The position numbers were made by a program, and so were the translations under genes. 64,000 nucleotides of DNA from a virus, in IMG/VR virus record IMGVR_UViG_3300025413_001393, positions 1-64,000 of that record; one strand, 5' to 3'. Below the pieces are notes generated by a model that was given only the letters and a program-made list of their open reading frames with translations, did not search any database and was not told the DNA's origin. Shown here in pieces: positions 1 through 64,000 of the stretch. Numbering within the stretch: the stretch's first letter is position 1; the number at the start of each line of letters is the position of its first letter.

Positions 1-1206
1 AGGAACCGTTGGGTTAGTTTTGCCAATTCCTACATTACCTCCTGACAATACCGTTATGGCTGTATTGCCGTTATTAATAAATTTTAGAGGAGAACTGTTA
101 CCAGTCTGACCTCCAATAACAATATTAGTACCTGAAGCTTGAACAACTGCATTTGTGCCAGTTGCATTTTGTACAATTAAACGTCCAATTGAAGTACCTG
201 AGCTATCGGAATTATAAACTCTAATAGTAGCAGGAGTAGAAGGAGAATTTTGTTGTACATCAAATCCGTAAGTTGGAGAAGTTGTTCCAATACCTACATT
301 GCCATTGTTAAAATATGATACACCAGATGCTTGGATATAAACGCTCGTAGTTCCATTATTAGATAATGCAAGAGTTCCGTTATCGTTTGATGTATTTGAA
401 CCAGTTAAAGCTGCTGTGGTAGAACCAGATGCTGTTTGAACTATAAAGCCAGCATTTTGAGAATTTGTTTTAGCAGATACGTAGCCAATTGCACTTAGTC
501 CACTATTAGCAGTAATAGTGCCTAACGCATTAATATTACCAGATGCACTAATATTTCCAGATACTGTTAAATTAGCATTTGGAGTAGTTGTGTTTATACC
601 AACAAAACCACCTAATGGATTTAAAAGAAGAGCGGACGAAAGAGAAGTACTTGAAGTTGTAGCTTGTAACGAGTATCCATTATTATTGCCACCAACATAT
701 AAAATTTTATCAGCAGTATTTGTAGCTATCGCAAGATCGAAACCTCCGTTGGAAGTTAGAGAAGTTGCATAATTCGAATTGCCACTAAGATAAGTTGCAC
801 CACTGACTGTAAGAGGATAAGAAGGAGTGGTATTGCCAACACCAACATTTCCTTGAGTTGTTATAACAAACTTAGTTGAATTAGTATTAGTGTTAAATGC
901 AAATTGGTTGTTGTTAAGAGAAAGTAATGCTTGATACGGACTAGTACCAAACTTTACAGTAGGAGTAGTTAAAGAACCGTTTGGAGATCCTACATCCAAA
1001 TTAAAGTAGTAATCCCAACTAGGGCCTCCGTGTGTTAAATTTGTAGAAGAAACTGTAGCAGAATTAGCTAAAATACCTGTAACAGTGGAAAACGTTGTTT
1101 TATATTCGTGCGGTGTACCAACACCAGTATATCCAACCAGATAATCTTGAGATCCTGGTGTAGCTGTGACGAAGTTAGTAAAATTTGTTAGAGGAAGAAT
1201 GGCCAC
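1..1206 (-). CDS. Tail fibre protein, N-terminal part (cut by left window edge)
   Basis: The frame is open from a GTG at 1206 to the window edge (402 codons seen), so the C-terminus lies outside. GTG is the only usual start after an in-frame stop four codons upstream. The protein is low in charge and rich in Ser, Thr, Asn and Gly. It carries at least four copies of a GNVGIGTTxP-like motif followed by LTVSG-type strands, for example near 840, 590, 290 and 30. This motif is common in long phage fibres and adhesins, many of which end in a self-cleaving S74 chaperone; whether this one does cannot be seen. A GATAAATA box lies 5 nt upstream of the start. It is probably a receptor-binding or whisker-like fibre, the last gene of a leftward virion-gene run. 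Confidence 0.75.
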   Translation of the reverse strand, partial: MAILPLTNFTNFVTATPGSQDYLVGYTGVGTPHEYKTTFSTVTGILANSATVSSTNLTHGGPSWDYYFNLDVGSPNGSLTTPTVKFGTSPYQALLSLNNNQFAFNTNTNSTKFVITTQGNVGVGNTTPSYPLTVSGATYLSGNSNYATSLTSNGGFDLAIATNTADKILYVGGNNNGYSLQATTSSTSLSSALLLNPLGGFVGINTTTPNANLTVSGNISASGNINALGTITANSGLSAIGYVSAKTNSQNAGFIVQTASGSTTAALTGSNTSNDNGTLALSNNGTTSVYIQASGVSYFNNGNVGIGTTSPTYGFDVQQNSPSTPATIRVYNSDSSGTSIGRLIVQNATGTNAVVQASGTNIVIGGQTGNSSPLKFINNGNTAITVLSGGNVGIGKTNPTVP

Positions 1207-1211
1207 GAGAT

Positions 1212-1219
1212 TATTTATC
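1212..1219 (-). promoter_or_regulatory. GATAAATA late-promoter-like box
   Basis: Lies 5 nt before the GTG of the fibre gene ending at the left edge; one base from the T4 late core TATAAATA. Confidence 0.4.
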
Positions 1220-1253
1220 TATTAATACGTACATATTGTGTTGTTTCAAACGT

Positions 1254-4200
1254 CTAATGTCTATATTCAAGATTCTGACCCTTTGAAGATATAATATCAA
1301 TACTTTGATCTCTTACATCTACTATATCGTACACTGCTGGAGTAATTGTATTTGTCTGAGTCTGTGTTTGAGTCTGAGTATTAGTCGACGTAGGAGTTTC
1401 AGTCTGTGTTTGAGTCTGAGTCTGTGTTTGAGTTTGAGTCTGTGTTTGAGTCTTAGTCTGCGTTTGTGTATGTGTTTGAGTTTGTGTTTGAGTAGGTGTA
1501 TAAGGAGGAGTCCATGTTGAAGTATGAGTTGGTGTTGGCGTATATAAATCGTAATCTATGTATGTGGTTGATGGAGTAGGCTTATTAGCATGAACCGGAC
1601 CTTGTACGAGATAATTTGGATTGAAAAAGTTAATAATTGATTCGAGATTTGTCCACAAATAACTAACTAAACGATTAATAACAGCATTAGTAACGAGTTC
1701 GTTTTGTCCAATAATAAGATCGGATTTTTGATACGTTGGTGGAGTATAAATTCTGTTACCATATTTTCTATAAAACAGCGAAGTTCTAAACAATTCAATA
1801 TTATCCCAAAGACGATGAAAGGATTTCATATAAACCCACGGCTGAACATATTCATCATCATGAATGTAAAGCTGATCGTTAGTCCATAAAATATTATCAA
1901 TGGGAGCTCTATAATGCTGCAATTGCATAATATCAGCAATTCGCATTACTTCGTTGTTAACAGTTACATATAAGTTTCTTTTTGCATCTTGAAACACAGT
2001 ATTGAAACCACTAAGAGGTTTTCTTGTTGTTGTTATAAAATTATTATTAATAATATATTGATAGAACACCCCAGTTTTAAAATACTTTACAATACCTGTA
2101 TTAAACGTAATATATGTACACTCACGATTATATGAAGTGTTTATTTTTTGTGGTGTATTGACAGAATCTGGTAGAACATATTCAAACAAATAATTTCCGT
2201 ATTGATCAAATACATAAACAGCAATTTGTGTTAAAACGTGAACATTGTATTCACTATCTACACATAAGCTCAGAGGAGCATTTGCAGTCAGTAAAGGATG
2301 AGTTATTATTAGAGTGTTTTTGCCGTTAATAGTAAATTTTTTAACGCAATTATTACCAGTATCAGCAATCCAAATAAAGTTATCCTGATCTATGTGAATA
2401 TCATTAGGAGCATTAAAACCTTGTTTGCTACTTTGTAGACCGTATGTACCCCATGTTGTAAACAATACAATATCATTTTGTTGTACCGTAAATACTGATA
2501 CTCTTAAAATGTTAGAATCGAGAGTAACAATAAAATCGTTTGAATTTACACTAATTGCTTGTAATTTAGAGTATTCAAATATATTATCTATGCTTATTTG
2601 TTGTAATGCTGTAACGCTTGCTTGCTGTGTGCTTAAAATAATATTGTAAGTGTTATCGTTTACAATAAATTTATTTTGCTGACTCAATACAATTTTGCCA
2701 GATTGAGGACATATTACACAACCAGTAAATGCCCCGTTTGAGTTTGACTGGGGCCAATTGCCAAAGCTTACAGGATCAATAGTTTCAACAATCCACTGAT
2801 ACCCTTGCGTAGCTGCAAGTGTAGTTATGGATATAATCGGAAAATATATTGGATAAAAACCGTCTGATGTAAGTGTAACTGAAAGAGCACTTACGCCAGC
2901 TGGAACTAAAAGATTTGCACCAAAAATACCACCAGTTGTATCTATCGATAAAGACGTTAAACCAGGTGTCAATATTGGTGTTAAGATAGATTGTCCGTTG
3001 AGATTAACAAACGAAGATTGTGGTATTGGTTGTAAAATAATAGATGATAAATTAACTGAACCAAGATTATACCCCGTTATTGTAGTTGCAACAGTTTGAA
3101 AATAATCTAATCTACCAGTAACTTTATGCGTGTCTTTGTATAAGCTTGAATAGCCATCCAGCTCTGACAACGTTAGCGTGATCTTATCAATCATACTATT
3201 AACGTTATCGCTTGTAACCCATTCATTTGGAGAAATAGCAGGAGCACTACTATGCGTTAAAGTAAAAGGAGAATATTCTGAATAAAAATGATTGATTTGT
3301 ACATCATCGAGTACTGGAACGACATTAAAAATATTTGGAAGAGCGTATTTAAAATCGTAGATTGTACTATTACCTAAAACATTAAAAGCTGTCTCAGCTG
3401 TAATATCTACAATACCCAAATCCTGTGAACCGAGATATAAAGTATTAGTATCATAGTCATGGTATTTGTCAGTGCCAAACAATTGACTTCTAAGAAGCAC
3501 GCTATTGGTTTTTGTAGCAAAAGTAGTAGAAACGCTAGAATAAAGAGTTTGAGTAGATAATGTCTGAACGTTTGAAACGTTTGTAAGATTAACATTTGTG
3601 CCAGTAGGAGCGTAATATTGATCAGTGTATAAATTTGATATTGGTAATGGAATTATATTAGCAGAAGAATTGAATGTCAGCGTATAAAGTTTAGGCTGCC
3701 AGTCTAGTGGATGAGAATATGGAAGATCTATACTTTGCAATACTGTAACTGAACCATTAATATTGACGTTAGTTCCATCTTTATAACCAAGAGATGCTCT
3801 AAGAGGTTGATTTACTATATCATCTTGATCTGCATAAGAAAGTTTAAATGATATACTTGAAGAACCTATACCGTCGTCGAAGTTTGGTTGACTTGACACG
3901 GCTATTGTTAGTGGCACTTTCCAGTTTGGTGTGGTTAAAGAAGGATCAGCTGTAGCGTTTATATCCCAATAAAAACTTTCAACAATTACTTTAAAAGGAA
4001 TATTGTCACGGTTTTTATAGTTTGACGGAAAACCCAATTCAGCATTAAAAGAACGAGCGTCAAAACTACGAGTATTTTGATTGTATGTAAATGGTAAAAC
4101 AAATGAATTGCCTTGCAAAAAGTCCGATTTAATAGAAAATCCGTAATCTTCTAAATGTGGAAGATCGGGATATGTTAGTACAGACAAGCTTCTTGTAAAC

Positions 4201-4982
4201 GAACCTGTGGTGTTTGGTGTTCCGTCAACGTTTATACTCGAACTGTAAAACGGATAATAACTCTGCGTACCTGTATTATCGTCATATTTTACGTTTGTAG
4301 TAAACAGTGGAACTGTTGTTCCGTTAAAAAATTGTAATGAAACAGGGTAAACTGACGTATCATTTGCAACAGAAGAAACAGCAATATTTATCGTATCGTT
4401 TGTTGTTATGCGACTATAAGGACCAAGCTGCCAATAAGCTGAATAACCTGAAGGCACGTGAGTGCTTAATATTATATATTCTGTATGACATTCACCGTAA
4501 AAAGCTGCTCCTGGACCATATTGAGCCGCATCCGCAAGATATGAACTCACTGGCAACGAACTCGTTTGAGTGTAATCCGTAACTTTTGCGTAAAAATTGT
4601 TATTTCCGTTCTTTGTTAAAAAACTTGAAGGATATGCAACAAACGTGGCTGTTGGAAAACTGCTTGCGAAGACAGCTGACATTGTAAAAACGTTTGTTAC
4701 GAGAAACGTTTGACTGTCGTATGCTGTTACAGAAACTGTTTGAACTTTAGGAGTATTAATACCAGTAAAAACAGCTAAAGCTGTTAATACAGGACTAAAC
4801 ATCGAAATATTTTGACTACCATTTAGTGTAAAAGTAGCAAAGTAATTGTCATTGTTGATGACTGAAGTTCCATCATTAGAAGAAAGAGACAAGACAGCAG
4901 AAAACGGAGAACTTGAAGTTGATCTATAAAAAATAGACCCATTCAAAGAACGTTCATTATTAACAAGCAACTGCAAAGACAT
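1254..4982 (-). CDS. Giant virion protein with propeller-like region and Thr-Gln repeat tail
   Basis: This 1242-residue protein is Ser/Thr/Asn-rich and beta-strand-rich, as expected of a phage appendage. Around residues 840-1020 there are NHL/propeller-like strands (for example DQDNFIWIADTGNN), a fold that usually binds ligands or protein partners. Near the C-terminus, roughly residues 1150-1215, is a long low-complexity tract of Thr-Gln dipeptides with a few Pro, His and Lys, encoded by a hexanucleotide-like DNA repeat at about 1350-1500. A perfect TATAAATA lies 6 nt before the ATG. It sits between two other large fibre-like genes in the same direction. It may be a tail fibre or baseplate appendage; the exact role is unknown. 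Confidence 0.6.
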   Translation of the reverse strand: MSLQLLVNNERSLNGSIFYRSTSSSPFSAVLSLSSNDGTSVINNDNYFATFTLNGSQNISMFSPVLTALAVFTGINTPKVQTVSVTAYDSQTFLVTNVFTMSAVFASSFPTATFVAYPSSFLTKNGNNNFYAKVTDYTQTSSLPVSSYLADAAQYGPGAAFYGECHTEYIILSTHVPSGYSAYWQLGPYSRITTNDTINIAVSSVANDTSVYPVSLQFFNGTTVPLFTTNVKYDDNTGTQSYYPFYSSSINVDGTPNTTGSFTRSLSVLTYPDLPHLEDYGFSIKSDFLQGNSFVLPFTYNQNTRSFDARSFNAELGFPSNYKNRDNIPFKVIVESFYWDINATADPSLTTPNWKVPLTIAVSSQPNFDDGIGSSSISFKLSYADQDDIVNQPLRASLGYKDGTNVNINGSVTVLQSIDLPYSHPLDWQPKLYTLTFNSSANIIPLPISNLYTDQYYAPTGTNVNLTNVSNVQTLSTQTLYSSVSTTFATKTNSVLLRSQLFGTDKYHDYDTNTLYLGSQDLGIVDITAETAFNVLGNSTIYDFKYALPNIFNVVPVLDDVQINHFYSEYSPFTLTHSSAPAISPNEWVTSDNVNSMIDKITLTLSELDGYSSLYKDTHKVTGRLDYFQTVATTITGYNLGSVNLSSIILQPIPQSSFVNLNGQSILTPILTPGLTSLSIDTTGGIFGANLLVPAGVSALSVTLTSDGFYPIYFPIISITTLAATQGYQWIVETIDPVSFGNWPQSNSNGAFTGCVICPQSGKIVLSQQNKFIVNDNTYNIILSTQQASVTALQQISIDNIFEYSKLQAISVNSNDFIVTLDSNILRVSVFTVQQNDIVLFTTWGTYGLQSSKQGFNAPNDIHIDQDNFIWIADTGNNCVKKFTINGKNTLIITHPLLTANAPLSLCVDSEYNVHVLTQIAVYVFDQYGNYLFEYVLPDSVNTPQKINTSYNRECTYITFNTGIVKYFKTGVFYQYIINNNFITTTRKPLSGFNTVFQDAKRNLYVTVNNEVMRIADIMQLQHYRAPIDNILWTNDQLYIHDDEYVQPWVYMKSFHRLWDNIELFRTSLFYRKYGNRIYTPPTYQKSDLIIGQNELVTNAVINRLVSYLWTNLESIINFFNPNYLVQGPVHANKPTPSTTYIDYDLYTPTPTHTSTWTPPYTPTQTQTQTHTQTQTKTQTQTQTQTQTQTQTQTETPTSTNTQTQTQTQTNTITPAVYDIVDVRDQSIDIISSKGQNLEYRH
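1350..1500 (-). repeat. Hexanucleotide-type tandem repeat encoding Thr-Gln
   Basis: About 150 nt of repeated GTNTGAGT/GTNTGTGT-like units (plus-strand view) read on the minus strand as ACN-CAR codons, giving a run of Thr-Gln pairs with a few Lys, His and Glu exceptions. It is prone to slippage. Confidence 0.85.
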
Positions 4983-4988
4983 TGCAAT

Positions 4989-4996
4989 TATTTATA
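4989..4996 (-). promoter_or_regulatory. TATAAATA late-promoter-like box
   Basis: Perfect match to the T4 late core, 6 nt before the ATG of the 1242-residue virion protein. Confidence 0.55.
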
Positions 4997-5004
4997 GGTA
5001 ACTA

Positions 5005-7554
5005 TCATGAGATCCAAATTATATTTACGAGATCGGACACTGCAGGTGCTGTTTCTTGTATTACTTGTTGCAATGCTTGCTCTATTATACTTCTTGTACC
5101 TGGATCGGTTATGTTAGTTCCTGCTAATTTTATATTATAAAAATTAGACTTGCTTCCAGGAATCTTGTTCTTAAACATACGCTCTATTATTTCAACATAA
5201 CTTGTTGACGGAATTGGAGAAGACCAAAGCATATTTTGTGCAAAAACTTTAGAGCGTAATACGGTATCAAACAAGACCGGTGTTAAAGAATAATTTAACA
5301 TTTGTACATCTGAAAAATATCCATTAAAAATACTATTGACGCTTCCTACTTCTCTATTCAAACCAAGTTTAACGCCTGCAGGAATACCAAAATAGAAAGG
5401 AATTTGATTATCAAAGTACAAATCATAACGACTTCCAGATAAACCCCAACTAAAAGTAGCTGATGTTGCACTCGCATCGAGATAAAGAGTCAATGTTTTA
5501 TTTTTATGCGTCAAAGCAATATTCTTCCAAATGCCACTATTCCAATCTCCAATAGGAATATGGGCTTTAAATATTTTAAACTGAACACCTTGAGCTAAAT
5601 TATCTCTTAAAGCAGCTTTGACAATTAATTGATTAGTATTGTTGTATATTAGTTTATTAAAAACGCGTTTAAAGTTGTAACCAGTAAAATCTCCTTTCGT
5701 ATTAAAATAATAGTTGTCCGAATTTTCGTTTAAGAATTGAGCATTCTTGAAATTAACAAACGGAAGTATGTCCACAATATTAACAGGTGTTCCGTCAATT
5801 TTGTTAATGTAAACATAATGTTCATCAGCATAGTAAATAATAGACACCCATTCAAACGTAGAAGTAGTTCTATCGTAGACATTTATAAACGACAAATGCT
5901 TTTGAGGATGACTATAATCTCCACCTACGTTGAAATAATATGAACTATCAGGTGTAATAGGGTTATAAACATAAACAACATTTGTGCCTGCTAGTACCCA
6001 TATATTTCCATAAGGATCAATTTGTACATTTGTAGCTGAAAGAGCTTTTGGTATTAAACCAGTTCCAGTCAAGTTTGGTAATTGAGTATTTGTGTTTAAA
6101 GGAATACTATTGAGACATAAACTACCTGCTGTATTAATACTCCAAGCTGAAAGTCCGTCGAATTGGACATCCAACACATTTGGAACAGTTACGGCTGTAA
6201 GACCTCCTGTTGTTACATCGTATGAAAAAGCTGTAGCTGAACTTATTGGAATGGTGTTATTAGTGCTCGTCTTTAAATTAAACAAGCTATCAAAAACGTA
6301 TTGTTTTTTAGTTGTAACTAGTGTAACGTTGTCGTTGTAATCGCATAAAAGACTAATAGGTGTTTCATTGGAGCTTAAAACGACTGTTTTGCTATTTCTA
6401 GCTAATAAATTTCCAGCATGATCCATTTTGTATAATGAACCAGATAAATTGTTAGTGCAAACTAGTAAATTATCATTTGAAGTTCTAGCAACGAGTAATG
6501 GTTCTCCTAAATTTAAAGCAGTTAATTTGGATGTTACAGTTTTATCCAAGAATCCTGAACCATCTTGATTAAAGAAGAAAATGTGACCGTAATAAGTTTC
6601 AGGAATTACAAAATAAGAATACGTCTGTAGAGTGTCAACAAAAACTCCAACTCCTCCTTGAGCTGTATAGTTTCCAAACAATTGCGTAGATGGGCAGCTA
6701 TTCCAGTCTCCACTCTGTACCCATCCAATTAACGTGAAATCATCAGAAGGAATATAATTTGGATTCCAATTTAGATATACACTTTGATCGTTATTGTGAT
6801 TATAACTTAAAACAGAACTCAACGCAATTTGAGTGTCCGTTAATAAAGGAAATACTTGCGCTGTTGAAGCTGTTGTTTCTACGTTAATAGGATAAGATTG
6901 ATTGTATCCTAATGCTTGTTCGCTCTGCCAATTATTAACGTTGAACAAATTATATTGACCAGACAAGCCAGCAAAACTCGAAACGAGAGTTTGTGCTGTG
7001 CTTTCCCCTAGATGAAAATAACGATACAATACACTTGGCTCTAAAACAAGCTTAGACGGAACATCAAAAATGTTAAAATCAGCAGATGGATCGAGTGGTA
7101 TATTACTAAAGTTTGGAAGAGCATTTAAAATATAATTTTCGTTATTATAATACTGAGTAGTCGTTATGTTTAGATTGTGTCTGTTAGAGTAAAAATATCT
7201 ATCATACCATTCGTATTTTTGTGTGACTGGATTGCTATATAGCCAACTGCAAAACCAAGTACCATCTGGAATTTCTGCAGGTGTTCCGTTGTTAGTCGAA
7301 TTGCCGTAATTTTTTCTGCTTTGAAATATACGATCAGAAGCAGCAGGAAACGGTCCGCCAGTAGCTCCATCCACAACTAACGAAGAAGCCGAAAGAGCAA
7401 GAGGAACAGTGTATGATGGTATATGAAAATAGGTTTCAGTATCCTTTAATAAAGATATTTCCGTGCTATTACCTTGATAACCAAGAAATATTTTTTCAGA
7501 ACCTTCTTCTCTATTTTTGTTTACGTATAATTTATTGTAAATTCTGCTGCTCAT
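5005..7554 (-). CDS. Large virion protein with propeller-like and LamG-like segments
   Basis: 849 residues. The middle (about 350-620) has NHL-like strands such as VQIDPYGNIWVLAG, related in style to the neighbouring 1242-residue protein. Residues about 690-770 look like a concanavalin/LamG jelly roll: WKNIALTHKNKTLTLYLD, then a strand with FNGYFSDVQMLNYSLTP, the typical end of a LamG-3 domain that binds glycans. The start ATG overlaps the stop of the upstream 301-residue gene as ATGA, so the two are translationally coupled. I infer a carbohydrate-contacting baseplate or fibre component. No enzymatic motif is visible. Confidence 0.6.
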   Translation of the reverse strand: MSSRIYNKLYVNKNREEGSEKIFLGYQGNSTEISLLKDTETYFHIPSYTVPLALSASSLVVDGATGGPFPAASDRIFQSRKNYGNSTNNGTPAEIPDGTWFCSWLYSNPVTQKYEWYDRYFYSNRHNLNITTTQYYNNENYILNALPNFSNIPLDPSADFNIFDVPSKLVLEPSVLYRYFHLGESTAQTLVSSFAGLSGQYNLFNVNNWQSEQALGYNQSYPINVETTASTAQVFPLLTDTQIALSSVLSYNHNNDQSVYLNWNPNYIPSDDFTLIGWVQSGDWNSCPSTQLFGNYTAQGGVGVFVDTLQTYSYFVIPETYYGHIFFFNQDGSGFLDKTVTSKLTALNLGEPLLVARTSNDNLLVCTNNLSGSLYKMDHAGNLLARNSKTVVLSSNETPISLLCDYNDNVTLVTTKKQYVFDSLFNLKTSTNNTIPISSATAFSYDVTTGGLTAVTVPNVLDVQFDGLSAWSINTAGSLCLNSIPLNTNTQLPNLTGTGLIPKALSATNVQIDPYGNIWVLAGTNVVYVYNPITPDSSYYFNVGGDYSHPQKHLSFINVYDRTTSTFEWVSIIYYADEHYVYINKIDGTPVNIVDILPFVNFKNAQFLNENSDNYYFNTKGDFTGYNFKRVFNKLIYNNTNQLIVKAALRDNLAQGVQFKIFKAHIPIGDWNSGIWKNIALTHKNKTLTLYLDASATSATFSWGLSGSRYDLYFDNQIPFYFGIPAGVKLGLNREVGSVNSIFNGYFSDVQMLNYSLTPVLFDTVLRSKVFAQNMLWSSPIPSTSYVEIIERMFKNKIPGSKSNFYNIKLAGTNITDPGTRSIIEQALQQVIQETAPAVSDLVNIIWIS

Positions 7555-8456
7555 GTTTGTACTGGAATAAAGGTTCCCGTTGATGTAAAGTTAGTGCGCA
7601 AGTGAGCTATATTTATTGGAGTCTGATCTTCAGAAACTATGTTTTCTGTTGCACAAGATATTAATAAATTTGTATCTAGTTTATAGCTTTCTTTAATTTC
7701 TAAATTATATCTGTTTGTAAGAGACTCCAAACCATTATAGTATTTTACTTCATATGAATTTGGTACAAACCCTAACACCAATGAGGACTGAGTAATAAAA
7801 GAAGGAGTAAACAAATAATTGTGTACAATGTAATCGTTAAACATCAGTCCGTTTGCTCTTACATATCCATCTTTTCCGTATGAAAGATATCTATAACCAT
7901 CTACGGTTAGAGTTTTAAAAGCAATGTGTTTGTTAGTATAATCTATTTCAAATAACTGTCTGTGCTCTTCTTCGGGATTTAACACTAAAGAAGAAATGTA
8001 TACAGGATATGGATAGTTCGGCCCTACTTCAATATTAGCATCAAGTTCTCCAACGTATAATTGTACTAAATTGGTTGAAGGAACAGGAACTATTGATACA
8101 ACTAATTCATCTCCGTTTGCAAAATTTGAAGCAACAAACACTTTTTTGTTGTTATCATATTGAACTCTTAAACCAGATATTGAAAGAGTAAGTGTGCCAG
8201 CTAAATGACCTAGAGTAAACAAATGATTTGAGTTAGAAAATACACTAGTAAGAGCACTAACGTCTGTTAAAAATAAAGCATTATGTTTACTCAAAGCTAC
8301 ATCTTTTAAATTTTCAAATGCTTTGTATTTGATGTATGAAAGCTCGTTGTTAAACCCTACAAGCTCTTGTGTTAAAGGTTCGTTATTACGAAACGTATAG
8401 CTGAGTTGAGCCGGCTGAAGCCCTGAAAGAGAATTTACAGTCAACGAAAAGCTCAT
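7551..8456 (-). CDS. Hypothetical virion protein in appendage cluster
   Basis: 301 residues, not recognised. The sequence alternates polar and hydrophobic residues in a beta-rich pattern with no cysteine motif or membrane segment. It sits between the PKD-like protein upstream (8466-9521) and the LamG-like protein downstream, and its stop overlaps the next start by 4 nt (ATGA). An AATAAATA octamer lies 6 nt before the ATG and overlaps the stop of the upstream gene. By context it is a tail or baseplate structural component. Confidence 0.5.
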   Translation of the reverse strand: MSFSLTVNSLSGLQPAQLSYTFRNNEPLTQELVGFNNELSYIKYKAFENLKDVALSKHNALFLTDVSALTSVFSNSNHLFTLGHLAGTLTLSISGLRVQYDNNKKVFVASNFANGDELVVSIVPVPSTNLVQLYVGELDANIEVGPNYPYPVYISSLVLNPEEEHRQLFEIDYTNKHIAFKTLTVDGYRYLSYGKDGYVRANGLMFNDYIVHNYLFTPSFITQSSLVLGFVPNSYEVKYYNGLESLTNRYNLEIKESYKLDTNLLISCATENIVSEDQTPINIAHLRTNFTSTGTFIPVQT

Positions 8457-8462
8457 ATAAAG

Positions 8463-8470
8463 TATTTATT
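8463..8470 (-). promoter_or_regulatory. AATAAATA box
   Basis: 6 nt before the ATG of the 301-residue protein; it overlaps the stop of the upstream gene. Confidence 0.35.
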
Positions 8471-9521
8471 GAGTTTTCCAAACACTTATATCCGTTCCTA
8501 CTTGTCCTATTATTACCTTGCCGTCTGTTCTTAATTCGGATTGCAATAAAGTAATATTATCTTTAAGAAGAGGAGAAGAAATAGGTCCTACAGTATATGC
8601 TGCTGTGTCTGTAGAACTAGTAGAGCTTGTTACAACTGTAATACTAGGATAAAGCGTATCAAATATTTGCTTTGTTGCTGTATATGTATGTATTACATCA
8701 TAATTTCTTGGATCATTAACATCTCCAGGTCTAGCTCCGTTATATACAAAATACGGAAATTCGGCAGCACTTGTAGCACTAAGAGTTGTATTGTTGTCCC
8801 AGCGTCTTTTTACAAACTGTGGACTTCCATCACCCAAATCCCAAATAACTTTATCGATTGGAAAACTTCCTGTCTGAGAATATTTTGGCGTCAAACGTAT
8901 TGTTAAAGGAAAAGTATATTCGAGTGGATCTTTGGTACTCAAGTCAGGAGAATACAAATAAGCTGTTGGAGGTATTTCGACAACTGTAAGCACGAAAGAA
9001 GCAGATACGCTGTTAATATTCACGGTTGAGTTGTCTAATACTGTTCCGTCATCGCACGTGACACCTGACAAATAACTAGCAATTCTCATGTCGGGATTTG
9101 TTTGAAACGTAAACGTATTGTTACTAAGAGGTGTTGCGTTATTATCAAAATTTGCTTCGTACTCTGCTTCCACTAAATATACAGTATATGTACCAGGCAT
9201 AACATACGTATGAAAAGCACTTAACCCATCAATACCTGTTAAAATAATAGTATTGGTATCTTCGTTGTAATAATCTCCAAAGTCTATCTTTCTAACCAAA
9301 TAATGAGATATATTAGGATCATCAGCACTCAGTTTTGTAACTTGCGAAGTCAGTGCAACAAACATTGTTGGAGCATAACCAACGTAAATAGGTATAGTAT
9401 CATTAGTAATCGTAACACTTAAAGTCGGAACTATAGTGTTAGAAAAATCGTAAACTTCGTTATCCCAACTAAAATTGGAATAAACGGAACTTACAGAAAC
9501 GATGTTTAGTGTGGAATTCAT
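8466..9521 (-). CDS. PKD-like domain virion protein
   Basis: 351 residues. Residues about 205-310 resemble a PKD/Ig-like domain: a strand ending VIWDLGDGSPQF, a long loop, then DVIHTYTATKQIFDTLYPS, matching the family's WDFGDG...HTY pattern. A second, weaker copy may lie at about 75-125 (KIDFGDYY...FHTYVMPGTYTVYL). PKD domains mediate surface or glycan contacts. TATAAGTA lies 15 nt upstream of the ATG, making this the probable first gene of the leftward appendage run 1-9521. I infer a virion surface protein. Confidence 0.6.
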   Translation of the reverse strand: MNSTLNIVSVSSVYSNFSWDNEVYDFSNTIVPTLSVTITNDTIPIYVGYAPTMFVALTSQVTKLSADDPNISHYLVRKIDFGDYYNEDTNTIILTGIDGLSAFHTYVMPGTYTVYLVEAEYEANFDNNATPLSNNTFTFQTNPDMRIASYLSGVTCDDGTVLDNSTVNINSVSASFVLTVVEIPPTAYLYSPDLSTKDPLEYTFPLTIRLTPKYSQTGSFPIDKVIWDLGDGSPQFVKRRWDNNTTLSATSAAEFPYFVYNGARPGDVNDPRNYDVIHTYTATKQIFDTLYPSITVVTSSTSSTDTAAYTVGPISSPLLKDNITLLQSELRTDGKVIIGQVGTDISVWKTQ

Positions 9522-9536
9522 TAAGCGATGTAAGTA

Positions 9537-9544
9537 TACTTATA
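9537..9544 (-). promoter_or_regulatory. TATAAGTA box
   Basis: 15 nt before the ATG of the PKD-like protein gene, at the head of the leftward appendage run. Confidence 0.45.
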
Positions 9545-9554
9545 GTCGTAACAG

Positions 9555-11075
9555 TTACAAGGGATAGAAATACTGTATATAATGATTTGTAACTGTTTGA
9601 TATATTGATGGTGAACGATTGTATTGATGAACAATGCTGTACAATGTATTATTTGAGTTACGGACTTTTCTGTTATGTTCTACATTATACAAATCGTTAA
9701 AAGTATCAGGATTGTGAATGCAAACATGGAGATTAATACAAAACGAATCGTGTATCGTTTTAATATCAATTTCATCTGTTAAAAATTGATCGTAATATAG
9801 AATTTTTTGTATGTACGGTTGATCAGCTCCAATCGAATCACTTGGAGATTGAAGTTGTTCTGTTAAAATTTTATCAATGAATTGTAGAAAAAGAGATACA
9901 GGACCTCCAATAACACCACCACAAATTATGTTATTGTGCTTAATAGCATCAAATAACTCATATCCATATATTCCAGCAAATGCATATTTGTTCCAATCTT
10001 CCTCTTGCAACTTAAAACTTTCAGAGCTAAATGTCAGTTTACTATTATCAAAAGAATCGAACGGATCAGATTGAAAGTACAAATCGTTGACATCAACGTG
10101 CAATGCAGTTTTATAGTGTGTATTAGCTTGTAAAAATCGTTTATAACAAGCAAAGCGATCAATAAACAAATTTTGTTTAGGAGTTGTATCATGGAATATT
10201 TTAATTCCGTGAGCTTCTAAATTTGAAACAAGTGCTTCTGGTGGTTCTGTATCTCCAACAACTAAAACTACATCGTATGAATGACCTGCGTATATCATAG
10301 AGCTCTTTACAAATGGAGCTAAATTATTGAAATCTGTATAATTTTGTATGTACCCAATTATAACTTTGTCTTTAATACTTTCTCTTGGAGATTTTACTAA
10401 CGGACATACAATTTGTTTGTAAATGTTATCGTTTACGTGTTGCAAATCCTTGACTTCAGCAAAATCAAAAAACTGATTAATGTTATTCTTTTGATCTTCT
10501 CTTAGCACGTAAATTGTTTTTAAACCATTGCCGTAGTTAGCACCATTAAAACCTCCACGAGAATGATTCTGAAAATCTGTATTGTATTTTACTTGGAAGT
10601 CAGCACCAATTTGATTGCATTTATAATTTTTTGCTTGCAGTCTGTAATACAAATCGTTATCTTCTCCTCCCCATCCCCAAAAATCATTTGAATAACCTCC
10701 TACGTCTAAAAACGTCTTGAGTTCCATCATGCAACTTCCATAATCACCTAAGTTAAAAAACACTTCGTTTGAAGGTGGAAATAACCATTCTCCTTCCGTT
10801 GGCCATATGTCCACATGATGAATATATACGTACTTGTAATTCATCTTACTTGCTTCAAGATAGAAACATATGGAGTTGCAACAAAGTCCAGCATTCCAAT
10901 CTCCACCTTGTTCAAGTTCGCATATTAAAATATCATATGTCAACTTTTGTTCATTAAAATATCTAGGACTATTATCTAAAAACCCAGCCAAGTGTTCTTC
11001 TCTGTTCCTATAAGGAACAACGATAAGCATGTCTTTTATATGCTGCTCAGCTTCCATATAGTATTTGTTAACCAT
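9555..11075 (-). CDS. Two-domain glycosyltransferase (beta4GalT/GT7-like N-terminus)
   Basis: The N-terminal domain begins with a VVPYRNREEHL strand and carries FWGWGGEDNDLYYRL, the acceptor/metal signature of GT7 beta-1,4-galactosyltransferase-like enzymes, plus HHVDIWP as a probable DxD-like metal site. The second domain, roughly the last 260 residues, looks like another GT-A fold: ALHVDVNDLYFQSDPFD and a downstream GADQPYIQKIL helix, as in nucleotide-sugar transferases. It is thus probably bifunctional. An upstream TTG at 11132 would add 19 residues and overlap the next gene by 97 nt. The ATGs at 11075, 11057 or 11030 are more likely; the last starts right at the first strand. It is paired with a second glycosyltransferase. 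Substrates are unknown; virion fibres, phage DNA or host surface glycans are possible. Confidence 0.75.
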   Translation of the reverse strand: MVNKYYMEAEQHIKDMLIVVPYRNREEHLAGFLDNSPRYFNEQKLTYDILICELEQGGDWNAGLCCNSICFYLEASKMNYKYVYIHHVDIWPTEGEWLFPPSNEVFFNLGDYGSCMMELKTFLDVGGYSNDFWGWGGEDNDLYYRLQAKNYKCNQIGADFQVKYNTDFQNHSRGGFNGANYGNGLKTIYVLREDQKNNINQFFDFAEVKDLQHVNDNIYKQIVCPLVKSPRESIKDKVIIGYIQNYTDFNNLAPFVKSSMIYAGHSYDVVLVVGDTEPPEALVSNLEAHGIKIFHDTTPKQNLFIDRFACYKRFLQANTHYKTALHVDVNDLYFQSDPFDSFDNSKLTFSSESFKLQEEDWNKYAFAGIYGYELFDAIKHNNIICGGVIGGPVSLFLQFIDKILTEQLQSPSDSIGADQPYIQKILYYDQFLTDEIDIKTIHDSFCINLHVCIHNPDTFNDLYNVEHNRKVRNSNNTLYSIVHQYNRSPSIYQTVTNHYIQYFYPL

Positions 11076-12265
11076 TCTTTTGATTTGGAATACGGCCAGA
11101 TCATAAATGTTGCTGGTCGTTGAGCTGGACAATAGTAATTGAATTTAAATTCTCTTTGAAATATTTTTCCAGAAAAGTATTCAGGTTGTTCGTCATAAAG
11201 AACGTCTTCTCTATGTATTTCGTGATCGTTTTGATCTTTGAAAATGAAAGCCCAAAATTTAGGATCATCACATTTGTCTATTCTTGAAAAATCCCAAACG
11301 CCAACCTGATGATATGTTTTAATTTGAAAAGACCATTTGGTTGAATCAGTTAAATCAACAGGAGGTTCTTTACCATTAATTGTATCCAAATGTACAATAT
11401 TTCTTTTATAGTCAATACCACTATAATTTTGAAAATCTTCGAGCGTTCTTTCTTTTCCTAGGCCATATTTACCTAAATCGTGTTTATCTGATCTTCCAAG
11501 AAGACAATCCAATCTTTCTCTGCAAACATTACCATATTTGCCCCAGTTTTTGTCATCAGACCAATGTTTGCTTTCATCCTTGCGTTCGTAATAGTGATAA
11601 ACAATTGTTTTATGTGGAGCAAATAAATTATAACCGTGTGTAAAGAGTCTTACAGCTAATGCTGTCTCTTCTCCTGAAAAATAAAATTCTGGATCATATG
11701 GTACATCTTCTACGATTGAACCAGGTCCAAACAAAAATCCAGCTGCAATATGAAGTGCTCTGTATGGTGTAGTTCTCGTTTCAATGTCATCTGGAGTTTT
11801 TGGTCTTTGTTCCGTTTGTCTATCTCTAAAAGAATACACATTACATATATGAGGGATGTGCTTCCATTCACTTTCTGACTGGCTTGGTTGATATTCGGGA
11901 GGATAAGAAGACAGTATAGCTTTTGAATCGTTGAGATCTTTCCACATATTAACTAATACTTCGTCCCAATCTTGTATGAATCTCATGTGAGAATCAATCT
12001 GCAAAGTAAAATCTTCTTTGTTATATAGTTCGTTTGTTTTTGATCTAGCCCAACACGCCCCCTTGCTCTCAGTAAACGGAATTTTTACAGTCTTTATAGA
12101 ATCATTATCATCAAACTCTTCAAGAGAATTTACAATATCATGCTGATAACAAATACCAAATTTAAGTCGTTCGGGATGTTTTGCTCGAGATATGCAATGT
12201 CGGATAGTTGGAACTAATTCTGGATCCCTATAGGCTGCTATCTGAACAAAGATAGATTCCGACAT
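11036..12265 (-). CDS. GlcNAc-type glycosyltransferase (GT60-like)
   Basis: 409 residues. The N-terminus (IFVQIAAYRDPELVPTI) and the strand LQIDSHMRF (a DxH metal-binding variant of DxD) match the Glycosyltransferase (GlcNAc) family that includes Skp1 GlcNAc transferases. Further family-like features are AAGFLFGPGSIVEDVPYDP and YFSGEETALAVRLFTHGY, followed by a His/Tyr-rich segment (IVYHYYERKDESKHW). The last 100 residues form an extra domain. It overlaps the downstream glycosyltransferase start region, so the two are likely cotranslated. The donor is inferred to be a UDP-sugar. The target is unknown; nearby fibre genes make virion glycosylation plausible. Confidence 0.8.
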   Translation of the reverse strand: MSESIFVQIAAYRDPELVPTIRHCISRAKHPERLKFGICYQHDIVNSLEEFDDNDSIKTVKIPFTESKGACWARSKTNELYNKEDFTLQIDSHMRFIQDWDEVLVNMWKDLNDSKAILSSYPPEYQPSQSESEWKHIPHICNVYSFRDRQTEQRPKTPDDIETRTTPYRALHIAAGFLFGPGSIVEDVPYDPEFYFSGEETALAVRLFTHGYNLFAPHKTIVYHYYERKDESKHWSDDKNWGKYGNVCRERLDCLLGRSDKHDLGKYGLGKERTLEDFQNYSGIDYKRNIVHLDTINGKEPPVDLTDSTKWSFQIKTYHQVGVWDFSRIDKCDDPKFWAFIFKDQNDHEIHREDVLYDEQPEYFSGKIFQREFKFNYYCPAQRPATFMIWPYSKSKEWLTNTIWKLSSI

Positions 12266-12269
12266 GAGC

Positions 12270-12569
12270 TTATTCCTTTACATCGTGCGCTAAAGCAGAA
12301 ATGTAACTCACAAGATCAATAGCTGTATCTCTTTTATAGCCTCCAGCAAAACGAGAATACTTTTGATCAATAAAAGTAGCTAACGCTATTGCTTTGCATG
12401 TTTCGTCTGTAACATCTTCTACTCCAGTGTACTTTCTAATAAGAGCTCGAGTCAAATGCCAGCAACCATCCTTGCCCCACGTATCAGCATATTGATCTCC
12501 ACGCTCTTGCATCGTCTTTGCAACTTCTTTAATTGTTGAAGTTGCTGAATTAATAAATTCGTTATTCAT
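12270..12569 (-). CDS. MazG/DUF6378-like small protein
   Basis: 99 residues from the ATG at 12569, which overlaps the stop of the upstream gene as ATGA; an in-frame TTG at 12581 is less likely. The layout, a helix with QERGDQYADTWG, a middle helix and a final RDTAIDLVSYISAL, resembles phage DUF6378/MazG-like proteins (helical nucleotide pyrophosphohydrolase relatives). The acidic EExxE metal-site pattern of true MazG is not evident, so catalytic activity is uncertain. Confidence 0.5.
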   Translation of the reverse strand: MNNEFINSATSTIKEVAKTMQERGDQYADTWGKDGCWHLTRALIRKYTGVEDVTDETCKAIALATFIDQKYSRFAGGYKRDTAIDLVSYISALAHDVKE

Positions 12570-12835
12570 CGTCCCATCCAATTAATACCTGTCTGACAAG
12601 CTGTGACGTCAAAGTAAATAGCATGACCAACAGCATTGCCTTCATTGATTAGGAATCCTCTAAGCTTTCTAAGCTTTCCTTCAGAATAAGGTGTAGCCTT
12701 CTCTTCGATAACTTCTTTTGAGATATAATAATCTTTGCCAGCAAACTGCTTATTGATTGCATTGCGAAGATAATCAGTCAGATCTTCTTTACCTACTTGT
12801 TCTGGAGTTACGTGATAAATTACAGGTTTGCTCAT
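12566..12835 (-). CDS. Hypothetical small protein
   Basis: 89 residues, Lys/Glu-rich, mixed helix and strand, single cysteine, no recognised motif. It is translationally coupled to the downstream MazG-like gene by an ATGA overlap, so the two products may act together or simply share expression. It follows the small-gene run 12873-14134 after a 37-nt gap. It is not recognised as a known family. Confidence 0.55.
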   Translation of the reverse strand: MSKPVIYHVTPEQVGKEDLTDYLRNAINKQFAGKDYYISKEVIEEKATPYSEGKLRKLRGFLINEGNAVGHAIYFDVTACQTGINWMGR

Positions 12836-12872
12836 GTATATAATTTAGAGCAATTATAATGTTTTTCAACAA

Positions 12873-13160
12873 TTAATACCAAAGGTCACCAGCTTGTTTT
12901 GAAATTGTTTGAATAATAGAAAGAGCTGACTTTGTTTTGTACTTTAAAGAGTCAAGTCTAGCTTTTCTAGCGTCAGTATGATTAACAGGATTTTGTTCTG
13001 CTGCTTTAATCATTCCTAAAATAGTATTCATTTTGGCATACGCTTCTGCAATCTGAGAATCAAAGTTTTCTAAAGGAAAAGGCATAGCCTTTTTAGACTT
13101 TGGAGCTAGAGCATCAGGATATTGGGTATTGTAAATACTATAGTCGGCGTAACTTCTCAC
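12873..13160 (-). CDS. Hypothetical helical protein
   Basis: 95 residues from a GTG at 13160; an internal ATG at codon 26 is the alternative. After a Tyr-rich N-terminus the rest is predicted helical, with a basic segment (ARKARLDSLKYKTKSAL). It has no cysteines or membrane segment. It lies 8 nt downstream of the membrane zinc-ribbon gene. Not recognised. Confidence 0.45.
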   Translation of the reverse strand: MRSYADYSIYNTQYPDALAPKSKKAMPFPLENFDSQIAEAYAKMNTILGMIKAAEQNPVNHTDARKARLDSLKYKTKSALSIIQTISKQAGDLWY

Positions 13161-13168
13161 ATTATTAT

Positions 13169-13609
13169 TTAATCTCTTACTTTAAACTCTACAGAGTCTC
13201 CTTCAAGTAAAGGAATTTTTACGCTTTCAATTGGAGTTGTTAGAGTTGCAGCTGTAAATTGCATATGAACACTGTTGCTTTGTTTGCAATTATCGCACTT
13301 AAATGTATTTCTTTGATTTAATTGAATAGGAACATTGTTGTTATGTTTGCAATAAGCACAACTAAGCTTAACAGTAAATTTAGAAAGTTGTTCAAGTGCC
13401 TGAACATCTATTTGTTGTTGTTTGTAATAATCTTTTTGAATTAGATACGAATTCCAACCGACAAAGATAATAACTTGAACCAAGAAAGATATTGAAAACC
13501 AACTCCAAAAAGGTCCATGAATATTATATCCTGCTAAACCTATTAGCGTTGAAATTAATACAGTTAATGCTAGTGATATTCCGATTATTATATATTCAGC
13601 GTATTTCAT
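13169..13609 (-). CDS. Membrane protein with C-terminal zinc ribbon
   Basis: 146 residues. Two hydrophobic segments (about residues 5-28 and 36-58) form a membrane hairpin at the N-terminus. A short helix follows, then a CAYC...CDNC pair spaced about 20 residues apart, a typical four-cysteine zinc ribbon, probably cytoplasmic. The start overlaps the stop of the upstream 75-residue gene by 14 nt. The function is unknown. Membrane-tethered zinc ribbons in phages could recruit nucleic acid or protein to the membrane, but this is only inference. Confidence 0.6.
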   Translation of the reverse strand: MKYAEYIIIGISLALTVLISTLIGLAGYNIHGPFWSWFSISFLVQVIIFVGWNSYLIQKDYYKQQQIDVQALEQLSKFTVKLSCAYCKHNNNVPIQLNQRNTFKCDNCKQSNSVHMQFTAATLTTPIESVKIPLLEGDSVEFKVRD

Positions 13610-13823
13610 TTGTTAGTACTTTATTATAAAGAGTATCTGTTGCAATATCAACATATTTAAGAAGGTCTAAAGGCTTGAGATCAAAGCTATCAAAATTAAT
13701 AGACTTCTCATCGCATTTATCTCCAATAATATCTACTGCATCTTTTAGAGCTGCCCATCGGCAAAGTTCATAAAGGCTCATTGTGTTAATATTGACGTTG
13801 TTTTGATTTTTAGTATGTTTCAT
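13596..13823 (-). CDS. Hypothetical small protein
   Basis: 75 residues, a short polar N-terminus followed by helices with a conserved-looking LYELCRWAALKDA segment. No family recognised. It lies 5 nt after the upstream 101-residue gene and overlaps the downstream membrane protein gene, so it is part of one leftward operon starting near 14134. Confidence 0.5.
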   Translation of the reverse strand: MKHTKNQNNVNINTMSLYELCRWAALKDAVDIIGDKCDEKSINFDSFDLKPLDLLKYVDIATDTLYNKVLTNEIR

Positions 13824-13828
13824 CGACC

Positions 13829-14134
13829 CTACAATACCTTTTTGCCAAAGGACAAGTCAAGATTTTTATCAGAATATTTTGAAAATTCAAGAGCCTCTCT
13901 GTAAACCTCTTCAGGAACAGGATCCACAAACTCCAAAATTCCCTTTTTAACAGCTTTAGTAAAGTCTTCGAGTGTCAAATAAAACGGATCAGCTCCAGGC
14001 AAATACAAAAATTTATAACAAGTATCTAAAGACTCGACAAACAACAAAAAATCTCCAGCTCGTTCAGAAGTATAAGCATACAGACCTTTTGATATTGGCT
14101 GAAGACTTAATTGATCCTGCTTCTTGTTAAACAT
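13829..14134 (-). CDS. Hypothetical protein, first gene of leftward small-gene operon
   Basis: 101 residues, mixed strand and helix (GLYAYTSERAGDFLLFVES, then DPFYLTLEDFTKAVKKG). No catalytic or metal motif is seen. It starts the minus-strand run, divergent from the portal gene across an 86-nt gap that holds the promoters for both. Not recognised. Confidence 0.5.
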   Translation of the reverse strand: MFNKKQDQLSLQPISKGLYAYTSERAGDFLLFVESLDTCYKFLYLPGADPFYLTLEDFTKAVKKGILEFVDPVPEEVYREALEFSKYSDKNLDLSFGKKVL

Positions 14135-14202
14135 GCAGAATTATCTTAATAAGGTACTTAGCAATATTCAAGACAGAAACTGTAGTTTATTCGTGCAAAC
14201 AA

Positions 14203-14210
14203 TATAAATA
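14203..14210 (+). promoter_or_regulatory. TATAAATA late-promoter-like box before portal gene
   Basis: Perfect T4 late-core match, 10 nt before the portal ATG in the divergent gap at 14135-14220. A GCTAAGTA box on the other strand (14155-14162) may serve the leftward operon. Confidence 0.6.
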
Positions 14211-14220
14211 ACTTAAAGAC

Positions 14221-16128
14221 ATGATATACAGAGCATATAGCAGTAACGGAGGAGTTCCGGGTTCAGGACAAGCTGGAGTGCAACAACAAGCATATCCTTC
14301 AACGACACTCTTAGGAGCTTTTGCTTCAAGACTGCCTTACGCATATCAGATCATCGATGCGATGATCCGAAATAATCCTAAGTATTATAAGTTTAAAAAC
14401 GAAGCATCTCTTAGAGATGAGATGTTGCAGGATCAATCTGTTTTCCTTGCTCAAAATCCAAATCAAGACAATTACGGGACAGGAACACCTGGTAACTTTG
14501 CTATCAATAAAGACTATCAGGCTTTCATGTATGCAAGTCTGGACAAAGATAAAAACAGACGCTTGCAAGATTATCGCAGAATGGCATCATATGCCGAGCT
14601 TGCTGATTGCTTAGATGAAATTTGTGATGAGTGTATCGTATATGATGATGAAAACAATATTGTCGATTTTAAGCTAAAAGGAAACTATACAAAAACTGTT
14701 CAAGACATTATCACAGCAGAATTTCGTTCGTTTATTGAGATCTTTGATCTTGAAAACACTGGTTGGGAAAAATTCAGAGACATTCTTATTGATGGAGAGC
14801 TTTTCTTTGAAAATCTAATCAAAGAAGGCAGAGAAGACCTCGGAATTATAGGATTAATGTCAATACCTTGTGAGTTTATTAATCCTGTTTATCACAATGT
14901 GCAGAACGAACTGCTTAAAGGTTTCTTGCTCAACAAGCCTGTTATAGGACCGACAGAATCTATCAATACAGAAGATCAAAGCGAGTTGATGTTTTTGCAA
15001 AAAGCTCAAGTTTCTTACGTAAATTCTGGTATCTGGAACGAATTCAGAACAATAAGACTTCCATTTATTGAAAATGCAAAAAGAGCTTATAGACAACTAT
15101 CACTCATTGAAGATTCTGTTGTCATTTACCGTCTTGTAAGAGCTCCGGAGCGTCTTGTGTTCAAGGTTTATACAGGCAACATGCCTCCTCCAAAGGCCGA
15201 ATCTCATATCAAAGGAATGATGATGAAGTATTGGTCCAAAAAGACTTTCAACAGTGCAAATGGTCAAGTAGCAAACGTTTATGATCCTCAGTCGATGCTA
15301 GATGCATATTGGTTCCCTGTCGATCAGCAAGGTAAAGGTACAGATGTATCAACTCTTCCATCTGGTGGAGCTCTTGGCGAAATTAAAGATCTCGATTACT
15401 TCCTGACTAAGTTGTATACAAGCTTAAAAGTTCCAGTGTCTCGCTTCTTAAAGCAAGATGTTACATTTGTTGATGGCAAAGAAATTACAAGAGAAGAACT
15501 AAGATTTGCTAGATTTATTATTCGTCTTCAAGCTCAGTTTGCATCTGGTATTAAGAATACTTTCATCACTCACTTGAAGCTTAAAGGCTATTGGTCCAAG
15601 TATAAGATCAAAGAATCAGCAATCAAAGTTCGTTTCCATGAACCCACATCATTCATGGCAATGCGCAATCAAGAGTTGTTGCAACTTAAGTTTGATAACT
15701 ACAATACAGCTACGCAGTCCGAAGCAATGTCAAAATCATATGCTCAGAAATATTATCTGAATATGACTGCAGAGCACATGAAAGAGAATAGAGAATGGCT
15801 TAGAAAAGATGCAGCTCTTTCGTGGGAACTTGATCAGATTAAGTCAATGGGTCCAAACTTTAGAGAACAAATTGCTCTTCAACAAGGTAATGCAGGAGCT
15901 GGCGGAGGAGAGGCCGGTGGAGGCGAAGCTGGAGGTGGCTTACTTGGCGGTGGAGGTGGCGGCGGTGGAGGAGCTGAAGAAATTCCAAGCTTTGGAGGCG
16001 CAGCAGCACCAGAAGCTGGAGGAACTGAAGCTGGAGCCCCTGCACCAGAAGCTGGAGGAGCTGAAGCTGCCCCAGCACCAGAGGCTGGAGGAGCACCACC
16101 TGAAGCAGCTCCTATGCCTCCAGTTTAA
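14221..16128 (+). CDS. gp20: Portal vertex protein (T4 gp20-like) with Gly/Ala/Pro-rich tail
   Basis: 635 residues forming the ring at the unique capsid vertex through which DNA is packaged and ejected. Diagnostic segments are YRLVRAPERLVFKVYTGNMP, the KAE...MMMKYW helix, STLPSGGALGEIKDLDYF and KLYTSLKVPVSRF, all matching gp20 of T4-like phages, whose usual length is about 520-560. The extra length is a low-complexity tail from about residue 555 to the end, made of Gly, Ala, Glu and Pro. Its DNA is far more GC-rich than the rest. A TATAAATA box lies 10 nt before the ATG. The neck gene follows after 12 nt. Confidence 0.95.
   Translation: MIYRAYSSNGGVPGSGQAGVQQQAYPSTTLLGAFASRLPYAYQIIDAMIRNNPKYYKFKNEASLRDEMLQDQSVFLAQNPNQDNYGTGTPGNFAINKDYQAFMYASLDKDKNRRLQDYRRMASYAELADCLDEICDECIVYDDENNIVDFKLKGNYTKTVQDIITAEFRSFIEIFDLENTGWEKFRDILIDGELFFENLIKEGREDLGIIGLMSIPCEFINPVYHNVQNELLKGFLLNKPVIGPTESINTEDQSELMFLQKAQVSYVNSGIWNEFRTIRLPFIENAKRAYRQLSLIEDSVVIYRLVRAPERLVFKVYTGNMPPPKAESHIKGMMMKYWSKKTFNSANGQVANVYDPQSMLDAYWFPVDQQGKGTDVSTLPSGGALGEIKDLDYFLTKLYTSLKVPVSRFLKQDVTFVDGKEITREELRFARFIIRLQAQFASGIKNTFITHLKLKGYWSKYKIKESAIKVRFHEPTSFMAMRNQELLQLKFDNYNTATQSEAMSKSYAQKYYLNMTAEHMKENREWLRKDAALSWELDQIKSMGPNFREQIALQQGNAGAGGGEAGGGEAGGGLLGGGGGGGGGAEEIPSFGGAAAPEAGGTEAGAPAPEAGGAEAAPAPEAGGAPPEAAPMPPV
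15890..16125 (+). repeat. GC-rich low-complexity tract (portal C-terminus)
   Basis: Repeated GGAGGC/GGTGGA and GCTGGAGGA-type units encode Gly-, Ala-, Glu- and Pro-rich sequence. Base composition is sharply different from the AT-rich surroundings. Confidence 0.8.
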
Positions 16129-16140
16129 TAAGTAATATAT

Positions 16141-17049
16141 ATGTCAGTATTTCCTCAAGGCTATAAAGGTGGAACCAATTATAACACCTCAGTTGTTACG
16201 TACGATGATCTGTCTTTAAGAATACAAAGACAACTTGGTGCTCCTCTTATCAATCTCGAAGTAAGTGATGAGCAAATATACGATTATATTACAGACTCAA
16301 TTGAGTATTTTACAAAATGGGCTGGTTATACAGAAGAATATTTAGTATTTGATTCAAAAGTATATATTCAAGGTTATGGTATTGACGTTTACAAACTTGT
16401 AAATGCTACTCCAGAACTTGGAGGTGTTGGAGTGTCAAGTCATATTGACGGATTAGTAGAATATCCTGCAATAAGTGCTACTCCTTCTTTGTCAGCTGCT
16501 ATTGATACTGATCTAGGGTCTCTGAGAAGAGTTATCGATTGCTTTGAATTCTCAAAAGGAGAAGATACTGGTATTAATACTTTGTTTACTCTTGAGCAAG
16601 CTATGGCTCAACAAATTTATTCGTCATATATGATTGGTAATTTTGGATTTGATCTTACAACCTGGGAAGTATTAAAAGACTTTATTAAGATTAGAAACAA
16701 AGTTCTTGCTATGACTCCTCAGTTTAGATTTGATCCAAGAACTCAAGTTTTAAAAATTCTTCCTGAACCTCAAAAGACAAATACATATCTTGGTGTTGTT
16801 GGTTGTTATATTGAAAGACCAGTCAAAGATTTAATTCGCGAAAGATGGGTTCAAAAGTATGCTCTTGCTTTAACAAAAATTGGTATTGCAAGAACTCGTG
16901 AAAAGTTTACTGGTACTGCTCTTATGGGTGGAGGCAATGTGAACTATTCAGCATTGTTAGCTGAAGGATTAGACGAAAAGAAAACCTTAGAACAAGAACT
17001 GATGAACGAACATCAAGATTCTGCTCCTTCGATGTTCTTTATCGGGTGA
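16141..17049 (+). CDS. Neck / head-closure protein (gp13-like)
   Basis: 302 residues, close to the 309 of T4 gp13. The N-terminal half has the layout seen in phage neck proteins: LSLRIQRQLGAPLINLEVSD, a helix DEQIYDYITDSIEYFTKWAG, then a central beta region and a C-terminal helical region (YALALTKIGIARTREKF). Its position directly after the portal gene supports a role in sealing the portal and joining the tail. The assignment to gp13 rather than gp14 is inferred from these patterns. Confidence 0.65.
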   Translation: MSVFPQGYKGGTNYNTSVVTYDDLSLRIQRQLGAPLINLEVSDEQIYDYITDSIEYFTKWAGYTEEYLVFDSKVYIQGYGIDVYKLVNATPELGGVGVSSHIDGLVEYPAISATPSLSAAIDTDLGSLRRVIDCFEFSKGEDTGINTLFTLEQAMAQQIYSSYMIGNFGFDLTTWEVLKDFIKIRNKVLAMTPQFRFDPRTQVLKILPEPQKTNTYLGVVGCYIERPVKDLIRERWVQKYALALTKIGIARTREKFTGTALMGGGNVNYSALLAEGLDEKKTLEQELMNEHQDSAPSMFFIG

Positions 17050-17066
17050 CTTTTCAACGGGTTACG

Positions 17067-17074
17067 TATAAGTA
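17067..17074 (+). promoter_or_regulatory. TATAAGTA box before homing endonuclease gene
   Basis: 8 nt before the ATG at 17083, suggesting the inserted endonuclease gene has its own promoter. Confidence 0.45.
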
Positions 17075-17082
17075 CTCTCATA

Positions 17083-18186
17083 ATGAGAGCTTATATTAAT
17101 CCCTTTACGCGCTATAAAAAATTTAGAGAACTTTATACTCAAAAAATTTTAAAAGAAATAATCGACTTGTTTTGTGTACACAATACAGTTAAAAGAGTTT
17201 CAATGCTCACTGGAAGGTCAGAAGAAACGGTTAAGAAAATACTTCTAGCAAACGGAATAACTCCTCCAACTAAAGAGCAATCTTACTATAGGCGTGTCGG
17301 GTTAAGTGAAGAAATCCTCAAACCAAGCAATCAACAAAAAATTGTTCAACAATACAAAAATGGTATTTCCACTATTAATATTTCTAAACAATACAACGTA
17401 CACCCCTCTACAATTAGAGATATTATAAGAAAACATGGAGCTCAACGCGGCATACCAAATTATACATTAAATCTAGAAGCTAATAAAAAAAGCATTTTAA
17501 ATCTATATAAAGGTAAAAAGTCTTTTGTTGAAATAGGAGCTTTGTATAATTGTTCTCCACGTTCTGTTGCGTTGTTTGTAAGAAAACATACGGGAGAACA
17601 ACCAAGAAAGAAATCTGAGGATCCAATTCCTTTAGAAGATATAGAAAAAATTAACAAACTCCATAACGAACAAGGAATGACAATGAAAGAAATAGGAAAA
17701 CAATATGGTTGCACTTTTCCTTGTGTTGGGGACTTTTTTAATAAGCATAATATACCTCGCCGCAGCAAAAGCGAAGCAATTCGTCTAAAAAATTATGAAG
17801 AAACAAATATGCTCAATAAGCTGCGACTGAGAGCCAAATTAAAGGAAGTGGTTCTTCCATCAGGGAAGATAGTTAAGGTCCAAGGATTTGAAGATTCTTT
17901 TTTAAGGTTTGTTTTCGATAAAAATTTATTAAACGAGGAAGATATAGACTTCAACCCCAAAATTATTCCATATGTCCAAAATAGTATACAACGTAAATAT
18001 ATTCCGGATTTTTTTATTCCAAAACTTAACGCCATTATAGAAGTTAAGAGTTGGTGGACTATACAAAAACAAGGAAAAGAAAACCTTTTATGTAAACAAA
18101 AAGCTGTTGAAGATAAAGGTTATATTTTTTGTTTAGTGCTTGATAATAACTTCGACTCATTTTTATCTTTGTTAAACAATAAATAG
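17083..18186 (+). CDS. Homing-endonuclease-like protein (HTH repeats plus nuclease domain)
   Basis: 367 residues. The first 240 contain three or four resolvase-like helix-turn-helix units (for example ISKQYNVHPSTIRDIIRKHG and IGKQYGCTFPCVGDFFNKHN), as used for DNA-site recognition. The C-terminal domain begins GFEDSFLRFVF at about residue 267 and has IPDFFIP near 308 followed by IIEVKSWW near 320. This D...ExK pattern is that of PD-(D/E)XK or Vsr/EDxHD-type nucleases. It is a free-standing gene inserted between the neck and head-completion region, with its own TATAAGTA box 8 nt upstream. A mobile endonuclease is the best call. Confidence 0.75.
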   Translation: MRAYINPFTRYKKFRELYTQKILKEIIDLFCVHNTVKRVSMLTGRSEETVKKILLANGITPPTKEQSYYRRVGLSEEILKPSNQQKIVQQYKNGISTINISKQYNVHPSTIRDIIRKHGAQRGIPNYTLNLEANKKSILNLYKGKKSFVEIGALYNCSPRSVALFVRKHTGEQPRKKSEDPIPLEDIEKINKLHNEQGMTMKEIGKQYGCTFPCVGDFFNKHNIPRRSKSEAIRLKNYEETNMLNKLRLRAKLKEVVLPSGKIVKVQGFEDSFLRFVFDKNLLNEEDIDFNPKIIPYVQNSIQRKYIPDFFIPKLNAIIEVKSWWTIQKQGKENLLCKQKAVEDKGYIFCLVLDNNFDSFLSLLNNK

Positions 18187-18190
18187 AGTT

Positions 18191-18478
18191 ATGGACTTTA
18201 AATTATTAGTTGAAGAATTACTTTTAGAAATTGATAAGAGCAAGATGCCTTGTAACAAACCTCGTCGCATACGCAAAGGGGAACCTGGTGCCGGTACAAA
18301 AAAATTTGTTGTCAAAGCTTGTGAAAACGGAAAAGAAAAAGTTCTTCGCTACGGAGATGCTCATTTAAAGATTAAAAAGAGTTTACCAAAGCACAGAAAA
18401 GCCTTCAGAGCTCGTCATAAATGCGATCAGCATCATTCTAAACTTACAAGACAGTACTGGGCATGCAAAGCATGGTAA
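18191..18478 (+). CDS. Small basic Cys-containing protein (DUF6321-like), capsid-targeting-like N-terminus
   Basis: 95 residues, very basic (many Lys, Arg, His). It contains MPCNKPRRIRKGEPGAGTKK, FVVKAC, and a C-terminal RARHKCDQHHSK...YWACKAW, a layout I associate with the phage family DUF6321. The four cysteines could bind zinc. The first residues (MDFKLLVEELLLE) form a short amphipathic helix ending in an LxE site, like peptides that target T4 internal proteins into the prohead and are then cut by gp21. Possible role: a DNA-associated internal head protein. It lies 4 nt after the endonuclease gene; AATAAATA precedes it by 5 nt. Confidence 0.65.
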   Translation: MDFKLLVEELLLEIDKSKMPCNKPRRIRKGEPGAGTKKFVVKACENGKEKVLRYGDAHLKIKKSLPKHRKAFRARHKCDQHHSKLTRQYWACKAW

Positions 18479-18479
18479 T

Positions 18480-18632
18480 ATGGAATCTTTCCAACAGTTT
18501 TTTACGGAACAAAAAGTAAAGCGAGATCGTTGCTTATGTAAAGCTGATCAAGTATATGGAAAGAAAACATCTGCTTATAAATCTGGTGCTGTTGTCAAAT
18601 GCAGACAAGGTAAAATTTGGAAAAAGAAATGA
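18480..18632 (+). CDS. Tiny basic protein with T4 CTS-like N-terminus
   Basis: 50 residues. The N-terminus MESFQQFFTE closely parallels the capsid-targeting sequence MKTYQEFIAE of T4 internal proteins, including a glutamate at position 10 where gp21 would cut. The rest, CLCKADQVYGKKTSAYKSG then VVKCRQGKIWKKK, is a basic Cys-containing module seen in many aquatic phage proteins. The start follows the previous stop by 1 nt, and the stop overlaps the next ATG as ATGA. Coding is supported by this tight spacing. Confidence 0.65.
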   Translation: MESFQQFFTEQKVKRDRCLCKADQVYGKKTSAYKSGAVVKCRQGKIWKKK

Positions 18633-18871
18633 ACTTTAGAAAATTAGTACTAGAAGCTTTTGAGAAAGAAAAGAAAGAAGGTCTTCATGGCTGGTTTTCT
18701 CGCAACCACGGCAAAGGCTGGGTGGATTGTAAAACAGGAAAGCCGTGTGGCAGACAAAAAGGAGAAAAAAGAAAAGGCTATCCAGCATGTAGACCGACAA
18801 TGGCTATGTGCAATAGTAGTAAGAACAAAAAGAAAGGATCTAAGAGGATATCTTGGAAAAAGAATAAATAA
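18629..18871 (+). CDS. Small basic Cys-rich protein, capsid-targeting-like N-terminus
   Basis: 80 residues from the ATG at 18629 that overlaps the preceding TGA; an in-frame TTG at 18617 is unlikely. After MNFRKLVLEAFEKE (again an amphipathic helix with an LxEA site) comes GLHGWFSRNHGKGWVDCKTG, then KPCGRQKGEKRKGYPACRP, a Cys/Gly/Lys-rich module common in phages of aquatic environments. It is strongly basic and may bind DNA or zinc. It is the third small basic gene in a row, so the three probably share a role, inferred to be packaged internal head proteins. Confidence 0.65.
   Translation: MNFRKLVLEAFEKEKKEGLHGWFSRNHGKGWVDCKTGKPCGRQKGEKRKGYPACRPTMAMCNSSKNKKKGSKRISWKKNK
18863..18870 (+). promoter_or_regulatory. 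AATAAATA box
   Basis: 5 nt before the ATG at 18876. A similar AATAAATA at 18178-18185 precedes the ATG at 18191 by 5 nt. Confidence 0.35.
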
Positions 18872-18875
18872 CTTT

Positions 18876-19382
18876 ATGCCTTACAATATTATCAAAAGCG
18901 AAAAAGGAAAATATAAAGTCCGTTATAAAAAGGGCGGTAAGATGCATACTATTCCAGGAGCTTCTGAATCTAAAGAAAAAGCTAAGAAGCGTATTGCTGC
19001 TATTGAAATTAGTAAGCATAACGAAAGTCTTGTAAACGAATTTAACGTTCTCGACAACGAAGACCAACAAGAGATGCCAGCTATTTGGTGGAAGAATATT
19101 AAGATGGAGTCTGCTCCTAATGGCAGAATTGCAATCGAATTTTACGAAGAAACAGGGGAAGAACCTACGTTGGTTCTTTATTATAATCACGAACATGGTT
19201 TTTCTGATGATATCGAAGTTGAGGGAATTCATTACGATGAAGCAGATCAAAATCCTAAATTTGATATGGATCAACTCCAGTTTGCTATATCTGCTGCTGA
19301 AGAAGAAATGAACAAAAGCGAAGAAGACGAAGACAATGAAGAGTTTCAATTTGAAGCTTTGTTTAATTCTTTGATGAAGTGA
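18876..19382 (+). CDS. Hypothetical protein, basic N-terminus and acidic C-terminus
   Basis: 168 residues from the ATG at 18876, just after the previous stop and 5 nt behind an AATAAATA octamer. A longer frame running back to 18660 overlaps the preceding real gene and is rejected. The first 45 residues (KYKVRYKKGGKMHTIPGASE then SKEKAKKRIAAIE) resemble the small basic modules upstream. The middle is a beta-rich segment (GRIAIEFYEETGEEPTLVLY), and the end is strongly acidic. Its TGA overlaps the GTG start of the gp4-like gene by 4 nt. Confidence 0.6.
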   Translation: MPYNIIKSEKGKYKVRYKKGGKMHTIPGASESKEKAKKRIAAIEISKHNESLVNEFNVLDNEDQQEMPAIWWKNIKMESAPNGRIAIEFYEETGEEPTLVLYYNHEHGFSDDIEVEGIHYDEADQNPKFDMDQLQFAISAAEEEMNKSEEDEDNEEFQFEALFNSLMK

Positions 19383-19828
19383 ACCGGAAAAGAACGCAAA
19401 AGTATAAACAAGGTATTTATGCGTGTATATACCCAGAAAAATATCGGGGTACCTTTCCCATATACTATCGCAGCTCGTATGAATTACGAGTATGTAGACT
19501 GCTCGATAACAACCCAAATATTATTTCATGGGGATCAGAATCTGTTATAGTACCTTATCAAAACCCTCTTACTGGTAGAGTCTCAAGATATTTTATCGAT
19601 TTCAATGTTACAATGAGAGATAAAGAAGGAACTCTTAAAAAGTTTCTTATCGAAATAAAGCCTCACGCTCAGACTCTTCCTCCAGTACAAACAAGAAACA
19701 CAAAGTCTCTATTAAGAAGACAAGGAGAGTATATTAAGAATCAAAAGAAATGGGAAGCGGCCCGAGCTTTTGCTGCTAAACACGGAAGCGAATTTGTAGT
19801 GCTTACTGAGAAGCACCTTAACTTTTAA
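19379..19828 (+). CDS. gp4: Head completion nuclease-like protein (T4 gp4-like)
   Basis: 149 residues, the usual length for gp4. Diagnostic segments are PIYYRSSYELRVCRLLDNNP, IISWGSESVIVPYQNPLTG, RYFIDFNV and FLIEIKPHAQTLPP, which together match the TnsA-like nuclease fold of phage head completion proteins (D...ExK catalytic pattern). The protein acts late in head maturation before tail joining. The start is GTG, overlapping the previous stop by 4 nt. Its TAA interlocks with the TAA of the convergent fibre gene over 19825-19828. Confidence 0.9.
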   Translation: MNRKRTQKYKQGIYACIYPEKYRGTFPIYYRSSYELRVCRLLDNNPNIISWGSESVIVPYQNPLTGRVSRYFIDFNVTMRDKEGTLKKFLIEIKPHAQTLPPVQTRNTKSLLRRQGEYIKNQKKWEAARAFAAKHGSEFVVLTEKHLNF

Positions 19829-21570
19829 AGTTCAGCATCTGCTGTCCACTGCAAATATCCATCGGTTTGGCTAGCTACAGTTACAGTAGCTGTTATAAAA
19901 TTATTTTCCGATACTGCGTTTATAGGAGTAACAAGTGATTGATTTGTACCCGGAGTAGTAGTATTGTAAACAGAGAACTTATTCACTGTTCCATCGATTG
20001 CATAGCCTGTAACGGTGGGATTAGTTCTCTTCGAAGCTCTAAAAGGTATACACCAACTGTAGTTATTAGATACAGGATAAATGTGATAGATGCCAATATT
20101 AGTATTAGTACCAGGTTTAACATTTAAATTATAACTCTTTTCATAGTACCTCTGACAAAGAGCTAATTCTGTTCCAATTGGACGATGTTCAAACGGTGTA
20201 GCAATCGAACCTTCTTCAAGTTGAACTTCACTAATATATATGGTCTGTCCAGCCAAAAGCGGAAAACTATCAACTGGGTAAATAGCTATTCCGTTAGCTC
20301 CATTAGAAGGAACTGTAAATGTAAATGTAAAAGTTTGTAGGGTATTTGTGATAGTATAATTGCTAGCAAAAAACCCGATGCCACCGCCTTCTGTATATGC
20401 ATCATTTGCCCCTTGAGCATATGTAGCGACTACTTGTGTGTTAATCGACGCTCCATTAGATTGTGCTTTAAATGACAAAGTAACTGTTTTTTCAACAAGA
20501 TCATAGCAATTGGAAGACTCAATACGTTGACCGAATGCTGTATACGTATTACCAGCTCCACCTGTCATAGCTATTGCATATTTTGTACCAGGCCAGGCAG
20601 TTACTACTTGTTGTACAGCCATACTACTACCCATTGATTGAAAAAACCAACGATCTATTGAACCATAAAAAGCATTAGCACTATTAGCTACTGTATAAGG
20701 ATTACCAGCGCTTCTCTGATCAATACGCATATCCCCATTGATAATTTTATTTCTAAAACCAGTATAGCTAGGTTGAATGTTATTAACAGCATTTAAAACT
20801 TGCTGAGCGCTAAGTCCAAAGTTATTAAGAGTTTGATTTGTAGCATATTTGATGCAAGGAAGAAGAGCTACGTTTTTAGGACGAGTTTCAGATCCAACGT
20901 TAGCGTTTACTGGTGTTACTTTAGTGTAGCTTGAAGGAGTAGTGCTCCAACCATCACCGTCTGTAAATATTCCATTACCACCTGTAGATCCAGTATTATA
21001 ACCTCTTCCGTTTTGAAGCTGCATTACTATGTTTACAGCTGAGCCAGGAACTACTCCAGTTTCAGCACTCAAATCAAACTTTTGAAATTGATCATTTTGT
21101 TTGCTACCAAACGATCTTCCGGAATCAACTCCAAGACCATGATCCCAACCTCTTACAAACTGTCCACGAAGATCGGGAAGATTAAACGTGTTTCCAGAAC
21201 CTCCGTAAGTATAATCAATAACGTTAAACAAATCTAGATAATTTGCTTTTGATAAAGACTGTCCGTTACATTCAAACCATCCGGCAGGAGGTGTTGAATC
21301 AGCAAAAAATATTATAGTACCAATTGGTACACTGTCTCCTGCATTTGAGCCCTCAATAGTCAGTGTGTTTTTTCCATCAGATTTTACATTAATACCGTTA
21401 GTTCCTACTAAACTTACACCAGTAATGCCTGTACCAACATGACCAAGAAGTTGGTTTGTGTCTAATTGCACGTCTTGAGGTTGAGCTATACTTGGAAGAG
21501 GATTTGCTTTAACGGTATTGCCGTTCATTTGCTGCAATTCCAAATTACTAACTAGTGTTTTAGTACTCAT
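19825..21570 (-). CDS. Tail fibre with phage tail collar domain
   Basis: 581 residues. After an N-terminal region shared with the upstream fibre (MSTKTLVSNLELQQM...KANP), residues about 90-165 form a Phage Tail Collar domain: VPIGTIIFFADSTPPAGWFE, CNGQSLSKANYLDLF, TFNLPDLRGQFVRGWD. The last 310 residues, beginning FRNKIINGDMRIDQRSAGN and ending in SEVQLEEGSIATPFEHRP, are a jelly-roll tip found on many phage fibres and thought to bind host glycans. A TATTTAAT sequence (ATTAAATA on this strand) lies 5 nt before the ATG. Likely a short tail fibre or receptor-binding protein. Confidence 0.85.
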   Translation of the reverse strand: MSTKTLVSNLELQQMNGNTVKANPLPSIAQPQDVQLDTNQLLGHVGTGITGVSLVGTNGINVKSDGKNTLTIEGSNAGDSVPIGTIIFFADSTPPAGWFECNGQSLSKANYLDLFNVIDYTYGGSGNTFNLPDLRGQFVRGWDHGLGVDSGRSFGSKQNDQFQKFDLSAETGVVPGSAVNIVMQLQNGRGYNTGSTGGNGIFTDGDGWSTTPSSYTKVTPVNANVGSETRPKNVALLPCIKYATNQTLNNFGLSAQQVLNAVNNIQPSYTGFRNKIINGDMRIDQRSAGNPYTVANSANAFYGSIDRWFFQSMGSSMAVQQVVTAWPGTKYAIAMTGGAGNTYTAFGQRIESSNCYDLVEKTVTLSFKAQSNGASINTQVVATYAQGANDAYTEGGGIGFFASNYTITNTLQTFTFTFTVPSNGANGIAIYPVDSFPLLAGQTIYISEVQLEEGSIATPFEHRPIGTELALCQRYYEKSYNLNVKPGTNTNIGIYHIYPVSNNYSWCIPFRASKRTNPTVTGYAIDGTVNKFSVYNTTTPGTNQSLVTPINAVSENNFITATVTVASQTDGYLQWTADAEL

Positions 21571-21595
21571 TGTATTATTTAATAACTAAACAGGT

Positions 21596-23224
21596 TTAAT
21601 AACTACCATGATTAAAATACGGACTAGTAATAGTATTCATATCAAAATCTTTGACGTGCTGATAACTTAATATTTTATCTGGGTAGTCATAACCACACAC
21701 ATATACGTCTCCATTTGGCAATAGGCTACTTCCACCGTATCCGTAGATACCAGTGTTGGAAATAAGTTTTATTTGTATAGTAGTGTTGCTGTAAGGATTA
21801 TATATTATACCATAAGACGCACACCACGGAGGAAAAAATAAATTACCATTAGGCAATAAAGTACCTCCGCTATAGTTTAAGACGTTACCAGGGGAAGAGT
21901 TATGCCACCCTAAAACGCCTGTAGTTGTATGGCTATTAGCAACAGGGTCGTATATTAAAGCTCCTGTAGAATTAGCATTATTTGGTGCAGCTACTACCTT
22001 ACCTTCAGCAGTTAACCTACCACCAAACCATCCACCAGTAGTTGTAGGAATCGTACCTCCAGCAGCAGTAAAACTGTTTGTGCTTGGATTGTATATCCAA
22101 GCTGAATTAGAACCTGTAGCTCCGTTTCCGGGTATTCTGTATACACGACCGTCTCTTAAGGTACAACACGTCCACGAATTGCCTGTTGGAGCATTAATTG
22201 ATTCCGTCGTAGTGTTTGTTACAGGATCGTATATTGTTGCTTTGACGTCAGAAGTATTAGGATTGCAATATATTCTACCATCTGGCAATAAAACAGAATT
22301 ATAAAAATTCTTTTGCCAATGAGCTAATGTACCTCCACATTGTGTTGCAGTTCCTGCTACTAAATTGAGTATTGATCCGTATATTGTCATTCCTGCGTGG
22401 CCACCTGTTCCACCATACAAATATCCCGTAGGAGTAATAAATACTCTTCCATCCACCATTAAGCAACCTCCTCCGCTTTGGCCGACAACACCGGAAGCGA
22501 GATAACCTCCACCAGATTTAGAACTAAAAATAAAACCATCAAAAGAAAATACGTTACCGTCTCCTAAGACTATAGTTCCTTCGCCCTTACCCGTACCTTG
22601 ACCACCTGGCTCGGATACTGATATTGCGGCTGACATAACAGGTACAGCTGCATTAACTGCAACCACACTTTGTAAGTATGCAGTAAAATCATCGCTTCTA
22701 CTAATTTGTTGAGATATTCTATTTGAACCAGTTTCGTCTGTAAGGAGTTTATTTGTTTGTCCAGCAAACCAACATGGTGCTGAGAGGGCAGGAGTTAACA
22801 ATTGTGTAATTAAATTAGAAAGATTGTTACCATCTATTCTAATAGTGTTGCCGCTAGTACTGGTTTGAATTCCGTTAATACCTTGAAGTCTAATTGCAGT
22901 TAAACCATTTGTAGCATTACCAAGAACCGTGTTAACAGGAATATTAAGTCCTGTTAAACCTACAGCGCCTGAAGGATTGCAAAATACTTGGTTCTCGCCA
23001 ATATTTAAAGCAGTTAAGCCCACACCAGCTCCTGATGGATTACATACAACTTGATTATCAGCAATAGTAATAGAACCAAGACCGCCTGAAAAATTAGCAA
23101 CAAGCTGATTTGAACTTACAACCATATCATATGGCTGACCCTGACTATTAGTTGGATTAGCTTTAATGCTGTTAGCAGGCATGCTGCTAAGCTCGAAGTT
23201 TGAAACTACTGTTTTAGTGGCCAT
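21596..23224 (-). CDS. Tail fibre with Kelch-like propeller
   Basis: 542 residues. The N-terminal 130 residues resemble those of the downstream collar fibre (KTVVSNFELSSM, KANP, LVANFSGGLGSI, then a GLTAIRLQGINGIQ module), a probable virion-attachment domain. From about residue 200 there are at least six Kelch-like repeats of the form LLPDGRIYCNP...IYDPVTNTTTE, predicted to fold as a beta-propeller and likely to bind sugars or proteins. AATAAGTA lies 6 nt upstream of the ATG. Probably an alternative or accessory receptor-binding fibre. Confidence 0.75.
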   Translation of the reverse strand: MATKTVVSNFELSSMPANSIKANPTNSQGQPYDMVVSSNQLVANFSGGLGSITIADNQVVCNPSGAGVGLTALNIGENQVFCNPSGAVGLTGLNIPVNTVLGNATNGLTAIRLQGINGIQTSTSGNTIRIDGNNLSNLITQLLTPALSAPCWFAGQTNKLLTDETGSNRISQQISRSDDFTAYLQSVVAVNAAVPVMSAAISVSEPGGQGTGKGEGTIVLGDGNVFSFDGFIFSSKSGGGYLASGVVGQSGGGCLMVDGRVFITPTGYLYGGTGGHAGMTIYGSILNLVAGTATQCGGTLAHWQKNFYNSVLLPDGRIYCNPNTSDVKATIYDPVTNTTTESINAPTGNSWTCCTLRDGRVYRIPGNGATGSNSAWIYNPSTNSFTAAGGTIPTTTGGWFGGRLTAEGKVVAAPNNANSTGALIYDPVANSHTTTGVLGWHNSSPGNVLNYSGGTLLPNGNLFFPPWCASYGIIYNPYSNTTIQIKLISNTGIYGYGGSSLLPNGDVYVCGYDYPDKILSYQHVKDFDMNTITSPYFNHGSY

Positions 23225-23230
23225 AATATA

Positions 23231-23252
23231 TACTTATTAAAGTATACTTATA
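23231..23252 (-). promoter_or_regulatory. Tandem AATAAGTA and TATAAGTA boxes
   Basis: Two octamers 14 nt apart (23231-23238 and 23245-23252) upstream of the Kelch-like fibre ATG at 23224; the nearer is 6 nt away. Confidence 0.45.
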
Positions 23253-23676
23253 AAAAGAAAACGTAAACATCTTCTCCTACTACAGACGTAGAAATATTTT
23301 TGTAACTCATATTTGAGTCATTTAACGATTTAACAAAACCAGGCCATTCTTTAATAGTTGTTTTGGCTACTCGGCCTGATACCGAATTTGCTTGAACTGC
23401 AGGAATTGCAGCAAACAAATTTTCAACATTCTGTAACGTATTTGTACTTTTAGCATATTGATACAATACTGTGCCAATTGCAGTTGCATTCATAGTTACG
23501 TACGTTGATACTTTACTCTTGCAAGAACAATGTTCATTTACTGATGCACTTTCTATATCTGCTGTAATAGAAGGAGCTGCTTTAATAAACAAATCTTTAA
23601 ACGAAGAATCTACAGCTATTAGTTGTAAAACAACTGAGCCAAGTAACGGAGATGCAATATATTCGTCGAATGTCAT
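23248..23676 (-). CDS. Hypothetical protein in tail-fibre cluster
   Basis: 142 residues, mostly helical by pattern, with NEHCSCKSKVSTYV near residue 50 giving a Cys-x-Cys pair. No family recognised. TATAAGTT lies 5 nt before the ATG. It sits between the Kelch-like fibre and a small membrane protein and could be a fibre chaperone or adaptor, but nothing in the sequence shows this. Confidence 0.5.
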   Translation of the reverse strand: MTFDEYIASPLLGSVVLQLIAVDSSFKDLFIKAAPSITADIESASVNEHCSCKSKVSTYVTMNATAIGTVLYQYAKSTNTLQNVENLFAAIPAVQANSVSGRVAKTTIKEWPGFVKSLNDSNMSYKNISTSVVGEDVYVFFL

Positions 23677-23679
23677 ATA

Positions 23680-23988
23680 TTAACTTATAAAATTAATAGA
23701 ACTTTTTTCATTCTTTTTGTATAAAAAACAAGCAAACAAATGTGTTGCTAGACCACAAAATATATTTGTCAAAAGTATACAATCGTGATCCAGTCTTATA
23801 GGATTATACAAAAAAGAAACAACCAAACCAAACCAAAACGAAGAACATTCGGGGCACAAAAACGGTTTACGAATTACAGGAATTGTTGCAATAAAATTTC
23901 GAATTGGCTCAAAAATTTTAGAAAAACTGTACATATAAGATACAGACAAACTCAATAATACAAAATAAAGTAAATTTAACAATAACAT
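23680..23988 (-). CDS. Small membrane protein with CPxC motif (DUF1360-like)
   Basis: 102 residues with three hydrophobic segments (about 2-22, 48-62 and 70-90). Between the first and second is KPFLCPECSSFWFGL, resembling the CPxCxxFW segment of DUF1360 membrane proteins. The start overlaps the stop of the upstream gene by one base (TAATG). The function is unknown. A membrane role such as superinfection exclusion or lysis accessory cannot be excluded. Confidence 0.55.
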   Translation of the reverse strand: MLLLNLLYFVLLSLSVSYMYSFSKIFEPIRNFIATIPVIRKPFLCPECSSFWFGLVVSFLYNPIRLDHDCILLTNIFCGLATHLFACFLYKKNEKSSINFIS

Positions 23989-24290
23989 TACACAATAAAA
24001 TTAATAGGTGTTGATATGACTGGTTTAGGATTTATTGGGTTGTTTAGTTCTTCAATTAAATCTACGTAATCATCTGACTCTTCTAATAAAACTCTTTTAA
24101 CGTACTCGTCACAAATAGAAATGATTTGTGATGTTAAATCTTTATCCGGATCTAGTAGAGAAGTAGTTATATTAAAACTCGAATATTCTGTTTTTGAATT
24201 TTTAAACAAAGGAGAATAAGGTCTTACAACAAGACTATCTATTTCCTTATCTTCGCTTATAATATCAAAAGATGTGTTTAATTCTAACAT
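23988..24290 (-). CDS. Hypothetical acidic protein
   Basis: 100 residues, acidic, with a helical middle (ISICDEYVKRVLLEESDDYV) and a proline-containing C-terminus. Not recognised. It sits 4 nt downstream of the polyglycine adhesin gene, with which it is probably cotranscribed. Small proteins after fibre genes are sometimes assembly chaperones; here that is only positional inference. Confidence 0.5.
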   Translation of the reverse strand: MLELNTSFDIISEDKEIDSLVVRPYSPLFKNSKTEYSSFNITTSLLDPDKDLTSQIISICDEYVKRVLLEESDDYVDLIEELNNPINPKPVISTPINFIV

Positions 24291-24294
24291 TTTA

Positions 24295-25848
24295 CTAAAC
24301 GTAATTACCTTTTACGTCAGTAGCTTTCAAGTCAGAAAAATTAGTTATATAAGAAGAACCATCAATATATTTACCAGCTGCACCACCTTTGCCTCCTGTA
24401 GCATCAACCAATTCTGTATATTGACTATAAGTTATGGAGACAAAACCACTTCCTCCGGCATATCCATTAAAACTAGCTCCTGAATATTCGACTCCACTTT
24501 TACCTGCACTTTTTCTTCCGCCTTGGTAATTTCCTCCAGCACCACCTTTACCGTACGGGCTATATACCGAAGCTCCGCCAGGAGATGTAGCAGATTCATT
24601 AGTATCTGAAGTATTTGAAGTACCGGGATTTCCCTTTGTTACATTACCGGACCCCCCGGCACCTACATAAGTAGGTCCAGAACCACCACCGCCATACGCA
24701 TTGCCACCACCACCGCCTCCATTCGCAAAACCTAAATTTACACCGCCAACGACAACACCCGAGTCACCACCAGCTTTTCCTGGTGCAGAACCTCCTCCAG
24801 ACCCGTATCCAGCTGCTCCGGCAGCTCCAACTTTTACAGAAATTGTTTGACCTGGCGTAACACTAACAACTGTTGATGAATATCCTCCAGAACCACCACC
24901 AGCACCTATATAAAACCCGTGACTTGTGAGGCCACTTTTTGTATGGCTAGTACCGCCACCGCCGCCGCCACCGCCACCAACAGCAACAACAGTTATGTTC
25001 GTAACGCCAGCTGGAACTAGCCAATCAAGCGAATCCGTAAACGTTACAGTAACGGGTGGAGTTAACGTTTTATCTAAAAAAGAACCAGGTGCTCCAGGAT
25101 TTCCAGGATAACCTGGTTGACCTCCTTTACCGTTTGCAGTAGTACCAGTTCCTGTATCAGCATTACCGTCTGTTCCGTCTATTCCATTCGAAAAAGTAGT
25201 TGATGGACAGTGTAATTTTTTGCAATTATAATGAGTTTGATTATAACAAGTACAACCAGCATAACAATCGCTATAATAACAACCAGTACCATACGTTGTT
25301 GCAGGAATAGCTGGATTTGGATTGGTTCCACCGCCTGATGTGTAGTAGCCAGGACACGAATTGCTACCGCATGTATAACCCGTACTCGTGTTAACTGTTT
25401 CAGAAGTGGTCTTAATACCACCAGAACCGCCTCCACCTCCACCACCACCATAAACAGTTCCGTTGTTTATAATCGTGCAGGTAGTAGTGGCTAGAATTGC
25501 TGTTCCCCCAGGTTGACCGTCGCTGCCAGCATATTTTGTGGCACTAGTACCTCCTACTCCATTTGCTCCTCCTCCTCCGTGTATATTACCGTTGTTGATA
25601 ATTGTTACTAAATCATCGTATGCAGCATCTCTAAACGAAAAAACTAATATAGCTGGAAGTGTTGCATCGTTGGAGCTAACTGTAACTCCTGGTTCAATCG
25701 TAAGAAGCATTCGAAGTCTTTCAACTCCATTCCAACCTAATGCTTTAGCTTTATTGTATACGTTTAAGTTTGTCGTATTAGTAGAAATTGAGCCAATAAC
25801 ATTATAATACTGACCAGCTATAACTCCGGACTTATATCCATTTAACAT
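24295..25848 (-). CDS. Glycine-rich adhesin / tail-fibre tip with Cys-rich insert
   Basis: 517 residues. From about residue 110 on there are many Gly-rich runs (for example GGGGGGSGG and VVAVGGGGGGGGG), typical of phage Gly-rich fibre tips; gp38-type adhesins build packed polyglycine-II helices from such runs. Residues about 165-225 form a Cys-rich insert with around ten cysteines (CGSNSCPGYY, CYYSDCYAGCTCYNQ, CKKLHC). A strand VTFTDSLDWLVPAGVTNITV matches the Gly-rich-domain lead-in seen on other fibres. It is probably the host-contacting tip acting with the neighbouring 890-residue fibre. Confidence 0.7.
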   Translation of the reverse strand: MLNGYKSGVIAGQYYNVIGSISTNTTNLNVYNKAKALGWNGVERLRMLLTIEPGVTVSSNDATLPAILVFSFRDAAYDDLVTIINNGNIHGGGGANGVGGTSATKYAGSDGQPGGTAILATTTCTIINNGTVYGGGGGGGGSGGIKTTSETVNTSTGYTCGSNSCPGYYTSGGGTNPNPAIPATTYGTGCYYSDCYAGCTCYNQTHYNCKKLHCPSTTFSNGIDGTDGNADTGTGTTANGKGGQPGYPGNPGAPGSFLDKTLTPPVTVTFTDSLDWLVPAGVTNITVVAVGGGGGGGGGTSHTKSGLTSHGFYIGAGGGSGGYSSTVVSVTPGQTISVKVGAAGAAGYGSGGGSAPGKAGGDSGVVVGGVNLGFANGGGGGGNAYGGGGSGPTYVGAGGSGNVTKGNPGTSNTSDTNESATSPGGASVYSPYGKGGAGGNYQGGRKSAGKSGVEYSGASFNGYAGGSGFVSITYSQYTELVDATGGKGGAAGKYIDGSSYITNFSDLKATDVKGNYV

Positions 25849-25860
25849 ATATTAAAGTAG

Positions 25861-28533
25861 TTATGATTTAAGATCTCCATAGAGAACCCAACCAATAACA
25901 GAATTCATATAAACCAGAGATGCTGCAGAGTATGGTTGAGCTAATTTGAATTGATTGTATGGCTGTCTAACGATAGCACCAGGCTTTGGAACAATCGTTG
26001 TTGTGCCTGTTCCTAACTGTATAATGTTAACTTCGTAACCTGGTGTGTCAAGAGTAGCTGGGATATATACTGTATTTGCAGCAGCACTACTTAAACCAAT
26101 TGTTGTATTAGAATCCGAAGTTGAACCAATTGTATACTGGAGTCCGCTAGAAGCTGAAAGAATTTGAATTTTTGAAGCTAACGAAGCGGCGTTTACATCA
26201 TTTCGCAAACCATCAATGACGGATGAAAGGTTATTAATTTGAGTAGTGTGAGTACTAACCGTGCTCTTAGTAGTATTAAGGCTATTGTTGAGAGTTGAAC
26301 CGTCAACACTTAAAATGTTACCAGAACTATTCAGTGTAATACCGTTAACACCAGTTAATGAAACAGATGCAACACTTCCAGTTATATTACCGACAAATTG
26401 ATAAGGAGCTAATTGTGTACTGCCAAGACCGAGTGTTGTAAGTCCTGTACCAAGGTTTGCAACAATATGATTAGGAAGTACTGCAAAACTTGTACCACTT
26501 GCTGTAGAACCAGTTGGGTTAGCTAATAAACTTTGAGCGTCAAGTGTTGGATTATAAGATGCTCCAACAGTTGGTGAAACATTGGCAACAACAACAATTT
26601 TTTCGTTAGCTAAAACTGGTGTTAAGAATGTAATAGTTGAAGTATAAACGTTGTTTGAGAGAACAGTAGCTACAGTATAATCGTTGATTGGATCTTGAGT
26701 TACACCGTTTAAATCTACTCGATAACTAGCAGTCGAAGGGGGAAGAGGAGAATAAGATGTAAGAGAAACTGTTGAAGTTGGACCATAAGCTGTTATAACG
26801 GCAGGTTGAGTAAACAAACTTTGAACTATTTGATCTACGTATTGTTTGTTGACTAAAGCGTATGTAGTAATTTTTGGTGTATACGAGGCGTTAGTCGTTA
26901 TTAAGTTTGCATCAATATTAACTGGTCCTGTGAGTGTACCACCAGCTAAAGGTAGATATGAAGTCGAACCGACAAAATTGGCAGTTACAACATTATCGCC
27001 GTTTACTGTAAAATTAATTGTAGAAGAATCGTTAAATGTATTAGTAGATGTCAATATGGTTGTTTTAACAGCTGATGATATTTGTTGATCAACATAAGCT
27101 TTGTTTGTTAATTCTACTGGATTTCCAGGGGAAACTGCGCTTGAAATGTTTCCAGTAATCGTACTACCACTCTTTAGTACATAATTGTTAAGAGCGGTTG
27201 TATTAGCTCCAACAACAGTATCGACATAATCTTTATTTGCTAATTCGTTAGAAACTGTTGGTTGATTGTTAGCAAAAAATCTAAATGAACTACCATTAAG
27301 TGTTGCAGACATTAAAGTATTAAATGTCACATTCGGAGAAGAATTCAAATTTAAAATATTAGAGCTTACATCAAGAGCGTCTCCACGATTAAAAATTAAA
27401 CCACCAGTTCCAACAATAAATGGTGCAGGGAAAGCGGGATCAAATTGTACGCCTAGCAAATTGTTATTGACATATAGAGTTTTATCAGTAGTCAATTTCC
27501 ATGTTAGTGTGTTGTTGTTTGTAGTAATTACAATAGGAGAATTTGCAAATACAGAACTTGCAAAAAGAGAAAAGGAAGAATCATTAAGAGTGGTGTTTAA
27601 ACCAAGAACATTGTTTATTACAGTAAGAGTATTATCATATTGAATACCAATACCCGTTAAACTCGAAACAATTGCACCCGAAGGGCTTAAGTTTACGCTT
27701 AAGTTGCCATTATTGTTAATCAACGAACTATCGTGATCTACGTCAAATGTAAAAATATTATTGTTATTGTATAATGACACAATAGAACCAGACGATAAGT
27801 GATTTGATAATGTTGTTGCAAAACCAGCATTAGTATTATGGTTCAGACCTAAATTTCCGTTAACAATGCTTAGCGTTTCATCTCTATTGAGTGTTAAACC
27901 GTTATTACCAATTGTTAATCCAGTCTCGATATTTGGATTTACGCTGAGAGCTCCACCAGATACGTATAAAGAAGAATTATACGGTAAACCAAATTGTAAT
28001 TGAGTTCCAGCGTTTGTATAGGTAAGAGGAGATGTTGCTGAAAGCAGAGGAGCTAGATGACCTACGCTAACAACGTCTGATGAAGCAACTTTGAGTACAT
28101 TACCTTCAATTAAAAGAGAGCTGTCAATCGAAAGACCAATTCCTCCTCCGTTTGGATCAAGTTGTAAACCTCCACCAGCCAATAACTTAACACTCAAATT
28201 GTTATTGTTGTTATATAATGACGAATCGTAAGCTATTGATAAATTCAGCAAATCTCCGTTTACAGGAGTAATGTTTATAGGTGTTAGAGCGGAAATTTTC
28301 TTGAAAAGTAAAGTAGTGCCGTTTGTTGAATCAGAAAGAGATTTTGTAGTTCCAATTAACGAATAACCACCAAGATTTGTAGCGTCAGCTGTTGTATATA
28401 AAAATGCTGCACCAGGAAGACTAATTGTCGAATAACTTCCATTATACCCTCTAGCTAAGGGTACCAAATCCGTATTTGATAACGTAAGAGTTTGTGGCTT
28501 GGGTAAATTGGAGATTCTTGTTCCTGTGCTCAT
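25861..28533 (-). CDS. Long tail fibre protein with repeated beta modules
   Basis: 890 residues, Asn/Ser/Thr/Leu-rich. The first 420 residues repeat a unit of the form SLYNNNNNLSVKL...GGGLQLDPNGGGIGLS, typical of trimeric fibre shafts. The middle contains ELANKDYVDTVV and ELTNKAYVDQQI, a knob-like linker common in phage fibres. Later comes GVNGITLNSSGNILSVDG, shared with the two fibres downstream, and a C-terminal globular part. GATAAATA lies 19 nt upstream of the ATG. Likely a long fibre shaft whose tip may be the polyglycine adhesin encoded 12 nt downstream. Confidence 0.75.
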   Translation of the reverse strand: MSTGTRISNLPKPQTLTLSNTDLVPLARGYNGSYSTISLPGAAFLYTTADATNLGGYSLIGTTKSLSDSTNGTTLLFKKISALTPINITPVNGDLLNLSIAYDSSLYNNNNNLSVKLLAGGGLQLDPNGGGIGLSIDSSLLIEGNVLKVASSDVVSVGHLAPLLSATSPLTYTNAGTQLQFGLPYNSSLYVSGGALSVNPNIETGLTIGNNGLTLNRDETLSIVNGNLGLNHNTNAGFATTLSNHLSSGSIVSLYNNNNIFTFDVDHDSSLINNNGNLSVNLSPSGAIVSSLTGIGIQYDNTLTVINNVLGLNTTLNDSSFSLFASSVFANSPIVITTNNNTLTWKLTTDKTLYVNNNLLGVQFDPAFPAPFIVGTGGLIFNRGDALDVSSNILNLNSSPNVTFNTLMSATLNGSSFRFFANNQPTVSNELANKDYVDTVVGANTTALNNYVLKSGSTITGNISSAVSPGNPVELTNKAYVDQQISSAVKTTILTSTNTFNDSSTINFTVNGDNVVTANFVGSTSYLPLAGGTLTGPVNIDANLITTNASYTPKITTYALVNKQYVDQIVQSLFTQPAVITAYGPTSTVSLTSYSPLPPSTASYRVDLNGVTQDPINDYTVATVLSNNVYTSTITFLTPVLANEKIVVVANVSPTVGASYNPTLDAQSLLANPTGSTASGTSFAVLPNHIVANLGTGLTTLGLGSTQLAPYQFVGNITGSVASVSLTGVNGITLNSSGNILSVDGSTLNNSLNTTKSTVSTHTTQINNLSSVIDGLRNDVNAASLASKIQILSASSGLQYTIGSTSDSNTTIGLSSAAANTVYIPATLDTPGYEVNIIQLGTGTTTIVPKPGAIVRQPYNQFKLAQPYSAASLVYMNSVIGWVLYGDLKS

Positions 28534-28552
28534 AGATGTTTAAGATTTAATT

Positions 28553-28560
28553 TATTTATC
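28553..28560 (-). promoter_or_regulatory. GATAAATA box before long fibre gene
   Basis: 19 nt before the ATG at 28533, a spacing that would leave a short 5' leader. Confidence 0.45.
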
Positions 28561-28577
28561 AATTAATTTTTTTATTA

Positions 28578-29012
28578 CTAGGTTGACGTGTCGTATACAA
28601 ATTCTCCCGTCAAAAGAGGACCGCTGGCGTTTGGATTTGTTGTTAAGTTGCCATCCAGACCGTTTATAATTGTAAAATCTTCCACGGTAATTGGCGTATC
28701 ATCTTCTTCAAGAGCAATATAAAACTCAACTATCTTTAAAGCTGTTTTAAATTCTTGAATAAAACCTTGATCAACGTTTACATTGGCTATTGGCGTATTA
28801 GTTAAATCATTGATAGTAAAAGCTTCCTGTAGATAAGGTTGATCTACATTAGTATTGAGTATGTAAGTATCTGTTCCATCAACTACAATGTATTGTTCTT
28901 CGAGAACATCAGGCTCGAGAAGTACAAATCCGTCTCTTAGAAAAAACGTACTACCGTTATTTCCTTTTACTCTAAGGTAAGGTACTGGTACATTTTTAAT
29001 ATTAATGCTCAT
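28578..29012 (-). CDS. Hypothetical virion-associated protein
   Basis: 144 residues, beta-rich and acidic with no cysteine. Segments such as VPYLRVKGNNGSTFFLRDG and repeated DQPYLQEAF / DQGFIQEF give an internal echo about 30 residues apart. It heads the leftward fibre run, divergent from the prohead protease gene across a 70-nt gap. Not recognised; perhaps a fibre-attachment or baseplate-edge protein. Confidence 0.5.
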   Translation of the reverse strand: MSINIKNVPVPYLRVKGNNGSTFFLRDGFVLLEPDVLEEQYIVVDGTDTYILNTNVDQPYLQEAFTINDLTNTPIANVNVDQGFIQEFKTALKIVEFYIALEEDDTPITVEDFTIINGLDGNLTTNPNASGPLLTGEFVYDTST

Positions 29013-29082
29013 TTTATTTGCAATTAATTAAGATTGCTGCTGAAAAAAAATATTAAAACATTAAATAATTTATACAACTATT

Positions 29083-29757
29083 ATGGGACTCAAGTTTCTA
29101 ACCACTGAATTACACGAGGAAATCGATTTCCTTATCGAACAAAAAAACCGTACAGAAGATCCAAAATACTTCTTTACAGGACCTTATATGATGGCTGGAG
29201 CCAAGAATCAAAACGGTCGTGTGTATGATTTAACTGAAATGGTTCGTGAAGTTGATCGTTATTCAAAAGACATGATTGCAACTCGTCGTGCTATCGGTGA
29301 AATGAATCACCCTCAGTCAACTGAAGTTAATCCAGTCAATGCTTGTCACCTTGTTGTAGAGCTTAAGCAAAAAGACAATTACTTTTATGGTAAGTCTCAA
29401 ATTTTAGATACACCTATGGGACAACTTCTCAAGTCTCTTGTTAAAGACAAAATTCAAATGGGTATTTCTACACGTGGTCTTGGTTCATTAACTGAGTCCT
29501 CAGAAGGTAAGAAAGTTTCTAACTTTCACCTTATTTGCTTGGATGTTGTTCATCAGCCTTCAGTTCAAAATGCAATGCTTGAGTCTGTTCTCGAGTCTAA
29601 AGAGTGGATGCTTGACAACGCTGGCAGAATTATTGAAGTATCAGCAAATGCATTCAACAGACTTACAGAAGGGCTCTCGAAGCTTCCAAAGAAAGAAGCT
29701 AATCAATATATTCAAGAGCGTCTAACATTATTCATTGAATCTCTCAAGAGAGCCTAA
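29083..29757 (+). CDS. gp21: Prohead core protease (T4 gp21-like)
   Basis: 224 residues. This serine protease cleaves scaffold, capsid and internal proteins after (L/I)xE during head maturation. The likely triad is H76 in GEMNHPQS, S129 in MGISTRGLGS and D154 in LICLDVVHQPS, all in the family's positions. The N-terminal AKNQNGRVYDLTEM is also typical. It heads the rightward head-gene operon 21-core-22-23, as in T4. Confidence 0.95.
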   Translation: MGLKFLTTELHEEIDFLIEQKNRTEDPKYFFTGPYMMAGAKNQNGRVYDLTEMVREVDRYSKDMIATRRAIGEMNHPQSTEVNPVNACHLVVELKQKDNYFYGKSQILDTPMGQLLKSLVKDKIQMGISTRGLGSLTESSEGKKVSNFHLICLDVVHQPSVQNAMLESVLESKEWMLDNAGRIIEVSANAFNRLTEGLSKLPKKEANQYIQERLTLFIESLKRA

Positions 29758-29763
29758 TAAATA
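29756..29763 (+). promoter_or_regulatory. AATAAATA box before tiny core gene
   Basis: 5 nt before the ATG at 29769, overlapping the gp21 stop codon. Confidence 0.35.
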
Positions 29764-29768
29764 AGAAT

Positions 29769-29912
29769 ATGACACAGGAAGAAAAAGTAAGCGTTAGCGA
29801 TTTTATTTCTCAAATTGCAAGTAAAGATTACAAAAACGCAAACTCAGCACTAGAAAAAACCATTTCTGTCAAACTAAAAGAGCGTATTAGACAGGCTTTG
29901 GCCAAAAATTAA
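29769..29912 (+). CDS. Tiny prohead core protein (gp67/gp68-like position)
   Basis: 47 residues: a helical, charged protein with SDFISQIASKDYKNANSALE then KTISVKLKERIRQALAKN, a pattern seen in small prohead core proteins of T4-like phages. It lies between the protease and scaffold genes, where T4-like phages often carry such genes. AATAAATA lies 5 nt before the ATG. The assignment rests on pattern and position. Confidence 0.6.
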   Translation: MTQEEKVSVSDFISQIASKDYKNANSALEKTISVKLKERIRQALAKN

Positions 29913-29922
29913 TAACATTTTA

Positions 29923-29930
29923 GATAAATA
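29923..29930 (+). promoter_or_regulatory. GATAAATA box before gp22
   Basis: 10 nt before the scaffold ATG at 29941, the same spacing as at the portal gene. Confidence 0.45.
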
Positions 29931-29940
29931 AATTTATAAC

Positions 29941-30912
29941 ATGAACGTAAAATCTATTCTCAACGAACAGTTTCAGGATTTAATTTCTGAAGATACATTA
30001 AACGTAATCGAAGAAGCTTTCAACAAGGCTGTCGATGAAAAGGCTCAAAGCAAAATTGAGATTGAAACAGAAAATGTAAAGATGAAACTTGATGAACATT
30101 ATACAGGCAAGCTTCAAACTGTTATCGAGAAGATTGACGAAGATCACACAGCTAAGCTTCAGAAGCTTGTTGAAGCTATTGATACAGATCACGCTGTTAA
30201 GCTTCAGACCCTTGTTAAGCAAATTGACAAGAAGCACACAGGCATGCTTAAGCAAGTCGTCGAGAAGTACGAGACTGAGCTTGGCGATAAAGCAACAGAA
30301 TTTCAAAACCGTATCGTCGAAGAAGTATCCAACTATATGGATCTTTACCTCGATAAGACAGTTCCAACTGAGCAACTCTCAGAGGCTGTTGAAAACATTA
30401 AGGCAGTTAAACAACTCGAGAAGATCCGTCAGATTGTCGGAATCAGCGAAGAGTTCATTGACAGCGAAGTTAAGGAGGCTCTTATCGATGGCAAAAAGAC
30501 CATTGATTCTCTCAGAGCTGAGCTTAACAAGACATTAAAGGAGAATGTCGATCTTGCACATAAGGCTACTAAGGCTGAAGCTCATATCATTCTTGAGCAA
30601 AAGACTGTAGATATGCCTGCTGCAAAGAAGAACTTTGTAACTAAGCTTCTTAAGAACAAAGCTCCTGAGTATATTGAAGAGAATTTCTCTTATGTTGTTG
30701 ATATGTTCAACAAAGAATCTCAAGAGGAACTTGACGTGATCAAAGAGTCCGTTAAGAAAGAATTTGTAAAGGCTCCTACGATTGACCGCCCTGAGGTTAT
30801 CGAGGAAGCAAGAAATTTTAGTAATGAGGTTGAGCGCAGTGTTGCAAGTGACGACATCAGCGGCTATCTGAACGAGATGAAGAAAATTAGTGGATCAAGA
30901 TTCACTAGATAA
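29941..30912 (+). CDS. gp22: Prohead scaffold / core protein (T4 gp22-like)
   Basis: 323 residues, almost all helical and highly charged, as expected of the scaffold that fills the prohead and is degraded by gp21. Residues 51-110 hold four tandem 15-residue repeats of the form DEDHTAKLQKLVEAI. The middle and C-terminal parts (YLDKTVPTEQLSEAVENIKA, MPAAKKNFVTKLLKNKAPE) match gp22 of T4-like phages. GATAAATA lies 10 nt before the ATG. The capsid gene follows. Confidence 0.92.
   Translation: MNVKSILNEQFQDLISEDTLNVIEEAFNKAVDEKAQSKIEIETENVKMKLDEHYTGKLQTVIEKIDEDHTAKLQKLVEAIDTDHAVKLQTLVKQIDKKHTGMLKQVVEKYETELGDKATEFQNRIVEEVSNYMDLYLDKTVPTEQLSEAVENIKAVKQLEKIRQIVGISEEFIDSEVKEALIDGKKTIDSLRAELNKTLKENVDLAHKATKAEAHIILEQKTVDMPAAKKNFVTKLLKNKAPEYIEENFSYVVDMFNKESQEELDVIKESVKKEFVKAPTIDRPEVIEEARNFSNEVERSVASDDISGYLNEMKKISGSRFTR
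30091..30270 (+). repeat. Four 45-nt coding repeats in the scaffold gene
   Basis: Four tandem 15-residue units with the pattern DxxHxxKLQxLVxxI occupy residues 51-110 of the gp22-like protein; DNA identity between units is partial. Confidence 0.75.
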
Positions 30913-30930
30913 TTCATTCTCAAAGTAACA

Positions 30931-30935
30931 AAGGA
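30931..30935 (+). promoter_or_regulatory. Shine-Dalgarno of gp23
   Basis: AAGGA 11 nt before the gp23 ATG. It is one of the few clear ribosome-binding sites in the window; most genes have only an AT-rich octamer there. Confidence 0.5.
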
Positions 30936-30946
30936 AAACAAAAACT

Positions 30947-32410
30947 ATGGCTAACATCATGCACATCAATAGAGATTCTGCTGAACAACTAGTTGAAAAG
31001 TGGAGTCCAATCTTGGATTTCACTTCAGACAAAGTTGCTCCTATCTCGAATGACAACACTCGCTTAAACACAGCGATTCTTCTGGAAAACCAGCAGAATT
31101 ACTTCTTAAGTGAGCAAAACTCTGCTTCCACAGGTGGCGTATTTGGCTCACAGCAGGGAACTGCAACAACGTTCTCGGGTGACCACTATGCTTCAGGTGA
31201 TGCTCGTCTGCCCAAAGTTCTTATCCCAATGATTCGTCGTACATTCCCCGAGCTCATCACAAATGAGATCGTTGGTGTACAGCCGATGACTGGGCCTGTT
31301 GGTCTTGCTTTCGCAATGCGTTATAAGTACGATGCCGCCCCTCTTGGTGGTTCATACAATGGCGGCGACGGAGCTCTTGGCTCCGCTAGTGCTACCGGTG
31401 GTAACACCGCTACATCAGATGGCAAGGAACTTGGTTACAACTACCTGAACACAGCCTTCACAGGCGCTTCAAGTGCTGCCCTCTCCGGTAACGGTCAGTG
31501 GGACGGACTTGTTGAAGATTCAGGCGTTGGAGCCTTGATCAGCCAATTTGAACTTAGCTCGAACATCCCTCAGATCACTGTTTCATTCGAAAAGACCGCC
31601 GTCGAAGCTCTCACAAGACGCCTCGCCGCTAAGTGGTCGGTAGAACTTGAGCAAGATCTTAAGAACATGAACGGTATCGATATCGATTCCGAGCTTACAA
31701 ACGCTATGTCCTACGAAATTCAGGCTGAAATCGACCGCGAAATGATCGCGCGTATGATCCAAGTCTGTCTGAACGCTGGGGCTGGAGTTGGTTATTCCAC
31801 ATGGTCTGCCGTGTCCGCTGACGCTCGTTGGTCAGCTGAGCGCGCTCGTGACTTCTACAACAGAATTGTTGTTGAAGCTAACCGCGTCGCGATTCGCAAT
31901 CGCCGTGGTGCTGCTAATTTCATTATTGCAACACCTCGTATTTGCGCAATCCTCGAGACTCTGCCTAACTTCACTTGGCAGCCAGTCACAGGCAATGTGA
32001 ATACCGCACCCGTTGGTATTGCAAAGGTCGGTTCGGTCGGTGGTCGTTTCCAAATCTACAGAGATACTCGTACAGAAGCTCAGCTCAACAGCCCCGGTAC
32101 AAATGATGCCGGTTTCTACGGCACCAACCAAGGTGGCGGTTATGCAACAGCTCGTACAGCTCCTGTCGATTACGCTCTCCTAGGTTATAAGGGTACAGAA
32201 TACTACGACAGTGGTATCCTATATTGCCCATATATCCCTGTAATGGTACAGCGTACAATTGGACCAAACGACTTCGCTCCTAGAGTAGGTCTCCTTACAA
32301 GATACGGAGTAGTTGATCACATTTTCGGTGCATCACTCTACTACCACCTTGTAATCTGCACCGGTCTTGGAACATCGTTCAAACCAGGTCAAGCTGCAAC
32401 TTATCTGTAA
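30947..32410 (+). CDS. gp23: Major capsid protein (T4 gp23-like)
   Basis: 487 residues, HK97-fold hexamer subunit. Diagnostic segments are SAEQLVEKWSPIL, FPELITNEIVGVQPMTGP, a GLAFAMRYKY strand and a C-terminal TRYGVVDHIFGASLYYHL. The N-terminus holds candidate gp21 sites LLE47 and LSE56; the latter aligns best with the T4 maturation cut, giving a mature protein of about 431 residues. The gene is clearly more GC-rich than its neighbours and uses C-ending codons, suggesting selection for high expression. A rare clear Shine-Dalgarno (AAGGA) precedes it, and a strong terminator follows. Confidence 0.97.
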   Translation: MANIMHINRDSAEQLVEKWSPILDFTSDKVAPISNDNTRLNTAILLENQQNYFLSEQNSASTGGVFGSQQGTATTFSGDHYASGDARLPKVLIPMIRRTFPELITNEIVGVQPMTGPVGLAFAMRYKYDAAPLGGSYNGGDGALGSASATGGNTATSDGKELGYNYLNTAFTGASSAALSGNGQWDGLVEDSGVGALISQFELSSNIPQITVSFEKTAVEALTRRLAAKWSVELEQDLKNMNGIDIDSELTNAMSYEIQAEIDREMIARMIQVCLNAGAGVGYSTWSAVSADARWSAERARDFYNRIVVEANRVAIRNRRGAANFIIATPRICAILETLPNFTWQPVTGNVNTAPVGIAKVGSVGGRFQIYRDTRTEAQLNSPGTNDAGFYGTNQGGGYATARTAPVDYALLGYKGTEYYDSGILYCPYIPVMVQRTIGPNDFAPRVGLLTRYGVVDHIFGASLYYHLVICTGLGTSFKPGQAATYL

Positions 32411-32442
32411 TCTTACAGAAGTTCACAAGGACTCAAAAGAGA

Positions 32443-32470
32443 CCCCGATCGAAAGATCGGGGTTTTCTTT
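32443..32470 (+). terminator. Strong rho-independent terminator after gp23
   Basis: An 8-bp GC-rich stem CCCCGATC/GATCGGGG closes on a GAAA tetraloop and is followed by TTTTCTTT. It lies 33 nt after the gp23 stop and should end the head operon transcript. Confidence 0.93.
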
Positions 32471-32497
32471 TTATATAAATGGACATAATTAGAGTAT

Positions 32498-32632
32498 ATG
32501 AGTACAGGTGCAGGAAAAGGTCCAAAACAACGTCCAACAGATTTCAAAGCTTACAAAGAAAACTTTCCCAAGACTACCAACAAGGTAGAAGGGTTTGTCC
32601 TTAAAAAAGGTAAGCTAACTAAGAAGTACTAA
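32498..32632 (+). CDS. Small basic hypothetical protein
   Basis: 44 residues: MSTGAGKGPKQRPTDFKAYK, then a short basic C-terminus. The GKGxxxRPxD-like opening is a pattern I have seen in many short phage proteins of unknown function. It begins 36 nt after the gp23 terminator. TATAAATG lies 16 nt upstream. Its TAA interlocks with the stop of the convergent gene over 32629-32632, which supports it being real. Confidence 0.5.
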   Translation: MSTGAGKGPKQRPTDFKAYKENFPKTTNKVEGFVLKKGKLTKKY

Positions 32633-32991
32633 GCTACAGATAGCTCTAGTATCTTATTGAAGTAAGAAGAAGATACCTTCTCAGGTATTTTAGGCAATGT
32701 CTTTACATTGAGTGACTTCAATCTATAATCAAAATACATAAGACCTTCTTCTTTATGATTCTCTACTCTAAAAGGAATAGGAATTTCAAAGTTCTCTCTC
32801 ACGTTCTTATCAGACATTAACGATATCTGAATATAATAATGTATTCTTCTAAAGAGAATTAGTCTTCCTTTTTTAACAACCTTATCTCCGATAGAAAATA
32901 CTACTTGCTTTTGCAGACAAGTAAGTAAAAACGGTTCACCAGGTACTTGATCGAAGCTGATAATAGTTGGAGCAAAGATATGAGAGTTCAT
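32629..32991 (-). CDS. Hypothetical beta-rich protein
   Basis: 120 residues with alternating strands and a helical C-terminus; no known motif. The start overlaps the stop of the upstream WYL-like gene by 4 nt (ATGA), and it is the last gene of the leftward replication/nucleotide run 32629-37570. Not recognised. Confidence 0.5.
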   Translation of the reverse strand: MNSHIFAPTIISFDQVPGEPFLLTCLQKQVVFSIGDKVVKKGRLILFRRIHYYIQISLMSDKNVRENFEIPIPFRVENHKEEGLMYFDYRLKSLNVKTLPKIPEKVSSSYFNKILELSVA

Positions 32992-33374
32992 GTGTTGTTA
33001 AAAGCTGATTTTTGTGCAGAAGACATATTCAATAGTCTTTCGTTAAAGTATTTCCAAAATGGTAACGGATCCGGAGAACATTTAATGACAGCAATAACTT
33101 CTACATCGTCACAATTAATCATTCTCCAGTTTTGTAAAAATATATCCCATGCTACAACTAGGTTCTTTGCTGCAGGTTGATATCTAAGTCTTCCAGTAGG
33201 ATCTTTATAGTTAAGAATGTTTTTACCAGGAGTTGATCGAAGAAGCCCCATATCTTTTGTACAGAGCATTCTTCGATAATCCTTATAACCTGGTTTGTTT
33301 ATGCGTCTACGAAAACGGAGTTCAACAGCATTAGTGCCTAGTAATAGTTCTAATGATGAACGTCCGAGAATCAT
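32988..33374 (-). CDS. WYL_2/DUF2693-like small protein
   Basis: 128 residues. RRMLCTKDMGLLRSTPG followed by AKNLVVAWDIFLQNWRMINC and DDVEVI resembles the Sm/SH3-like WYL_2 (DUF2693) family of phages: a cT..l strand, a VWD strand and a WR.in.d.v ending. Related folds bind nucleic acid or nucleotides, so a regulatory role is possible. It is coupled to both neighbours (a TAATG junction upstream and ATGA downstream), so it is cotranslated with the cochaperonin. Confidence 0.55.
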   Translation of the reverse strand: MILGRSSLELLLGTNAVELRFRRRINKPGYKDYRRMLCTKDMGLLRSTPGKNILNYKDPTGRLRYQPAAKNLVVAWDIFLQNWRMINCDDVEVIAVIKCSPDPLPFWKYFNERLLNMSSAQKSAFNNT

Positions 33375-33760
33375 TACTTAGAAGGCTTAACGATACCAAA
33401 TATTCTCTGTTCATTAAGGAACACAATAGTCTTTCCGTCCTTTTGAATAGCAATTAGACCTTTATCTCCTGGAAACATTACGCATTGATCTTTCTTAACT
33501 TGTCTACAATCTGGTCCAGCAAGAATAACCTTACCAATACGCCAAGCCTTTTGATCTACTACTTGGTTTGGAAGAATAATACCGTTACGAACAAGTGATT
33601 TGCCATCCTCTGCAACGTCTACATATTCTACCTGAATTACATCTCCAAGAAGTTCTACAACATCATAGTCTTCTGGAAGAGGACAGTTTTTGTAAGCATC
33701 GATGTTAGCAAGACCGTTGTTTTCTCTTGCTGCGTTATATTGGTTTTGTGCAATTGACAT
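33374..33760 (-). CDS. GroES-like cochaperonin (functional analogue of T4 gp31)
   Basis: 128 residues; after a 30-residue N-terminal extension the protein has the GroES beta-barrel order: LGDVIQVEYVDV, a mobile-loop region with NGIILPNQ (the GGIVL-like hydrophobic tripeptide), WRIGKVILAGPD, KKDQCVMFPGDKGL, then IVFLNEQRIFGIV. T4 gp31 replaces host GroES on GroEL to fold the large gp23 protein. The gene lies about 1 kb from gp23 on the other strand, consistent with that job, though it sits in a replication operon. Confidence 0.8.
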   Translation of the reverse strand: MSIAQNQYNAARENNGLANIDAYKNCPLPEDYDVVELLGDVIQVEYVDVAEDGKSLVRNGIILPNQVVDQKAWRIGKVILAGPDCRQVKKDQCVMFPGDKGLIAIQKDGKTIVFLNEQRIFGIVKPSK

Positions 33761-33781
33761 AACAATAACTTATCATACATT

Positions 33782-34135
33782 TTATGTTAGATCAAGCTGT
33801 AAAGACAGTAAATTAGCAATCTCTCTTTTAGATAGCTCGTGATTAATTGCATGCATTCTAAGAGTTTTGTCTTCTTCCGTTTGCTCTTCTTTTATCTTCT
33901 TAATATATTTCATATTAGGCAATGATTTCATTTTAGGAAACATGGCAATCATTGTTTTATAATGAAGCTCTTTGCTTTCAAGAAGTACTTGCATATTTGC
34001 CGAATTCATATAAGCAGCAACATCCGGATTAATAAAACTTAACCACCTTGTAACAAGATAAGGAACGTACTCATCAAGAGATAAGTCTCCTTTCTTTGTA
34101 ATGATTATATCTTTTAGATAATCAAAAATTGTCAT
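33782..34135 (-). CDS. Clamp-loader small subunit (T4 gp62-like)
   Basis: 117 residues from the ATG at 34135; an in-frame TTG at 34150 is less likely. The N-terminal TIFDYLKDIIITKKG, EYVPYLVTRWLSFINP and a C-terminal ISKREI-like helical end (SKREIANLLSLQLD) resemble gp62-type clamp-loader A subunits of marine T4-like phages, which are shorter than the 187-residue T4 protein. It would help gp44 load the gp45 clamp, encoded here at 61248-61964. gp44 was not seen in the window. Confidence 0.6.
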   Translation of the reverse strand: MTIFDYLKDIIITKKGDLSLDEYVPYLVTRWLSFINPDVAAYMNSANMQVLLESKELHYKTMIAMFPKMKSLPNMKYIKKIKEEQTEEDKTLRMHAINHELSKREIANLLSLQLDLT

Positions 34136-34652
34136 GCTGTGTTTCAACAAAAATAGAATGAGCTAAAAATGTGAAACACTCTACAGCCTTTTGTTTAAAA
34201 CTATCCATCTTTTCTTGATTAAAAGATAATTTATAAAAACCTTCATTATCTCCATCAAGAGAAAATATAAAATGCATAAGCATAGAATCTTTGACTCTAT
34301 TTAAAATACTAATATTTGCTTGTGTATCTCCTTGCACAATAATGTTATTACCATCCACATAACATTCAACTTCAAATGTTTGAGCAAATAATGATCCTAA
34401 TTGAGCTGCATACAAACGTTGAAAACAAACTCCTCCGTAAATGTTGGAATTAGGAATCTCAATTGCAAGTACTAAGGAATTACCAAAATCGAGAGCTCCT
34501 ATTTTTGTAGGATATTCAAACGCAATAATATTGCCAAAAGGAGATATTTTATCTCTAAAAAGATAATACGAAAATCTCTTCTTAACAAGTTCGCAACTAT
34601 AAACAGGAGTCTCTCCCATTATGTGCTTTGTCTGTTCTTCTGTTAGTATCAT
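34122..34652 (-). CDS. Hypothetical protein
   Basis: 176 residues from the ATG at 34652, which overlaps the previous stop as ATGA; a TTG two codons earlier is not preferred. It is beta-rich, with FQRLYAAQLGSLFAQTFEV, VDGNNIIVQGD and a C-terminal helix. The order is faintly like DUF366, but I would not assign it. It lies between a glycosyltransferase and the clamp-loader gene in the same operon. Confidence 0.5.
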   Translation of the reverse strand: MILTEEQTKHIMGETPVYSCELVKKRFSYYLFRDKISPFGNIIAFEYPTKIGALDFGNSLVLAIEIPNSNIYGGVCFQRLYAAQLGSLFAQTFEVECYVDGNNIIVQGDTQANISILNRVKDSMLMHFIFSLDGDNEGFYKLSFNQEKMDSFKQKAVECFTFLAHSIFVETQHDNF

Positions 34653-35320
34653 TTGCAATATGTTTCCTTAAATTTGATGTTCGCTTCTTCCCACTCTTTT
34701 GTCAACATAGAATCTCCAAGTCCATGATGAACGATTCTAATTGGAAGCACGCCACAAGTAACTTTTTTCTCATTTGCTCTCATACAAAAAGCAAGATCAT
34801 AAAAATGAAAATTAAAAGCTTCATCAAAATACAATTCGTTTTCAACTGCGTCTCTTACCTTAACAGCAAGAAACACACCATCTAGTGTAAGAGCTCTTGA
34901 GTTAGTTGGACCAAAGCATGTAGTCCATACATTGCCTTTGCTGCTATGAGCAACTTCCCCAACATAATCTTCTCTCTTAGAGGCAAGATGCCAGGCAAGC
35001 TTGTCGAGGCTGGTATTGAACGTTTTAGCGCCTGCTAGGCCTGTTATAGAATATGGACTATTAAAAAGCTTTTCTACTAAAAAGGCATCTTCTAGTTCCA
35101 CATCATCGTGAACAAACAAAACAACTTTGTCAATGTTTTCAGGATCCTTAAGAATTTCATTATAGCATGTTGAAAGCCCTCTTGTATTATCCTTAAACAA
35201 ATGAAAATTTACATCGTACCTTTCTTCATAATGATGCATAAGGCTCTTATACAAAGGCCTAGTTTCAAAGTCTTCAATAGACTTAGCTTTTGTGCAAGCA
35301 ACGATTAATAATTCACTCAT
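34649..35320 (-). CDS. GT-A glycosyltransferase
   Basis: 223 residues. VVLFVHDDVELEDAFLV gives the DxD-type metal motif (HDDVE), ALTLDGVFLAVKV is the acceptor-side strand and FDEAFNFHFYDLAFCMRA ends the catalytic core. The set matches the glycosyltransferase-like family PF13712. It is coupled to the DpdA-like gene upstream by a 4-nt overlap, which hints at a role in modifying DNA or virion components, though a host-surface target is also possible. It is unlike the two glycosyltransferases at 9555-12265. Confidence 0.75.
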   Translation of the reverse strand: MSELLIVACTKAKSIEDFETRPLYKSLMHHYEERYDVNFHLFKDNTRGLSTCYNEILKDPENIDKVVLFVHDDVELEDAFLVEKLFNSPYSITGLAGAKTFNTSLDKLAWHLASKREDYVGEVAHSSKGNVWTTCFGPTNSRALTLDGVFLAVKVRDAVENELYFDEAFNFHFYDLAFCMRANEKKVTCGVLPIRIVHHGLGDSMLTKEWEEANIKFKETYCK

Positions 35321-36108
35321 ATTTTGTTATACTTTGTTTTAAGATAGTTGATATTCTTTATAGCTAACTCAGTTTGTTCGTGTGTCAAACGAGTATTAAA
35401 ATAATCGTTAGTTGTTGGAATACGAGTAGTATCTCCACTCTCAAAACTAATACCATTAATTGCTGCAAGCACCGTATAACAACTATCGGAACTACGAATG
35501 TTTGGAATTTTGTTGTTTAGATAAAAATCAAACTCTGTGTGTTCTCCCATTCCAAGTAAATGAACAGACTTCAATAGCCAACCTCTCTTATACAATTCGT
35601 CAACACATTGATTTCTCGAAGAAGCTATTTGTGTATCTCCAGTTGCATTGTTCCAACATTTTGGAACAGCAATCTTACTAAGACCAATAGTACTACAATC
35701 TCCATCCGTTATCATCTTATAATAACAATCCATCCATTCTTGTTTGGTATTGCCTTGTGGACAAGCAAATATCTTAGTATGTTGAAGCAAACCTCTAATG
35801 GACATCTTCATCTTGAATGAATAATAATTCATTAATGTCTGAACTGTATCAAACAAAACATCTGGAGCAATAACTTCATTTGGTTTAAGCTCTTTAACAA
35901 CCTCCATCAGCTGATCTTCTGTTACAAGACTATCCTCTGCAGCTCCGTTATCAAGAGTTATCCAAGCATCTGGTTTAGTTCGTCTTATTTGCTGAAAGAA
36001 CCATCTATACGTTTCATCGTTCAGATAATGGTGACACAATACAAAGTATCTGTCCCCGTGACCAGTTAAAGCCAATTCAGTATTAGGAGGAATGAGATAA
36101 AAATCCAT
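35317..36108 (-). CDS. dpdA: DpdA/tRNA-guanine-transglycosylase-like base exchange enzyme
   Basis: 263 residues. Members of this TIM-barrel family swap guanine for a 7-deazaguanine base; phage DpdA does so in DNA. Visible segments are ITLDNGAAED (likely catalytic Asp region), VIAPDVLFDTVQTL, IFACPQGNTKQEWMDCY, TIGLSKIAVPK, VHLLGMGEHTEFDFY and IPNIRSSDSCYTV, in the order expected for DpdA-type proteins. The usual TGT zinc cysteines are not obvious. FolE2 and a QueD-like gene in the same window support the call. A fold relative with another substrate remains possible. Confidence 0.7.
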   Translation of the reverse strand: MDFYLIPPNTELALTGHGDRYFVLCHHYLNDETYRWFFQQIRRTKPDAWITLDNGAAEDSLVTEDQLMEVVKELKPNEVIAPDVLFDTVQTLMNYYSFKMKMSIRGLLQHTKIFACPQGNTKQEWMDCYYKMITDGDCSTIGLSKIAVPKCWNNATGDTQIASSRNQCVDELYKRGWLLKSVHLLGMGEHTEFDFYLNNKIPNIRSSDSCYTVLAAINGISFESGDTTRIPTTNDYFNTRLTHEQTELAIKNINYLKTKYNKI

Positions 36109-36122
36109 AGGTATAATTTAGC

Positions 36123-36554
36123 TTACTTTGAATCTTTTTCAAGTATGTATTTCTTCACTTCTAAGATACCAAGATTAATATCTCCCTGCTCTGCATCTTC
36201 AAAAGATTGACTATCTCCTTCTCGAGCTCTTTCATCATATCTACGTTTACGTTCATTTTGAGGACACTCAATCCACAAAACGGTTGCATCAGGAAATGCT
36301 TGCAAAATTTCTTTCTGTCTTACACCAGATACAACAAGTTGCTTTGGATTATTAAACGTAGAAAGTAAACGAAGATGTCCAATAATCTCGTTGAACATAT
36401 GCTTTGAATCTTGAAGCTTTTCTCTATCTACGGTTTTTTTCAAACCTCTTACAATATCTCCAACCTCAACAAAAACACAATCACTAATCTGACTTAGTGT
36501 TTTTGAATACAGAGTTTTACCACTACAAAGTTGACCACAAACAAATGATATCAT
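36123..36554 (-). CDS. P-loop (deoxy)nucleoside monophosphate kinase-like protein
   Basis: 143 residues. A Walker A motif GQLCSGKT sits at residues 7-14 and a DIVRGL segment follows as in AAA_18/adenylate-kinase-like enzymes. ATVLWIECPQNERKRRYDER has the expected late strand and the Arg-rich lid that contacts phosphate. It is short for a dNMP kinase. It lies between thyX and the DpdA-like gene, consistent with nucleotide supply. The substrate is not evident. Confidence 0.7.
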   Translation of the reverse strand: MISFVCGQLCSGKTLYSKTLSQISDCVFVEVGDIVRGLKKTVDREKLQDSKHMFNEIIGHLRLLSTFNNPKQLVVSGVRQKEILQAFPDATVLWIECPQNERKRRYDERAREGDSQSFEDAEQGDINLGILEVKKYILEKDSK

Positions 36555-36590
36555 TTTTAAAATATATATTAAAATTAATAAAATTCAAGA

Positions 36591-37232
36591 CTAATTATCC
36601 CAGCCTAATGCTTCAGAAATACTAGGAAACTCCTTAACAAAAATGTTTTTAATTTCCACAGCCACATCTCTATGCTCCTTTTGCGTCAACTCATCACAAC
36701 GTATTTGCAAATAATGTATCCAAGATCGGACTGTCCCGTGCATAATTACCGTTGTCGATGTATTAAGAGGAAGAATCATCCGAGCGCATTCCTTTGCAAG
36801 ACCAGCGGAAATAAGATCATCGTAAAGAGCAAGTGAGTTTTGTTGTATAAATTCTACCTTCAATTTTAGCTCGGGGCTCAAATCTACTTCAGTATCTCCT
36901 ACCTGTCTATTAGTTTTTCCTTGCAATCTCCATTCGATATCTTCAAGCTCGGTTGCTGTAGAATATCTTTGTGAAAATTCTTGAAACGAAAAACTTCTAT
37001 GTCTAAGAATTTGTGCAGCAATAGCTCGAGATGTTTTAATCTCGAATCCTACGCTGACCATCTCAAATGGCGAAAAGTGTTTATGGGTAATTAGATACTT
37101 TAACAGTTTTGGAGCTGTTTCGGTATTAAATTGGTTCGAAGGATTACTTACTCTTGCACAGTACGTAATCAATTCTTCTGCATTATTAATTCCTTTAACT
37201 AAAGGAGTAGAAATAGATATTAGCTTTACCAT
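36591..37232 (-). CDS. thyX: FAD-dependent thymidylate synthase ThyX
   Basis: 213 residues. The signature RHRSFSFQEFSQR matches the ThyX motif RHRxxSxxxxSxR. Other typical parts are VSVGFEIKTSRAIAAQILRH, ARMILPLNTSTTVIMHGTVR and WIHYLQIRCDELTQKEHRDV. It makes dTMP from dUMP using methylene-tetrahydrofolate and FAD, and fits with the dCMP deaminase at 52961. The start overlaps the QueD-like stop by 7 nt. Confidence 0.95.
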   Translation of the reverse strand: MVKLISISTPLVKGINNAEELITYCARVSNPSNQFNTETAPKLLKYLITHKHFSPFEMVSVGFEIKTSRAIAAQILRHRSFSFQEFSQRYSTATELEDIEWRLQGKTNRQVGDTEVDLSPELKLKVEFIQQNSLALYDDLISAGLAKECARMILPLNTSTTVIMHGTVRSWIHYLQIRCDELTQKEHRDVAVEIKNIFVKEFPSISEALGWDN

Positions 37233-37570
37233 TTGTAGTAGACGCGACCTCCATTTTCATTATCTTCGAGAACTTCGACCATATCACATTTGAATAGACC
37301 TCCAATCTGTTGTGCTAACATCTCGCACGACATTGCTCCAAGATTGCCTTGATAATATTGATCCAACCATTTAAGGATCTGCTGTTTAAAATCAATAATT
37401 TCAATGTCACGATCTTGGTGAGTTACTGTCTTTTCGCAAGTAATATGAAAAATATGTCTGTGAGGATACTGAAGGAAATGGACATGAGGCTTATCAGGAA
37501 TAGCCTCTGCTACTCCTGGCCAGTTGTGAAGAGCTTCGTATTGGAGTTTAACGATAATAGTTGTTCGCAT
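37226..37570 (-). CDS. queD: QueD/PTPS-like protein (divergent 6-carboxytetrahydropterin synthase fold)
   Basis: 114 residues from the ATG at 37570; a TTG five codons upstream is unlikely. Likely zinc ligands are H15 in EALHNW and H37/H39 in YPHRHIFHI; then HQDRDIEIIDF, SCEMLA and EVLEDNENGGR follow in the order of QueD/PTPS proteins. The catalytic cysteine normally placed before the HxH pair is not present, so the chemistry may differ. QueD makes CPH4 in the preQ0 route. FolE2 and DpdA-like genes nearby fit that pathway. It overlaps thyX by 7 nt. Confidence 0.65.
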   Translation of the reverse strand: MRTTIIVKLQYEALHNWPGVAEAIPDKPHVHFLQYPHRHIFHITCEKTVTHQDRDIEIIDFKQQILKWLDQYYQGNLGAMSCEMLAQQIGGLFKCDMVEVLEDNENGGRVYYKW

Positions 37571-37584
37571 ATATGCAGTATACA

Positions 37585-37624
37585 ATAAAAAAGGCCCCTC
37601 ACAACATTAAAGTCGTAAGGGGCC
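37585..37624 (-). terminator. Terminator after the small GC-rich gene
   Basis: On the minus strand GGCCCCTTACGAC pairs with GTTGTGAGGGGCC (one or two mismatches), followed by TTTTTTATT. It lies just after the 37641-37868 gene and reaches into the upstream region of the QueD-like gene. Confidence 0.9.
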
Positions 37625-37640
37625 TAAATTAAGCCAATTC

Positions 37641-37868
37641 TTAGGCAGCTACTGCAGCAAAACGGCCCTGCTTGTCGCGAACGTTGTAATAACGAGGACG
37701 AAGAACGACGTCGTTAGTGCGGTCGAGGAATCCGAGGAAGTCGTACTTGCTCTGATTGAGGTTACGAGCAATCATCTTGATCTTAGCTGTCGTGGACAGA
37801 CCAGAGCTGATGTTGTTCTTGCCGGTGATAGCCGTAATTGGCTTAATGTACGTGTTGTTTGTATTCAT
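37641..37868 (-). CDS. Small, probably highly expressed protein
   Basis: 75 residues, basic, not recognised. A Thr/Asn/Ile-rich N-terminus is followed by STTAKIKMIARNLNQSKYDF and RPRYYNVRDKQGRFAAVAA. The gene is more GC-rich than its neighbours and favours C-ending codons like gp23 and gp32, suggesting strong expression. It appears monocistronic: a strong hairpin terminator follows at once, and a TTGACA box lies upstream. It could be a capsid decoration or nucleoid protein, but nothing proves this. Confidence 0.6.
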   Translation of the reverse strand: MNTNNTYIKPITAITGKNNISSGLSTTAKIKMIARNLNQSKYDFLGFLDRTNDVVLRPRYYNVRDKQGRFAAVAA

Positions 37869-37879
37869 CGAGGTACATA

Positions 37880-37905
37880 TTCTTATATATCACTCGATAT
37901 GTCAA
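37880..37905 (-). promoter_or_regulatory. TTGACA-type promoter before 37641-37868
   Basis: Exact TTGACA at 37900-37905 on the minus strand and TATAAGAA at 37880-37887, 11 nt before the ATG. The spacing (12 nt to TATAAG) is short for a sigma-70 pair, so the -10 is uncertain. Confidence 0.4.
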
Positions 37906-37908
37906 CAG

Positions 37909-39093
37909 CTAAATTATTGCAGGACGTGAAAATACTTGAATACCAGAAAGATAAGGAACTTGATATGGTACAAATGACGCAAAATGGGACGAAGACGAAA
38001 GATATGGATTATATGTATTGATTTTTACATTCTCAGTAAGAAGACCGTATCCAGCTGGTCCTTCAATAATGACATCAATTAAACCAGGAGTTTGAATCGA
38101 AGGCATTACAAACGTAGTCAAGTTGTCGTTATTTGATTGCCATAGTGAAGGATCAATACGATAAGCAAAGAACGGAGGATAGTCTGCTGAAAGAGAAGGA
38201 ATAGCTGAAAACGGATTTTGAACAGTTGAAGCATAATGTACAGGACCACCGGATACATAAACGTTTTGTATTTTAGTCATTCCTGAACCATAAACATTAA
38301 ATTGTTGCAATTTTCCAACGTTCGTAAAATAAGGCTCAACTATCGAAGGACCTGGAGGAACTCCTTTTACTTGTTTATAGTCTGAATGATCCGTATCGAC
38401 TTGATATGCCGGATCAAGAAGATATTGTGGAGGCATTCCAGTGTATTCTGTAGAATAGTTTGTGTGGATAGTATAGATTGTTCCAATGCTTTCTGTTGGA
38501 GGAGCTTGGAACATCCAGCCTTTGAATGTAAAAGAAAGGTCTGCAACAACTTTAGCTACTTGTGTTGAAGAGATATCCATAGGATAACTCATTGCAACGT
38601 TGCCATCCCAGAATATACTAGAGCGTATTTCAAAATTTGGTCTAGCAGGTGTTGTCCAAGATACTGAAAAATACGGATTAACGTAAGGAATAATATGAGA
38701 TATGATTTGATCCATATCTTTTTGATATCTTGTAGCTACTGTTACTTTAAGATTTAAATCAATAGGAAGAGGAGTCTGCTCGTTTGATACAGAGCCACCT
38801 CCAACACTATTATATGTTCCAAGAAGTTTATTAAAGACTCTATTTGTATCTCTACTAATACCTCCAATATATACAGCAACAACAGGTAGTTGGAGATTCT
38901 GATCTTTATCCAAAAGGTCTGCCATCACTCTTTGCTTTGGAGCATACAGAACTCTTGTCTGTATTTGATCCTGAGCTTGTTTATTTTCGTTAAAACGCTT
39001 TACAACAATGTCCGAAATAGCGTTCAAAAAAACAGTAACCATCGTCTCAACCTCAAAATCATAGGTATAAACTCCTGGTATAATATTACTCAT
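37909..39093 (-). CDS. Tail sheath stabiliser / tail completion-like protein (gp15-like)
   Basis: 394 residues versus 272 for T4 gp15. The N-terminal half shows the family's layout: IQTRVLYAPKQRVMADLLD, LPVVAVYIGGISRDTNRV, LPIDLNLKVTVATRYQKDM, DQIISHIIPYVNPYF and later ADLSFTFKGWMF. The last 180 residues are an extension with Ig-like strands (VYVSGG, IDVIIEGPAGYG). The role would be capping the contracted tail end for head joining. Assignment is by motif pattern only. ATTAAATA lies 8 nt upstream. Confidence 0.55.
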   Translation of the reverse strand: MSNIIPGVYTYDFEVETMVTVFLNAISDIVVKRFNENKQAQDQIQTRVLYAPKQRVMADLLDKDQNLQLPVVAVYIGGISRDTNRVFNKLLGTYNSVGGGSVSNEQTPLPIDLNLKVTVATRYQKDMDQIISHIIPYVNPYFSVSWTTPARPNFEIRSSIFWDGNVAMSYPMDISSTQVAKVVADLSFTFKGWMFQAPPTESIGTIYTIHTNYSTEYTGMPPQYLLDPAYQVDTDHSDYKQVKGVPPGPSIVEPYFTNVGKLQQFNVYGSGMTKIQNVYVSGGPVHYASTVQNPFSAIPSLSADYPPFFAYRIDPSLWQSNNDNLTTFVMPSIQTPGLIDVIIEGPAGYGLLTENVKINTYNPYLSSSSHFASFVPYQVPYLSGIQVFSRPAII

Positions 39094-39107
39094 ATATTGT
39101 ATTTAAT

Positions 39108-39134
39108 GAAAAAACCCAAGCATTACACTTGGGT
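39108..39134 (-). terminator. Terminator after 39163-40062
   Basis: Minus-strand hairpin ACCCAAG/CTTGGGT with a 7-nt loop followed by six T. It separates the acidic protein gene from the gp15-like gene downstream. Confidence 0.85.
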
Positions 39135-39162
39135 CCTTTCTAATTTAAATGTTGTGTTTAGA

Positions 39163-40062
39163 TTAAACACCCCAAGCATCGAGATCTTCTGCGTCGTTTC
39201 CACCTAGTTCTCCGAGATCTTCAGGATTAATTGTTTCAATCTCTCCTGTACCGCCTTTTTCGAAATCTTCTTCGTTTGGTTCAGATGCAACTTTTACTTC
39301 AGGAACGAGAATACCTTTAGAAACAAAACTTGAAAGTATGCCGTCTACTTCTGAATCAGCAATGCCACCTCTCTTTACTAAGCCTCTAAGAGCCATCTTG
39401 AAATCCCGACCAGTATATTCTCCAACGGTACCTACTTCGTCAACTAGCGCATTGTAAGCTTCTTGTTGCGAATCGCTTAAAGAACCTTTAGCGTATTCAG
39501 AAGAAAGAGTGTATTCTTTATTAAGAGAAAATTCTTCAGCGGAAGCTGAACGAGCTGGCTTATGAGCTTTTGTTTCAATTCTTGCTTTTTGTCCCTCAGG
39601 TGTTGCAATTTCAGCAACTTTCTTCTTGAGAGCTGCACTAATTTCCTTCTGTGTAACTGGTTGTTCGTTCTGCATTGCGTTTGCAGCAACTTCAAACGTC
39701 ACACTACCAAGCAGTTCTTTGTTTGTCAAACGATCAGCAAGGAACTTTTGTGCCCATCCGCTCTTTTTCATTTCGGCTTCAATAGCCTTAAGCGTTTCTG
39801 CCTTGAGCTCTTCTTTTGTGTTAATGTAGGGATTGTGAGTATTATTGTTGTCAGGAAGAACACGATGAACAACCTTTCTGACAAAATCTGCCATAGCTGC
39901 TTCATCCCCCATCTTTACAACTGGTGTCCAGTGTCCTTTTCCAGATGCCTTAGCTGTTTGAACTGCCTTTGTTACGATTTCCTCTGGATTTTCATGAGAA
40001 ATAGGAGCTTCGTCTAAACGGCTCAAAACGGACTCGAGTAATGTATCAAAATTCTTTGTCAT
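39163..40062 (-). CDS. Hypothetical protein with capsid-targeting-like N-terminus and acidic tail
   Basis: 299 residues, mostly helical. MTKNFDTLLESVLSRLDEAP at the N-terminus is an amphipathic helix with LLE and LDEA, like gp21-cleaved targeting peptides. The middle is Lys/Ala-rich; the last 45 residues are strongly acidic and end EDLDAWGV. A hairpin terminator follows at 39108-39134, and GATAAATA lies 9 nt before the ATG, so this is its own transcription unit. Perhaps an internal head or scaffold-associated protein. Confidence 0.55.
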   Translation of the reverse strand: MTKNFDTLLESVLSRLDEAPISHENPEEIVTKAVQTAKASGKGHWTPVVKMGDEAAMADFVRKVVHRVLPDNNNTHNPYINTKEELKAETLKAIEAEMKKSGWAQKFLADRLTNKELLGSVTFEVAANAMQNEQPVTQKEISAALKKKVAEIATPEGQKARIETKAHKPARSASAEEFSLNKEYTLSSEYAKGSLSDSQQEAYNALVDEVGTVGEYTGRDFKMALRGLVKRGGIADSEVDGILSSFVSKGILVPEVKVASEPNEEDFEKGGTGEIETINPEDLGELGGNDAEDLDAWGV

Positions 40063-40071
40063 ATATTGGTT

Positions 40072-40079
40072 TATTTATC
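40072..40079 (-). promoter_or_regulatory. GATAAATA box
   Basis: 9 nt before the ATG at 40062 of the acidic-tailed protein. Confidence 0.45.
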
Positions 40080-40095
40080 AAACTACACTATAAAT

Positions 40096-40461
40096 TTAAA
40101 CTTCTTTAGTATGATCTTCAAGAAGCTTGTCATGCCATATTTTAGCATCTTCAACAGAATTGGGGTTGATATTTTTATAATTTCCAAGGTGACCAACTAG
40201 TAAGTGACATATAATGCCGTAGCTGGCGCTTTCACAAAGAGTCATTAGATTAGAAGGCTCGAGTTCAAGTTCTGGATGAAGATGAAATGGCTTAATATGA
40301 TGTACGTTGAGTTGCTTTGTATCTCCGCATATGACACATTTTGGATTATTCTTAAGATGTTCTTTACGAACTTTTGCCCATTGCGGCGAACGTTGAGGTC
40401 CATCTACTGGTGTTTTGCCTTGAGCAATATCGTTGGTGTGTTTTAAGCGGGTGGAAGCCAT
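40096..40461 (-). CDS. HNH endonuclease
   Basis: 121 residues. CVICGD (first zinc pair), LNVHHIKPFHLHPELELEPS (the HH of the beta-beta-alpha metal finger), NLMTLC and a final HLLVGHLGNYKNINP give a complete HNH domain of the phage type. Such genes can be homing nucleases or accessory packaging nucleases. It is divergent from the 940-residue fusion gene across only 36 nt that hold two opposing promoter-like octamers. Confidence 0.85.
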   Translation of the reverse strand: MASTRLKHTNDIAQGKTPVDGPQRSPQWAKVRKEHLKNNPKCVICGDTKQLNVHHIKPFHLHPELELEPSNLMTLCESASYGIICHLLVGHLGNYKNINPNSVEDAKIWHDKLLEDHTKEV

Positions 40462-40466
40462 AGTAA

Positions 40467-40489
40467 TACTTAGTTAAATTAGATAAATA
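40467..40489. promoter_or_regulatory. Back-to-back octamers in a 36-nt divergent gap
   Basis: ACTAAGTA on the minus strand (40467-40474, 5 nt before the HNH ATG) and GATAAATA on the plus strand (40482-40489, 8 nt before the fusion-gene ATG). Confidence 0.5.
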
Positions 40490-40497
40490 ACACTGAT

Positions 40498-43320
40498 ATG
40501 TTAGATTACAGCTTCGAAAACGTTTACAAATTTAATACTCTCTTAGAGCAAAAAGCTGAATCCGAGGGTCCAAAAGCTAAGTTAACGTATGCTGAAGATT
40601 TGATTCTCGAAAGAGGTAAAGATGGTATCAAGTATTTTAACGAACAAATACTCGAATTATTAAAGAACTTTCAAGGTCTGGAAACAGATCAAATGGTTAA
40701 CGCCAAAGTAGATGGTTCTCCAGGTATTCTTTTTGGTGCTGATCCAAGACCTCAATATCAAGGTCAGTTCTTTATAGGAGTCAATCGTGCTATTATTGGA
40801 GCTAAGAATCCTAAAGCTGTTCACGACGAGCACGATCTTAACACATTAATAACAAACGAAGGTTTAAGACACGTTATATCCAACCTTCTTCCGTATCTTA
40901 AGAATCTTTGTGCTGGTACTAATTTTATTTATCAAGCAGATGTATTGTTCTCCAGTCCCGAACAAAAGAAAGAAGAAGTAATTGATGGAGAACAATGTTT
41001 AACGTTTACTCCAAACATGCTAACGTATGCTGTTCCTGTTGAAAGTAGATCACAGCTTTATAAAAAATTAAAGTTTGCAAAGATTGGAATTGTAGTTCAT
41101 GATAAGTGCACAGGAAAGACTGATGAAAGCGGTCAGCAAATTATACCATCCTCAGTCGGTAAACAGTATCCTGAACTGCTAAACGCTGCAGCAAAGTCAA
41201 AAGATGTATTTGTTGATGGCAGTAGACACGAGTCCGTTCAAATGGATATCGATGAACAGAGTATTGCTAATCTAAATGCTAAACTTCAAAAGATAAATTC
41301 CATAGCAAGTTCAATTGGAGACGATTTTAATACTGAGTGGATTACTAACAAGCCAATTCAAAGCAAATATCAAACATTTGTAGGGCGTCATGTAACAAGA
41401 GATGATGGTGGTATTTTTGAGCTTTCAAAACAAAAAGCTAAACCAAACTTTAGTAAGATAGTTGATGAACTCAACAAGCAAGTATTAGAAGAGTACAAAT
41501 CTGCTTCAAAAAAAGAATCAGTCTCTGCTTGGTTAAACATTAATCACGATAATCTCGAAAAAATGTTAGAAGTATTCTTCAATATTAGAAATATTGTAGA
41601 TGATGTTCTTGATCTTCTATATACAATGGAATCTAAGCTTGGTAAAACTTTTGTAAAACTTCCAGATGGTACGTATCAACCAAGTCGTGGAGAAGGTTTT
41701 GTTCTATTCAAGCATCAAAACCACGTTAAGTTTATTGATCGTTTAGACTTCACAAGAAGTGCAAAACTTTATAGCAAATACAATATGCCAGCTAGTGTTG
41801 ATGAGAGTTTAATCTTAGAAAGCCAGCATGTTTTTCACAACTTAAAGCGAATCTTACAAAAAGATGTTAATCCAACTATTCAATGGCTAGAACAACTTAC
41901 AGGTTTGCAATTCGTTGAAACAAACAACATTCTAGGAACAACAGGAAAGAAAGAATCTAGCGGAGATTTGGATCTTGGTATTAATGCAAACGATCATACA
42001 AAGGAAGAGCTCGTCGCAAAGCTTCAAGCTTGGTGTGAAAAGAATAATATACCTCATGATAAAATCTTTAATACAAGAGAAAGAAAAGATAAGAAAACAA
42101 AAGAACCTATTCCTGCATTCAAGGATGGTTGGATTGATAAGACAGGAACAAGTGTACATTTCAAAGCTCCAATCAACGGAGACGTTTCAAACGGATTTGT
42201 TCAAACAGATTTTATGTTCCTTCCTGATTTAGAGTGGTCAAGATTTGCTCTTCAAGGAAGTCCGCATGAAGTTTCAGCTTTTAAAGGAGAAGACAAACAC
42301 GAGCTGCTTAAGAAATTAGCTAAAGTAGCCGATCCAAATTTAGTAATGTCATGGAGTCATCTTAGTGGATTATTAAATTCGGAAACAAGAGAAGTCATAT
42401 CAAATAAACCGGACGAAGTAGCTGAAAAAATTCTTGGAAACGGAGCAAAAGCAAACGATATTACTTCAGTAGAAAATATACTAGCTTTTATTAAAGCCCA
42501 TCATTTGCAACAAAAATTTGCGCCAGCAATAGATGAGTATAAAGCTCAATTCAATAAACAAAACGAAATTGAGGCGTTGCTAAGAGAATCGGCTTTTTCC
42601 TTCAAGCGCTTTTTTGTTGAGCAAGCAAGTGTTGCTGAAATAGGCTTCTTTCCTGGAGCGTTTAAACCTCTTCATACAGGACATATAAAGGCAATAAACG
42701 ATGCAGCTAAACAAGTTAAAGGACCGTTGTTTGTAGTATTATCAAAAAATTCAAGAGAATCAGAAGGAGGTATGGAGTTTACTCTAGAGCAAACTTTAGA
42801 ATTGTTTAAATTATACAAACAATTTTTACCAGAAAAAGTTCATATATCAGTTGCTGATAAAACTCCTCCACTTACAGTCATGCAATGCCTTGTTATTATG
42901 AACAACGAAGGCAAATATGTACTCGGTAAGACTCCAAAAAATTGGGATCCTAATGTACCTTTGCCTGATCCAGAAACACTCGTTGAGCCATCAACAAAAG
43001 AAGTAATGAAATATGTACCACAAGCTTCAAGTTATGTTGTAAAACTCGCTGTTGGAAATACACCAGAAGATCAAAAAAGATATACTGATATTTTCAAAGG
43101 GGATCGTTATCAAGGCAAGGGAGCAAAAGCTGAAGTAATACAAACACTTAAAGGATGGAGTGCTACAATTCTTCGTAATGGCTTAGAAAACCTTAACAAG
43201 GAAGTACTTGAAGAGTACATTCCTTTTAAGAGTAATACAGAAGAATTCAAAAGAGCTCTAACAATACTCTACGGCAACAATCCTAAACTAAAACAAGCTT
43301 TGCAGTTGTTTAACAATTAG
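40498..43320 (+). CDS. Fusion: DUF6267 ligase-like + Pol-beta-type nucleotidyltransferase + NMNAT-like domain
   Basis: 940 residues in three parts. Residues about 20-330 match DUF6267 of large phages: AEDLILERGKDG and NAKVDGSPGILFGADP, whose KxDG resembles motif I of covalent nucleotidyltransferases (ligases). Residues about 430-650 resemble a Pol-beta-type nucleotidyltransferase (SSGDLDLGIN, VQTDFMF). Residues about 715-940 start IGFFPGAFKPLHTGHIKAIN, the HxGH nucleotide-binding motif of NMNAT/cytidylyltransferases. The first 20 residues (YKFNTLLEQKAES) hold an LxE site like capsid-targeting peptides. Substrates are unknown; nucleic-acid end or NAD metabolism is possible. Its stop interlocks with the convergent nuclease gene. 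Confidence 0.75.
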   Translation: MLDYSFENVYKFNTLLEQKAESEGPKAKLTYAEDLILERGKDGIKYFNEQILELLKNFQGLETDQMVNAKVDGSPGILFGADPRPQYQGQFFIGVNRAIIGAKNPKAVHDEHDLNTLITNEGLRHVISNLLPYLKNLCAGTNFIYQADVLFSSPEQKKEEVIDGEQCLTFTPNMLTYAVPVESRSQLYKKLKFAKIGIVVHDKCTGKTDESGQQIIPSSVGKQYPELLNAAAKSKDVFVDGSRHESVQMDIDEQSIANLNAKLQKINSIASSIGDDFNTEWITNKPIQSKYQTFVGRHVTRDDGGIFELSKQKAKPNFSKIVDELNKQVLEEYKSASKKESVSAWLNINHDNLEKMLEVFFNIRNIVDDVLDLLYTMESKLGKTFVKLPDGTYQPSRGEGFVLFKHQNHVKFIDRLDFTRSAKLYSKYNMPASVDESLILESQHVFHNLKRILQKDVNPTIQWLEQLTGLQFVETNNILGTTGKKESSGDLDLGINANDHTKEELVAKLQAWCEKNNIPHDKIFNTRERKDKKTKEPIPAFKDGWIDKTGTSVHFKAPINGDVSNGFVQTDFMFLPDLEWSRFALQGSPHEVSAFKGEDKHELLKKLAKVADPNLVMSWSHLSGLLNSETREVISNKPDEVAEKILGNGAKANDITSVENILAFIKAHHLQQKFAPAIDEYKAQFNKQNEIEALLRESAFSFKRFFVEQASVAEIGFFPGAFKPLHTGHIKAINDAAKQVKGPLFVVLSKNSRESEGGMEFTLEQTLELFKLYKQFLPEKVHISVADKTPPLTVMQCLVIMNNEGKYVLGKTPKNWDPNVPLPDPETLVEPSTKEVMKYVPQASSYVVKLAVGNTPEDQKRYTDIFKGDRYQGKGAKAEVIQTLKGWSATILRNGLENLNKEVLEEYIPFKSNTEEFKRALTILYGNNPKLKQALQLFNN

Positions 43321-44861
43321 TTTGTGTAGTTTATATGAGAGGCTCCACCGTGCTCTGAGCCTACTGCCATGTCCAATTCCAGATTAGAAGTTTTGTAGAA
43401 CAAATCAGTCAAATAACTTATTGATTTGTCTTTTACAAACAACGGCATAGCGTTTTTAGTGCTATCGTTTATCGTCAAAAAGTGAGTAAAATTAGCAGCC
43501 TTAGCATATGAATACATACTAACAGCAAACACTAGCGCCTTTAAAGCTCTTTCGTCTTTCTGTAAAAGTTTATTAAAATATAAGTTGTTACTAGCAGTAA
43601 GAACTTCATTAAGACCGTTAGTTATCTCTTGACCGTTTTCTTCATAATTTCTAAACGAAGTTAGAGCTTCAACGGCTTGCTCAATTGTTAAAGAAGGATT
43701 TTCTAAAAAGAAATGTAGAGCTGCATGTTTAAAGCTCAGTGTACCAATGTCTTTGCCACTATAAAACGAGGATTCATGTTTGTTTAAATCAGCAATAGTT
43801 TGCTTAATAATAGCTTTGAATCTATCTACAAACTCACGTAAATTTTTTGTCTCATCTGGTGTTGGTTTGCTGGTGTTTTCGTTTTCTAATTTATAAATGT
43901 AGTTATTGTTTTGGAAAAAACTAATAGCATTCATTCGAGCTTGAGGTAAAACAGCTTGAGATTTTTGAACAAGAAGAGTAGCTACATCTTTAGGATTTTT
44001 TGTATTTAAATCAAACGGAACTAATAACTCATTTAATTTTGTTACATATGAACTTGACAATATAGATTGAACTGGAGTAAGAATTTCTTTTATTCTATCA
44101 ATAAAATCCTTTTCTCTTGCTTGAAGAGAACGCTTAGAGAGCTGACCTCCACCCTTTGTTGCAAGGGTTTGCATCGTTTTAACAGCATTTTCTGCAGCAA
44201 AAGGAGCTTTACCGATACGGCCTCCTGTACCTTTAACCTCAACAAATACCGAATCCCCAAACGTAAGATCCCCAACTTTTGCTTTTTTACCATTAGTAAG
44301 CAAACTCAGAGCAATCTCTCCTCTGCCTATACTAGCAAGGCCGGTTTTAGCATCAGCCCAATTAAACAAATCTTCAAATAACTCGCTTACGCCAGATATC
44401 TGTTTTAAGCTATTAATTGTAGTTTCTTTGATGTTGAAAGGTTTTCCTCCATTCAAAGCCGTTTCTACTGCATTTAATTTTTCTTTATTGCTAACAATAT
44501 AATCAATATCTGTGTTTAATATGCCATGATCAGCAAATTTAACAGCTAGTGCTTCTTGACTTAAATTTGTCCAGCCAGAAGATTTGACTAAATTTTGAAT
44601 ACTAGGACCTAAAGCTTCTGAAGCAATTACACTTTTAACTCTGCGTAATGTTTTTTCATCAGTAATTACACCGAGTGGCTTAAGACCATTATACTTTGGC
44701 TGTCCAGTACCGGTGTTCATATCCATAGCATAAAAACCAGTATTTTCAAGTATAACACTATAAGCTTCGTTTAAGGTTCTTGGCTTAAAGTCTTTCTTTT
44801 CAATTTCTCTGCCTTGAAGCATCTGCTCGTAGAGCTTTTTTAGTCTATAATCTTCACTCAT
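43317..44861 (-). CDS. PD-(D/E)XK-type nuclease-like protein
   Basis: 514 residues. Residues about 180-220 read SIGRGEIALSLLTNGKKAKV, GDLTF, then VFVEVKGTGGRIGK. The E...GD...ExK arrangement is that of PD-(D/E)XK nucleases, and the GxGE lead and GGRIG end recur in phage members I know of. The N-terminal 150 residues and C-terminal helical 280 residues are not recognised. The gene faces the 940-residue fusion and shares its stop region. A role in DNA repair, host DNA breakdown or defence is possible. Confidence 0.65.
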   Translation of the reverse strand: MSEDYRLKKLYEQMLQGREIEKKDFKPRTLNEAYSVILENTGFYAMDMNTGTGQPKYNGLKPLGVITDEKTLRRVKSVIASEALGPSIQNLVKSSGWTNLSQEALAVKFADHGILNTDIDYIVSNKEKLNAVETALNGGKPFNIKETTINSLKQISGVSELFEDLFNWADAKTGLASIGRGEIALSLLTNGKKAKVGDLTFGDSVFVEVKGTGGRIGKAPFAAENAVKTMQTLATKGGGQLSKRSLQAREKDFIDRIKEILTPVQSILSSSYVTKLNELLVPFDLNTKNPKDVATLLVQKSQAVLPQARMNAISFFQNNNYIYKLENENTSKPTPDETKNLREFVDRFKAIIKQTIADLNKHESSFYSGKDIGTLSFKHAALHFFLENPSLTIEQAVEALTSFRNYEENGQEITNGLNEVLTASNNLYFNKLLQKDERALKALVFAVSMYSYAKAANFTHFLTINDSTKNAMPLFVKDKSISYLTDLFYKTSNLELDMAVGSEHGGASHINYTN

Positions 44862-44875
44862 TGTTGTTTATCTAA

Positions 44876-45139
44876 TTAATCTTCTTTATCATTTTCTCCA
44901 TCTTTAAGTTTGTCATCATCGTCATCATACATAACGATGTCAACTCTAGCTTCAGGTGGAATAGGAATACCCAGAGCCCATAAAAACCTCTGAAAAGTTT
45001 CTAAAAGAACTTCAACAGACGTCTCTTCTCCGTCTATAGATATTTCAATGTTTTGGTGGTGTTCAGGAGAAGTATAGGTAAATTTTACTCTTGCATCTTC
45101 TTCAAACTTAGTTTTAGACAGGTCAAACAATGGACGCAT
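44876..45139 (-). CDS. Hypothetical acidic small protein
   Basis: 87 residues from the ATG at 45139, which has AATAAGTA 5 nt upstream; a longer frame to 45265 overlaps the phoH leader and is not preferred. It has a beta-rich start (EDARVKFTYTSPEHHQNIEI), a helix EVLLETFQRFLWALGI and a very acidic tail (YDDDDDKLKDGENDKED). Not recognised. Acidic-tailed small proteins of this kind could mimic nucleic acid, but this is only a possibility. Confidence 0.5.
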   Translation of the reverse strand: MRPLFDLSKTKFEEDARVKFTYTSPEHHQNIEISIDGEETSVEVLLETFQRFLWALGIPIPPEARVDIVMYDDDDDKLKDGENDKED

Positions 45140-45144
45140 ATAGA

Positions 45145-45167
45145 TACTTATTGTAATTTGATAAGTA
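45145..45167. promoter_or_regulatory. Back-to-back octamers in the divergent gap before phoH leader
   Basis: AATAAGTA on the minus strand (45145-45152, 5 nt before the ATG at 45139) and GATAAGTA on the plus strand (45160-45167, 8 nt before the leader ATG). Confidence 0.5.
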
Positions 45168-45175
45168 ATATATAG

Positions 45176-45256
45176 ATGACAATTCAGGCATCTGCAATTT
45201 TGAATCAGCATTTTAACAAGCAACCTTCGCCGGTTGCTTTTTTTATTTTCCCATGA
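45176..45256 (+). CDS. Putative leader peptide ahead of phoH
   Basis: 26 codons: MTIQASAILNQHFNKQPSPV then AFFIFP. It begins 8 nt after GATAAGTA and its TGA overlaps the phoH ATG as ATGA. A GC-rich hairpin followed by a run of T lies inside it (45219-45245). The peptide itself need not be functional. The arrangement resembles attenuation, where ribosome position decides whether the hairpin stops transcription. It may instead be a chance frame over a plain terminator. Confidence 0.4.
   Translation: MTIQASAILNQHFNKQPSPVAFFIFP
45219..45245 (+). terminator. Hairpin plus T-run inside phoH leader (terminator or attenuator)
   Basis: Stem AGCAACC/GGTTGCT with a 6-nt loop and at least seven T on the plus strand. 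It lies within the 26-codon leader ORF just before phoH and faces phoH transcription, so it looks like an attenuator, or a stop for rightward read-through. Confidence 0.75.
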
Positions 45257-46068
45257 AAAAACCAAAAAAACCTAAAACCTCAAAAACTCCAATTGTAAAT
45301 TTGACAACTCAGGAAGCTCCTCCTGTTGATAATTCTCCTAGAGTTCCTCAAAGAGATAAACTACCATATACTTTGTCAATAAGAGGTCTTGAATGGACTC
45401 CAAAACAAAAAGATTTTATTGAGCTTGCTACTCATAAAGACACAAGAGTTGTGTTTTTAAGTGGTCCAGCAGGTACATCTAAAACAGCTCTTGCAGTATA
45501 TTGTGCTTTAACTCTGATGAATGCAAAGAAAGCAAGTGAGTTAATTTATGTAAGATCAGTAGTAGAAAGTGCTTCTACAAGTCTTGGTTCCTTGCCTGGT
45601 GAAGCTCACGATAAATTTAAACCTTTTGCTATGCCACTAGTTGATAAACTCGAAGAGTTTCTTTGCAGTGGAGACATTAAAAAACTCTTTATTGACGAAA
45701 GAGTAAAGCCTATTCCAATCAATTATCTAAGAGGAGCATCTTATAATGCTAACTGTGTTATTGTAGACGAAGCTCAAAACTTAAACAATAAAGAACTCGT
45801 AACAGCTATTACACGTGTTGGTAAGTTTAGTAAATTCTTTATTCTTGGAGATCCGATGCAGACAGATCTTAAGCATAGTGAACAATCTGGATTTAAACCA
45901 ATGTTTGATATTTTTAACGATGAAGATTCAAGAAAGCAAGGCGTCTTTTGTGTACAATTTGGAAAAGAAGATATTATGAGATCCGAACTTCTTAAGTTTA
46001 TTGTTGAGAAGATAGAAAATTATCAAGAAAAAGAAAAAGAGAAAGCTAAATCTTATAGAAAAGATTGA
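45253..46068 (+). CDS. phoH: PhoH-like ATPase
   Basis: 271 residues. Walker A is GPAGTSKT at residues 71-78, Walker B is VIVDEAQN, and ILGDPMQTDL is the third conserved motif; SIRGLEWTPKQKDFIEL precedes the P-loop as in phage PhoH. The protein is a P-loop ATPase related to RNA-helicase-like enzymes, widespread in marine phages; its precise role is unsettled. The Lys-rich N-terminal 30 residues and the C-terminal coiled end are typical extras. Translation may be coupled to the leader ORF by ATGA. Confidence 0.92.
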   Translation: MKKPKKPKTSKTPIVNLTTQEAPPVDNSPRVPQRDKLPYTLSIRGLEWTPKQKDFIELATHKDTRVVFLSGPAGTSKTALAVYCALTLMNAKKASELIYVRSVVESASTSLGSLPGEAHDKFKPFAMPLVDKLEEFLCSGDIKKLFIDERVKPIPINYLRGASYNANCVIVDEAQNLNNKELVTAITRVGKFSKFFILGDPMQTDLKHSEQSGFKPMFDIFNDEDSRKQGVFCVQFGKEDIMRSELLKFIVEKIENYQEKEKEKAKSYRKD

Positions 46069-46106
46069 GTCTTGAACTATTCTTAGTTTTATAATAAGAT
46101 ATAGGT

Positions 46107-46640
46107 ATGGACGAAAATACCTATACGCCCGAACTATCTGCCAATATAAGCTCTTTGGAAGAATCAATGCGTAGTACTATTCAAGCAGTACTATCATCTC
46201 TACAAGAAGTGCAAAATAAAGTTGGTCTTCCACCGGATGTTCCTCATCATCCCTATGAGAGGTTAAAACACGAGCATGTAACTTCAAAAGGAAAAGATTT
46301 TTATTCTCACGAAGATATTGAAGTGGATCCATCTGTAGAACCACATCATTTTAATGATCTTATTAAAGAAATAAGCGATTGCAAACACCAAAGAACTTTG
46401 GATCATATGGATTACATTGCAAATTACGGACATCAATCCCATGAACATGCTGGTAATATGTTTGCTAGCGTTTCAGACAATGATATAACATTGGATACTG
46501 AGCATATAGCTTCGCATATTCAATACGTAGAAATGCTTAAAAATATTCCATTATCTGCAATAGATGCAGATCCAAAAGGAATGGCAACTAAAATTCTCTC
46601 AAAATACGTTGAAACGTATCATCCATCACGGTGGAGTTAA
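46107..46640 (+). CDS. Hypothetical His-rich protein
   Basis: 177 residues, helical, with an unusual number of histidines (PHHPYERLKHEH, EPHHFND, HQSHEHAG) that could bind metal. Not recognised. It follows phoH after 38 nt with a weak ATAAGAT-like box upstream. Its stop interlocks with the convergent spike gene over 46637-46640. A baseplate or tail association is possible only by position. Confidence 0.5.
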   Translation: MDENTYTPELSANISSLEESMRSTIQAVLSSLQEVQNKVGLPPDVPHHPYERLKHEHVTSKGKDFYSHEDIEVDPSVEPHHFNDLIKEISDCKHQRTLDHMDYIANYGHQSHEHAGNMFASVSDNDITLDTEHIASHIQYVEMLKNIPLSAIDADPKGMATKILSKYVETYHPSRWS

Positions 46641-48361
46641 ACTTTCTTAGATTTAAATACTGAAGGTCCAAGAAGAGCTAGCTGAGCTGCAGCAAAAGCG
46701 TTGCCAACAGTAGATTGGAATGTCAAATTTAAAGCTTCCATTACTCCGACTTGTTTATGCATAGGAGCTGCTTCTTCACATCCTGACTGTTTAGATAGTA
46801 CAGAATCGTGAGTATCGGATGAATAATCCATATCTGGTAGTCTTATACTGTGACTATGTTTCATGTCCGGAAGAGCATGAGTGTGAGGAAAATTATTTAA
46901 AATAATATTTTTTAATACTGTTTGTGTAAGTAAATTAATTGATAATTTACTAAGAGTTATATTTACAGGGCCAGATGCATCTCCAACGCTACCAGTACCT
47001 GTTAGTGAACCTCCTACACCATTAGCTTTAACAACCATTGTTCTTGATGGTAAGATGTATCCAGTACCTTGAGCAAGCGGTTCAACTGGAATAGCATTAT
47101 ATCCAATATTAAAAGCCTTGTCTGACATTCCCTGCGAAAATCTTGGCCCCATCATACCTTGTAAACTAACAGGTTCGGCAGCATTTACAATTGCATGAGC
47201 AATCATATCTTTTGTTGCTGCAGCAATACTCTCAACAGCTGCTCCACCCCAAAAAGCTGGACCTGAATATAAGTCGGAACAGGAAGCTTCATCGGTTGGT
47301 TTTTTTGTTCCAACACAAGAGCCATGTACAAAAGATATACTTTGAGAATGCGTATGTCCTCCAACTCGCAAATTTCCAGTATTGCTGATCGTACCTTTAA
47401 CGAAAAAGTCTCCATCTGATGGAGCTACCTCAATACTCTTTCCGTTAAGCTGTACAAATTCTCCTTCAAGTGTTAGTGTTCCTGTTTGTGTACCAATAGT
47501 TATTTCTGGACTAGAAATTGTTGTAATTCCACCTGAAATTACAATAGGACCTCCAGTTGTGATGTCGACACCTTGTGTTCCTGTAACAACAGAAAATTTA
47601 TTAGAACATTTAATCATGTAATGTCCACCAGGAGATGCGACAGAATTTATACCTTGAACATGATTTGCTGGAGCTCCCTCAGAAAACATTGGAGCACCAT
47701 TCTTTAAGTCTAAACTTCCGTGCGGAACCAATCTTTTGTGTCTAGTTTTTCCTCCTTTAATAACGGTGTGTGAAGGAGCATCATTCATTCCAAGACCTAC
47801 CTCTAATAATTCGTGACCAGCTACAATTGTGTATCTATTACCTCCACCACCTGTTGAAGAACCAAGCTTCTGTTCAAGCTTTGATATTTCAGCAGCTGAA
47901 GCTTTGTGTTTTTCTGCAACTTGTTTTTCTTTAGCTGAACGGTCTGATGGATCTTTAATTGTTTTTTTGCCTCCACAAGCTTTGCAGGGAGTTTTTAAAA
48001 CGCTTGATTTTGATACTGGACTATGATCTTTTAAATAACTAATAACGCCTGTTGGAATTTTAATTGGAACAGCTCGCTGCAAGATGCCACCAATGTGACT
48101 GAGAGTCTTAGAAACTTTTGTTACAAGAATATCTCCTGTGCAATGCGGACAAGGTAATTCTCTTTGACCATCAGATGATGAAGGTGGTGGAGGAGGATTT
48201 GTATTCCCTGAAGAGTTTATTTTAATATCACTACTAGGAATACCTCCTTTATCCGGAATAAATGTATTGTTTGGACCCCATGTACCAGTCTGGCCAGCAG
48301 CATTTATTCCACTGCTTCCAGGTATAAATTGCATTGGACCATTTACTTTTGTTACAGACAT
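46637..48361 (-). CDS. Baseplate spike-like protein with zinc knuckles and HxH motifs
   Basis: 574 residues. Near the N-terminus CPHC (71-74) and CKAC (126-129) form a split DnaJ-like zinc site. Residues about 230-330 are a beta-helix-like repeat (VDITTGGPIVISGGITTISS, PEITIGTQTGTLTLEGEF) as in gp5/VgrG spikes. GGHTHSQ and later PHTHALPDMKHSHS give several HxH pairs, the type that holds an iron ion at spike tips. It lies just downstream of the gp5-like hub gene, fitting a membrane-piercing spike. TATAAATT lies 6 nt upstream. Confidence 0.6.
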   Translation of the reverse strand: MSVTKVNGPMQFIPGSSGINAAGQTGTWGPNNTFIPDKGGIPSSDIKINSSGNTNPPPPPSSSDGQRELPCPHCTGDILVTKVSKTLSHIGGILQRAVPIKIPTGVISYLKDHSPVSKSSVLKTPCKACGGKKTIKDPSDRSAKEKQVAEKHKASAAEISKLEQKLGSSTGGGGNRYTIVAGHELLEVGLGMNDAPSHTVIKGGKTRHKRLVPHGSLDLKNGAPMFSEGAPANHVQGINSVASPGGHYMIKCSNKFSVVTGTQGVDITTGGPIVISGGITTISSPEITIGTQTGTLTLEGEFVQLNGKSIEVAPSDGDFFVKGTISNTGNLRVGGHTHSQSISFVHGSCVGTKKPTDEASCSDLYSGPAFWGGAAVESIAAATKDMIAHAIVNAAEPVSLQGMMGPRFSQGMSDKAFNIGYNAIPVEPLAQGTGYILPSRTMVVKANGVGGSLTGTGSVGDASGPVNITLSKLSINLLTQTVLKNIILNNFPHTHALPDMKHSHSIRLPDMDYSSDTHDSVLSKQSGCEEAAPMHKQVGVMEALNLTFQSTVGNAFAAAQLALLGPSVFKSKKV

Positions 48362-48367
48362 ATTATT

Positions 48368-48375
48368 AATTTATA
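48368..48375 (-). promoter_or_regulatory. TATAAATT box before spike gene
   Basis: 6 nt before the ATG at 48361; one mismatch to TATAAATA. Confidence 0.35.
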
Positions 48376-48396
48376 CGATTGGTTGTTTAAAAACTA

Positions 48397-50730
48397 CTAG
48401 CTTTGATCAGATAAAGAGGCTTGATTTTCTTTTATAATTTGTTGTATTCTTGTAACAGCGTCTACTGCAGGCTGTGCTACATTACCAACCTTAACATAAA
48501 CATCCCCCATTGTTACGTGATTGTGATCTCCCTGAATCCAATCTTCTTTGAAACCAAGAGTAGTGTTCCATCTATCTCCTTCAACTTGATCTCGTCTATC
48601 AAATTTAGAAAATATTTGATGGTACCCTTTACCCATGAACATATTGGAACCATCATCTCCATAAACCATCATACTCTGCTGACCTTGAGATGGATCATTT
48701 GGATTAATTTCGTAATGAGATCTAAAACCTCCACCAGGCATGTTTAGAGTTGTTCCTACAGATGTAACGGGATTATCGGGTGTAGAACCTGGTTTATAAC
48801 CTTGAGAATCCGAACCAGTTCTATAAACACTAGCCCATTCTTCTTTAGAGTAAGATGCAGCAAAATAAACAGGATATAAAGGATTGCCTTCTCTAAAGAA
48901 AACCCACAACATGGCACCTCCTGCAGGATATGTAAATAACCCTTTAGCCATATTATTAATATTATGAATAGCAGGAGGTCCGTGAGGATTAGGATGATTA
49001 ACAAGTGCTGTAGAAGAAGCTCCAACTTGCTTACCAGCAGTTCCAGCAATTCCAGTCTTGTTTGCAGCATTATCGGTTAACTTTTGAAGTTGAGCTTTTT
49101 GATCAGCAGTTAATTGAGAACCATAATACTGCTGAAGCTGTTCAGGAGTTGGAGGATTTTTAACAGAAAAAGAGGGAATAGAACCGTCAGTTATTGGAGC
49201 TATAGACATTGTTGCACCTGGTGCTAGTGTAGTGCCTTTTAACAGACCTGAAGAACCTTGTACAACACCTCCTCCAGCTGCAATCATAGCAGCTGTAGAA
49301 ATTTCTCCGTGATAACTATTAACACCAGCTGCAGCATTAGTACCAAGCACAGCACCGTTACCACGAGATGTTGATGAATCTGCACCAATACAAACAATCG
49401 GTGGTCCATCGTTAATTTGAACGGCAAAAGGTTTACCAATATCAGCTTTGTTAGCAACAGCAATGTAAGGTACGTTCATCGCATCAATTGATTTACCAGT
49501 TGAGTCAGTCAGCGAAGTGTTTGTATCTCCTGCACCATTTCCACCTTCCAATGCCATCGAATATGGATTTCCGTTTGAGTCATCCGAAATTTCATTAGCG
49601 TTTGAACCGTTAACAACTTGAGTTAGTGTGCTACTTCCCCGAGCTTGGTCTAATGCAGCCTTTGCAGAACTACTAAGATCTCCACCAGAAGCTGCATTAT
49701 TTTCAACTGTTGGATCAGCAGCATTACCTTGTGCTGGATCATCTTCGTCTTGATTGTTGTTTTGAGTAGGATCTGATTGGCTATGAACATTTGCAGCAGC
49801 TGCAGGCTGACCACTCATGCTCGTTCTATCAGCTACTGGAGAGGCTGGAGGAGAACCTGCAGGAGCTATAGTATCTTTTGGATAATATACTGTAAAATTG
49901 CTATAAGGTACTTTACCAGAAGAAGCAAGCACACCATTAGTACCTCCAACAGATGAAGGACTATCAGGATTTTGAGAAAAATTGCTAACCCAATTTGAAC
50001 CAGTCCATACTTGAATGTGACCTTGACCTTTATGACCACCTTGAGCACAAACTGTTGTACCGACTGGAATTTTAGCTGGATCACTTAATGCTCCAGCATC
50101 CATAGCAACTGGAGGTTGAAATTGACCAGAATTTGTAAGATAGTTATTCCCTCCTCCTAAAGCCAACGAGCCAGCTGTGTCGTTGCCACCTGCTCCAATA
50201 CCTTGAGCAAAATACGAATTACCAGTCAGAGCTCCTAAAACTCCTCTAGAACCAATACCACATTTACCTGAGCCTGAAGAATTGCTAGAATATTCGTCAG
50301 GAGATATACCACCGTACTTGGTTGCTTTAGCAAACAAATCTGCATTATTTGTTGGAGTAATTGGATTTGGACTAGATACTGGAGATTGATCGTAAAGAAG
50401 AGAAGATACAGCATTTCCTACTGCTTTAGCTCCTGCAGCAATAGCACTTCCTATACTTGATACAACGTTGCCGGGAGCTGAAGTTCCGCAAATTGGAGAA
50501 GCAGATTCAGCCCAAGGTAGTATTTGAACTAACTTAGCAATCTGATCAGACGTCAAAGCGCTTGGTAAATTATCTCCAACACACGTAAGATTGATGTCTT
50601 GAGCTGTTTCGTTCCAGTTATCATACAACGCTGGCATTATATGAGGAATAAAAACTTGTACTCTTCCTCTTTTTTCGGGATCATCGTTATTAATACAGAT
50701 GCCCAAATACATTGAATTATATTCTTTCAT
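48397..50730 (-). CDS. Baseplate hub protein (gp5-like) with CHAP/NlpC-like cell-wall hydrolase domain
   Basis: 777 residues. The first 75 residues (YLGICINNDDPEKRGRVQVF...LVQILPWAES) form the gp5 N-terminal OB domain. Residues about 155-255 look like a CHAP/NlpC-P60 peptidoglycan hydrolase: C157 in GKCGIGSRG and H238 in GQGHIQVWTGSNWVSNFSQ. T4 gp5 has a lysozyme there instead. Residues about 415-490 (IAVANKADIGKPFAVQIND, YHGEIST) may be a GH75-like barrel. The C-terminus (GDDGSNMFMGKGYHQIF, GDHNHVTMGDVYVKVG) is spike beta-helix. The role is hub plus local wall digestion during infection. Confidence 0.7.
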   Translation of the reverse strand: MKEYNSMYLGICINNDDPEKRGRVQVFIPHIMPALYDNWNETAQDINLTCVGDNLPSALTSDQIAKLVQILPWAESASPICGTSAPGNVVSSIGSAIAAGAKAVGNAVSSLLYDQSPVSSPNPITPTNNADLFAKATKYGGISPDEYSSNSSGSGKCGIGSRGVLGALTGNSYFAQGIGAGGNDTAGSLALGGGNNYLTNSGQFQPPVAMDAGALSDPAKIPVGTTVCAQGGHKGQGHIQVWTGSNWVSNFSQNPDSPSSVGGTNGVLASSGKVPYSNFTVYYPKDTIAPAGSPPASPVADRTSMSGQPAAAANVHSQSDPTQNNNQDEDDPAQGNAADPTVENNAASGGDLSSSAKAALDQARGSSTLTQVVNGSNANEISDDSNGNPYSMALEGGNGAGDTNTSLTDSTGKSIDAMNVPYIAVANKADIGKPFAVQINDGPPIVCIGADSSTSRGNGAVLGTNAAAGVNSYHGEISTAAMIAAGGGVVQGSSGLLKGTTLAPGATMSIAPITDGSIPSFSVKNPPTPEQLQQYYGSQLTADQKAQLQKLTDNAANKTGIAGTAGKQVGASSTALVNHPNPHGPPAIHNINNMAKGLFTYPAGGAMLWVFFREGNPLYPVYFAASYSKEEWASVYRTGSDSQGYKPGSTPDNPVTSVGTTLNMPGGGFRSHYEINPNDPSQGQQSMMVYGDDGSNMFMGKGYHQIFSKFDRRDQVEGDRWNTTLGFKEDWIQGDHNHVTMGDVYVKVGNVAQPAVDAVTRIQQIIKENQASLSDQS

Positions 50731-50732
50731 GT

Positions 50733-52301
50733 TTAGGTATTTAAATATTGAGAGGCCTCTAACGAAATATTCTTGTTAGCGTTATAGTTAAAAGGTTGAT
50801 TAGGAGTGTTCAAATTTGCTACTGGAGAAGCAGACGTAGATTTTAGAGGATCACTAGAAGTTAATTGTGGAAGAACAAGAGGAGCTTCTTGAGGTGAACG
50901 TACAACACGCAAACCATGCTGATCTACAGGAAGCTTAGGATTTGTAGGAGCTGGTACAATTGCTGGAGGATGTGAAGCATTGGGGTTGTGTAAAGGCGGT
51001 TTTCCTGTAGAGGTTCCAAGTAAAGGTCCCAATATACCCATTTGCTTAGCATATTGACCGGTAATATTTTGAATTACTCCTCCTTGTATTGATTGCATTG
51101 CTGAACCAAAACTATAACCATGGTTACCGACAAGCCCCAAGCCAGGTATTTTATGAATTTGACCGAGTTGTTTATTAATGCTAGGAGGAACTAGTTTGCT
51201 CATTAAAGCTTGTGGATTTCTTACAGCAGCAAGACCAGTACCAGCTTGAGGAAAAAATGAGGTGGCAAGAGACGCTGGATTGGATAATATTCCACTTCCT
51301 ATTGAAGCAAATTGACCAAGCTGTCCTATTGAATTTGTAACAGAACTTAGACCACTAAAAGAACCTCCAATACTGCCAACCATGCCAGCTACTTCAGTAA
51401 TAGCACTTAAAAAATCCGTCAATTGACCAATTGGAACTAGACTATCTAATAAGCCTTTAGGACCAAAAATTAAATCAAAAATTCCAGAAACAACACTATC
51501 CAACAAACCACTAATTTGCTTAACGATATCCATTAGACCATTGTAAATGTCTGAAGCTATGGAAAATGGAAGAGCTAATAATGCATCAGCCGTTGAAGCT
51601 AAACTTCGTAAACTACCCATCATTTGAGATGGTAAATGTTGTAAGTTGTCTAATTTATATTTTTTTACGGTTGCTTCCAGTCTATCTGTAAATCCTGGGT
51701 TAGTTTTATCTAATTGGTTAGAAATAGATTTACTAAACGATTCAGCTGAACCTAGAGGATCTCTTAAAACATTAGTAAGTGTACCAAGAGTAGATCCTAT
51801 ATGAGATGAAACAGGCTGAAGCGTTTGATTAATGTTGTCTTTAACGCCGCGTATGTCAGCAGCTATATTAACTTGAGCAGAAGATATTCCTTCTCCTAAC
51901 TTAGATGTAGCTTTAGTAACGCTTTTGTGAACAGCTAGCTCTGCAGAAAATAATGTCGTAATTAAATTTCTACTATAACCATCTAAATCGTGCTCGGTAG
52001 GAGCAGCTGCAGTTCCTGCTGATTTAATTCCAAATAAATTTTGTATATAAAGAGGTAATGGATGAGACGAGCCGTATTTCTTTTTAAGATGATTTATTTT
52101 TTCAAGTGTATTTTCATCTGTTACCCAACCAGTACCAACAGGAACAGCCGAAGTACCAGAAGCAGAGTTTATACCTCCTGGAGGATTATAAGAAAATGCT
52201 TGTTTGTTGGCAGACGCAGCGGCAGCAGCGGCGGCAGGTCCAAAAACCTCAGGCCCGTATGTTGTTGTTACGGATGTTCCTCCAATTCCTAAAAAAGACA
52301 T
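50733..52301 (-). CDS. Hypothetical baseplate / tail hub-associated protein
   Basis: 522 residues, rich in Gly, Ser, Ala and Leu. A long amphipathic/hydrophobic helical centre (DIYNGLMDIVKQISGLLDSV, VVSGIFDLIFGPKG) and a Gly/Ser-rich segment follow an Ala-rich N-terminus; the C-terminus is Pro-rich and flexible. No known domain recognised. It lies 2 nt upstream of the gp5-like hub gene and has TATAAATA 19 nt before its ATG, so it heads the baseplate operon. Possibly an inner baseplate or tape-associated protein. Confidence 0.5.
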   Translation of the reverse strand: MSFLGIGGTSVTTTYGPEVFGPAAAAAAASANKQAFSYNPPGGINSASGTSAVPVGTGWVTDENTLEKINHLKKKYGSSHPLPLYIQNLFGIKSAGTAAAPTEHDLDGYSRNLITTLFSAELAVHKSVTKATSKLGEGISSAQVNIAADIRGVKDNINQTLQPVSSHIGSTLGTLTNVLRDPLGSAESFSKSISNQLDKTNPGFTDRLEATVKKYKLDNLQHLPSQMMGSLRSLASTADALLALPFSIASDIYNGLMDIVKQISGLLDSVVSGIFDLIFGPKGLLDSLVPIGQLTDFLSAITEVAGMVGSIGGSFSGLSSVTNSIGQLGQFASIGSGILSNPASLATSFFPQAGTGLAAVRNPQALMSKLVPPSINKQLGQIHKIPGLGLVGNHGYSFGSAMQSIQGGVIQNITGQYAKQMGILGPLLGTSTGKPPLHNPNASHPPAIVPAPTNPKLPVDQHGLRVVRSPQEAPLVLPQLTSSDPLKSTSASPVANLNTPNQPFNYNANKNISLEASQYLNT

Positions 52302-52320
52302 ATATTTTGTATTCTTACTT

Positions 52321-52328
52321 TATTTATA
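52321..52328 (-). promoter_or_regulatory. TATAAATA box before baseplate operon
   Basis: Perfect match, 19 nt before the ATG at 52301. Confidence 0.5.
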
Positions 52329-52356
52329 ACCAAAAGTTAATAATTAAACTTCAGTT

Positions 52357-52533
52357 ATGTCTAGTAAACAACACGAAATTGAAGCTATTGTAGAAGATTT
52401 AATCGAGAACACAATTTTTGAATTATTTGCAGATAGTTTTTCATCAGTTAAAGAATGCGAAATTGCTTTAGAAATACTAAAACACAAGCTAGAAGAAATT
52501 GAACCATCTGCTTTTACCGAATTTTTTAATTAA
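52357..52533 (+). CDS. Hypothetical small acidic helical protein
   Basis: 58 residues: IVEDLIENTIFELFADSFSS then VKECEIALEILKHKLEEIEP, an acidic helical protein with one Cys. It lies divergent from the baseplate operon, 17 nt before the next plus-strand gene. No recognised family. Coding is supported by composition and by filling the gap between neighbours. Confidence 0.45.
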   Translation: MSSKQHEIEAIVEDLIENTIFELFADSFSSVKECEIALEILKHKLEEIEPSAFTEFFN

Positions 52534-52537
52534 AAGA

Positions 52538-52545
52538 GATAAATA
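52538..52545 (+). promoter_or_regulatory. GATAAATA box
   Basis: 5 nt before the ATG at 52551, downstream of the 58-residue gene stop. Confidence 0.4.
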
Positions 52546-52550
52546 ATAAT

Positions 52551-52964
52551 ATGCAGCTGTTTAAAGACAATTATCTTCTCGAAAAGGCTTATCTCTCTAT
52601 CGCCCAACAAGTACCTTCAGTACCTTCTGACGAAGAAGAAATGGAGCCGGAGTTAGAGCAGAATGACAATACCGAAATAGACGGTAGAATCGGAGATGAA
52701 GTTCCAGGACCTGAAGAGCCTGTTATTGATGACGAGCTTCATTCTCCTGCAGAAGTAGGAATGGAAGAGCCAAGTTTGAATGACGAAGAGCACGAAGAAA
52801 TGGAAGAAGATAGAATGGCTGTTGATAACCTTAATTCCGTTCGTGAAAGTGCAATGAAAATTGCAAATCATTGGTCACAAGGTAGTCGCTTGAGTCCTTG
52901 GCAACAGCAAAAATTAGCTATTGCAATGGAACTTCTTGCTGAAGTAGCAAGAGCTCTTCGCTAA
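52551..52964 (+). CDS. Hypothetical acidic protein, capsid-targeting-like N-terminus
   Basis: 137 residues. MQLFKDNYLLEKAYLSIAQQ is an N-terminal amphipathic helix with an LLE site; residues 25-100 are very acidic (Glu/Asp/Pro, disordered); the end is a helical domain (RESAMKIANHWSQGSRLSPW, then QQQKLAIAMELLAEVARAL). GATAAATA lies 5 nt before the ATG. Its stop interlocks with the dCMP deaminase stop over 52961-52964. Role unknown; a prohead core or internal protein is possible. Confidence 0.55.
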   Translation: MQLFKDNYLLEKAYLSIAQQVPSVPSDEEEMEPELEQNDNTEIDGRIGDEVPGPEEPVIDDELHSPAEVGMEEPSLNDEEHEEMEEDRMAVDNLNSVRESAMKIANHWSQGSRLSPWQQQKLAIAMELLAEVARALR

Positions 52965-53377
52965 AACTCGAGTTTAATACACTCGATGTTATTGAAATTA
53001 AATATTTCAAGAGCTTTTTCGTCTCTACAGTAAGTTTCCGAGTAAACAACTTTTTCGATTCCATGTGCAACAATGTTGGTAGCACATGATGTGCAGGGAA
53101 GCAAGTTGCAAGCAATTATACGGCATTCTCCGCGTTTTATGAGCGCTAATAGATTGGCTTCTGCATGCACCACAAATGGACGTCTAGCATCTCTATCTTC
53201 CCAGAAGCCTGCAGGAGCAATTTTTCCTGGAGCTAAACCGTTATAAGCAACTCCTATAACTCGATTATCATAATCAAGTGCACAAGCTCCAACTTTTTTA
53301 TAAGGATCTTCACTTCGTAATGAAGCTACTTGAGCTATCCTCAAAGCATATTCTTCCCACGAAATTCTATTACTCAT
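52961..53377 (-). CDS. Deoxycytidylate (dCMP) deaminase
   Basis: 138 residues. The zinc-dependent deaminase motifs are HAE at 71-73 and PCTSC at 94-98, with DPYKKVGACALDYDNRVIGV and YNGLAPGKI as expected for dCMP deaminases. It converts dCMP to dUMP, feeding ThyX. The start overlaps the upstream stop by one base (TAATG). Confidence 0.92.
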   Translation of the reverse strand: MSNRISWEEYALRIAQVASLRSEDPYKKVGACALDYDNRVIGVAYNGLAPGKIAPAGFWEDRDARRPFVVHAEANLLALIKRGECRIIACNLLPCTSCATNIVAHGIEKVVYSETYCRDEKALEIFNFNNIECIKLEF

Positions 53378-53778
53378 TATACCAACTTATCGTTCCAGCA
53401 AAATACAACGTTATCGTATTTTTCCAACTTTAATGTTAAATTGTGATGAATAAGATTCTCCCAAATTTTATATTTGTTTATACTTGCACAATCCATTTTA
53501 GTAATATAAAACGTCTTGTCTGGGTTATTTGTAATGAGTCTCTTTAGTCTTATTAATTCTTCAAAAAAGATTGGCGAATATTCTTCTGGCTTGTAAAAAG
53601 AACTATCATCTAAGTCACCAAATTTTTTAGTTGTAAAGCCAAATGTGTGTTCATGGTCTCGTAATAGAGTAGAAAGCTCTGTACCTACGTGTTGAATATT
53701 ATCTGGAAACACAAAGTAGGATTTTGGATTTTTATCCAAAAAATCTGCTGTTATTGCTATTTGTTCGTAACGTGCCAT
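53377..53778 (-). CDS. Hypothetical protein (FVFPDN family, DUF7831-like)
   Basis: 133 residues. SYFVFPDNIQHVGTELSTLL followed by HTFGFTTKKFGDLDD resembles a phage/bacterial family with the pattern FVFGDNxxxxGxG...PNxxGIxTK. Its function is not known to me. It is coupled to the dCMP deaminase gene by a one-base overlap. CATAAGTA lies 5 nt upstream of the ATG. Confidence 0.55.
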   Translation of the reverse strand: MARYEQIAITADFLDKNPKSYFVFPDNIQHVGTELSTLLRDHEHTFGFTTKKFGDLDDSSFYKPEEYSPIFFEELIRLKRLITNNPDKTFYITKMDCASINKYKIWENLIHHNLTLKLEKYDNVVFCWNDKLV

Positions 53779-53783
53779 CCCTG

Positions 53784-53791
53784 TACTTATG
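53784..53791 (-). promoter_or_regulatory. CATAAGTA box
   Basis: 5 nt before the ATG at 53778 of the FVFPDN-family gene. Confidence 0.35.
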
Positions 53792-53796
53792 CGGGT

Positions 53797-54510
53797 TTAG
53801 GTCCAAAAATAGTTTCTATTCTCGATAAACCACGTTAATATTTTAGTATCTTTAATTCTAATACTTTCCTCAAGCTCGTTATGCTTTTTGTATCTTTGTT
53901 GATATGACAGCTTACGAGACTTTTTTGTTGCTACAGTAAGAGCGTTGTCCAACTTTTCTTCTAACGCTTTACGAGTAACTTCAATATATTTTACAGCAGC
54001 TTTTAGTTCTTTATAGAAGGTTTTATGCGATGGATCACTATTCCAATTAATAGTGTTTTGACTAACTTCTTCATGCCAAAAATCTAAAATTAAACCAAAA
54101 TTTGAATCTACAACTACACTACTAATATCTTTCCAAACGTGCCTTGGGCAGGAGTTACGCCAACGAGGGTGCAAAGGTTTAATAAAGCGTTTAACGGCGT
54201 ATTTAACGTCCAAATAACGCATATATCTTAGTTTTATAAAGGCGTATGCTGGATTGTCCCAACTTGTTAACCAGTGACGAAAAAACCATTGAATGGGATA
54301 CTTTTGACGAATAAATTTATAAAATAAATCCCATTCGCTTTCCTTAGTTCCAAGGTCGTTGAATTTTATCTGAAGACCAAATGGAATTAAATAAAAGCCA
54401 TTTTTTTCTCGTTGTTCACGGGGAAGAGCTTTGTAATCTTCAGTAGTAGATACTTTATTACACGAATTTATAGGAAGATAAAACTTTGAATTGAGACCTT
54501 TTATGTGCAT
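53797..54510 (-). CDS. Hypothetical phage protein
   Basis: 237 residues, helical, rich in Trp, Arg, Tyr. IQWFFRHWLTSWDNPAYAFI, PLHPRWRNSCPRHVWKDISS and LILDFWHEEVSQ give a layout I have seen in uncharacterised proteins of marine T4-like phages. No catalytic motif is evident. The C-terminal 60 residues form a basic coiled region. Confidence 0.55.
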   Translation of the reverse strand: MHIKGLNSKFYLPINSCNKVSTTEDYKALPREQREKNGFYLIPFGLQIKFNDLGTKESEWDLFYKFIRQKYPIQWFFRHWLTSWDNPAYAFIKLRYMRYLDVKYAVKRFIKPLHPRWRNSCPRHVWKDISSVVVDSNFGLILDFWHEEVSQNTINWNSDPSHKTFYKELKAAVKYIEVTRKALEEKLDNALTVATKKSRKLSYQQRYKKHNELEESIRIKDTKILTWFIENRNYFWT

Positions 54511-54529
54511 ATAAATATGCTCTTATAAA

Positions 54530-54898
54530 TTATTTGAATGTCAAGAAATACTTTAATCTGTCAACAATACCTAATATTTCGTCTCTAATATTAAACAATT
54601 CTGTATCCTTTATTGGATCTAATTGATCTACGGCTCTAGTAGAAAGAAACTCCATCATGTCTTTTATGAAGACTTCGTGATCAACTTCTTCTACGTTTAC
54701 AATCTCAATAGTAGTAAATGGTTTAAGACTAAATCTTTGATACTTACCTTGAAAACATTCAACAAATTTGTCTATCTGTTCATCTAAATCGTTATATGCT
54801 TTATTAAAAGCTTTATGTCTAGCATACGAAAACGTTTGCCAATGCAAAATTCTTATTTGTGTTTGGAACGTTAAAAGCTCAACTATCGTGTTTTCCAT
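54530..54898 (-). CDS. Ferritin/Dps-like small protein (DUF5856-like)
   Basis: 122 residues, all helical. ILHWQTFSYARHKAFNKAYN and DLDEQIDKFVECFQGKYQ match the helix pair of the DUF5856 family in large phages, which resembles Dps/ferritin-like proteins. The usual metal ligands (His, Asp, Glu) are partly present (H19, H28, D39, E47 region). A role in DNA protection or oxidative stress is plausible but unproven. Confidence 0.65.
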   Translation of the reverse strand: MENTIVELLTFQTQIRILHWQTFSYARHKAFNKAYNDLDEQIDKFVECFQGKYQRFSLKPFTTIEIVNVEEVDHEVFIKDMMEFLSTRAVDQLDPIKDTELFNIRDEILGIVDRLKYFLTFK

Positions 54899-54913
54899 TC
54901 CTTTAATTATAAC

Positions 54914-54944
54914 AAAAAAGAGGTGGAGTAAACCACCTCTTTTC
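54914..54944 (-). terminator. Bidirectional-looking terminator after tail tube gene
   Basis: Perfect stem AAAAGAGGTGG/CCACCTCTTTT with a 6-nt loop. On the minus strand it ends in TTTTTT and follows the gp19-like stop by about 25 nt. Confidence 0.88.
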
Positions 54945-54969
54945 GTATTTGATATATTTATTTTAAATG

Positions 54970-55557
54970 TTAGCGAATAACGCCTGGATTTGCACCAAAT
55001 GTACCAGGAGTTCCAAGATTACCAGCACTACCGTTGTCTGTCTGCTGAGTAATGCGCCAGAATTGATATGCAATTGTAGCATTTACTGTTGCAATTGTAC
55101 CGTTATCCTTAATGTCAAAAGCAGTGTCAGCAAGAGCTTGTACATATGCACCAAATAGTGTGTACTCTCTTGTTGGCTGATTTTGCTTATCAAGAAGCTG
55201 GAGGATGATATCACTGCCAACTGATGGTGTTGAATAGTTTCCTGTTGAATCAGCATCACTAAATGTGTTGAACAAGCTTTGCTCTAACACATCTCTGATG
55301 TTGTATGCTTGATCGCAACGGAATGTTACATTGTAACCAGCTGATCCTGGATAGGAAGCTGTACCCGGAACGTTGAAAGCAAGACCCATGTAAGGAACTG
55401 GAATATTGTTAATTTGTCTTCCTGGAAGGGAAGCGGTTTCAACATAAATTAGCTCATCGGTCAGATTCAAATTTCCAAACTTTATCAGTTGGAATTGAAA
55501 CAAACGAGCGAAGTCGTGTTGCTGTGCTTGAGAGTAGAAGGTTTGGATGTTTGACAT
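54970..55557 (-). CDS. gp19: Tail tube protein (T4 gp19-like)
   Basis: 195 residues versus 163 for T4. FARLFQFQLIKFGN, DELIYVETASLPGRQINNIP, VPYMGLAFNVPG and the strand GYNVTFRCDQAYNIRDVLEQ are standard tube features; YTLFGAYVQALADTAFDIKD follows. It follows the sheath gene by 18 nt, as in T4 18-19 order. AATAAATA lies 5 nt before the ATG and a hairpin terminator follows the stop. Confidence 0.92.
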   Translation of the reverse strand: MSNIQTFYSQAQQHDFARLFQFQLIKFGNLNLTDELIYVETASLPGRQINNIPVPYMGLAFNVPGTASYPGSAGYNVTFRCDQAYNIRDVLEQSLFNTFSDADSTGNYSTPSVGSDIILQLLDKQNQPTREYTLFGAYVQALADTAFDIKDNGTIATVNATIAYQFWRITQQTDNGSAGNLGTPGTFGANPGVIR

Positions 55558-55562
55558 AAGAT

Positions 55563-55570
55563 TATTTATT
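55563..55570 (-). promoter_or_regulatory. AATAAATA box before tail tube gene
   Basis: 5 nt before the gp19-like ATG at 55557, between sheath and tube genes. Confidence 0.4.
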
Positions 55571-55575
55571 TAATT

Positions 55576-57873
55576 TTAGATTAATTCTTGGAAGTTCTGA
55601 GCTGTTGTTGTAGCAATGAAGTTAACATTGATGAACTCAGCTGTTCTTACTGGCTTGAGATAGATGTCTACAACAAGCTGATTTTGATCGATAAGACTTG
55701 GTGTATTGTTTCTCTCATCGCAAATAATCAGATAATCATACAGACCGTTTGAGTTCTTTGCATATTCAAAAATAGGCGAAAGAGTGTTTCTGAGACGTGT
55801 ACGAGTGAAGTTTGTATTCGGTTCAAACACATAATATTTTAATGTACGTTGTGTTGAACGCTCGAGTGCTAGGAACAATCTACGAACATTGATTCTATCA
55901 AATGCTGATGGAGTGCCTTGAAGTGTTTTCTCACCGAAGATTGCAAAACCGTTTCCACTGAAGTTGGCAACTGGATTTACAGCAATGTCGTAGAACTTAT
56001 CACGCTGCTTTTGATTTGGATTGAAAGCAATATCAATTGCAACGAATGTACCTCTATTTAAACCAGCAGGAGCATACCATGGCTGAGCGACTGAATCATT
56101 TCTAGCAAATACAGCTGCTGCATAACCTGAGAATGGTACCCAAACATTTCTTCCAGAGAAGAGATCGTTAACCTTTACCCAGTTACCATAGATGGCTGTG
56201 TAGTTAGAGTTAATCGGATTAATCAACGACTGAAGGTTGTTGAAAATATCTACTGTGAAAGTTGAACCTGTTTGGTTGATTACTTTTGAGTCTTTACCAG
56301 AGATAAAGATCTGACGAAGAGGATCAAGGATTGCAACACAATCACGTCTTTGATTTTGAGCAAAGTTGATAAACTCATCAGCAACAGCATTCCAATTTTC
56401 ATTTAGTGATGAAACGGTATCTACATATGTAGTATCGTCATAGTTTGTTGAAGAATTGTTTTGTGTTGTAGCGTAGATTGTTGAAAGACCAGCATCAATA
56501 ACAACGTCGACGGTTGTATTTTCAGTTGAACTAATCAACGAAAGAACCTTACTAAGTTTGTTTGGAACTTCACCAATTGCTTTTGAATTAGCTACATCTG
56601 ATGTGTTTGGTGTATAAACACCAAGAGCGAACAATGATTTCGCTGAAGAATCTACACTAATTTGTGTGCGAGCCTCTGTATTTGTACTTGACCAGAGTGT
56701 ACTTTGAGATGAAGAAGGATTGACAAATACTTCAATTGTTTTTGATTTGCCGTTTACTACATCTTCAACGAAAGCGCTTTGTAGTGCACCACCAGTTGGG
56801 CTATTAACCTTACGAGTTAAATCAAGTGTACCAATATATTTTTCAACATTTGAAATTGCAATAGTTGTACCATCGACTGTAGAGCGGCGAAGTTTGTAAA
56901 CGCCAAGTGAAATTTGATCACTGTATTTAGTAGTGTAGAACCCTGTAAAACCAACGTTCTGAAGAGACTCTGATATACTTGGACTGTAAACAGATGAATC
57001 TTCTATTGAAGATGTAAGGATAGATACGTACGTTGTATTGTTGTTATACAAATTAGGAGAAAGAGAACCAAATCCATCTGCCGATGACAATGTCTGAATA
57101 GAAGTAATTGCATTATAACCACTCGTAGATGGGTCTGTGTTATTTGCTAAACCAATATAGTAGCCTTCCGCGTTTTCATTAATAACTGTTTGGAGATTGT
57201 TGATAATAAAGAAACCAGCTGTTGCAGAGGCACTGTTGAAGCTTGCCGAATCAGCAGATTGTTGAACTTGCGTAACCAAGACATTGCCTGACAGATCAGG
57301 AGCTGATACACTATAAAAATAGTTGCCACTTAAGCCAGGAGTAGGAGCAGATGCTGATCCAGTTGTATAAGTTGTTGTATAACCAGCTGGGTCTGTTGAA
57401 ACCCATGTAATATTACCTTGAACAATTTTATCGTGATCAGCTTGAGAAAGAGTTACATGAGTTGGAGCTCCGATTGTGTAACCAGGTGCAGGTGTTGCTG
57501 AAATAATTACATTTGTTGTATCAGCACTCAAAGTTAGTGTTTGATTTTGATAAAGAGGATAAAAAAGACCACTGTAAGCAGTAGCAAAATCCGAACCAGT
57601 ATCAGAACCGTATGGCAAACGAATTGTTGTAAGAGTACCTGGAGAGTTAAGAACTTCTGCACAACTGTAGTAGAAATAACGCTCAGCTGCTGTAGTTGGT
57701 GTTCCGTATACAGACTGAAGTTCACTTATTGTTGTAATAAGAAGAGGTTCACTCGTTGGGCCTTGAGCTGCAAAACCTGGAACAACGACGTTTGTTCCTG
57801 CTGGAAGGTTTGCTCTGAGACTCAAATCGATTTCGTTAATTTGTACGCCTGGAGATGTAATTGATAATGCCAT
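55576..57873 (-). CDS. gp18: Tail sheath protein (T4 gp18-like)
   Basis: 765 residues (T4: 659). The N-terminal SPGVQINEIDLSLRANLPAG and the C-terminal NFTRTRLRNTLSPIFEYAKN, ICDERNNTPSLIDQNQLVVD and VDIYLKPVRTAEFINVNFIA are classic contractile sheath motifs. The RDCVAILDPLRQ and YTAIYGNWVKVND strands form the conserved core. The middle (about 90-330) is an expanded surface insertion. GATAAATA lies 7 nt before the ATG. Confidence 0.95.
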   Translation of the reverse strand: MALSITSPGVQINEIDLSLRANLPAGTNVVVPGFAAQGPTSEPLLITTISELQSVYGTPTTAAERYFYYSCAEVLNSPGTLTTIRLPYGSDTGSDFATAYSGLFYPLYQNQTLTLSADTTNVIISATPAPGYTIGAPTHVTLSQADHDKIVQGNITWVSTDPAGYTTTYTTGSASAPTPGLSGNYFYSVSAPDLSGNVLVTQVQQSADSASFNSASATAGFFIINNLQTVINENAEGYYIGLANNTDPSTSGYNAITSIQTLSSADGFGSLSPNLYNNNTTYVSILTSSIEDSSVYSPSISESLQNVGFTGFYTTKYSDQISLGVYKLRRSTVDGTTIAISNVEKYIGTLDLTRKVNSPTGGALQSAFVEDVVNGKSKTIEVFVNPSSSQSTLWSSTNTEARTQISVDSSAKSLFALGVYTPNTSDVANSKAIGEVPNKLSKVLSLISSTENTTVDVVIDAGLSTIYATTQNNSSTNYDDTTYVDTVSSLNENWNAVADEFINFAQNQRRDCVAILDPLRQIFISGKDSKVINQTGSTFTVDIFNNLQSLINPINSNYTAIYGNWVKVNDLFSGRNVWVPFSGYAAAVFARNDSVAQPWYAPAGLNRGTFVAIDIAFNPNQKQRDKFYDIAVNPVANFSGNGFAIFGEKTLQGTPSAFDRINVRRLFLALERSTQRTLKYYVFEPNTNFTRTRLRNTLSPIFEYAKNSNGLYDYLIICDERNNTPSLIDQNQLVVDIYLKPVRTAEFINVNFIATTTAQNFQELI

Positions 57874-57880
57874 ATGATTT

Positions 57881-57888
57881 TATTTATC
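57881..57888 (-). promoter_or_regulatory. GATAAATA box before tail sheath gene
   Basis: 7 nt before the gp18-like ATG at 57873. Confidence 0.45.
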
Positions 57889-57906
57889 TAAAAACGGGGT
57901 AATTTT

Positions 57907-58494
57907 TTAACTTGGTTTAATAATATCTAGCTGACTATATTGAAATTCTACTGTGGAGTCAATAATATCTCCATCTCTATAAGAGTAATTAATTCCACCG
58001 AGGTTTGTTATGAAGGCATTGTAATACTTAAACTCTACAACTGCTTTGTCGTATTCATTTAATGCTAAAATAGACAAATTTGTTTGATATTCAGCGTTAT
58101 TACCGTTTTCTAATAAATTTTTTACACTAACTTGGTTGACTGGAGTACCTGTATAGGTGGAGCTTCTTGGATCGTTCAATAAAGCAAGCCACTTCCAGAG
58201 AACATAATAGTTGCTATATTGATTATCTACTAAAAAATTAACATTTAGAGGAGGATAATTTGGTCTTGAATGAGAAGAATAATTTGCACTTTGACCCCCA
58301 TATCTTACTTCGACAGCTGGAACTGAAATAGGAGGTACAACAGAACCATAAACACTTACCTGCAGTTTTTCAATATCTAACGTAGAATCTGTCAAAGACT
58401 GTTTCTTTAAAACATTAGGAAGCTCGAGGACAAGAATAAACTTGTCTTTCGACGCTCTATTTAAAGTTGATTGAGATGAAGGATTAACGGACAT
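57907..58494 (-). CDS. Second tail-tube-like protein
   Basis: 195 residues, exactly as long as the gp19-like protein. The order of strands is parallel: KFILVLELPNVLKK, LQVSVYGSVVPPISVPAVEV, RYGGQSANYSSHSRPNYPPL and NVNFLVDNQYSNYYVLWKW, ending DSTVEFQYSQLDII. It lies between terminase and sheath, and its start overlaps the terminase stop by 11 nt. It may be a tube paralogue that forms the tube end or baseplate-proximal ring; the call is by pattern. Confidence 0.6.
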   Translation of the reverse strand: MSVNPSSQSTLNRASKDKFILVLELPNVLKKQSLTDSTLDIEKLQVSVYGSVVPPISVPAVEVRYGGQSANYSSHSRPNYPPLNVNFLVDNQYSNYYVLWKWLALLNDPRSSTYTGTPVNQVSVKNLLENGNNAEYQTNLSILALNEYDKAVVEFKYYNAFITNLGGINYSYRDGDIIDSTVEFQYSQLDIIKPS

Positions 58495-60496
58495 TTGGAG
58501 GTATGAACATGTTGTAACCTTGTTCTATTAAGGATTCCATGTCTAATTCATACTTATGGTCAAAATCCATATTTCTAAAAATGTTATCTGTACTATGAGT
58601 ATAAGATGCATCAATATCAACTCCTGGATTTGGTACAACATTGGGCGAAACGCTAAGATCTCTTAGTTGATAGTCTTCGTTAATTTTTTCCCAATAACCA
58701 TTTGTAGCAATTTTCATCGGTTTGTGTTGAGTATCAAATTGAGCAATAGTAAAATATTGTTCACAAATTTCAGGCTCTAAAATGAAAAGAGCCCACACAA
58801 GAGCCATAATTCTATCGTCGAAGAAATTATCATTACGTTTTTTATAAATTCCGTTTGGTTGTCTTACAAACGTTTCGAATTCTGATATTGTTGTAGGGTC
58901 GTTAATCTTAACTACTTCCAAATGGTTGATCCAATAACGCATGTTTTGTATACCATCAAATTTAATATTAGTATGAGATAGTACACCTAAGTTACGAGTT
59001 CTATTATATTTGTCACTCTCAGAAATTTTATTGTAGCTAGTAATTTTTTCGTATTGGTGTTTGTAATATAAGGCATCAATAACTTGAGCTCCGCAATTAT
59101 TTCTTTCAATTAACATAGGAGCACAACCCCATGAATGACCAATTGTGTTTAATTTATTTGCAAAGTGAAACGGTTCAATTGTTGCTGAACCATATACAGC
59201 CACTTGATGTATTTCTTGCAAATTTGTTACATCTAGTACTTGAGCAACTGAAGCTGCTCTGCCTATACCTTCTCCTACATCTACTCCAATTACGTATAAT
59301 TTATTAGGATCGGGATATTCAAACACAGAGTATTCTTCATCCTCAGAAACCCATATAGCGGGTTTCTTTTCTCGTTTAAAGCGTTCAATGACCGACGCTC
59401 CAACAGCTGCTGCTGCATCATCCAAGAATACATTACCAAACTCTTGTAAGAATTTTTCTTCTGAACCACCAAGAGCAGCAATCATATCTTCTTTCCAAGA
59501 TTCATCTCTACCTGGAACATCGTGCCAGTTCATTCTTTCCGCTACCCAACCCTTAATTGTTTTCTTTTCAGCCCCTGAATATATTTCGTAAAATTTATTG
59601 CCAATACCATTTGGAGTTGACACCATTAAAATTTTAGAAGTTTTACCAGATGAAATTGAAGGTATAACCGAAGCCCAAAATTCATCTAGTAAGTGAGATT
59701 CAATAAACGCAGCCTCATCAATAGCAAGACAGTTTAGAGTATCACCACGAATGGATGTAGCGGTTGTAGTAGAAACGATGATGCTCGAATCGTTATCGAG
59801 TGTCATGCCGGTTTTGCCGTACTCCTTAACACCTGCCTTGATATAGTTAGGCAACTGTTCGTAAGCCATACGAATACGTTTAAAAATATTAATGGCTGTT
59901 GTTTCTTTATTTGCAACAATTGCAGCTCTGTGGTCATTATGAAACAAAGCCATCCATAAAACGAAAATAGTAAGAAGAGTACTCTTACCAGTCTGTCTTG
60001 CAGCCAGTAAAGCTACAAAGCGATTGTCGACCAAAGATCTAAGAATATTTTCTTGAACAGGATGTAATTTGATTAACTGTTTGCCTTTGTCAAGAGTAAC
60101 AACTTGAAAGAAATTTTCAGCAAAATATACAATGTCTTCTTTACATTTTTTGAGATTTAAAACCATCTCCGCTGTGAATTCGTATTGAGCTCCAGCAATA
60201 GGTACGTTTTTAGAACCTCTATAATAATAAGATTCGTCAATAGGATTTTCATTGACAATTTTATCAGTATTATAATTTAAACCTTGCTCGGTTAATTTAG
60301 TATCATCTAAATACGAATCTAACAAAGCATCTTCAGATTTAGATGTAATGTTCTTTACAATTGATACCTCTTCATTAATTTTAGGAGGTCTGCCTCTTGG
60401 CTTTTTCTTAACAGGATTTTTTGGTCTTCCTCTTTTTGGTTTATTTTTACTTCCTTTTGGTCGACCTTTTCTTGACTCGATATCCTCGTCACTCAT
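58484..60496 (-). CDS. terL: Terminase large subunit (T4 gp17-like) with N-terminal AT-hooks
   Basis: 670 residues. The ATPase has Walker A AARQTGKST (165-173) and Walker B LNCLAIDEAAFI (254-265); the nuclease has VIGVDVGEGIGRA and a FDDRIMALVWAL end. It cuts concatemeric DNA and pumps it through the portal. The first 40 residues carry three AT-hook-like motifs (GRPKG at 11-15, RGRPKN at 22-27, RGRPP at 34-38) in a Lys-rich stretch, which T4 gp17 lacks and which should bind the minor groove of AT-rich DNA. Confidence 0.96.
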   Translation of the reverse strand: MSDEDIESRKGRPKGSKNKPKRGRPKNPVKKKPRGRPPKINEEVSIVKNITSKSEDALLDSYLDDTKLTEQGLNYNTDKIVNENPIDESYYYRGSKNVPIAGAQYEFTAEMVLNLKKCKEDIVYFAENFFQVVTLDKGKQLIKLHPVQENILRSLVDNRFVALLAARQTGKSTLLTIFVLWMALFHNDHRAAIVANKETTAINIFKRIRMAYEQLPNYIKAGVKEYGKTGMTLDNDSSIIVSTTTATSIRGDTLNCLAIDEAAFIESHLLDEFWASVIPSISSGKTSKILMVSTPNGIGNKFYEIYSGAEKKTIKGWVAERMNWHDVPGRDESWKEDMIAALGGSEEKFLQEFGNVFLDDAAAAVGASVIERFKREKKPAIWVSEDEEYSVFEYPDPNKLYVIGVDVGEGIGRAASVAQVLDVTNLQEIHQVAVYGSATIEPFHFANKLNTIGHSWGCAPMLIERNNCGAQVIDALYYKHQYEKITSYNKISESDKYNRTRNLGVLSHTNIKFDGIQNMRYWINHLEVVKINDPTTISEFETFVRQPNGIYKKRNDNFFDDRIMALVWALFILEPEICEQYFTIAQFDTQHKPMKIATNGYWEKINEDYQLRDLSVSPNVVPNPGVDIDASYTHSTDNIFRNMDFDHKYELDMESLIEQGYNMFIPPNVR

Positions 60497-60497
60497 A

Positions 60498-60890
60498 CTA
60501 TGTTCTGTTATTTACTATCTCAATAAGAGTTGAACGCATTAAATCTACTAATGCACTTTCGTCTTTCTCAGACGAAGCATTAAAGATGCAAATCTTTTCA
60601 CCAGTCATAGAAAATCCAACCAACGAAAAGCAACTCAAGTATTCCTGAGTCAGTAAAGCTAAATGATTAAAGTCTTTGTACGTTTGTTTTTTGTGAGTTA
60701 ACAATTCGTGTTTGAACCCTTCTAATGCTTGCGCAAAAACTTGTTCGATGTTGATTTGCTCAACTTTTGACAAAGGCATTAAATCGGAATTAACAGGTGT
60801 TGGAGTAACAACTACGTCCTGTATTTGATCAGGCGTCTTTATCCGTTTTGTTTTCTTAAGTTTTTTTTTGGACGGTTGTTCTTCCGACAT
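60498..60890 (-). CDS. Hypothetical protein upstream of terminase
   Basis: 130 residues from the ATG at 60890; a TTG five codons upstream is not preferred. It has a Lys-rich disordered N-terminus (SEEQPSKKKLKKTKRIKTPD), then a helix and a beta/helix region (EYLSCFSLVGFSMTGEKICI). It sits 1 nt before terL in the place of the small terminase in T4, but it shows no helix-turn-helix or ring-forming pattern, so I do not call it gp16. Confidence 0.5.
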   Translation of the reverse strand: MSEEQPSKKKLKKTKRIKTPDQIQDVVVTPTPVNSDLMPLSKVEQINIEQVFAQALEGFKHELLTHKKQTYKDFNHLALLTQEYLSCFSLVGFSMTGEKICIFNASSEKDESALVDLMRSTLIEIVNNRT

Positions 60891-60919
60891 TAATCTATTT
60901 AACAATAGATCTTACACCG

Positions 60920-61228
60920 TCAAGCTTTTCCGGTACCGCGAATTCCGTATTTTACAAGATGTTCAATTAGAACTTCAAACGAACTCGTTTGCAAGCGAAC
61001 CTTACCAGGAACAAACTGACTACCGTCATACAACTCGAAAAAGCTTTCACCAAGATATGGATCATTAACCCAGCATGTACAAAATACTGAAGACACTCCG
61101 GGCTCAATAACTACTGTCCAAGCACGTGGATCCCCTATAGCATAATCCGTAAAAACTTTATGAGATACGTAACCCGAATCACGAAGTCTCTTTAGAAAGT
61201 AACCAAGAGTTGTAAGTTTGTTTGCCAT
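60920..61228 (-). CDS. Hypothetical phage protein
   Basis: 102 residues. TLGYFLKRLRDSGYVSHKVF, DPRAWTVVIEPGVSSVFCTC and TSSFEVLIEHLVKYGIRG form a compact alpha/beta protein of a type conserved among T4-like phages of marine bacteria but without a known function. It lies between the sliding clamp gene and the terminase region. Confidence 0.6.
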   Translation of the reverse strand: MANKLTTLGYFLKRLRDSGYVSHKVFTDYAIGDPRAWTVVIEPGVSSVFCTCWVNDPYLGESFFELYDGSQFVPGKVRLQTSSFEVLIEHLVKYGIRGTGKA

Positions 61229-61247
61229 ATAGAAGTAATTAGTAAAA

Positions 61248-61964
61248 CTACTTTACAAGTCCAGAAATAATATATTTTGTATGAGGAGTTTCAAACTTAA
61301 AGATTTTAAGCTGATGATTAATGCTAACACAAATTCTATCATCAACAAAACTCATAAGCAAAATGTTTTGTATGTTCAATGGAATTGCCTCCTTTAGAGG
61401 TTCCAGAGTATGAGAAGCTGCAACTTCTATTTTAATCTCGTTTGTATTGCATTTTTGATCGTCTCCAATCTTAGCAAAAACTTTTCCTGCTTCTGTATAA
61501 AAATACAACTTTTCAGCATCAGGAATAATAGAATTGTATTTTAAAATTTCCGACAATTTAGCTTTTGTAATCTCAAAACTCGTGTCGTAAGTTATTTTGT
61601 TTAACTTGTCTTCACTAAAAGCTCTATTATTACTAATATAGTTGTCATCAAGAAGATGATATTTGAATGACAAAGTAGAGCTTTTATATTCAACTATATT
61701 AGAATTAAATTCCAAAAAAACTTCATCTTCTTCAATACCTGAAATTAAACGAAGGAATGTTTTTGTTTCAGGAATGATAATTTTTGCATTTTCACTCACA
61801 TGGGAGCACACAAGAGAAGCAAAAAGAATAATAGAATTATCTGTCGAAGGGACTAAAACTTTTAACTCATCAGTATTAATATCTAAACAAACGTTATCGG
61901 ATAACTTGCTAGAAGGAACTAAAATATTTTCGACAAATATTCTTTTATTAAATTTGATATTCAT
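61248..61964 (-). CDS. gp45: Sliding clamp / DNA polymerase processivity factor (T4 gp45-like)
   Basis: 238 residues against 228 for T4 gp45. The two-domain PCNA-like strand pattern is visible, with ITKAKLSEILKYNSIIPDAE and LYFYTEAGKVFAKIGDD in the second half and VCLDINTDELKVLVPS in the first. It tethers the polymerase to DNA and, in T4, also activates late transcription through gp33/gp55. ATGA couples it to the upstream gene. Confidence 0.8.
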   Translation of the reverse strand: MNIKFNKRIFVENILVPSSKLSDNVCLDINTDELKVLVPSTDNSIILFASLVCSHVSENAKIIIPETKTFLRLISGIEEDEVFLEFNSNIVEYKSSTLSFKYHLLDDNYISNNRAFSEDKLNKITYDTSFEITKAKLSEILKYNSIIPDAEKLYFYTEAGKVFAKIGDDQKCNTNEIKIEVAASHTLEPLKEAIPLNIQNILLMSFVDDRICVSINHQLKIFKFETPHTKYIISGLVK

Positions 61965-62476
61965 TCTGCTACAGTCGACTTGGATTTCTTAGAAGGTACG
62001 TTTGCATTTTCTAAAGCATTTGCAATTCTCTCTAAGCTCTTGCTAATCATTTCAATATGCTTAATGACAGAACTAGCTTCGACGTTATTACTATTACCAA
62101 AGAAATCTGCAAACGTAAGTTGATCAGACTCTTCGCGTGTAATAGCAGGAGTTACAGGTTGGTTTAACTGATGTGTAATAACTTGAGGAGTTCTTTGCTG
62201 AACAGGTTGAGGAGGAACAACATATTGAGGCTCAGGCTCTTCTTTTGGATAAGACATTTCTGCTTCTCTCTGAACTGCTTCGAGAATCCTTCTCTCGTCA
62301 TCTCTCAAATTAGCTGATGATCTTTGTCCGTTCGACGACAAAAATTGTTTAGGATTAAGTCTAGTAGCTGGCCCAGACATAGAAGCTTGTTGAGTAGTAT
62401 TTTGATCTACTCTCAACAATTCACTACCAAATATTTGAGCTACCTTTGCTGCTGCTAATTTATCTTCTGTTATCAT
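61961..62476 (-). CDS. Hypothetical disordered protein between folE2 and clamp gene
   Basis: 171 residues, mostly disordered: a helical N-terminus (DKLAAAKVAQIFGSELL), a Pro/Gln-rich middle (PEPQYVVPPQPVQQRTPQVI), and a C-terminal helix (VIKHIEMISKSLERIANALE). No recognised domain. It lies directly upstream of the gp45-like gene with an ATGA overlap, so it may be a replication accessory; no direct evidence. Confidence 0.5.
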   Translation of the reverse strand: MITEDKLAAAKVAQIFGSELLRVDQNTTQQASMSGPATRLNPKQFLSSNGQRSSANLRDDERRILEAVQREAEMSYPKEEPEPQYVVPPQPVQQRTPQVITHQLNQPVTPAITREESDQLTFADFFGNSNNVEASSVIKHIEMISKSLERIANALENANVPSKKSKSTVAE

Positions 62477-62477
62477 A

Positions 62478-63479
62478 TTATTTTAAACCGTTTTGTATAC
62501 CTTTGCAAATTACTGCAGTAGCTGACCACGGATGCAAACTCTCCAAATGGTCTGTTACGATACTAAAATCTAAAACTTTACCGTTGCTATACAACTCATC
62601 CAACCCTTCGTATAGAAGGCGAATCGCATCCTCAGTAAAAAGCAAATTAGAACCATTCAATTCAGCAAATGCTTGCTCATCTCTACGCTTGCAAATAATC
62701 ACAACCTCAGTAGGAACTTTTGTTCGAGCCATTTCAATAATGTCTTCAATGTATACAACATTCTTAGGATCAAATTGAATTGTGATCTTAGCAATAGAAC
62801 GTTGACTGTGACCATTTGCTGCCTGTCCTCGCTTGTTAGTTGCATCTTGTGCTAGCTCAAAAGAACAAGGGCATGTTGAACTATAAACATAATCAACAGT
62901 CAAGTAAAACTTGTATTCTGTTCCATGCTTTTGACCTTCAAGAATGCAATTATAATAAATGTAACCTTCAGCCTTTTCGTGACTTAGTTTTACTCCATCA
63001 ACAATTTTAAATACATCGCTATCTGGGGCATTGTCAGGCAACTCCTTACGAGTACGAAGAGCCCTTTGCGTCCACGGATATTTAAACTTCATCTTGCAGT
63101 ATACATCCTTCGACCCTTGCTTGCTTTGAAGCACATCAAGAATATGAGTAATACCTTCAATAGAAACGTGATTAGCAATCTGCTCGTGCATTACAATAGG
63201 AAACCTGCTAAGGTTCAATCCTTTTGCATTTGGATTATCTAAAGATCCATACAGCGAAACGGTAGCAGTTAACTTTTCAATCGAACCATCTCGACGAATA
63301 AAATTAACAGGAAGATCTACACCTGATACACCTACTTTATTGATAGGCACACGAGCTCCAGGAAGAACCGGATCCACTTGAGGATCCGGTAAATCTGCAT
63401 CTTCGGGATAATATGTCTCGTCGTACTTAAAATTCAGACGAGGCATATGAGCTGTATAATCGTTATAATGATAAGACAT
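62478..63479 (-). CDS. folE2: GTP cyclohydrolase FolE2-type (GTP cyclohydrolase IB)
   Basis: 333 residues. Signature parts are INKVGVSGVDLPVNF, TVSLYGSL...KGLNLSRFP (86-94), SSTCPCSFEL with C203/C205, NGHSQRS with H224, YIEDIIEMA, KRRDEQAF and FTEDAIR. They occur in the FolE2 order. It makes dihydroneopterin triphosphate from GTP, the first step of folate and of 7-deazaguanine (preQ0) synthesis. A DpdA-like and a QueD-like gene in the window favour the latter. It lies upstream of the gp45 genes. Confidence 0.9.
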   Translation of the reverse strand: MSYHYNDYTAHMPRLNFKYDETYYPEDADLPDPQVDPVLPGARVPINKVGVSGVDLPVNFIRRDGSIEKLTATVSLYGSLDNPNAKGLNLSRFPIVMHEQIANHVSIEGITHILDVLQSKQGSKDVYCKMKFKYPWTQRALRTRKELPDNAPDSDVFKIVDGVKLSHEKAEGYIYYNCILEGQKHGTEYKFYLTVDYVYSSTCPCSFELAQDATNKRGQAANGHSQRSIAKITIQFDPKNVVYIEDIIEMARTKVPTEVVIICKRRDEQAFAELNGSNLLFTEDAIRLLYEGLDELYSNGKVLDFSIVTDHLESLHPWSATAVICKGIQNGLK

Positions 63480-63520
63480 AAAAATAATATACTACACTTT
63501 AGAGTCTATGTCAATAACTA

Positions 63521-64000
63521 TTACAGATCAGCAAGAAGTTTCTTTAGTTTTTCGTCAGTAGATTCGTTAAGATCAACTTCGTTAGTAGAAGGTTGATAAT
63601 CAGTTTCTGTTTCCGAAGGAACAGATGTTGTGTTGTAAGTAGTTTCCTCTTCGTCCTCTTCTTGAGGAGCAGACGAACCAGTCGTAAGATTAAAGTAATG
63701 CTCGTCGAGCAAACGCTGCATATCAGCAGGCGTAGTACTCTTATCTACAGCAGTTAGATCATGTACGGAGTCATATACTTTTGCAATATCGACATCGATC
63801 TTAGATGGAGACAAGAACTTAGAAGAAGCATACGTAACCATCATCTTAGAACTCTTTGCTCCACCTGCTCGTACCTCACACTTAATGCGAAGAGTGCAAC
63901 CACCCTCGACATCAAACACCTTCTCGACACCAAACTCAGCAGCATCATCTCCCTCAAGAGCACTGTCAATAATCTTGGCAAGCTCCTTACCATAACGAAG
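63521..64000 (-). CDS. gp32: Single-stranded DNA-binding protein (T4 gp32-like), C-terminal part
   Basis: The frame stays open to the right edge, so only the last 159 codons are seen. YGKELAKIIDSALEGDDA, GGCTLRIKCEVRAGGAKSSK and FLSPSKIDVD match the core end of gp32. An acidic Thr/Ser/Glu-rich linker follows, ending KLKKLLADL, like the C-terminal LDDLLNDL protein-interaction tail of T4 gp32. The DNA is GC-richer than neighbours, as expected of an abundant protein. An internal GTG at 63919 is not the start. Confidence 0.88.
   Translation of the reverse strand, partial: LRYGKELAKIIDSALEGDDAAEFGVEKVFDVEGGCTLRIKCEVRAGGAKSSKMMVTYASSKFLSPSKIDVDIAKVYDSVHDLTAVDKSTTPADMQRLLDEHYFNLTTGSSAPQEEDEEETTYNTTSVPSETETDYQPSTNEVDLNESTDEKLKKLLADL

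Follow-up and report, generated by a model that had tools for sequence, protein, structure and literature searches.

Three adjacent small genes in a stretch of viral DNA, here A, B and C, probably encode internal head proteins of a T4-like phage that are packaged and cleaved, as judged from sequence comparison. The stretch, called the window below, covers 64 kb from the start of a virus record of 125,102 bp, and the genome is T4-like. A short N-terminal capsid-targeting sequence (tag) on each protein would bind the prohead core, and the phage's gp21-type S77 protease would cut after a Glu residue, as it presumably does at its site in the major capsid protein Gp23. The small, very basic, Cys-containing cargo would then remain in the head near the DNA, with which it would probably be ejected. 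The three cargo modules appear to be a conserved set of many aquatic phages: phages with unrelated heads have them without tags, and T4-like phages either give each module its own tag or chain the modules within one ORF. Packaging and cleavage in the window phage, release of the modules from the fused chains, and ejection are what we infer from these comparisons.

Three small genes among the head genes

The original prediction, which singled out MESFQQFFTE at the start of a 50-residue protein together with the N-termini of the two proteins flanking it, proved accurate as to all three ORFs (Table 1). It also expected mature parts that are small, basic and Cys-containing, and this was borne out. 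The parts that follow the predicted Glu comprise 82, 40 and 71 residues in A, B and C, respectively, with masses of 9.6, 4.6 and 8.1 kDa, pI values between 10.2 and 10.4 and three or four Cys residues each; they are thus small and basic in the manner of the T4 internal proteins. Lys and Arg together number 25 against 6 Asp and Glu in A, 14 against 2 in B and 22 against 5 in C. For C, the ORF tool gave a start at TTG 18617, and ATG 18629 was preferred because it overlaps the stop codon of B and agrees with the relatives.

Table 1. Features of the genome; a slash marks a predicted cut. The last three rows (G000) give coordinates in the same genome, beyond the 64-kb window.
Feature	Coordinates	Strand	Remarks
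Portal gp20	14221-16128		PF07230, 4.8e-100
Neck protein	16141-17049		phrog_211
HTH and DUF7487 endonuclease-like gene	17083-18186		E 2e-18; between neck gene and A
Protein A	18191-18478	+	95 aa; MDFKLLVEELLLE/IDKSKM
A, predicted propeptide	18191-18229		MDFKLLVEELLLE
A, cargo	18230-18475		from I14; 4 Cys, pI 10.4
Protein B	18480-18632	+	50 aa; MESFQQFFTE/QKVKRD
B, predicted propeptide	18480-18509		MESFQQFFTE
B, cargo	18510-18629		QKVKRDRCL...; 3 Cys, pI 10.2
Protein C	18629-18871	+	80 aa from ATG 18629; MNFRKLVLE/AFEKEK
C, predicted propeptide	18629-18655		MNFRKLVLE
C, cargo	18656-18868		AFEKEKKEGLHGWF...; 4 Cys, pI 10.3
Protein D	18876-19382	+	168 aa; basic first part, acidic remainder
Head-closure/gp4-like protein	19379-19828		phrog_218
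gp21-type prohead protease	29083-29757	+	PF03420 Peptidase_S77, E 3.8e-24; predicted processing enzyme
gp22-like scaffold/core protein	29941-30912	+	between protease and Gp23; weak PF25623, E 0.028
Gp23 major capsid protein	30947-32410	+	PF07068, E 1.4e-86
940-aa protein	40498-43320		DUF6267 and cytidylyltransferase-like domain; MLDYSFENVYKFNTLLE/QKAES
G000 gene	87830-88561	-	MISFKQFFTE/GRYV; weak SprT/M91 peptidase-like match
G000 gene	94815-95387	-	MSFKQYFEE/; no assigned family
G000 gene	103254-103784	-	MKFDSLYESLLLE/LFDS; DUF6934-like protein

Four small genes, A to D, occupy the interval between the endonuclease-like gene and gp4. The endonuclease-like gene looks like a mobile insertion, since it has no match at the equivalent place in the records L001, L166 and L167. 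D adjoins C and is kept beside A, B, C and gp4 in L166 and L167, close relatives with the order neck-A-B-(C)-D-gp4, and it is a possible fourth member of the set. Its basic first part is followed by LVNE/FNVL and then by the acidic remainder; D could be a cargo with a C-terminal propeptide. A distant DNA search with the gp20-gp4 block returned no cultured relative.

The genome encodes both a gp21-type protease and Gp23, as expected for internal proteins of the T4 type, and their presence beside the three genes supports head targeting. Gp23 contains a probable protease site, FLSE/QNSASTGG, and the aligned sites in its relatives end in Glu (WCLEE/AGNS and similar). The N-terminus of the scaffold protein, MNVKSILNE/Q, resembles the tags and scores 10.9 with the tag matrix described below.

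The tag as an add-on to the cargo

A position matrix for the tag was trained on the N-termini of relatives, with the window left out, and was used to score 175 gene-like ORFs taken from the entire genome, whose own internal segments served as controls. The tag of A scored 15.9, exceeding all 2076 internal control segments; those of B and C scored 10.1 (p = 0.004 against internal segments) and 6.7 (p = 0.02), the tag of C being the weakest of the three when taken alone. The original prediction had proposed a search of other gene products for the same N-terminal pattern, and genome-wide we observed 8 N-termini scoring at least 10 against 0.76 expected, an enrichment that supports head targeting. 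Among the eight are those of A, B, the scaffold, the protein with the weak SprT-like match and the DUF6934-like protein. Chance matching of the N-termini was rejected on the basis of the internal-segment controls.

Residues 4 and 7 of T4 IPIII matter most for its targeting, and residues 8 and 10 for its processing (PMC9026906). We used an IPIII-style rule with hydrophobic residues at positions 4, 7 and 8, Glu at 10 and a propeptide of 10-19 residues. B matches it exactly; the 13-residue propeptide of A fits in length and has its Glu at position 13, and that of C, with nine residues, is one short. The cleavage motif L/I-X-E is matched by L-L-E in A, while F-T-E in B and V-L-E in C have a hydrophobic residue other than L or I at P3, a position held by F, L, I or V among the relatives. 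We counted against packaging and cleavage both the short tag of C, weak by itself, and the F and V at P3 in B and C, given the strict L/I of T4 gp21.

The relatives form two main classes, those that are tagged and those that are untagged and start directly at the cargo (MAKIDKSKMKCN in A, MAKKKTKKDACYHK in B and MPKKKGNSLRTWF in C). Untagged homologs of A begin MAKIDKSKM, which coincides with the tag boundary of A. Tagged relatives of B read MLTFKQFLLE/KKVKRDRCL, MKFDTLVANILEE/KKVKRDRCL or MEQSFEQFFTE/QKVKRDRCL, and those of C MKFDSLVNFILE/GFEKEKKQGLHGWF or MSEFDKLVEYYLNE/ASDSLRQWF, so that the tags differ in sequence whereas the Glu and its spacing to the cargo are constant. Hydrophobic-x-E was found in 41 of the 52 different extensions of B and in 57 of the 60 of C, and most of the remainder are basic starts of the untagged type. 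By these alignments the tag is an add-on placed before the cargo, with a predicted boundary where the untagged homologs start, and this ending in hydrophobic-x-E supports head targeting. In L061, L067, L215 and L233, B and A carry propeptides of about 100 residues that end EEDAE/KKKKADRC, outside hydrophobic-x-E; they may reflect a different cut site or protease specificity, and we counted them against packaging and cleavage.

The tag also follows the type of head. Among 50 long records, 25 with tagged or fused modules and 25 with untagged ones, Gp23 was found in 14 of the former and in none of the latter (Fisher p = 4.8e-6). The S77 protease was found in 13 of the 25 tagged or fused records against 0 of 25 (Fisher p = 1.5e-5), a contrast inflated by the greater length of the tagged records, so that the absence is in part a length effect. 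The presence of both genes in tagged and not in untagged records supports head targeting; the length effect was counted against it. Three of the untagged loci examined, typed with PHROGs, adjoin head genes that are not of the T4 type: in L063 a terminase (phrog_979) and a head-tail adaptor/portal (phrog_332/1216), and in L108 and L138 a major head protein (phrog_1328). The T7-type portal PF12236 gave no match anywhere and was of no use for typing the untagged phages.

Gene order and fused forms

Untagged A, B and C occur in the gene order of the window in L010, L047, L063, L138 and L145, and their position beside head genes in a like order further supports head targeting. The order differs in Roseobacter phage CRP-901 (OQ401623), where B and C precede A. 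Its annotated 'HVA1 family' gene is a homolog of A, and the region just before it (L265:4800-5400) holds three unannotated ORFs, namely B, C and one more that is small and basic.

In several relatives, two or three modules lie within one ORF: C-B-A in L002 and L004, a C variant followed by B and A in L005, L017, L018 and L031, and B-C in L003, L091 and gp84 of Flavobacterium phage immuto. Nearly every module of these fused forms is preceded by a tag-like linker that ends in hydrophobic-x-E, for example LEEIVKEELEAVLDE/KRKKK..RDACYYK, VQNEIELVLQESTLNE/KKKK..DRMKCN and YAKVKQAIQELLQE/DETLHKWF. After the Glu, most modules start Lys-rich or with Gly. The C module of L091 clearly departs from the pattern. 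These Glu-ending linkers support head targeting, and the 187-kb L017 record encodes both an S77 protease and Gp23. The cyanophage ORFs SSM1_115 of S-SM1 and S-SCSM2R_117 have an equal design, SSM1_115 carrying DUF6321, fused to its B module, at the end. The fused ORFs would thus hold several cargos behind repeated tags, with the prohead protease separating the modules.

From gene order and fused forms we derive, tentatively and with slightly less than even confidence, a joint reading in two parts. The A-B-C modules would be a head-cargo kit common to phages with unrelated capsids, of which the window carries a split version; and T4-like aquatic phages would make some of their head cargo as a polyprotein, which goes into the prohead as a single chain, in which each module has its own targeting, cleavable linker, and whose modules a gp21-type protease separates in the prohead.

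Packaging, cargo role and known systems

The virion proteome of cyanophage S-CREM2 has been published with coordinates (PMC10665884 Table 3). Its gp160, for which 7 unique peptides were found in virions, combines several modules in one ORF, among them a variant resembling C (recognized by eye) and, at the C-terminus, a B module (E 4e-8); mass spectrometry does not say which module was detected. Among the annotated S-CREM2 proteins, with known structural ones left out, the strict T4 tag rule picked out 6 proteins, of which 5 are in the virion, compared with 23 of 189 others (p = 2.4e-4, an optimistic value because the rule, based on published IPIII mutagenesis, was formulated after the matrix hits). 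The five are an S-adenosylmethionine hydrolase, a kinase, a cytidylyltransferase and two unknowns. A looser regular expression gave p = 0.007, and the broader tag matrix gave a weak enrichment (p 0.03-0.1 by threshold). The presence of gp160 in virions and the ability of the tag rule to predict virion proteins support head targeting. The ambiguity as to the module, and the caution of the S-CREM2 authors that some non-structural virion proteins may be co-purified (PMC10665884), were counted against it. Capsid targeting and gp21-type processing, as originally proposed, are well backed at the level of comparison by the S77 protease and Gp23 of the genome, the tag boundary, the linkers and a B-containing ORF in S-CREM2 virions.

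Sequence searches of Pfam, PHROGs and the PDB assigned no function to A, B or C, for each of which IMG/VR holds hundreds of relatives. A matches phrog_7595 (E 6.4e-13), and one of its homologs has a sub-threshold match to DUF5754 (E 0.02). B corresponds to a segment of phrog_727 (E 7.5e-4 here and 8.9e-21 for an untagged homolog) and has homologs in 366 phage records, nearly all of cyanophages. These families, like DUF6321, carry no functional annotation. C has at least 592 relatives in IMG/VR, and no family of Pfam or PHROGs matches it at E 1. It looks virus-borne; a cellular origin was discarded, as only 6 matches were found in 84,980 bacterial and archaeal genomes, all of them, going by their titles, MAG or single-cell assemblies. 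AlphaFold2 modelled A with confidence (pLDDT 88.8), and this model found no match in the PDB (best E 2.7; VIA gave no Z of at least 2); the model of C (66.9) is too weak for use.

The cargo has conserved Cys, Trp and Arg residues and a strong positive charge, and the set is kept across unrelated heads, all of which argues for a general role such as nucleic-acid binding. To judge by charge, Cys content and conservation, this is the most likely role, although we assign it tentatively. The original prediction had suggested anti-defence cargo, by analogy with T4 internal proteins such as IPI that counter host restriction. In this reading each injected protein would inhibit a host restriction or other immune system, as T4 Ip1-3 do. 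We consider this unlikely: even where the heads of two phages are unrelated, their A and C proteins share about 45-70% identity or more, unlike target-specific inhibitors, which fits a general job better than strain-specific counter-restriction, and A, B and C occur as a fixed set with no similarity to a known inhibitor in Pfam, PHROGs or the PDB. In its favour, T4 Ip1-3 bear a like tag and act as inhibitors of different GmrSD type IV enzymes, being apparently non-homologous and target-specific (PMC12373910), and the S-adenosylmethionine hydrolase in S-CREM2 virions, of a class discussed as anti-restriction, is tagged. The suggestion thus found no direct support, and conservation of the cargo across unrelated phages stands against it when set beside the T4 inhibitors, which are divergent; binding of DNA is no less likely.

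It is rather improbable that A, B and C are unpackaged cytoplasmic proteins, such as regulators or proteins that aid assembly, whose N-terminal helices have another role, for instance binding a partner. Untagged forms do exist in phages without the T4 core system, so that packaging need not be a property of the cargo itself; yet the tags keep their Glu and spacing while varying otherwise, resemble the N-terminus of the phage's own scaffold and are missing from the records in which the search found no S77 protease, and S-CREM2 virions contain a B-containing ORF. A part in the prohead core, to be cut up and expelled before DNA packaging as described for T4 gp67 and gp68, is very improbable: in T4, gp21 cuts the core proteins and they are for the most part removed (PMC9026906), and the scaffold of the window has a tag-like start, but the cargo is conserved up to its C-terminus, contains few further hydrophobic-x-E sites (control windows: A 0/347, B-type 127/999, C-type 155/1566) and is also present in phages without the T4 core system.

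As packaged and cleaved head proteins, A, B and C would work like the T4 internal proteins, and the single-module genes would be new members of that kind. With IPI, IPII and IPIII they share small size, basic character, a cargo separable from its tag, an N-terminal propeptide some 10 residues long that has hydrophobic positions and ends in Glu, and an S77 protease in the genome. They differ in that no sequence similarity was found between a T4 internal protein and the A, B or C cargo, in that the T4 proteins are apparently non-homologous accessory proteins whereas A-B-C is a set conserved across unrelated phages, and in that modules joined in one chain behind repeated tags occur among the relatives of A, B and C. 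Phages phiKZ and SPN3US likewise pack cargo into the head and have a diverged prohead protease that cuts after Glu and propeptides with several sites (PMC9026906, PMC10052503); theirs, however, is a giant-phage system with longer propeptides, and no chain of several cargo modules was found in the text searched. Polyvalent proteins also join several domains in one polypeptide and are predicted to be packaged and delivered, but they are large, enzymatic multi-domain proteins, often with a peptidase domain of their own (PMC5512222), in contrast to tiny basic modules with linkers of the prohead-protease type. Two or more effector domains per polypeptide, the mark of polyvalent proteins, occur only in the fused relatives; the window genes have a single module each.

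As far as we searched the open-access literature, the cross-lineage A-B-C kit and its multi-module, multi-tag form are undescribed. For three functionally unannotated families common in aquatic phages, the analysis indicates where the proteins are likely to be located and how they are likely to be processed. It predicts exact cut sites, among them ISE/GKKDACYHK in S-CREM2 gp160, VEIQE/GEKDACYHK in SSM1_115 and ILSE/KKADRCL in immuto gp84, and suggests that T4-like phages can package several proteins by means of one polypeptide and one protease. A cargo set kept across unrelated heads, if true, would speak for a general requirement, either as infection begins or in the packing of DNA.

Other proteins may belong to the head cargo as well. 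The three G000 proteins of Table 1 have strong tag-like N-termini and are candidates for further cargo. Cytidylyltransferases have been found repeatedly in cyanophage virions (PMC10665884, PMC9602691, PMC3037559), and the 940-aa protein with a cytidylyltransferase-like domain may therefore also be one. In L002 (2831-6102), successive unrelated genes open almost identically (MKLILENWREYLKEE, MKLLLENWRKFLNEE, MKHLLESWQEYINEE, MKLLIENWREYLNEE and MKLLLENWREYLDE), as though many cargos had received copies of a single tag. In L067, L236 and others, the ORF of C continues into a further small basic module (KPGILKKRLG..CSKVR..THYAKALQRYLNYHC), which is also found at the end of immuto gp80; the pool of modules thus exceeds A, B and C.

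Follow-up and report, generated by a model that had tools for sequence, protein, structure and literature searches.

Enterobacteria phage 9g and phages of its type make 7-carboxy-7-deazaguanine (CDG) with a FolE-family enzyme, QueD and QueE, and DpdA puts a deazaguanine into their DNA (Hutinet et al. 2019, PMC6884629). The virus analysed here (IMG/VR record IMGVR_UViG_3300025413_001393, 125 kb) shares with this QueC pathway the FolE-family, QueD and QueE enzymes and DpdA. In contrast to it, QueC is missing and a T-fold protein is found instead, FolE2 takes the place of FolE, and a glycosyltransferase gene is coupled to the DpdA-like gene. Coordinates below refer to the window, the stretch of 64,000 nucleotides from the start of this record that was analysed, unless they are given as record coordinates.

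Closer counterparts are found in Cellulophaga phages phiST, phi13:1 and phi19:2 and Chryseobacterium phage MA9V-3. Like the window, these phages have a DpdA-like protein (41-42% identical), the T-fold protein and a P-loop kinase in the same order, and QueD and QueE without QueC. Unlike the window, their clusters use FolE (GTP cyclohydrolase I) and keep the pathway genes close together, and phiST and MA9V-3, the nearest GenBank relatives, have no adjacent glycosyltransferase. The annotated DpdA of Flavobacterium phage vB_FspM_immuto_2-6A is homologous to the DpdA-like protein of the window (profile match, E 3.5e-20); its operon differs from the window in containing a QueF-type gene, a phosphoribosyltransferase and a formyltransferase, and the fetched stretch gave no T-fold match.

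Cui and colleagues reportedly described in 2023 a route in which a CDG decarboxylase, DpdL, leads to 2'-deoxy-7-deazaguanine (dDG), and DpdA3 is said to permit complete replacement of guanine; FolE2 and a glycosyltransferase link are not known to be part of this route. The T-fold and DpdA-like proteins of the window may belong to the DpdL and DpdA3 families. Our literature search found no paper naming DpdA3 or a phage DpdL.

Gene content of the locus

A first-pass annotation of the window had placed FolE2, QueD-like and DpdA-like genes at three separate loci. All three are present on the minus strand where it had put them, except that the QueD-like reading frame reaches 37585 (119 aa), the end given earlier, 37570, being an internal ATG. 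FolE2 (62478..63479) lies 25 kb off, but the DpdA-like gene (35317..36108) and the QueD-like T-fold gene (37226..37585) belong to one gene run. The glycosyltransferase gene of this run (34649..35320, minus strand; Glyco_tranf_2_5, PF13712, E 1.4e-7) overlaps the stop of the DpdA-like gene by 4 bp, in agreement with the coupling that had been noticed. Between the DpdA-like and T-fold genes lie two further minus-strand genes. One, at 36591..37232, encodes the FAD-dependent thymidylate synthase ThyX (PF02511, E 1.2e-47); it was seen at this position solely in close relatives, and we consider it an insertion in the gene run and not part of the pathway. The other, at 36123..36554, encodes a P-loop kinase (PF13238, E 1.1e-9) that is linked to the pathway. 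Its order in the run is the same in phiST and MA9V-3, and kinase and T-fold domains are fused at loci L057, L147-L151 and L153. Since these fused T-fold domains contaminated our local kinase profile, kinase counts over loci were left out. PADLOC gave no meaningful match.

The pathway had been described as partial, and a search of the remaining genome for queC and queE had been proposed. QueE was found at record positions 87037-87795 (phrog_2076, E 1.7e-40) and a true QueD at 88570-89010 (phrog_2389, E 1.3e-36), both outside the window. FolE2, QueD and QueE are thus all encoded in the 125-kb record, and the pathway is less partial than first thought, because QueD and QueE sit beyond the window. 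QueC is missing: the record, which may be incomplete, gave no match to PF06508, and among the 19 virus records searched, this one included, none had QueC over the cut-off. An exception to the separation of T-fold protein and QueC is Vibrio phage D479: besides the T-fold gene, its genome has elsewhere a match to the QueC family that is partial but above the cut-off. The preQ0 product that the annotation had implied is unlikely to be made from the genome alone, since neither the record nor the loci of its relatives contain QueC. In this genome distances of about 25 kb separate FolE2, QueD/QueE and the DpdA cassette from one another, so that their linkage in one pathway rests on the relatives. 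A further group of sugar-type genes is present at 75-81 kb of the record.

FolE2

The identification of the 333-aa protein as FolE2 (GTP cyclohydrolase IB), the entry enzyme of the pathway, is solid. It passed the cut-off of PF02649 (178 bits, cut-off 25, E 2.9e-52) and scored slightly below that of the NCBIfam FolE2 equivalog model (198.9 bits, cut-off 215, E 1e-58). The catalytic and metal motifs CPCS, HSQR and ESLH (pattern tested: CPCS, H(N/S)QR, ESxH) are intact and align with those of the solved FolE2 structures 2r5r and 3d2o. Of 29 phage FolE2 loci, 28 retain these motifs unbroken and the remaining one is truncated.

FolE2 forms a conserved clade among environmental viruses, and at three loci (L110, L117 and L339) it lies inside a QueE-QueD-FolE2-T-fold-DpdA operon. 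FolE2 and FolE were never found together at one locus of the environmental contigs. There was no FolE2 among 50,697 phage records and a literature search on FolE2 in phages found no paper; as far as these searches show, this is the first FolE2 in phages.

The DpdA-like protein

The 263-aa product of the DpdA-like gene (phrog_20335) had been assigned to the DpdA/TGT-like enzymes, and this assignment held although the TGT family PF01702 was matched neither in the search of the record nor by hmmscan of the protein itself. Other phage DpdA-type proteins also miss PF01702, so that a match to this profile does not define phage DpdA. The AlphaFold model (pLDDT 92.6) has a TGT/DpdA fold, with a tRNA-guanine transglycosylase as top PDB match in Foldseek (E 8.9e-6) and Cap10 and the solved DpdA 7ui4 (E 3.3e-4) among the further top matches. 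Two residues that do not vary among 20 relatives, D53 (in LDNG) and D208 (in RSSDS), are possible counterparts of the catalytic Asp pair D102 and D280 of TGT; a profile comparison that is itself weak (E 0.019) aligns them with LDSG and YSCDS in the phage 9g DpdA. The profile found nothing significant among PDB sequences, and hhalign against small sets of other DpdA proteins was weak or non-significant; the family placement therefore rests on the fold and the match to the immuto DpdA. We place the protein in the TGT/DpdA superfamily as a predicted DNA guanine transglycosylase.

The T-fold protein

The product of 37226-37585 (phrog_17812) had been read as a QueD/PTPS-like protein of the pathway. 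It is an enzyme other than QueD and belongs to a separate T-fold family, the true QueD being encoded elsewhere in the record. It had no Pfam match and reached only E 0.17 against the PHROG QueD. The closest solved structure to its AlphaFold model (pLDDT 94.9) is E. coli QueD (4ntk, 4ntm; Foldseek E 9.5e-5), with which it shares the zinc-histidine pattern. The zinc-type triad H20, H42 and H44 is invariant across 35 members of the family, suggesting that the protein binds zinc. Unlike E. coli QueD, it lacks both the catalytic Cys, as had been noticed (a Leu stands there in the alignments), and the Asp-His dyad (no DH motif in the alignments). E107 and the motifs SCE and EDxENG are also invariant, and 17 positions in all are invariant over these 35 divergent members. 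The profile found among PDB sequences only the PTPS 2dj6 (E 0.12), and hhalign against small sets of other QueD proteins was weak or non-significant.

We also considered a composite active site to which the T-fold protein and the variant phage QueD would both contribute, each keeping what the other has lost. This was set aside because phi38:2 has the same QueD variant beside QueC, without a T-fold protein in the fetched stretch.

T-fold protein and QueC in environmental viruses

In IMG/VR the T-fold family matched no fewer than 582 stretches. All 121 T-fold loci inspected had another pathway gene within 10 kb and 108 had a DpdA/TGT-like gene, while QueC was present at none (0/121). Loci were also collected by QueE, with a profile from a narrower QueE alignment, a very diverse QueE set being unsuitable. 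These 80 loci, unbiased by the T-fold family, included 67 with QueC, 4 with the T-fold protein and 0 with both. Taking all QueE-bearing loci, 67 had the T-fold protein only, 133 QueC only, 10 neither and 0 both (Fisher p 1.5e-44; 2.8e-21 after clustering of QueE at 60% identity). Computed directly in this way, T-fold protein and QueC are mutually exclusive at locus level, as are FolE2 and FolE.

Proposed pathway and alternatives

The first-pass annotation had proposed a 7-deazaguanine DNA-modification pathway. Its FolE2, its TGT-superfamily enzyme and the coupled glycosyltransferase are retained here; the role of the QueD-like protein and the preQ0 product are not. We think it probable that the genes form a QueC-less branch. 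FolE2, QueD and QueE would convert GTP to CDG, and the small zinc T-fold protein would replace QueC and process CDG, the likeliest reaction being a decarboxylation that yields 7-deazaguanine. Guanine in the phage DNA would then be swapped by the DpdA-like transglycosylase for 7-deazaguanine, to which the neighbouring glycosyltransferase would probably attach a sugar; the modified DNA may be protected against restriction. A host could still supply QueC.

For the last step, the neighbourhoods hint at a sugar-decorated base. A glycosyltransferase was found near the T-fold gene at 70 of 80 loci collected by the T-fold family versus 0 of 80 QueC loci. In an independent Pfam check Glycos_transf_1 occurred in 14 of 58 T-fold neighbours, whereas for 150 QueC neighbours the 25 commonest families did not include it. 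Genes of sugar-nucleotide metabolism were likewise seen close to the T-fold gene. A PF13712-type glycosyltransferase adjoins DpdA in about 18 related loci and other phages have an unrelated family at the equivalent place. Acidovorax ACP17 (T-fold protein gp125), PA5oct and the Magnetospirillum cluster, which have the T-fold protein and no QueC, carry an adjacent glycosyltransferase. In the close clade of the window conservation extends to the genes past the glycosyltransferase, so that adjacency there could be mere synteny. A literature search on phage deazaguanine and glycosyltransferases found no glycosylated deazaguanine in DNA in titles or abstracts.

The glycosyltransferases might instead be surface or O-antigen genes that are merely nearby, which would affect this last step alone. 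Surface polysaccharide synthesis often involves PF13712 and GT4-type enzymes, and the genome has its sugar-type genes at 75-81 kb. This is somewhat unlikely, because two unrelated types are found at similar positions next to several different DpdA classes, at a median distance of 340 bp from the T-fold gene, and glycosyltransferases are lacking near QueC-type pathways.

An unlikely alternative for the T-fold step is that the protein performs a non-decarboxylating reaction on CDG (reduction, esterification, or activation with the fused kinase), leaving a different 7-substituent as acceptor. The kinase fusions and the invariant SCE and EDxENG motifs would fit, and a glycosyltransferase needs an acceptor, for which bare 7-deazaguanine offers only carbon 7 and a ring or amino nitrogen. 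However, the kinase was seen in only part of the T-fold family, as far as the contaminated profile allows, and no reductase-type partner was noticed.

Improbable in our view is an ordinary preQ0-type route, with host QueC turning phage CDG into preQ0 for insertion by DpdA and the T-fold protein a degenerate QueD without a step of its own. Most bacteria encode QueC (14/14 control genomes positive), and in some cases phages are believed to depend on the host for steps of the pathway (PMC6884629), but a dispensable QueD copy would not keep its 17 invariant positions, nor would it exclude QueC in 200 QueE-bearing loci. It is very improbable that the role of FolE2, QueD and QueE lies in the infected cell's folate or tRNA queuosine metabolism and not in DNA modification: FolE-type enzymes do feed folate synthesis and this FolE2 is distant from the DpdA gene, but no tRNA-type TGT family was found in the record, FolE2 lies inside DpdA-bearing operons elsewhere, and the T-fold loci mostly carry a DpdA/TGT-like gene.

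Conclusions

The locus appears to be a known pathway type in an unusual form, with the rare FolE2 as entry enzyme, a T-fold protein instead of the expected QueC, and a glycosyltransferase beside DpdA. More tentatively, and with somewhat less than even confidence, we suggest that it represents a large QueC-free branch in which a T-fold zinc enzyme acts on CDG, DpdA inserts the product and a glycosyltransferase yields glycosylated 7-deazaguanine in DNA, fed in some phages by FolE2 instead of FolE. The presence of T-fold protein or QueC, never both at one locus, offers a clean genetic rule for predicting a phage's deazaguanine, and it assigns a pathway to the widespread family phrog_17812, so far listed as unknown. 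If the glycosyltransferase link is true, phage DNA would contain a class of glycosylated 7-deazaguanines that would escape searches targeted at the masses of known nucleosides.

Pathway genes in the whole record

The FolE2, QueD-like and DpdA-like ORFs, from which the first-pass annotation proposed a partial deazaguanine DNA-modification pathway, are present where it placed them, confirming its observation. The window is the initial 64 kb of a record of 125,102 bp. About 25 kb past FolE2, outside the window, the record encodes QueE (record 87037–87795; phrog_2076, 1.7e-40) and QueD (record 88570–89010; PTPS, 2.9e-17; phrog_2389, 1.3e-36). A search of the whole 125,102-bp record found no QueC. 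The FolE/QueD/QueE steps from GTP to 7-carboxy-7-deazaguanine (CDG) form an established pathway, restated in PMC13329287. Since FolE2, QueD and QueE were found and QueC was not, the genome encodes the route from GTP to CDG, but not that from CDG to preQ0.

In this QueD (L002:4570–5010; L numbers denote locus stretches fetched for comparison), FRQW...SHC..IHGY replaces the canonical AH...C..HGH pattern, which changes two of the three histidines that usually bind zinc; phi38:2, phiST and MA9V-3 share the variant. Sequence inspection of record 75145–81364 (L001:11145–17364), also beyond the window, revealed about seven successive minus-strand genes resembling glycosyltransferases or sugar-related enzymes.

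The T-fold protein and QueC

The small QueD-like ORF (37226–37585, minus strand) falls in phrog_17812, annotated as function unknown. Its AlphaFold model (pLDDT 94.9) has E. coli QueD as nearest match (E 9.5e-5), and across 35 divergent relatives H20, H42, R43, H44, E62, S86-C87-E88, E107-D108 and E110-N111-G112 are invariant. In alignments with QueD and PTPS 2dj6 the zinc histidines and pterin-binding Glu match, but Leu occupies the position of the QueD catalytic Cys and the Asp-His pair is missing, which rules this T-fold protein out as the QueD of the pathway. A zinc T-fold that could bind a pterin or deazaguanine and could not run the QueD reaction would fit an enzyme acting on CDG. Cui et al. 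(2023) reportedly described a CDG decarboxylase, DpdL, with dDG as product, and the DpdA3 subfamily in phages; that the T-fold protein is DpdL is a lead only.

All 121 fetched T-fold loci had another pathway gene within 10 kb (DpdA/TGT-like in 108), and none of the 121 had QueC. Against seeding bias, IMG/VR was also scanned with QueC and QueE as queries. T-fold was found in 0 of the 80 loci retrieved by QueC; the 80 retrieved by QueE had QueC in 67, T-fold in 4 and both in none. Over all QueE-bearing loci, 67 had T-fold only, 133 QueC only, none both and 10 neither (Fisher p 1.5e-44), and with QueE collapsed into 60%-identity clusters the exclusion was still significant (p 2.8e-21). At the level of whole records, QueC was absent in 10 of 12 and sub-threshold in Xanthomonas phage X1; only Vibrio phage D479 (OZ195776.1) had a QueC-family match over the cut-off, which is partial (153872–154066, 32.8 bits); the T-fold gene is some 100 kb away. 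The T-fold protein probably takes the place of QueC. The swap probably occurred more than once, because a few QueE clusters, at 60% and 40%, hold T-fold and QueC loci together.

Bacterial and archaeal assemblies also contain homologs, some prophage-like and others chromosomal, with Magnetospirillum an example of the latter; the gene context is the same in most of them. In the Magnetospirillum contigs L343, L345, L347 and L348, some of them very large, the cluster is glycosyltransferase-T-fold-DpdA-type-QueD, which may be a DNA-modification system of the host or the remains of a prophage. The T-fold domain is C-terminal in a longer ORF in MA9V-3 (L005:10644–11528), where the N-terminal part resembles an HNH-type homing nuclease, and in Vibrio phage Bakedbeans (L045:5191–6372).

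FolE2, DpdA-like protein and kinase

FolE2 (62478–63479, minus strand) is a clear assignment: it matches PF02649 at E 2.9e-52 and, aligned to solved FolE2 proteins, keeps all three motifs, CPCS, HSQR and ESLH. It had no match among 50,697 phage records and no PHROG; 26 IMG/VR loci carry it at 70–100% identity. FolE2 is internal to the operon order QueE-QueD-FolE2-T-fold-DpdA in L110, L117 and the Bacteroidetes assembly L339, and four larger contigs have it at a distance of 2–5 kb from T-fold, which makes it a member of the pathway. FolE2 occurred in 7 and FolE in 8 of 19 virus records, and in 29 versus 211 loci, never together in any record or locus examined; therefore FolE2 stands in for FolE. 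In bacteria FolE2 is relevant under zinc shortage; as the reason for a phage FolE2 this is a guess.

The DpdA-like ORF (35317–36108, minus strand) falls in phrog_20335, also annotated as function unknown. Cellulophaga phages phiST, phi13:1 and phi19:2 and Chryseobacterium phage MA9V-3 encode relatives at 41% identity. TGT, Cap10 and DpdA are among the top PDB matches of its AlphaFold model (pLDDT 92.6), and its profile retrieves the protein annotated as DpdA in Flavobacterium phage immuto (E 3.5e-20).

A P-loop kinase gene (36123–36554, minus strand) sits between the T-fold and DpdA genes. The kinase is functionally tied to the T-fold protein, because the two are fused in L057, L147–L151 and L153; it may salvage released guanine nucleotides or activate an intermediate. 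A ThyX gene (window 36591–37232) separates the T-fold and kinase genes; among relatives this insertion is confined to the closest (L014, L054, L134).

Glycosyltransferase and sugar genes

The glycosyltransferase gene (34649–35320, minus strand) and the DpdA-like gene share a 4-bp overlap. This adjacency on its own is weak evidence, because in the close clade genes farther along past the glycosyltransferase are conserved too; the broader pattern is stronger. A glycosyltransferase accompanies the T-fold gene in 70 of 80 loci, versus 0 of 80 for QueC. Its median distance from the T-fold gene is 340 bp, its neighbours include at least five classes of DpdA, and the enzymes are of two unrelated types, PF00534-like and PF13712. 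Because the profiles were built from T-fold loci, the counts were checked with Pfam: Glycos_transf_1 was matched by 14 of 58 T-fold neighbours, and no glycosyltransferase was among the 25 commonest families of 150 QueC neighbours. A cytidylyltransferase/mannose-6-phosphate isomerase fusion and an epimerase close to T-fold suggest sugar-nucleotide supply. The glycosyltransferase is missing from loci with immuto-type DpdA and from the phiST type, so it would serve for tailoring and not belong to the core pathway.

In L072 (10609–11376) and L106 (10348–11115) a cytidylyltransferase with a fused mannose-6-phosphate isomerase/cupin domain adjoins the T-fold gene and may provide a dedicated sugar nucleotide. 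L058, L063, L065 and L090 have an additional ORF separating the T-fold gene from the glycosyltransferase gene (radical SAM match in L058 and L063, weak in L090), which could be a further tailoring enzyme.

Relation to known systems

The system works like known phage 7-deazaguanine DNA modification (PMC6884629), but QueC, one of the defining features of the preQ0/G+ form, is missing. Cellulophaga phage phi38:2, with extensive 7-deazaguanine modification (PMC11515303), encodes QueC; PA5oct, already credited with a deazaguanine system (PMC7824862), carries T-fold. The first-pass interpretation is partly supported: a deazaguanine-type DNA-modification pathway is favoured; the small QueD-like protein is not the QueD, and no QueC was found in the record. 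The record encodes a predicted QueC-less, FolE2-fed variant of phage deazaguanine DNA modification, probably tailored by a glycosyltransferase.
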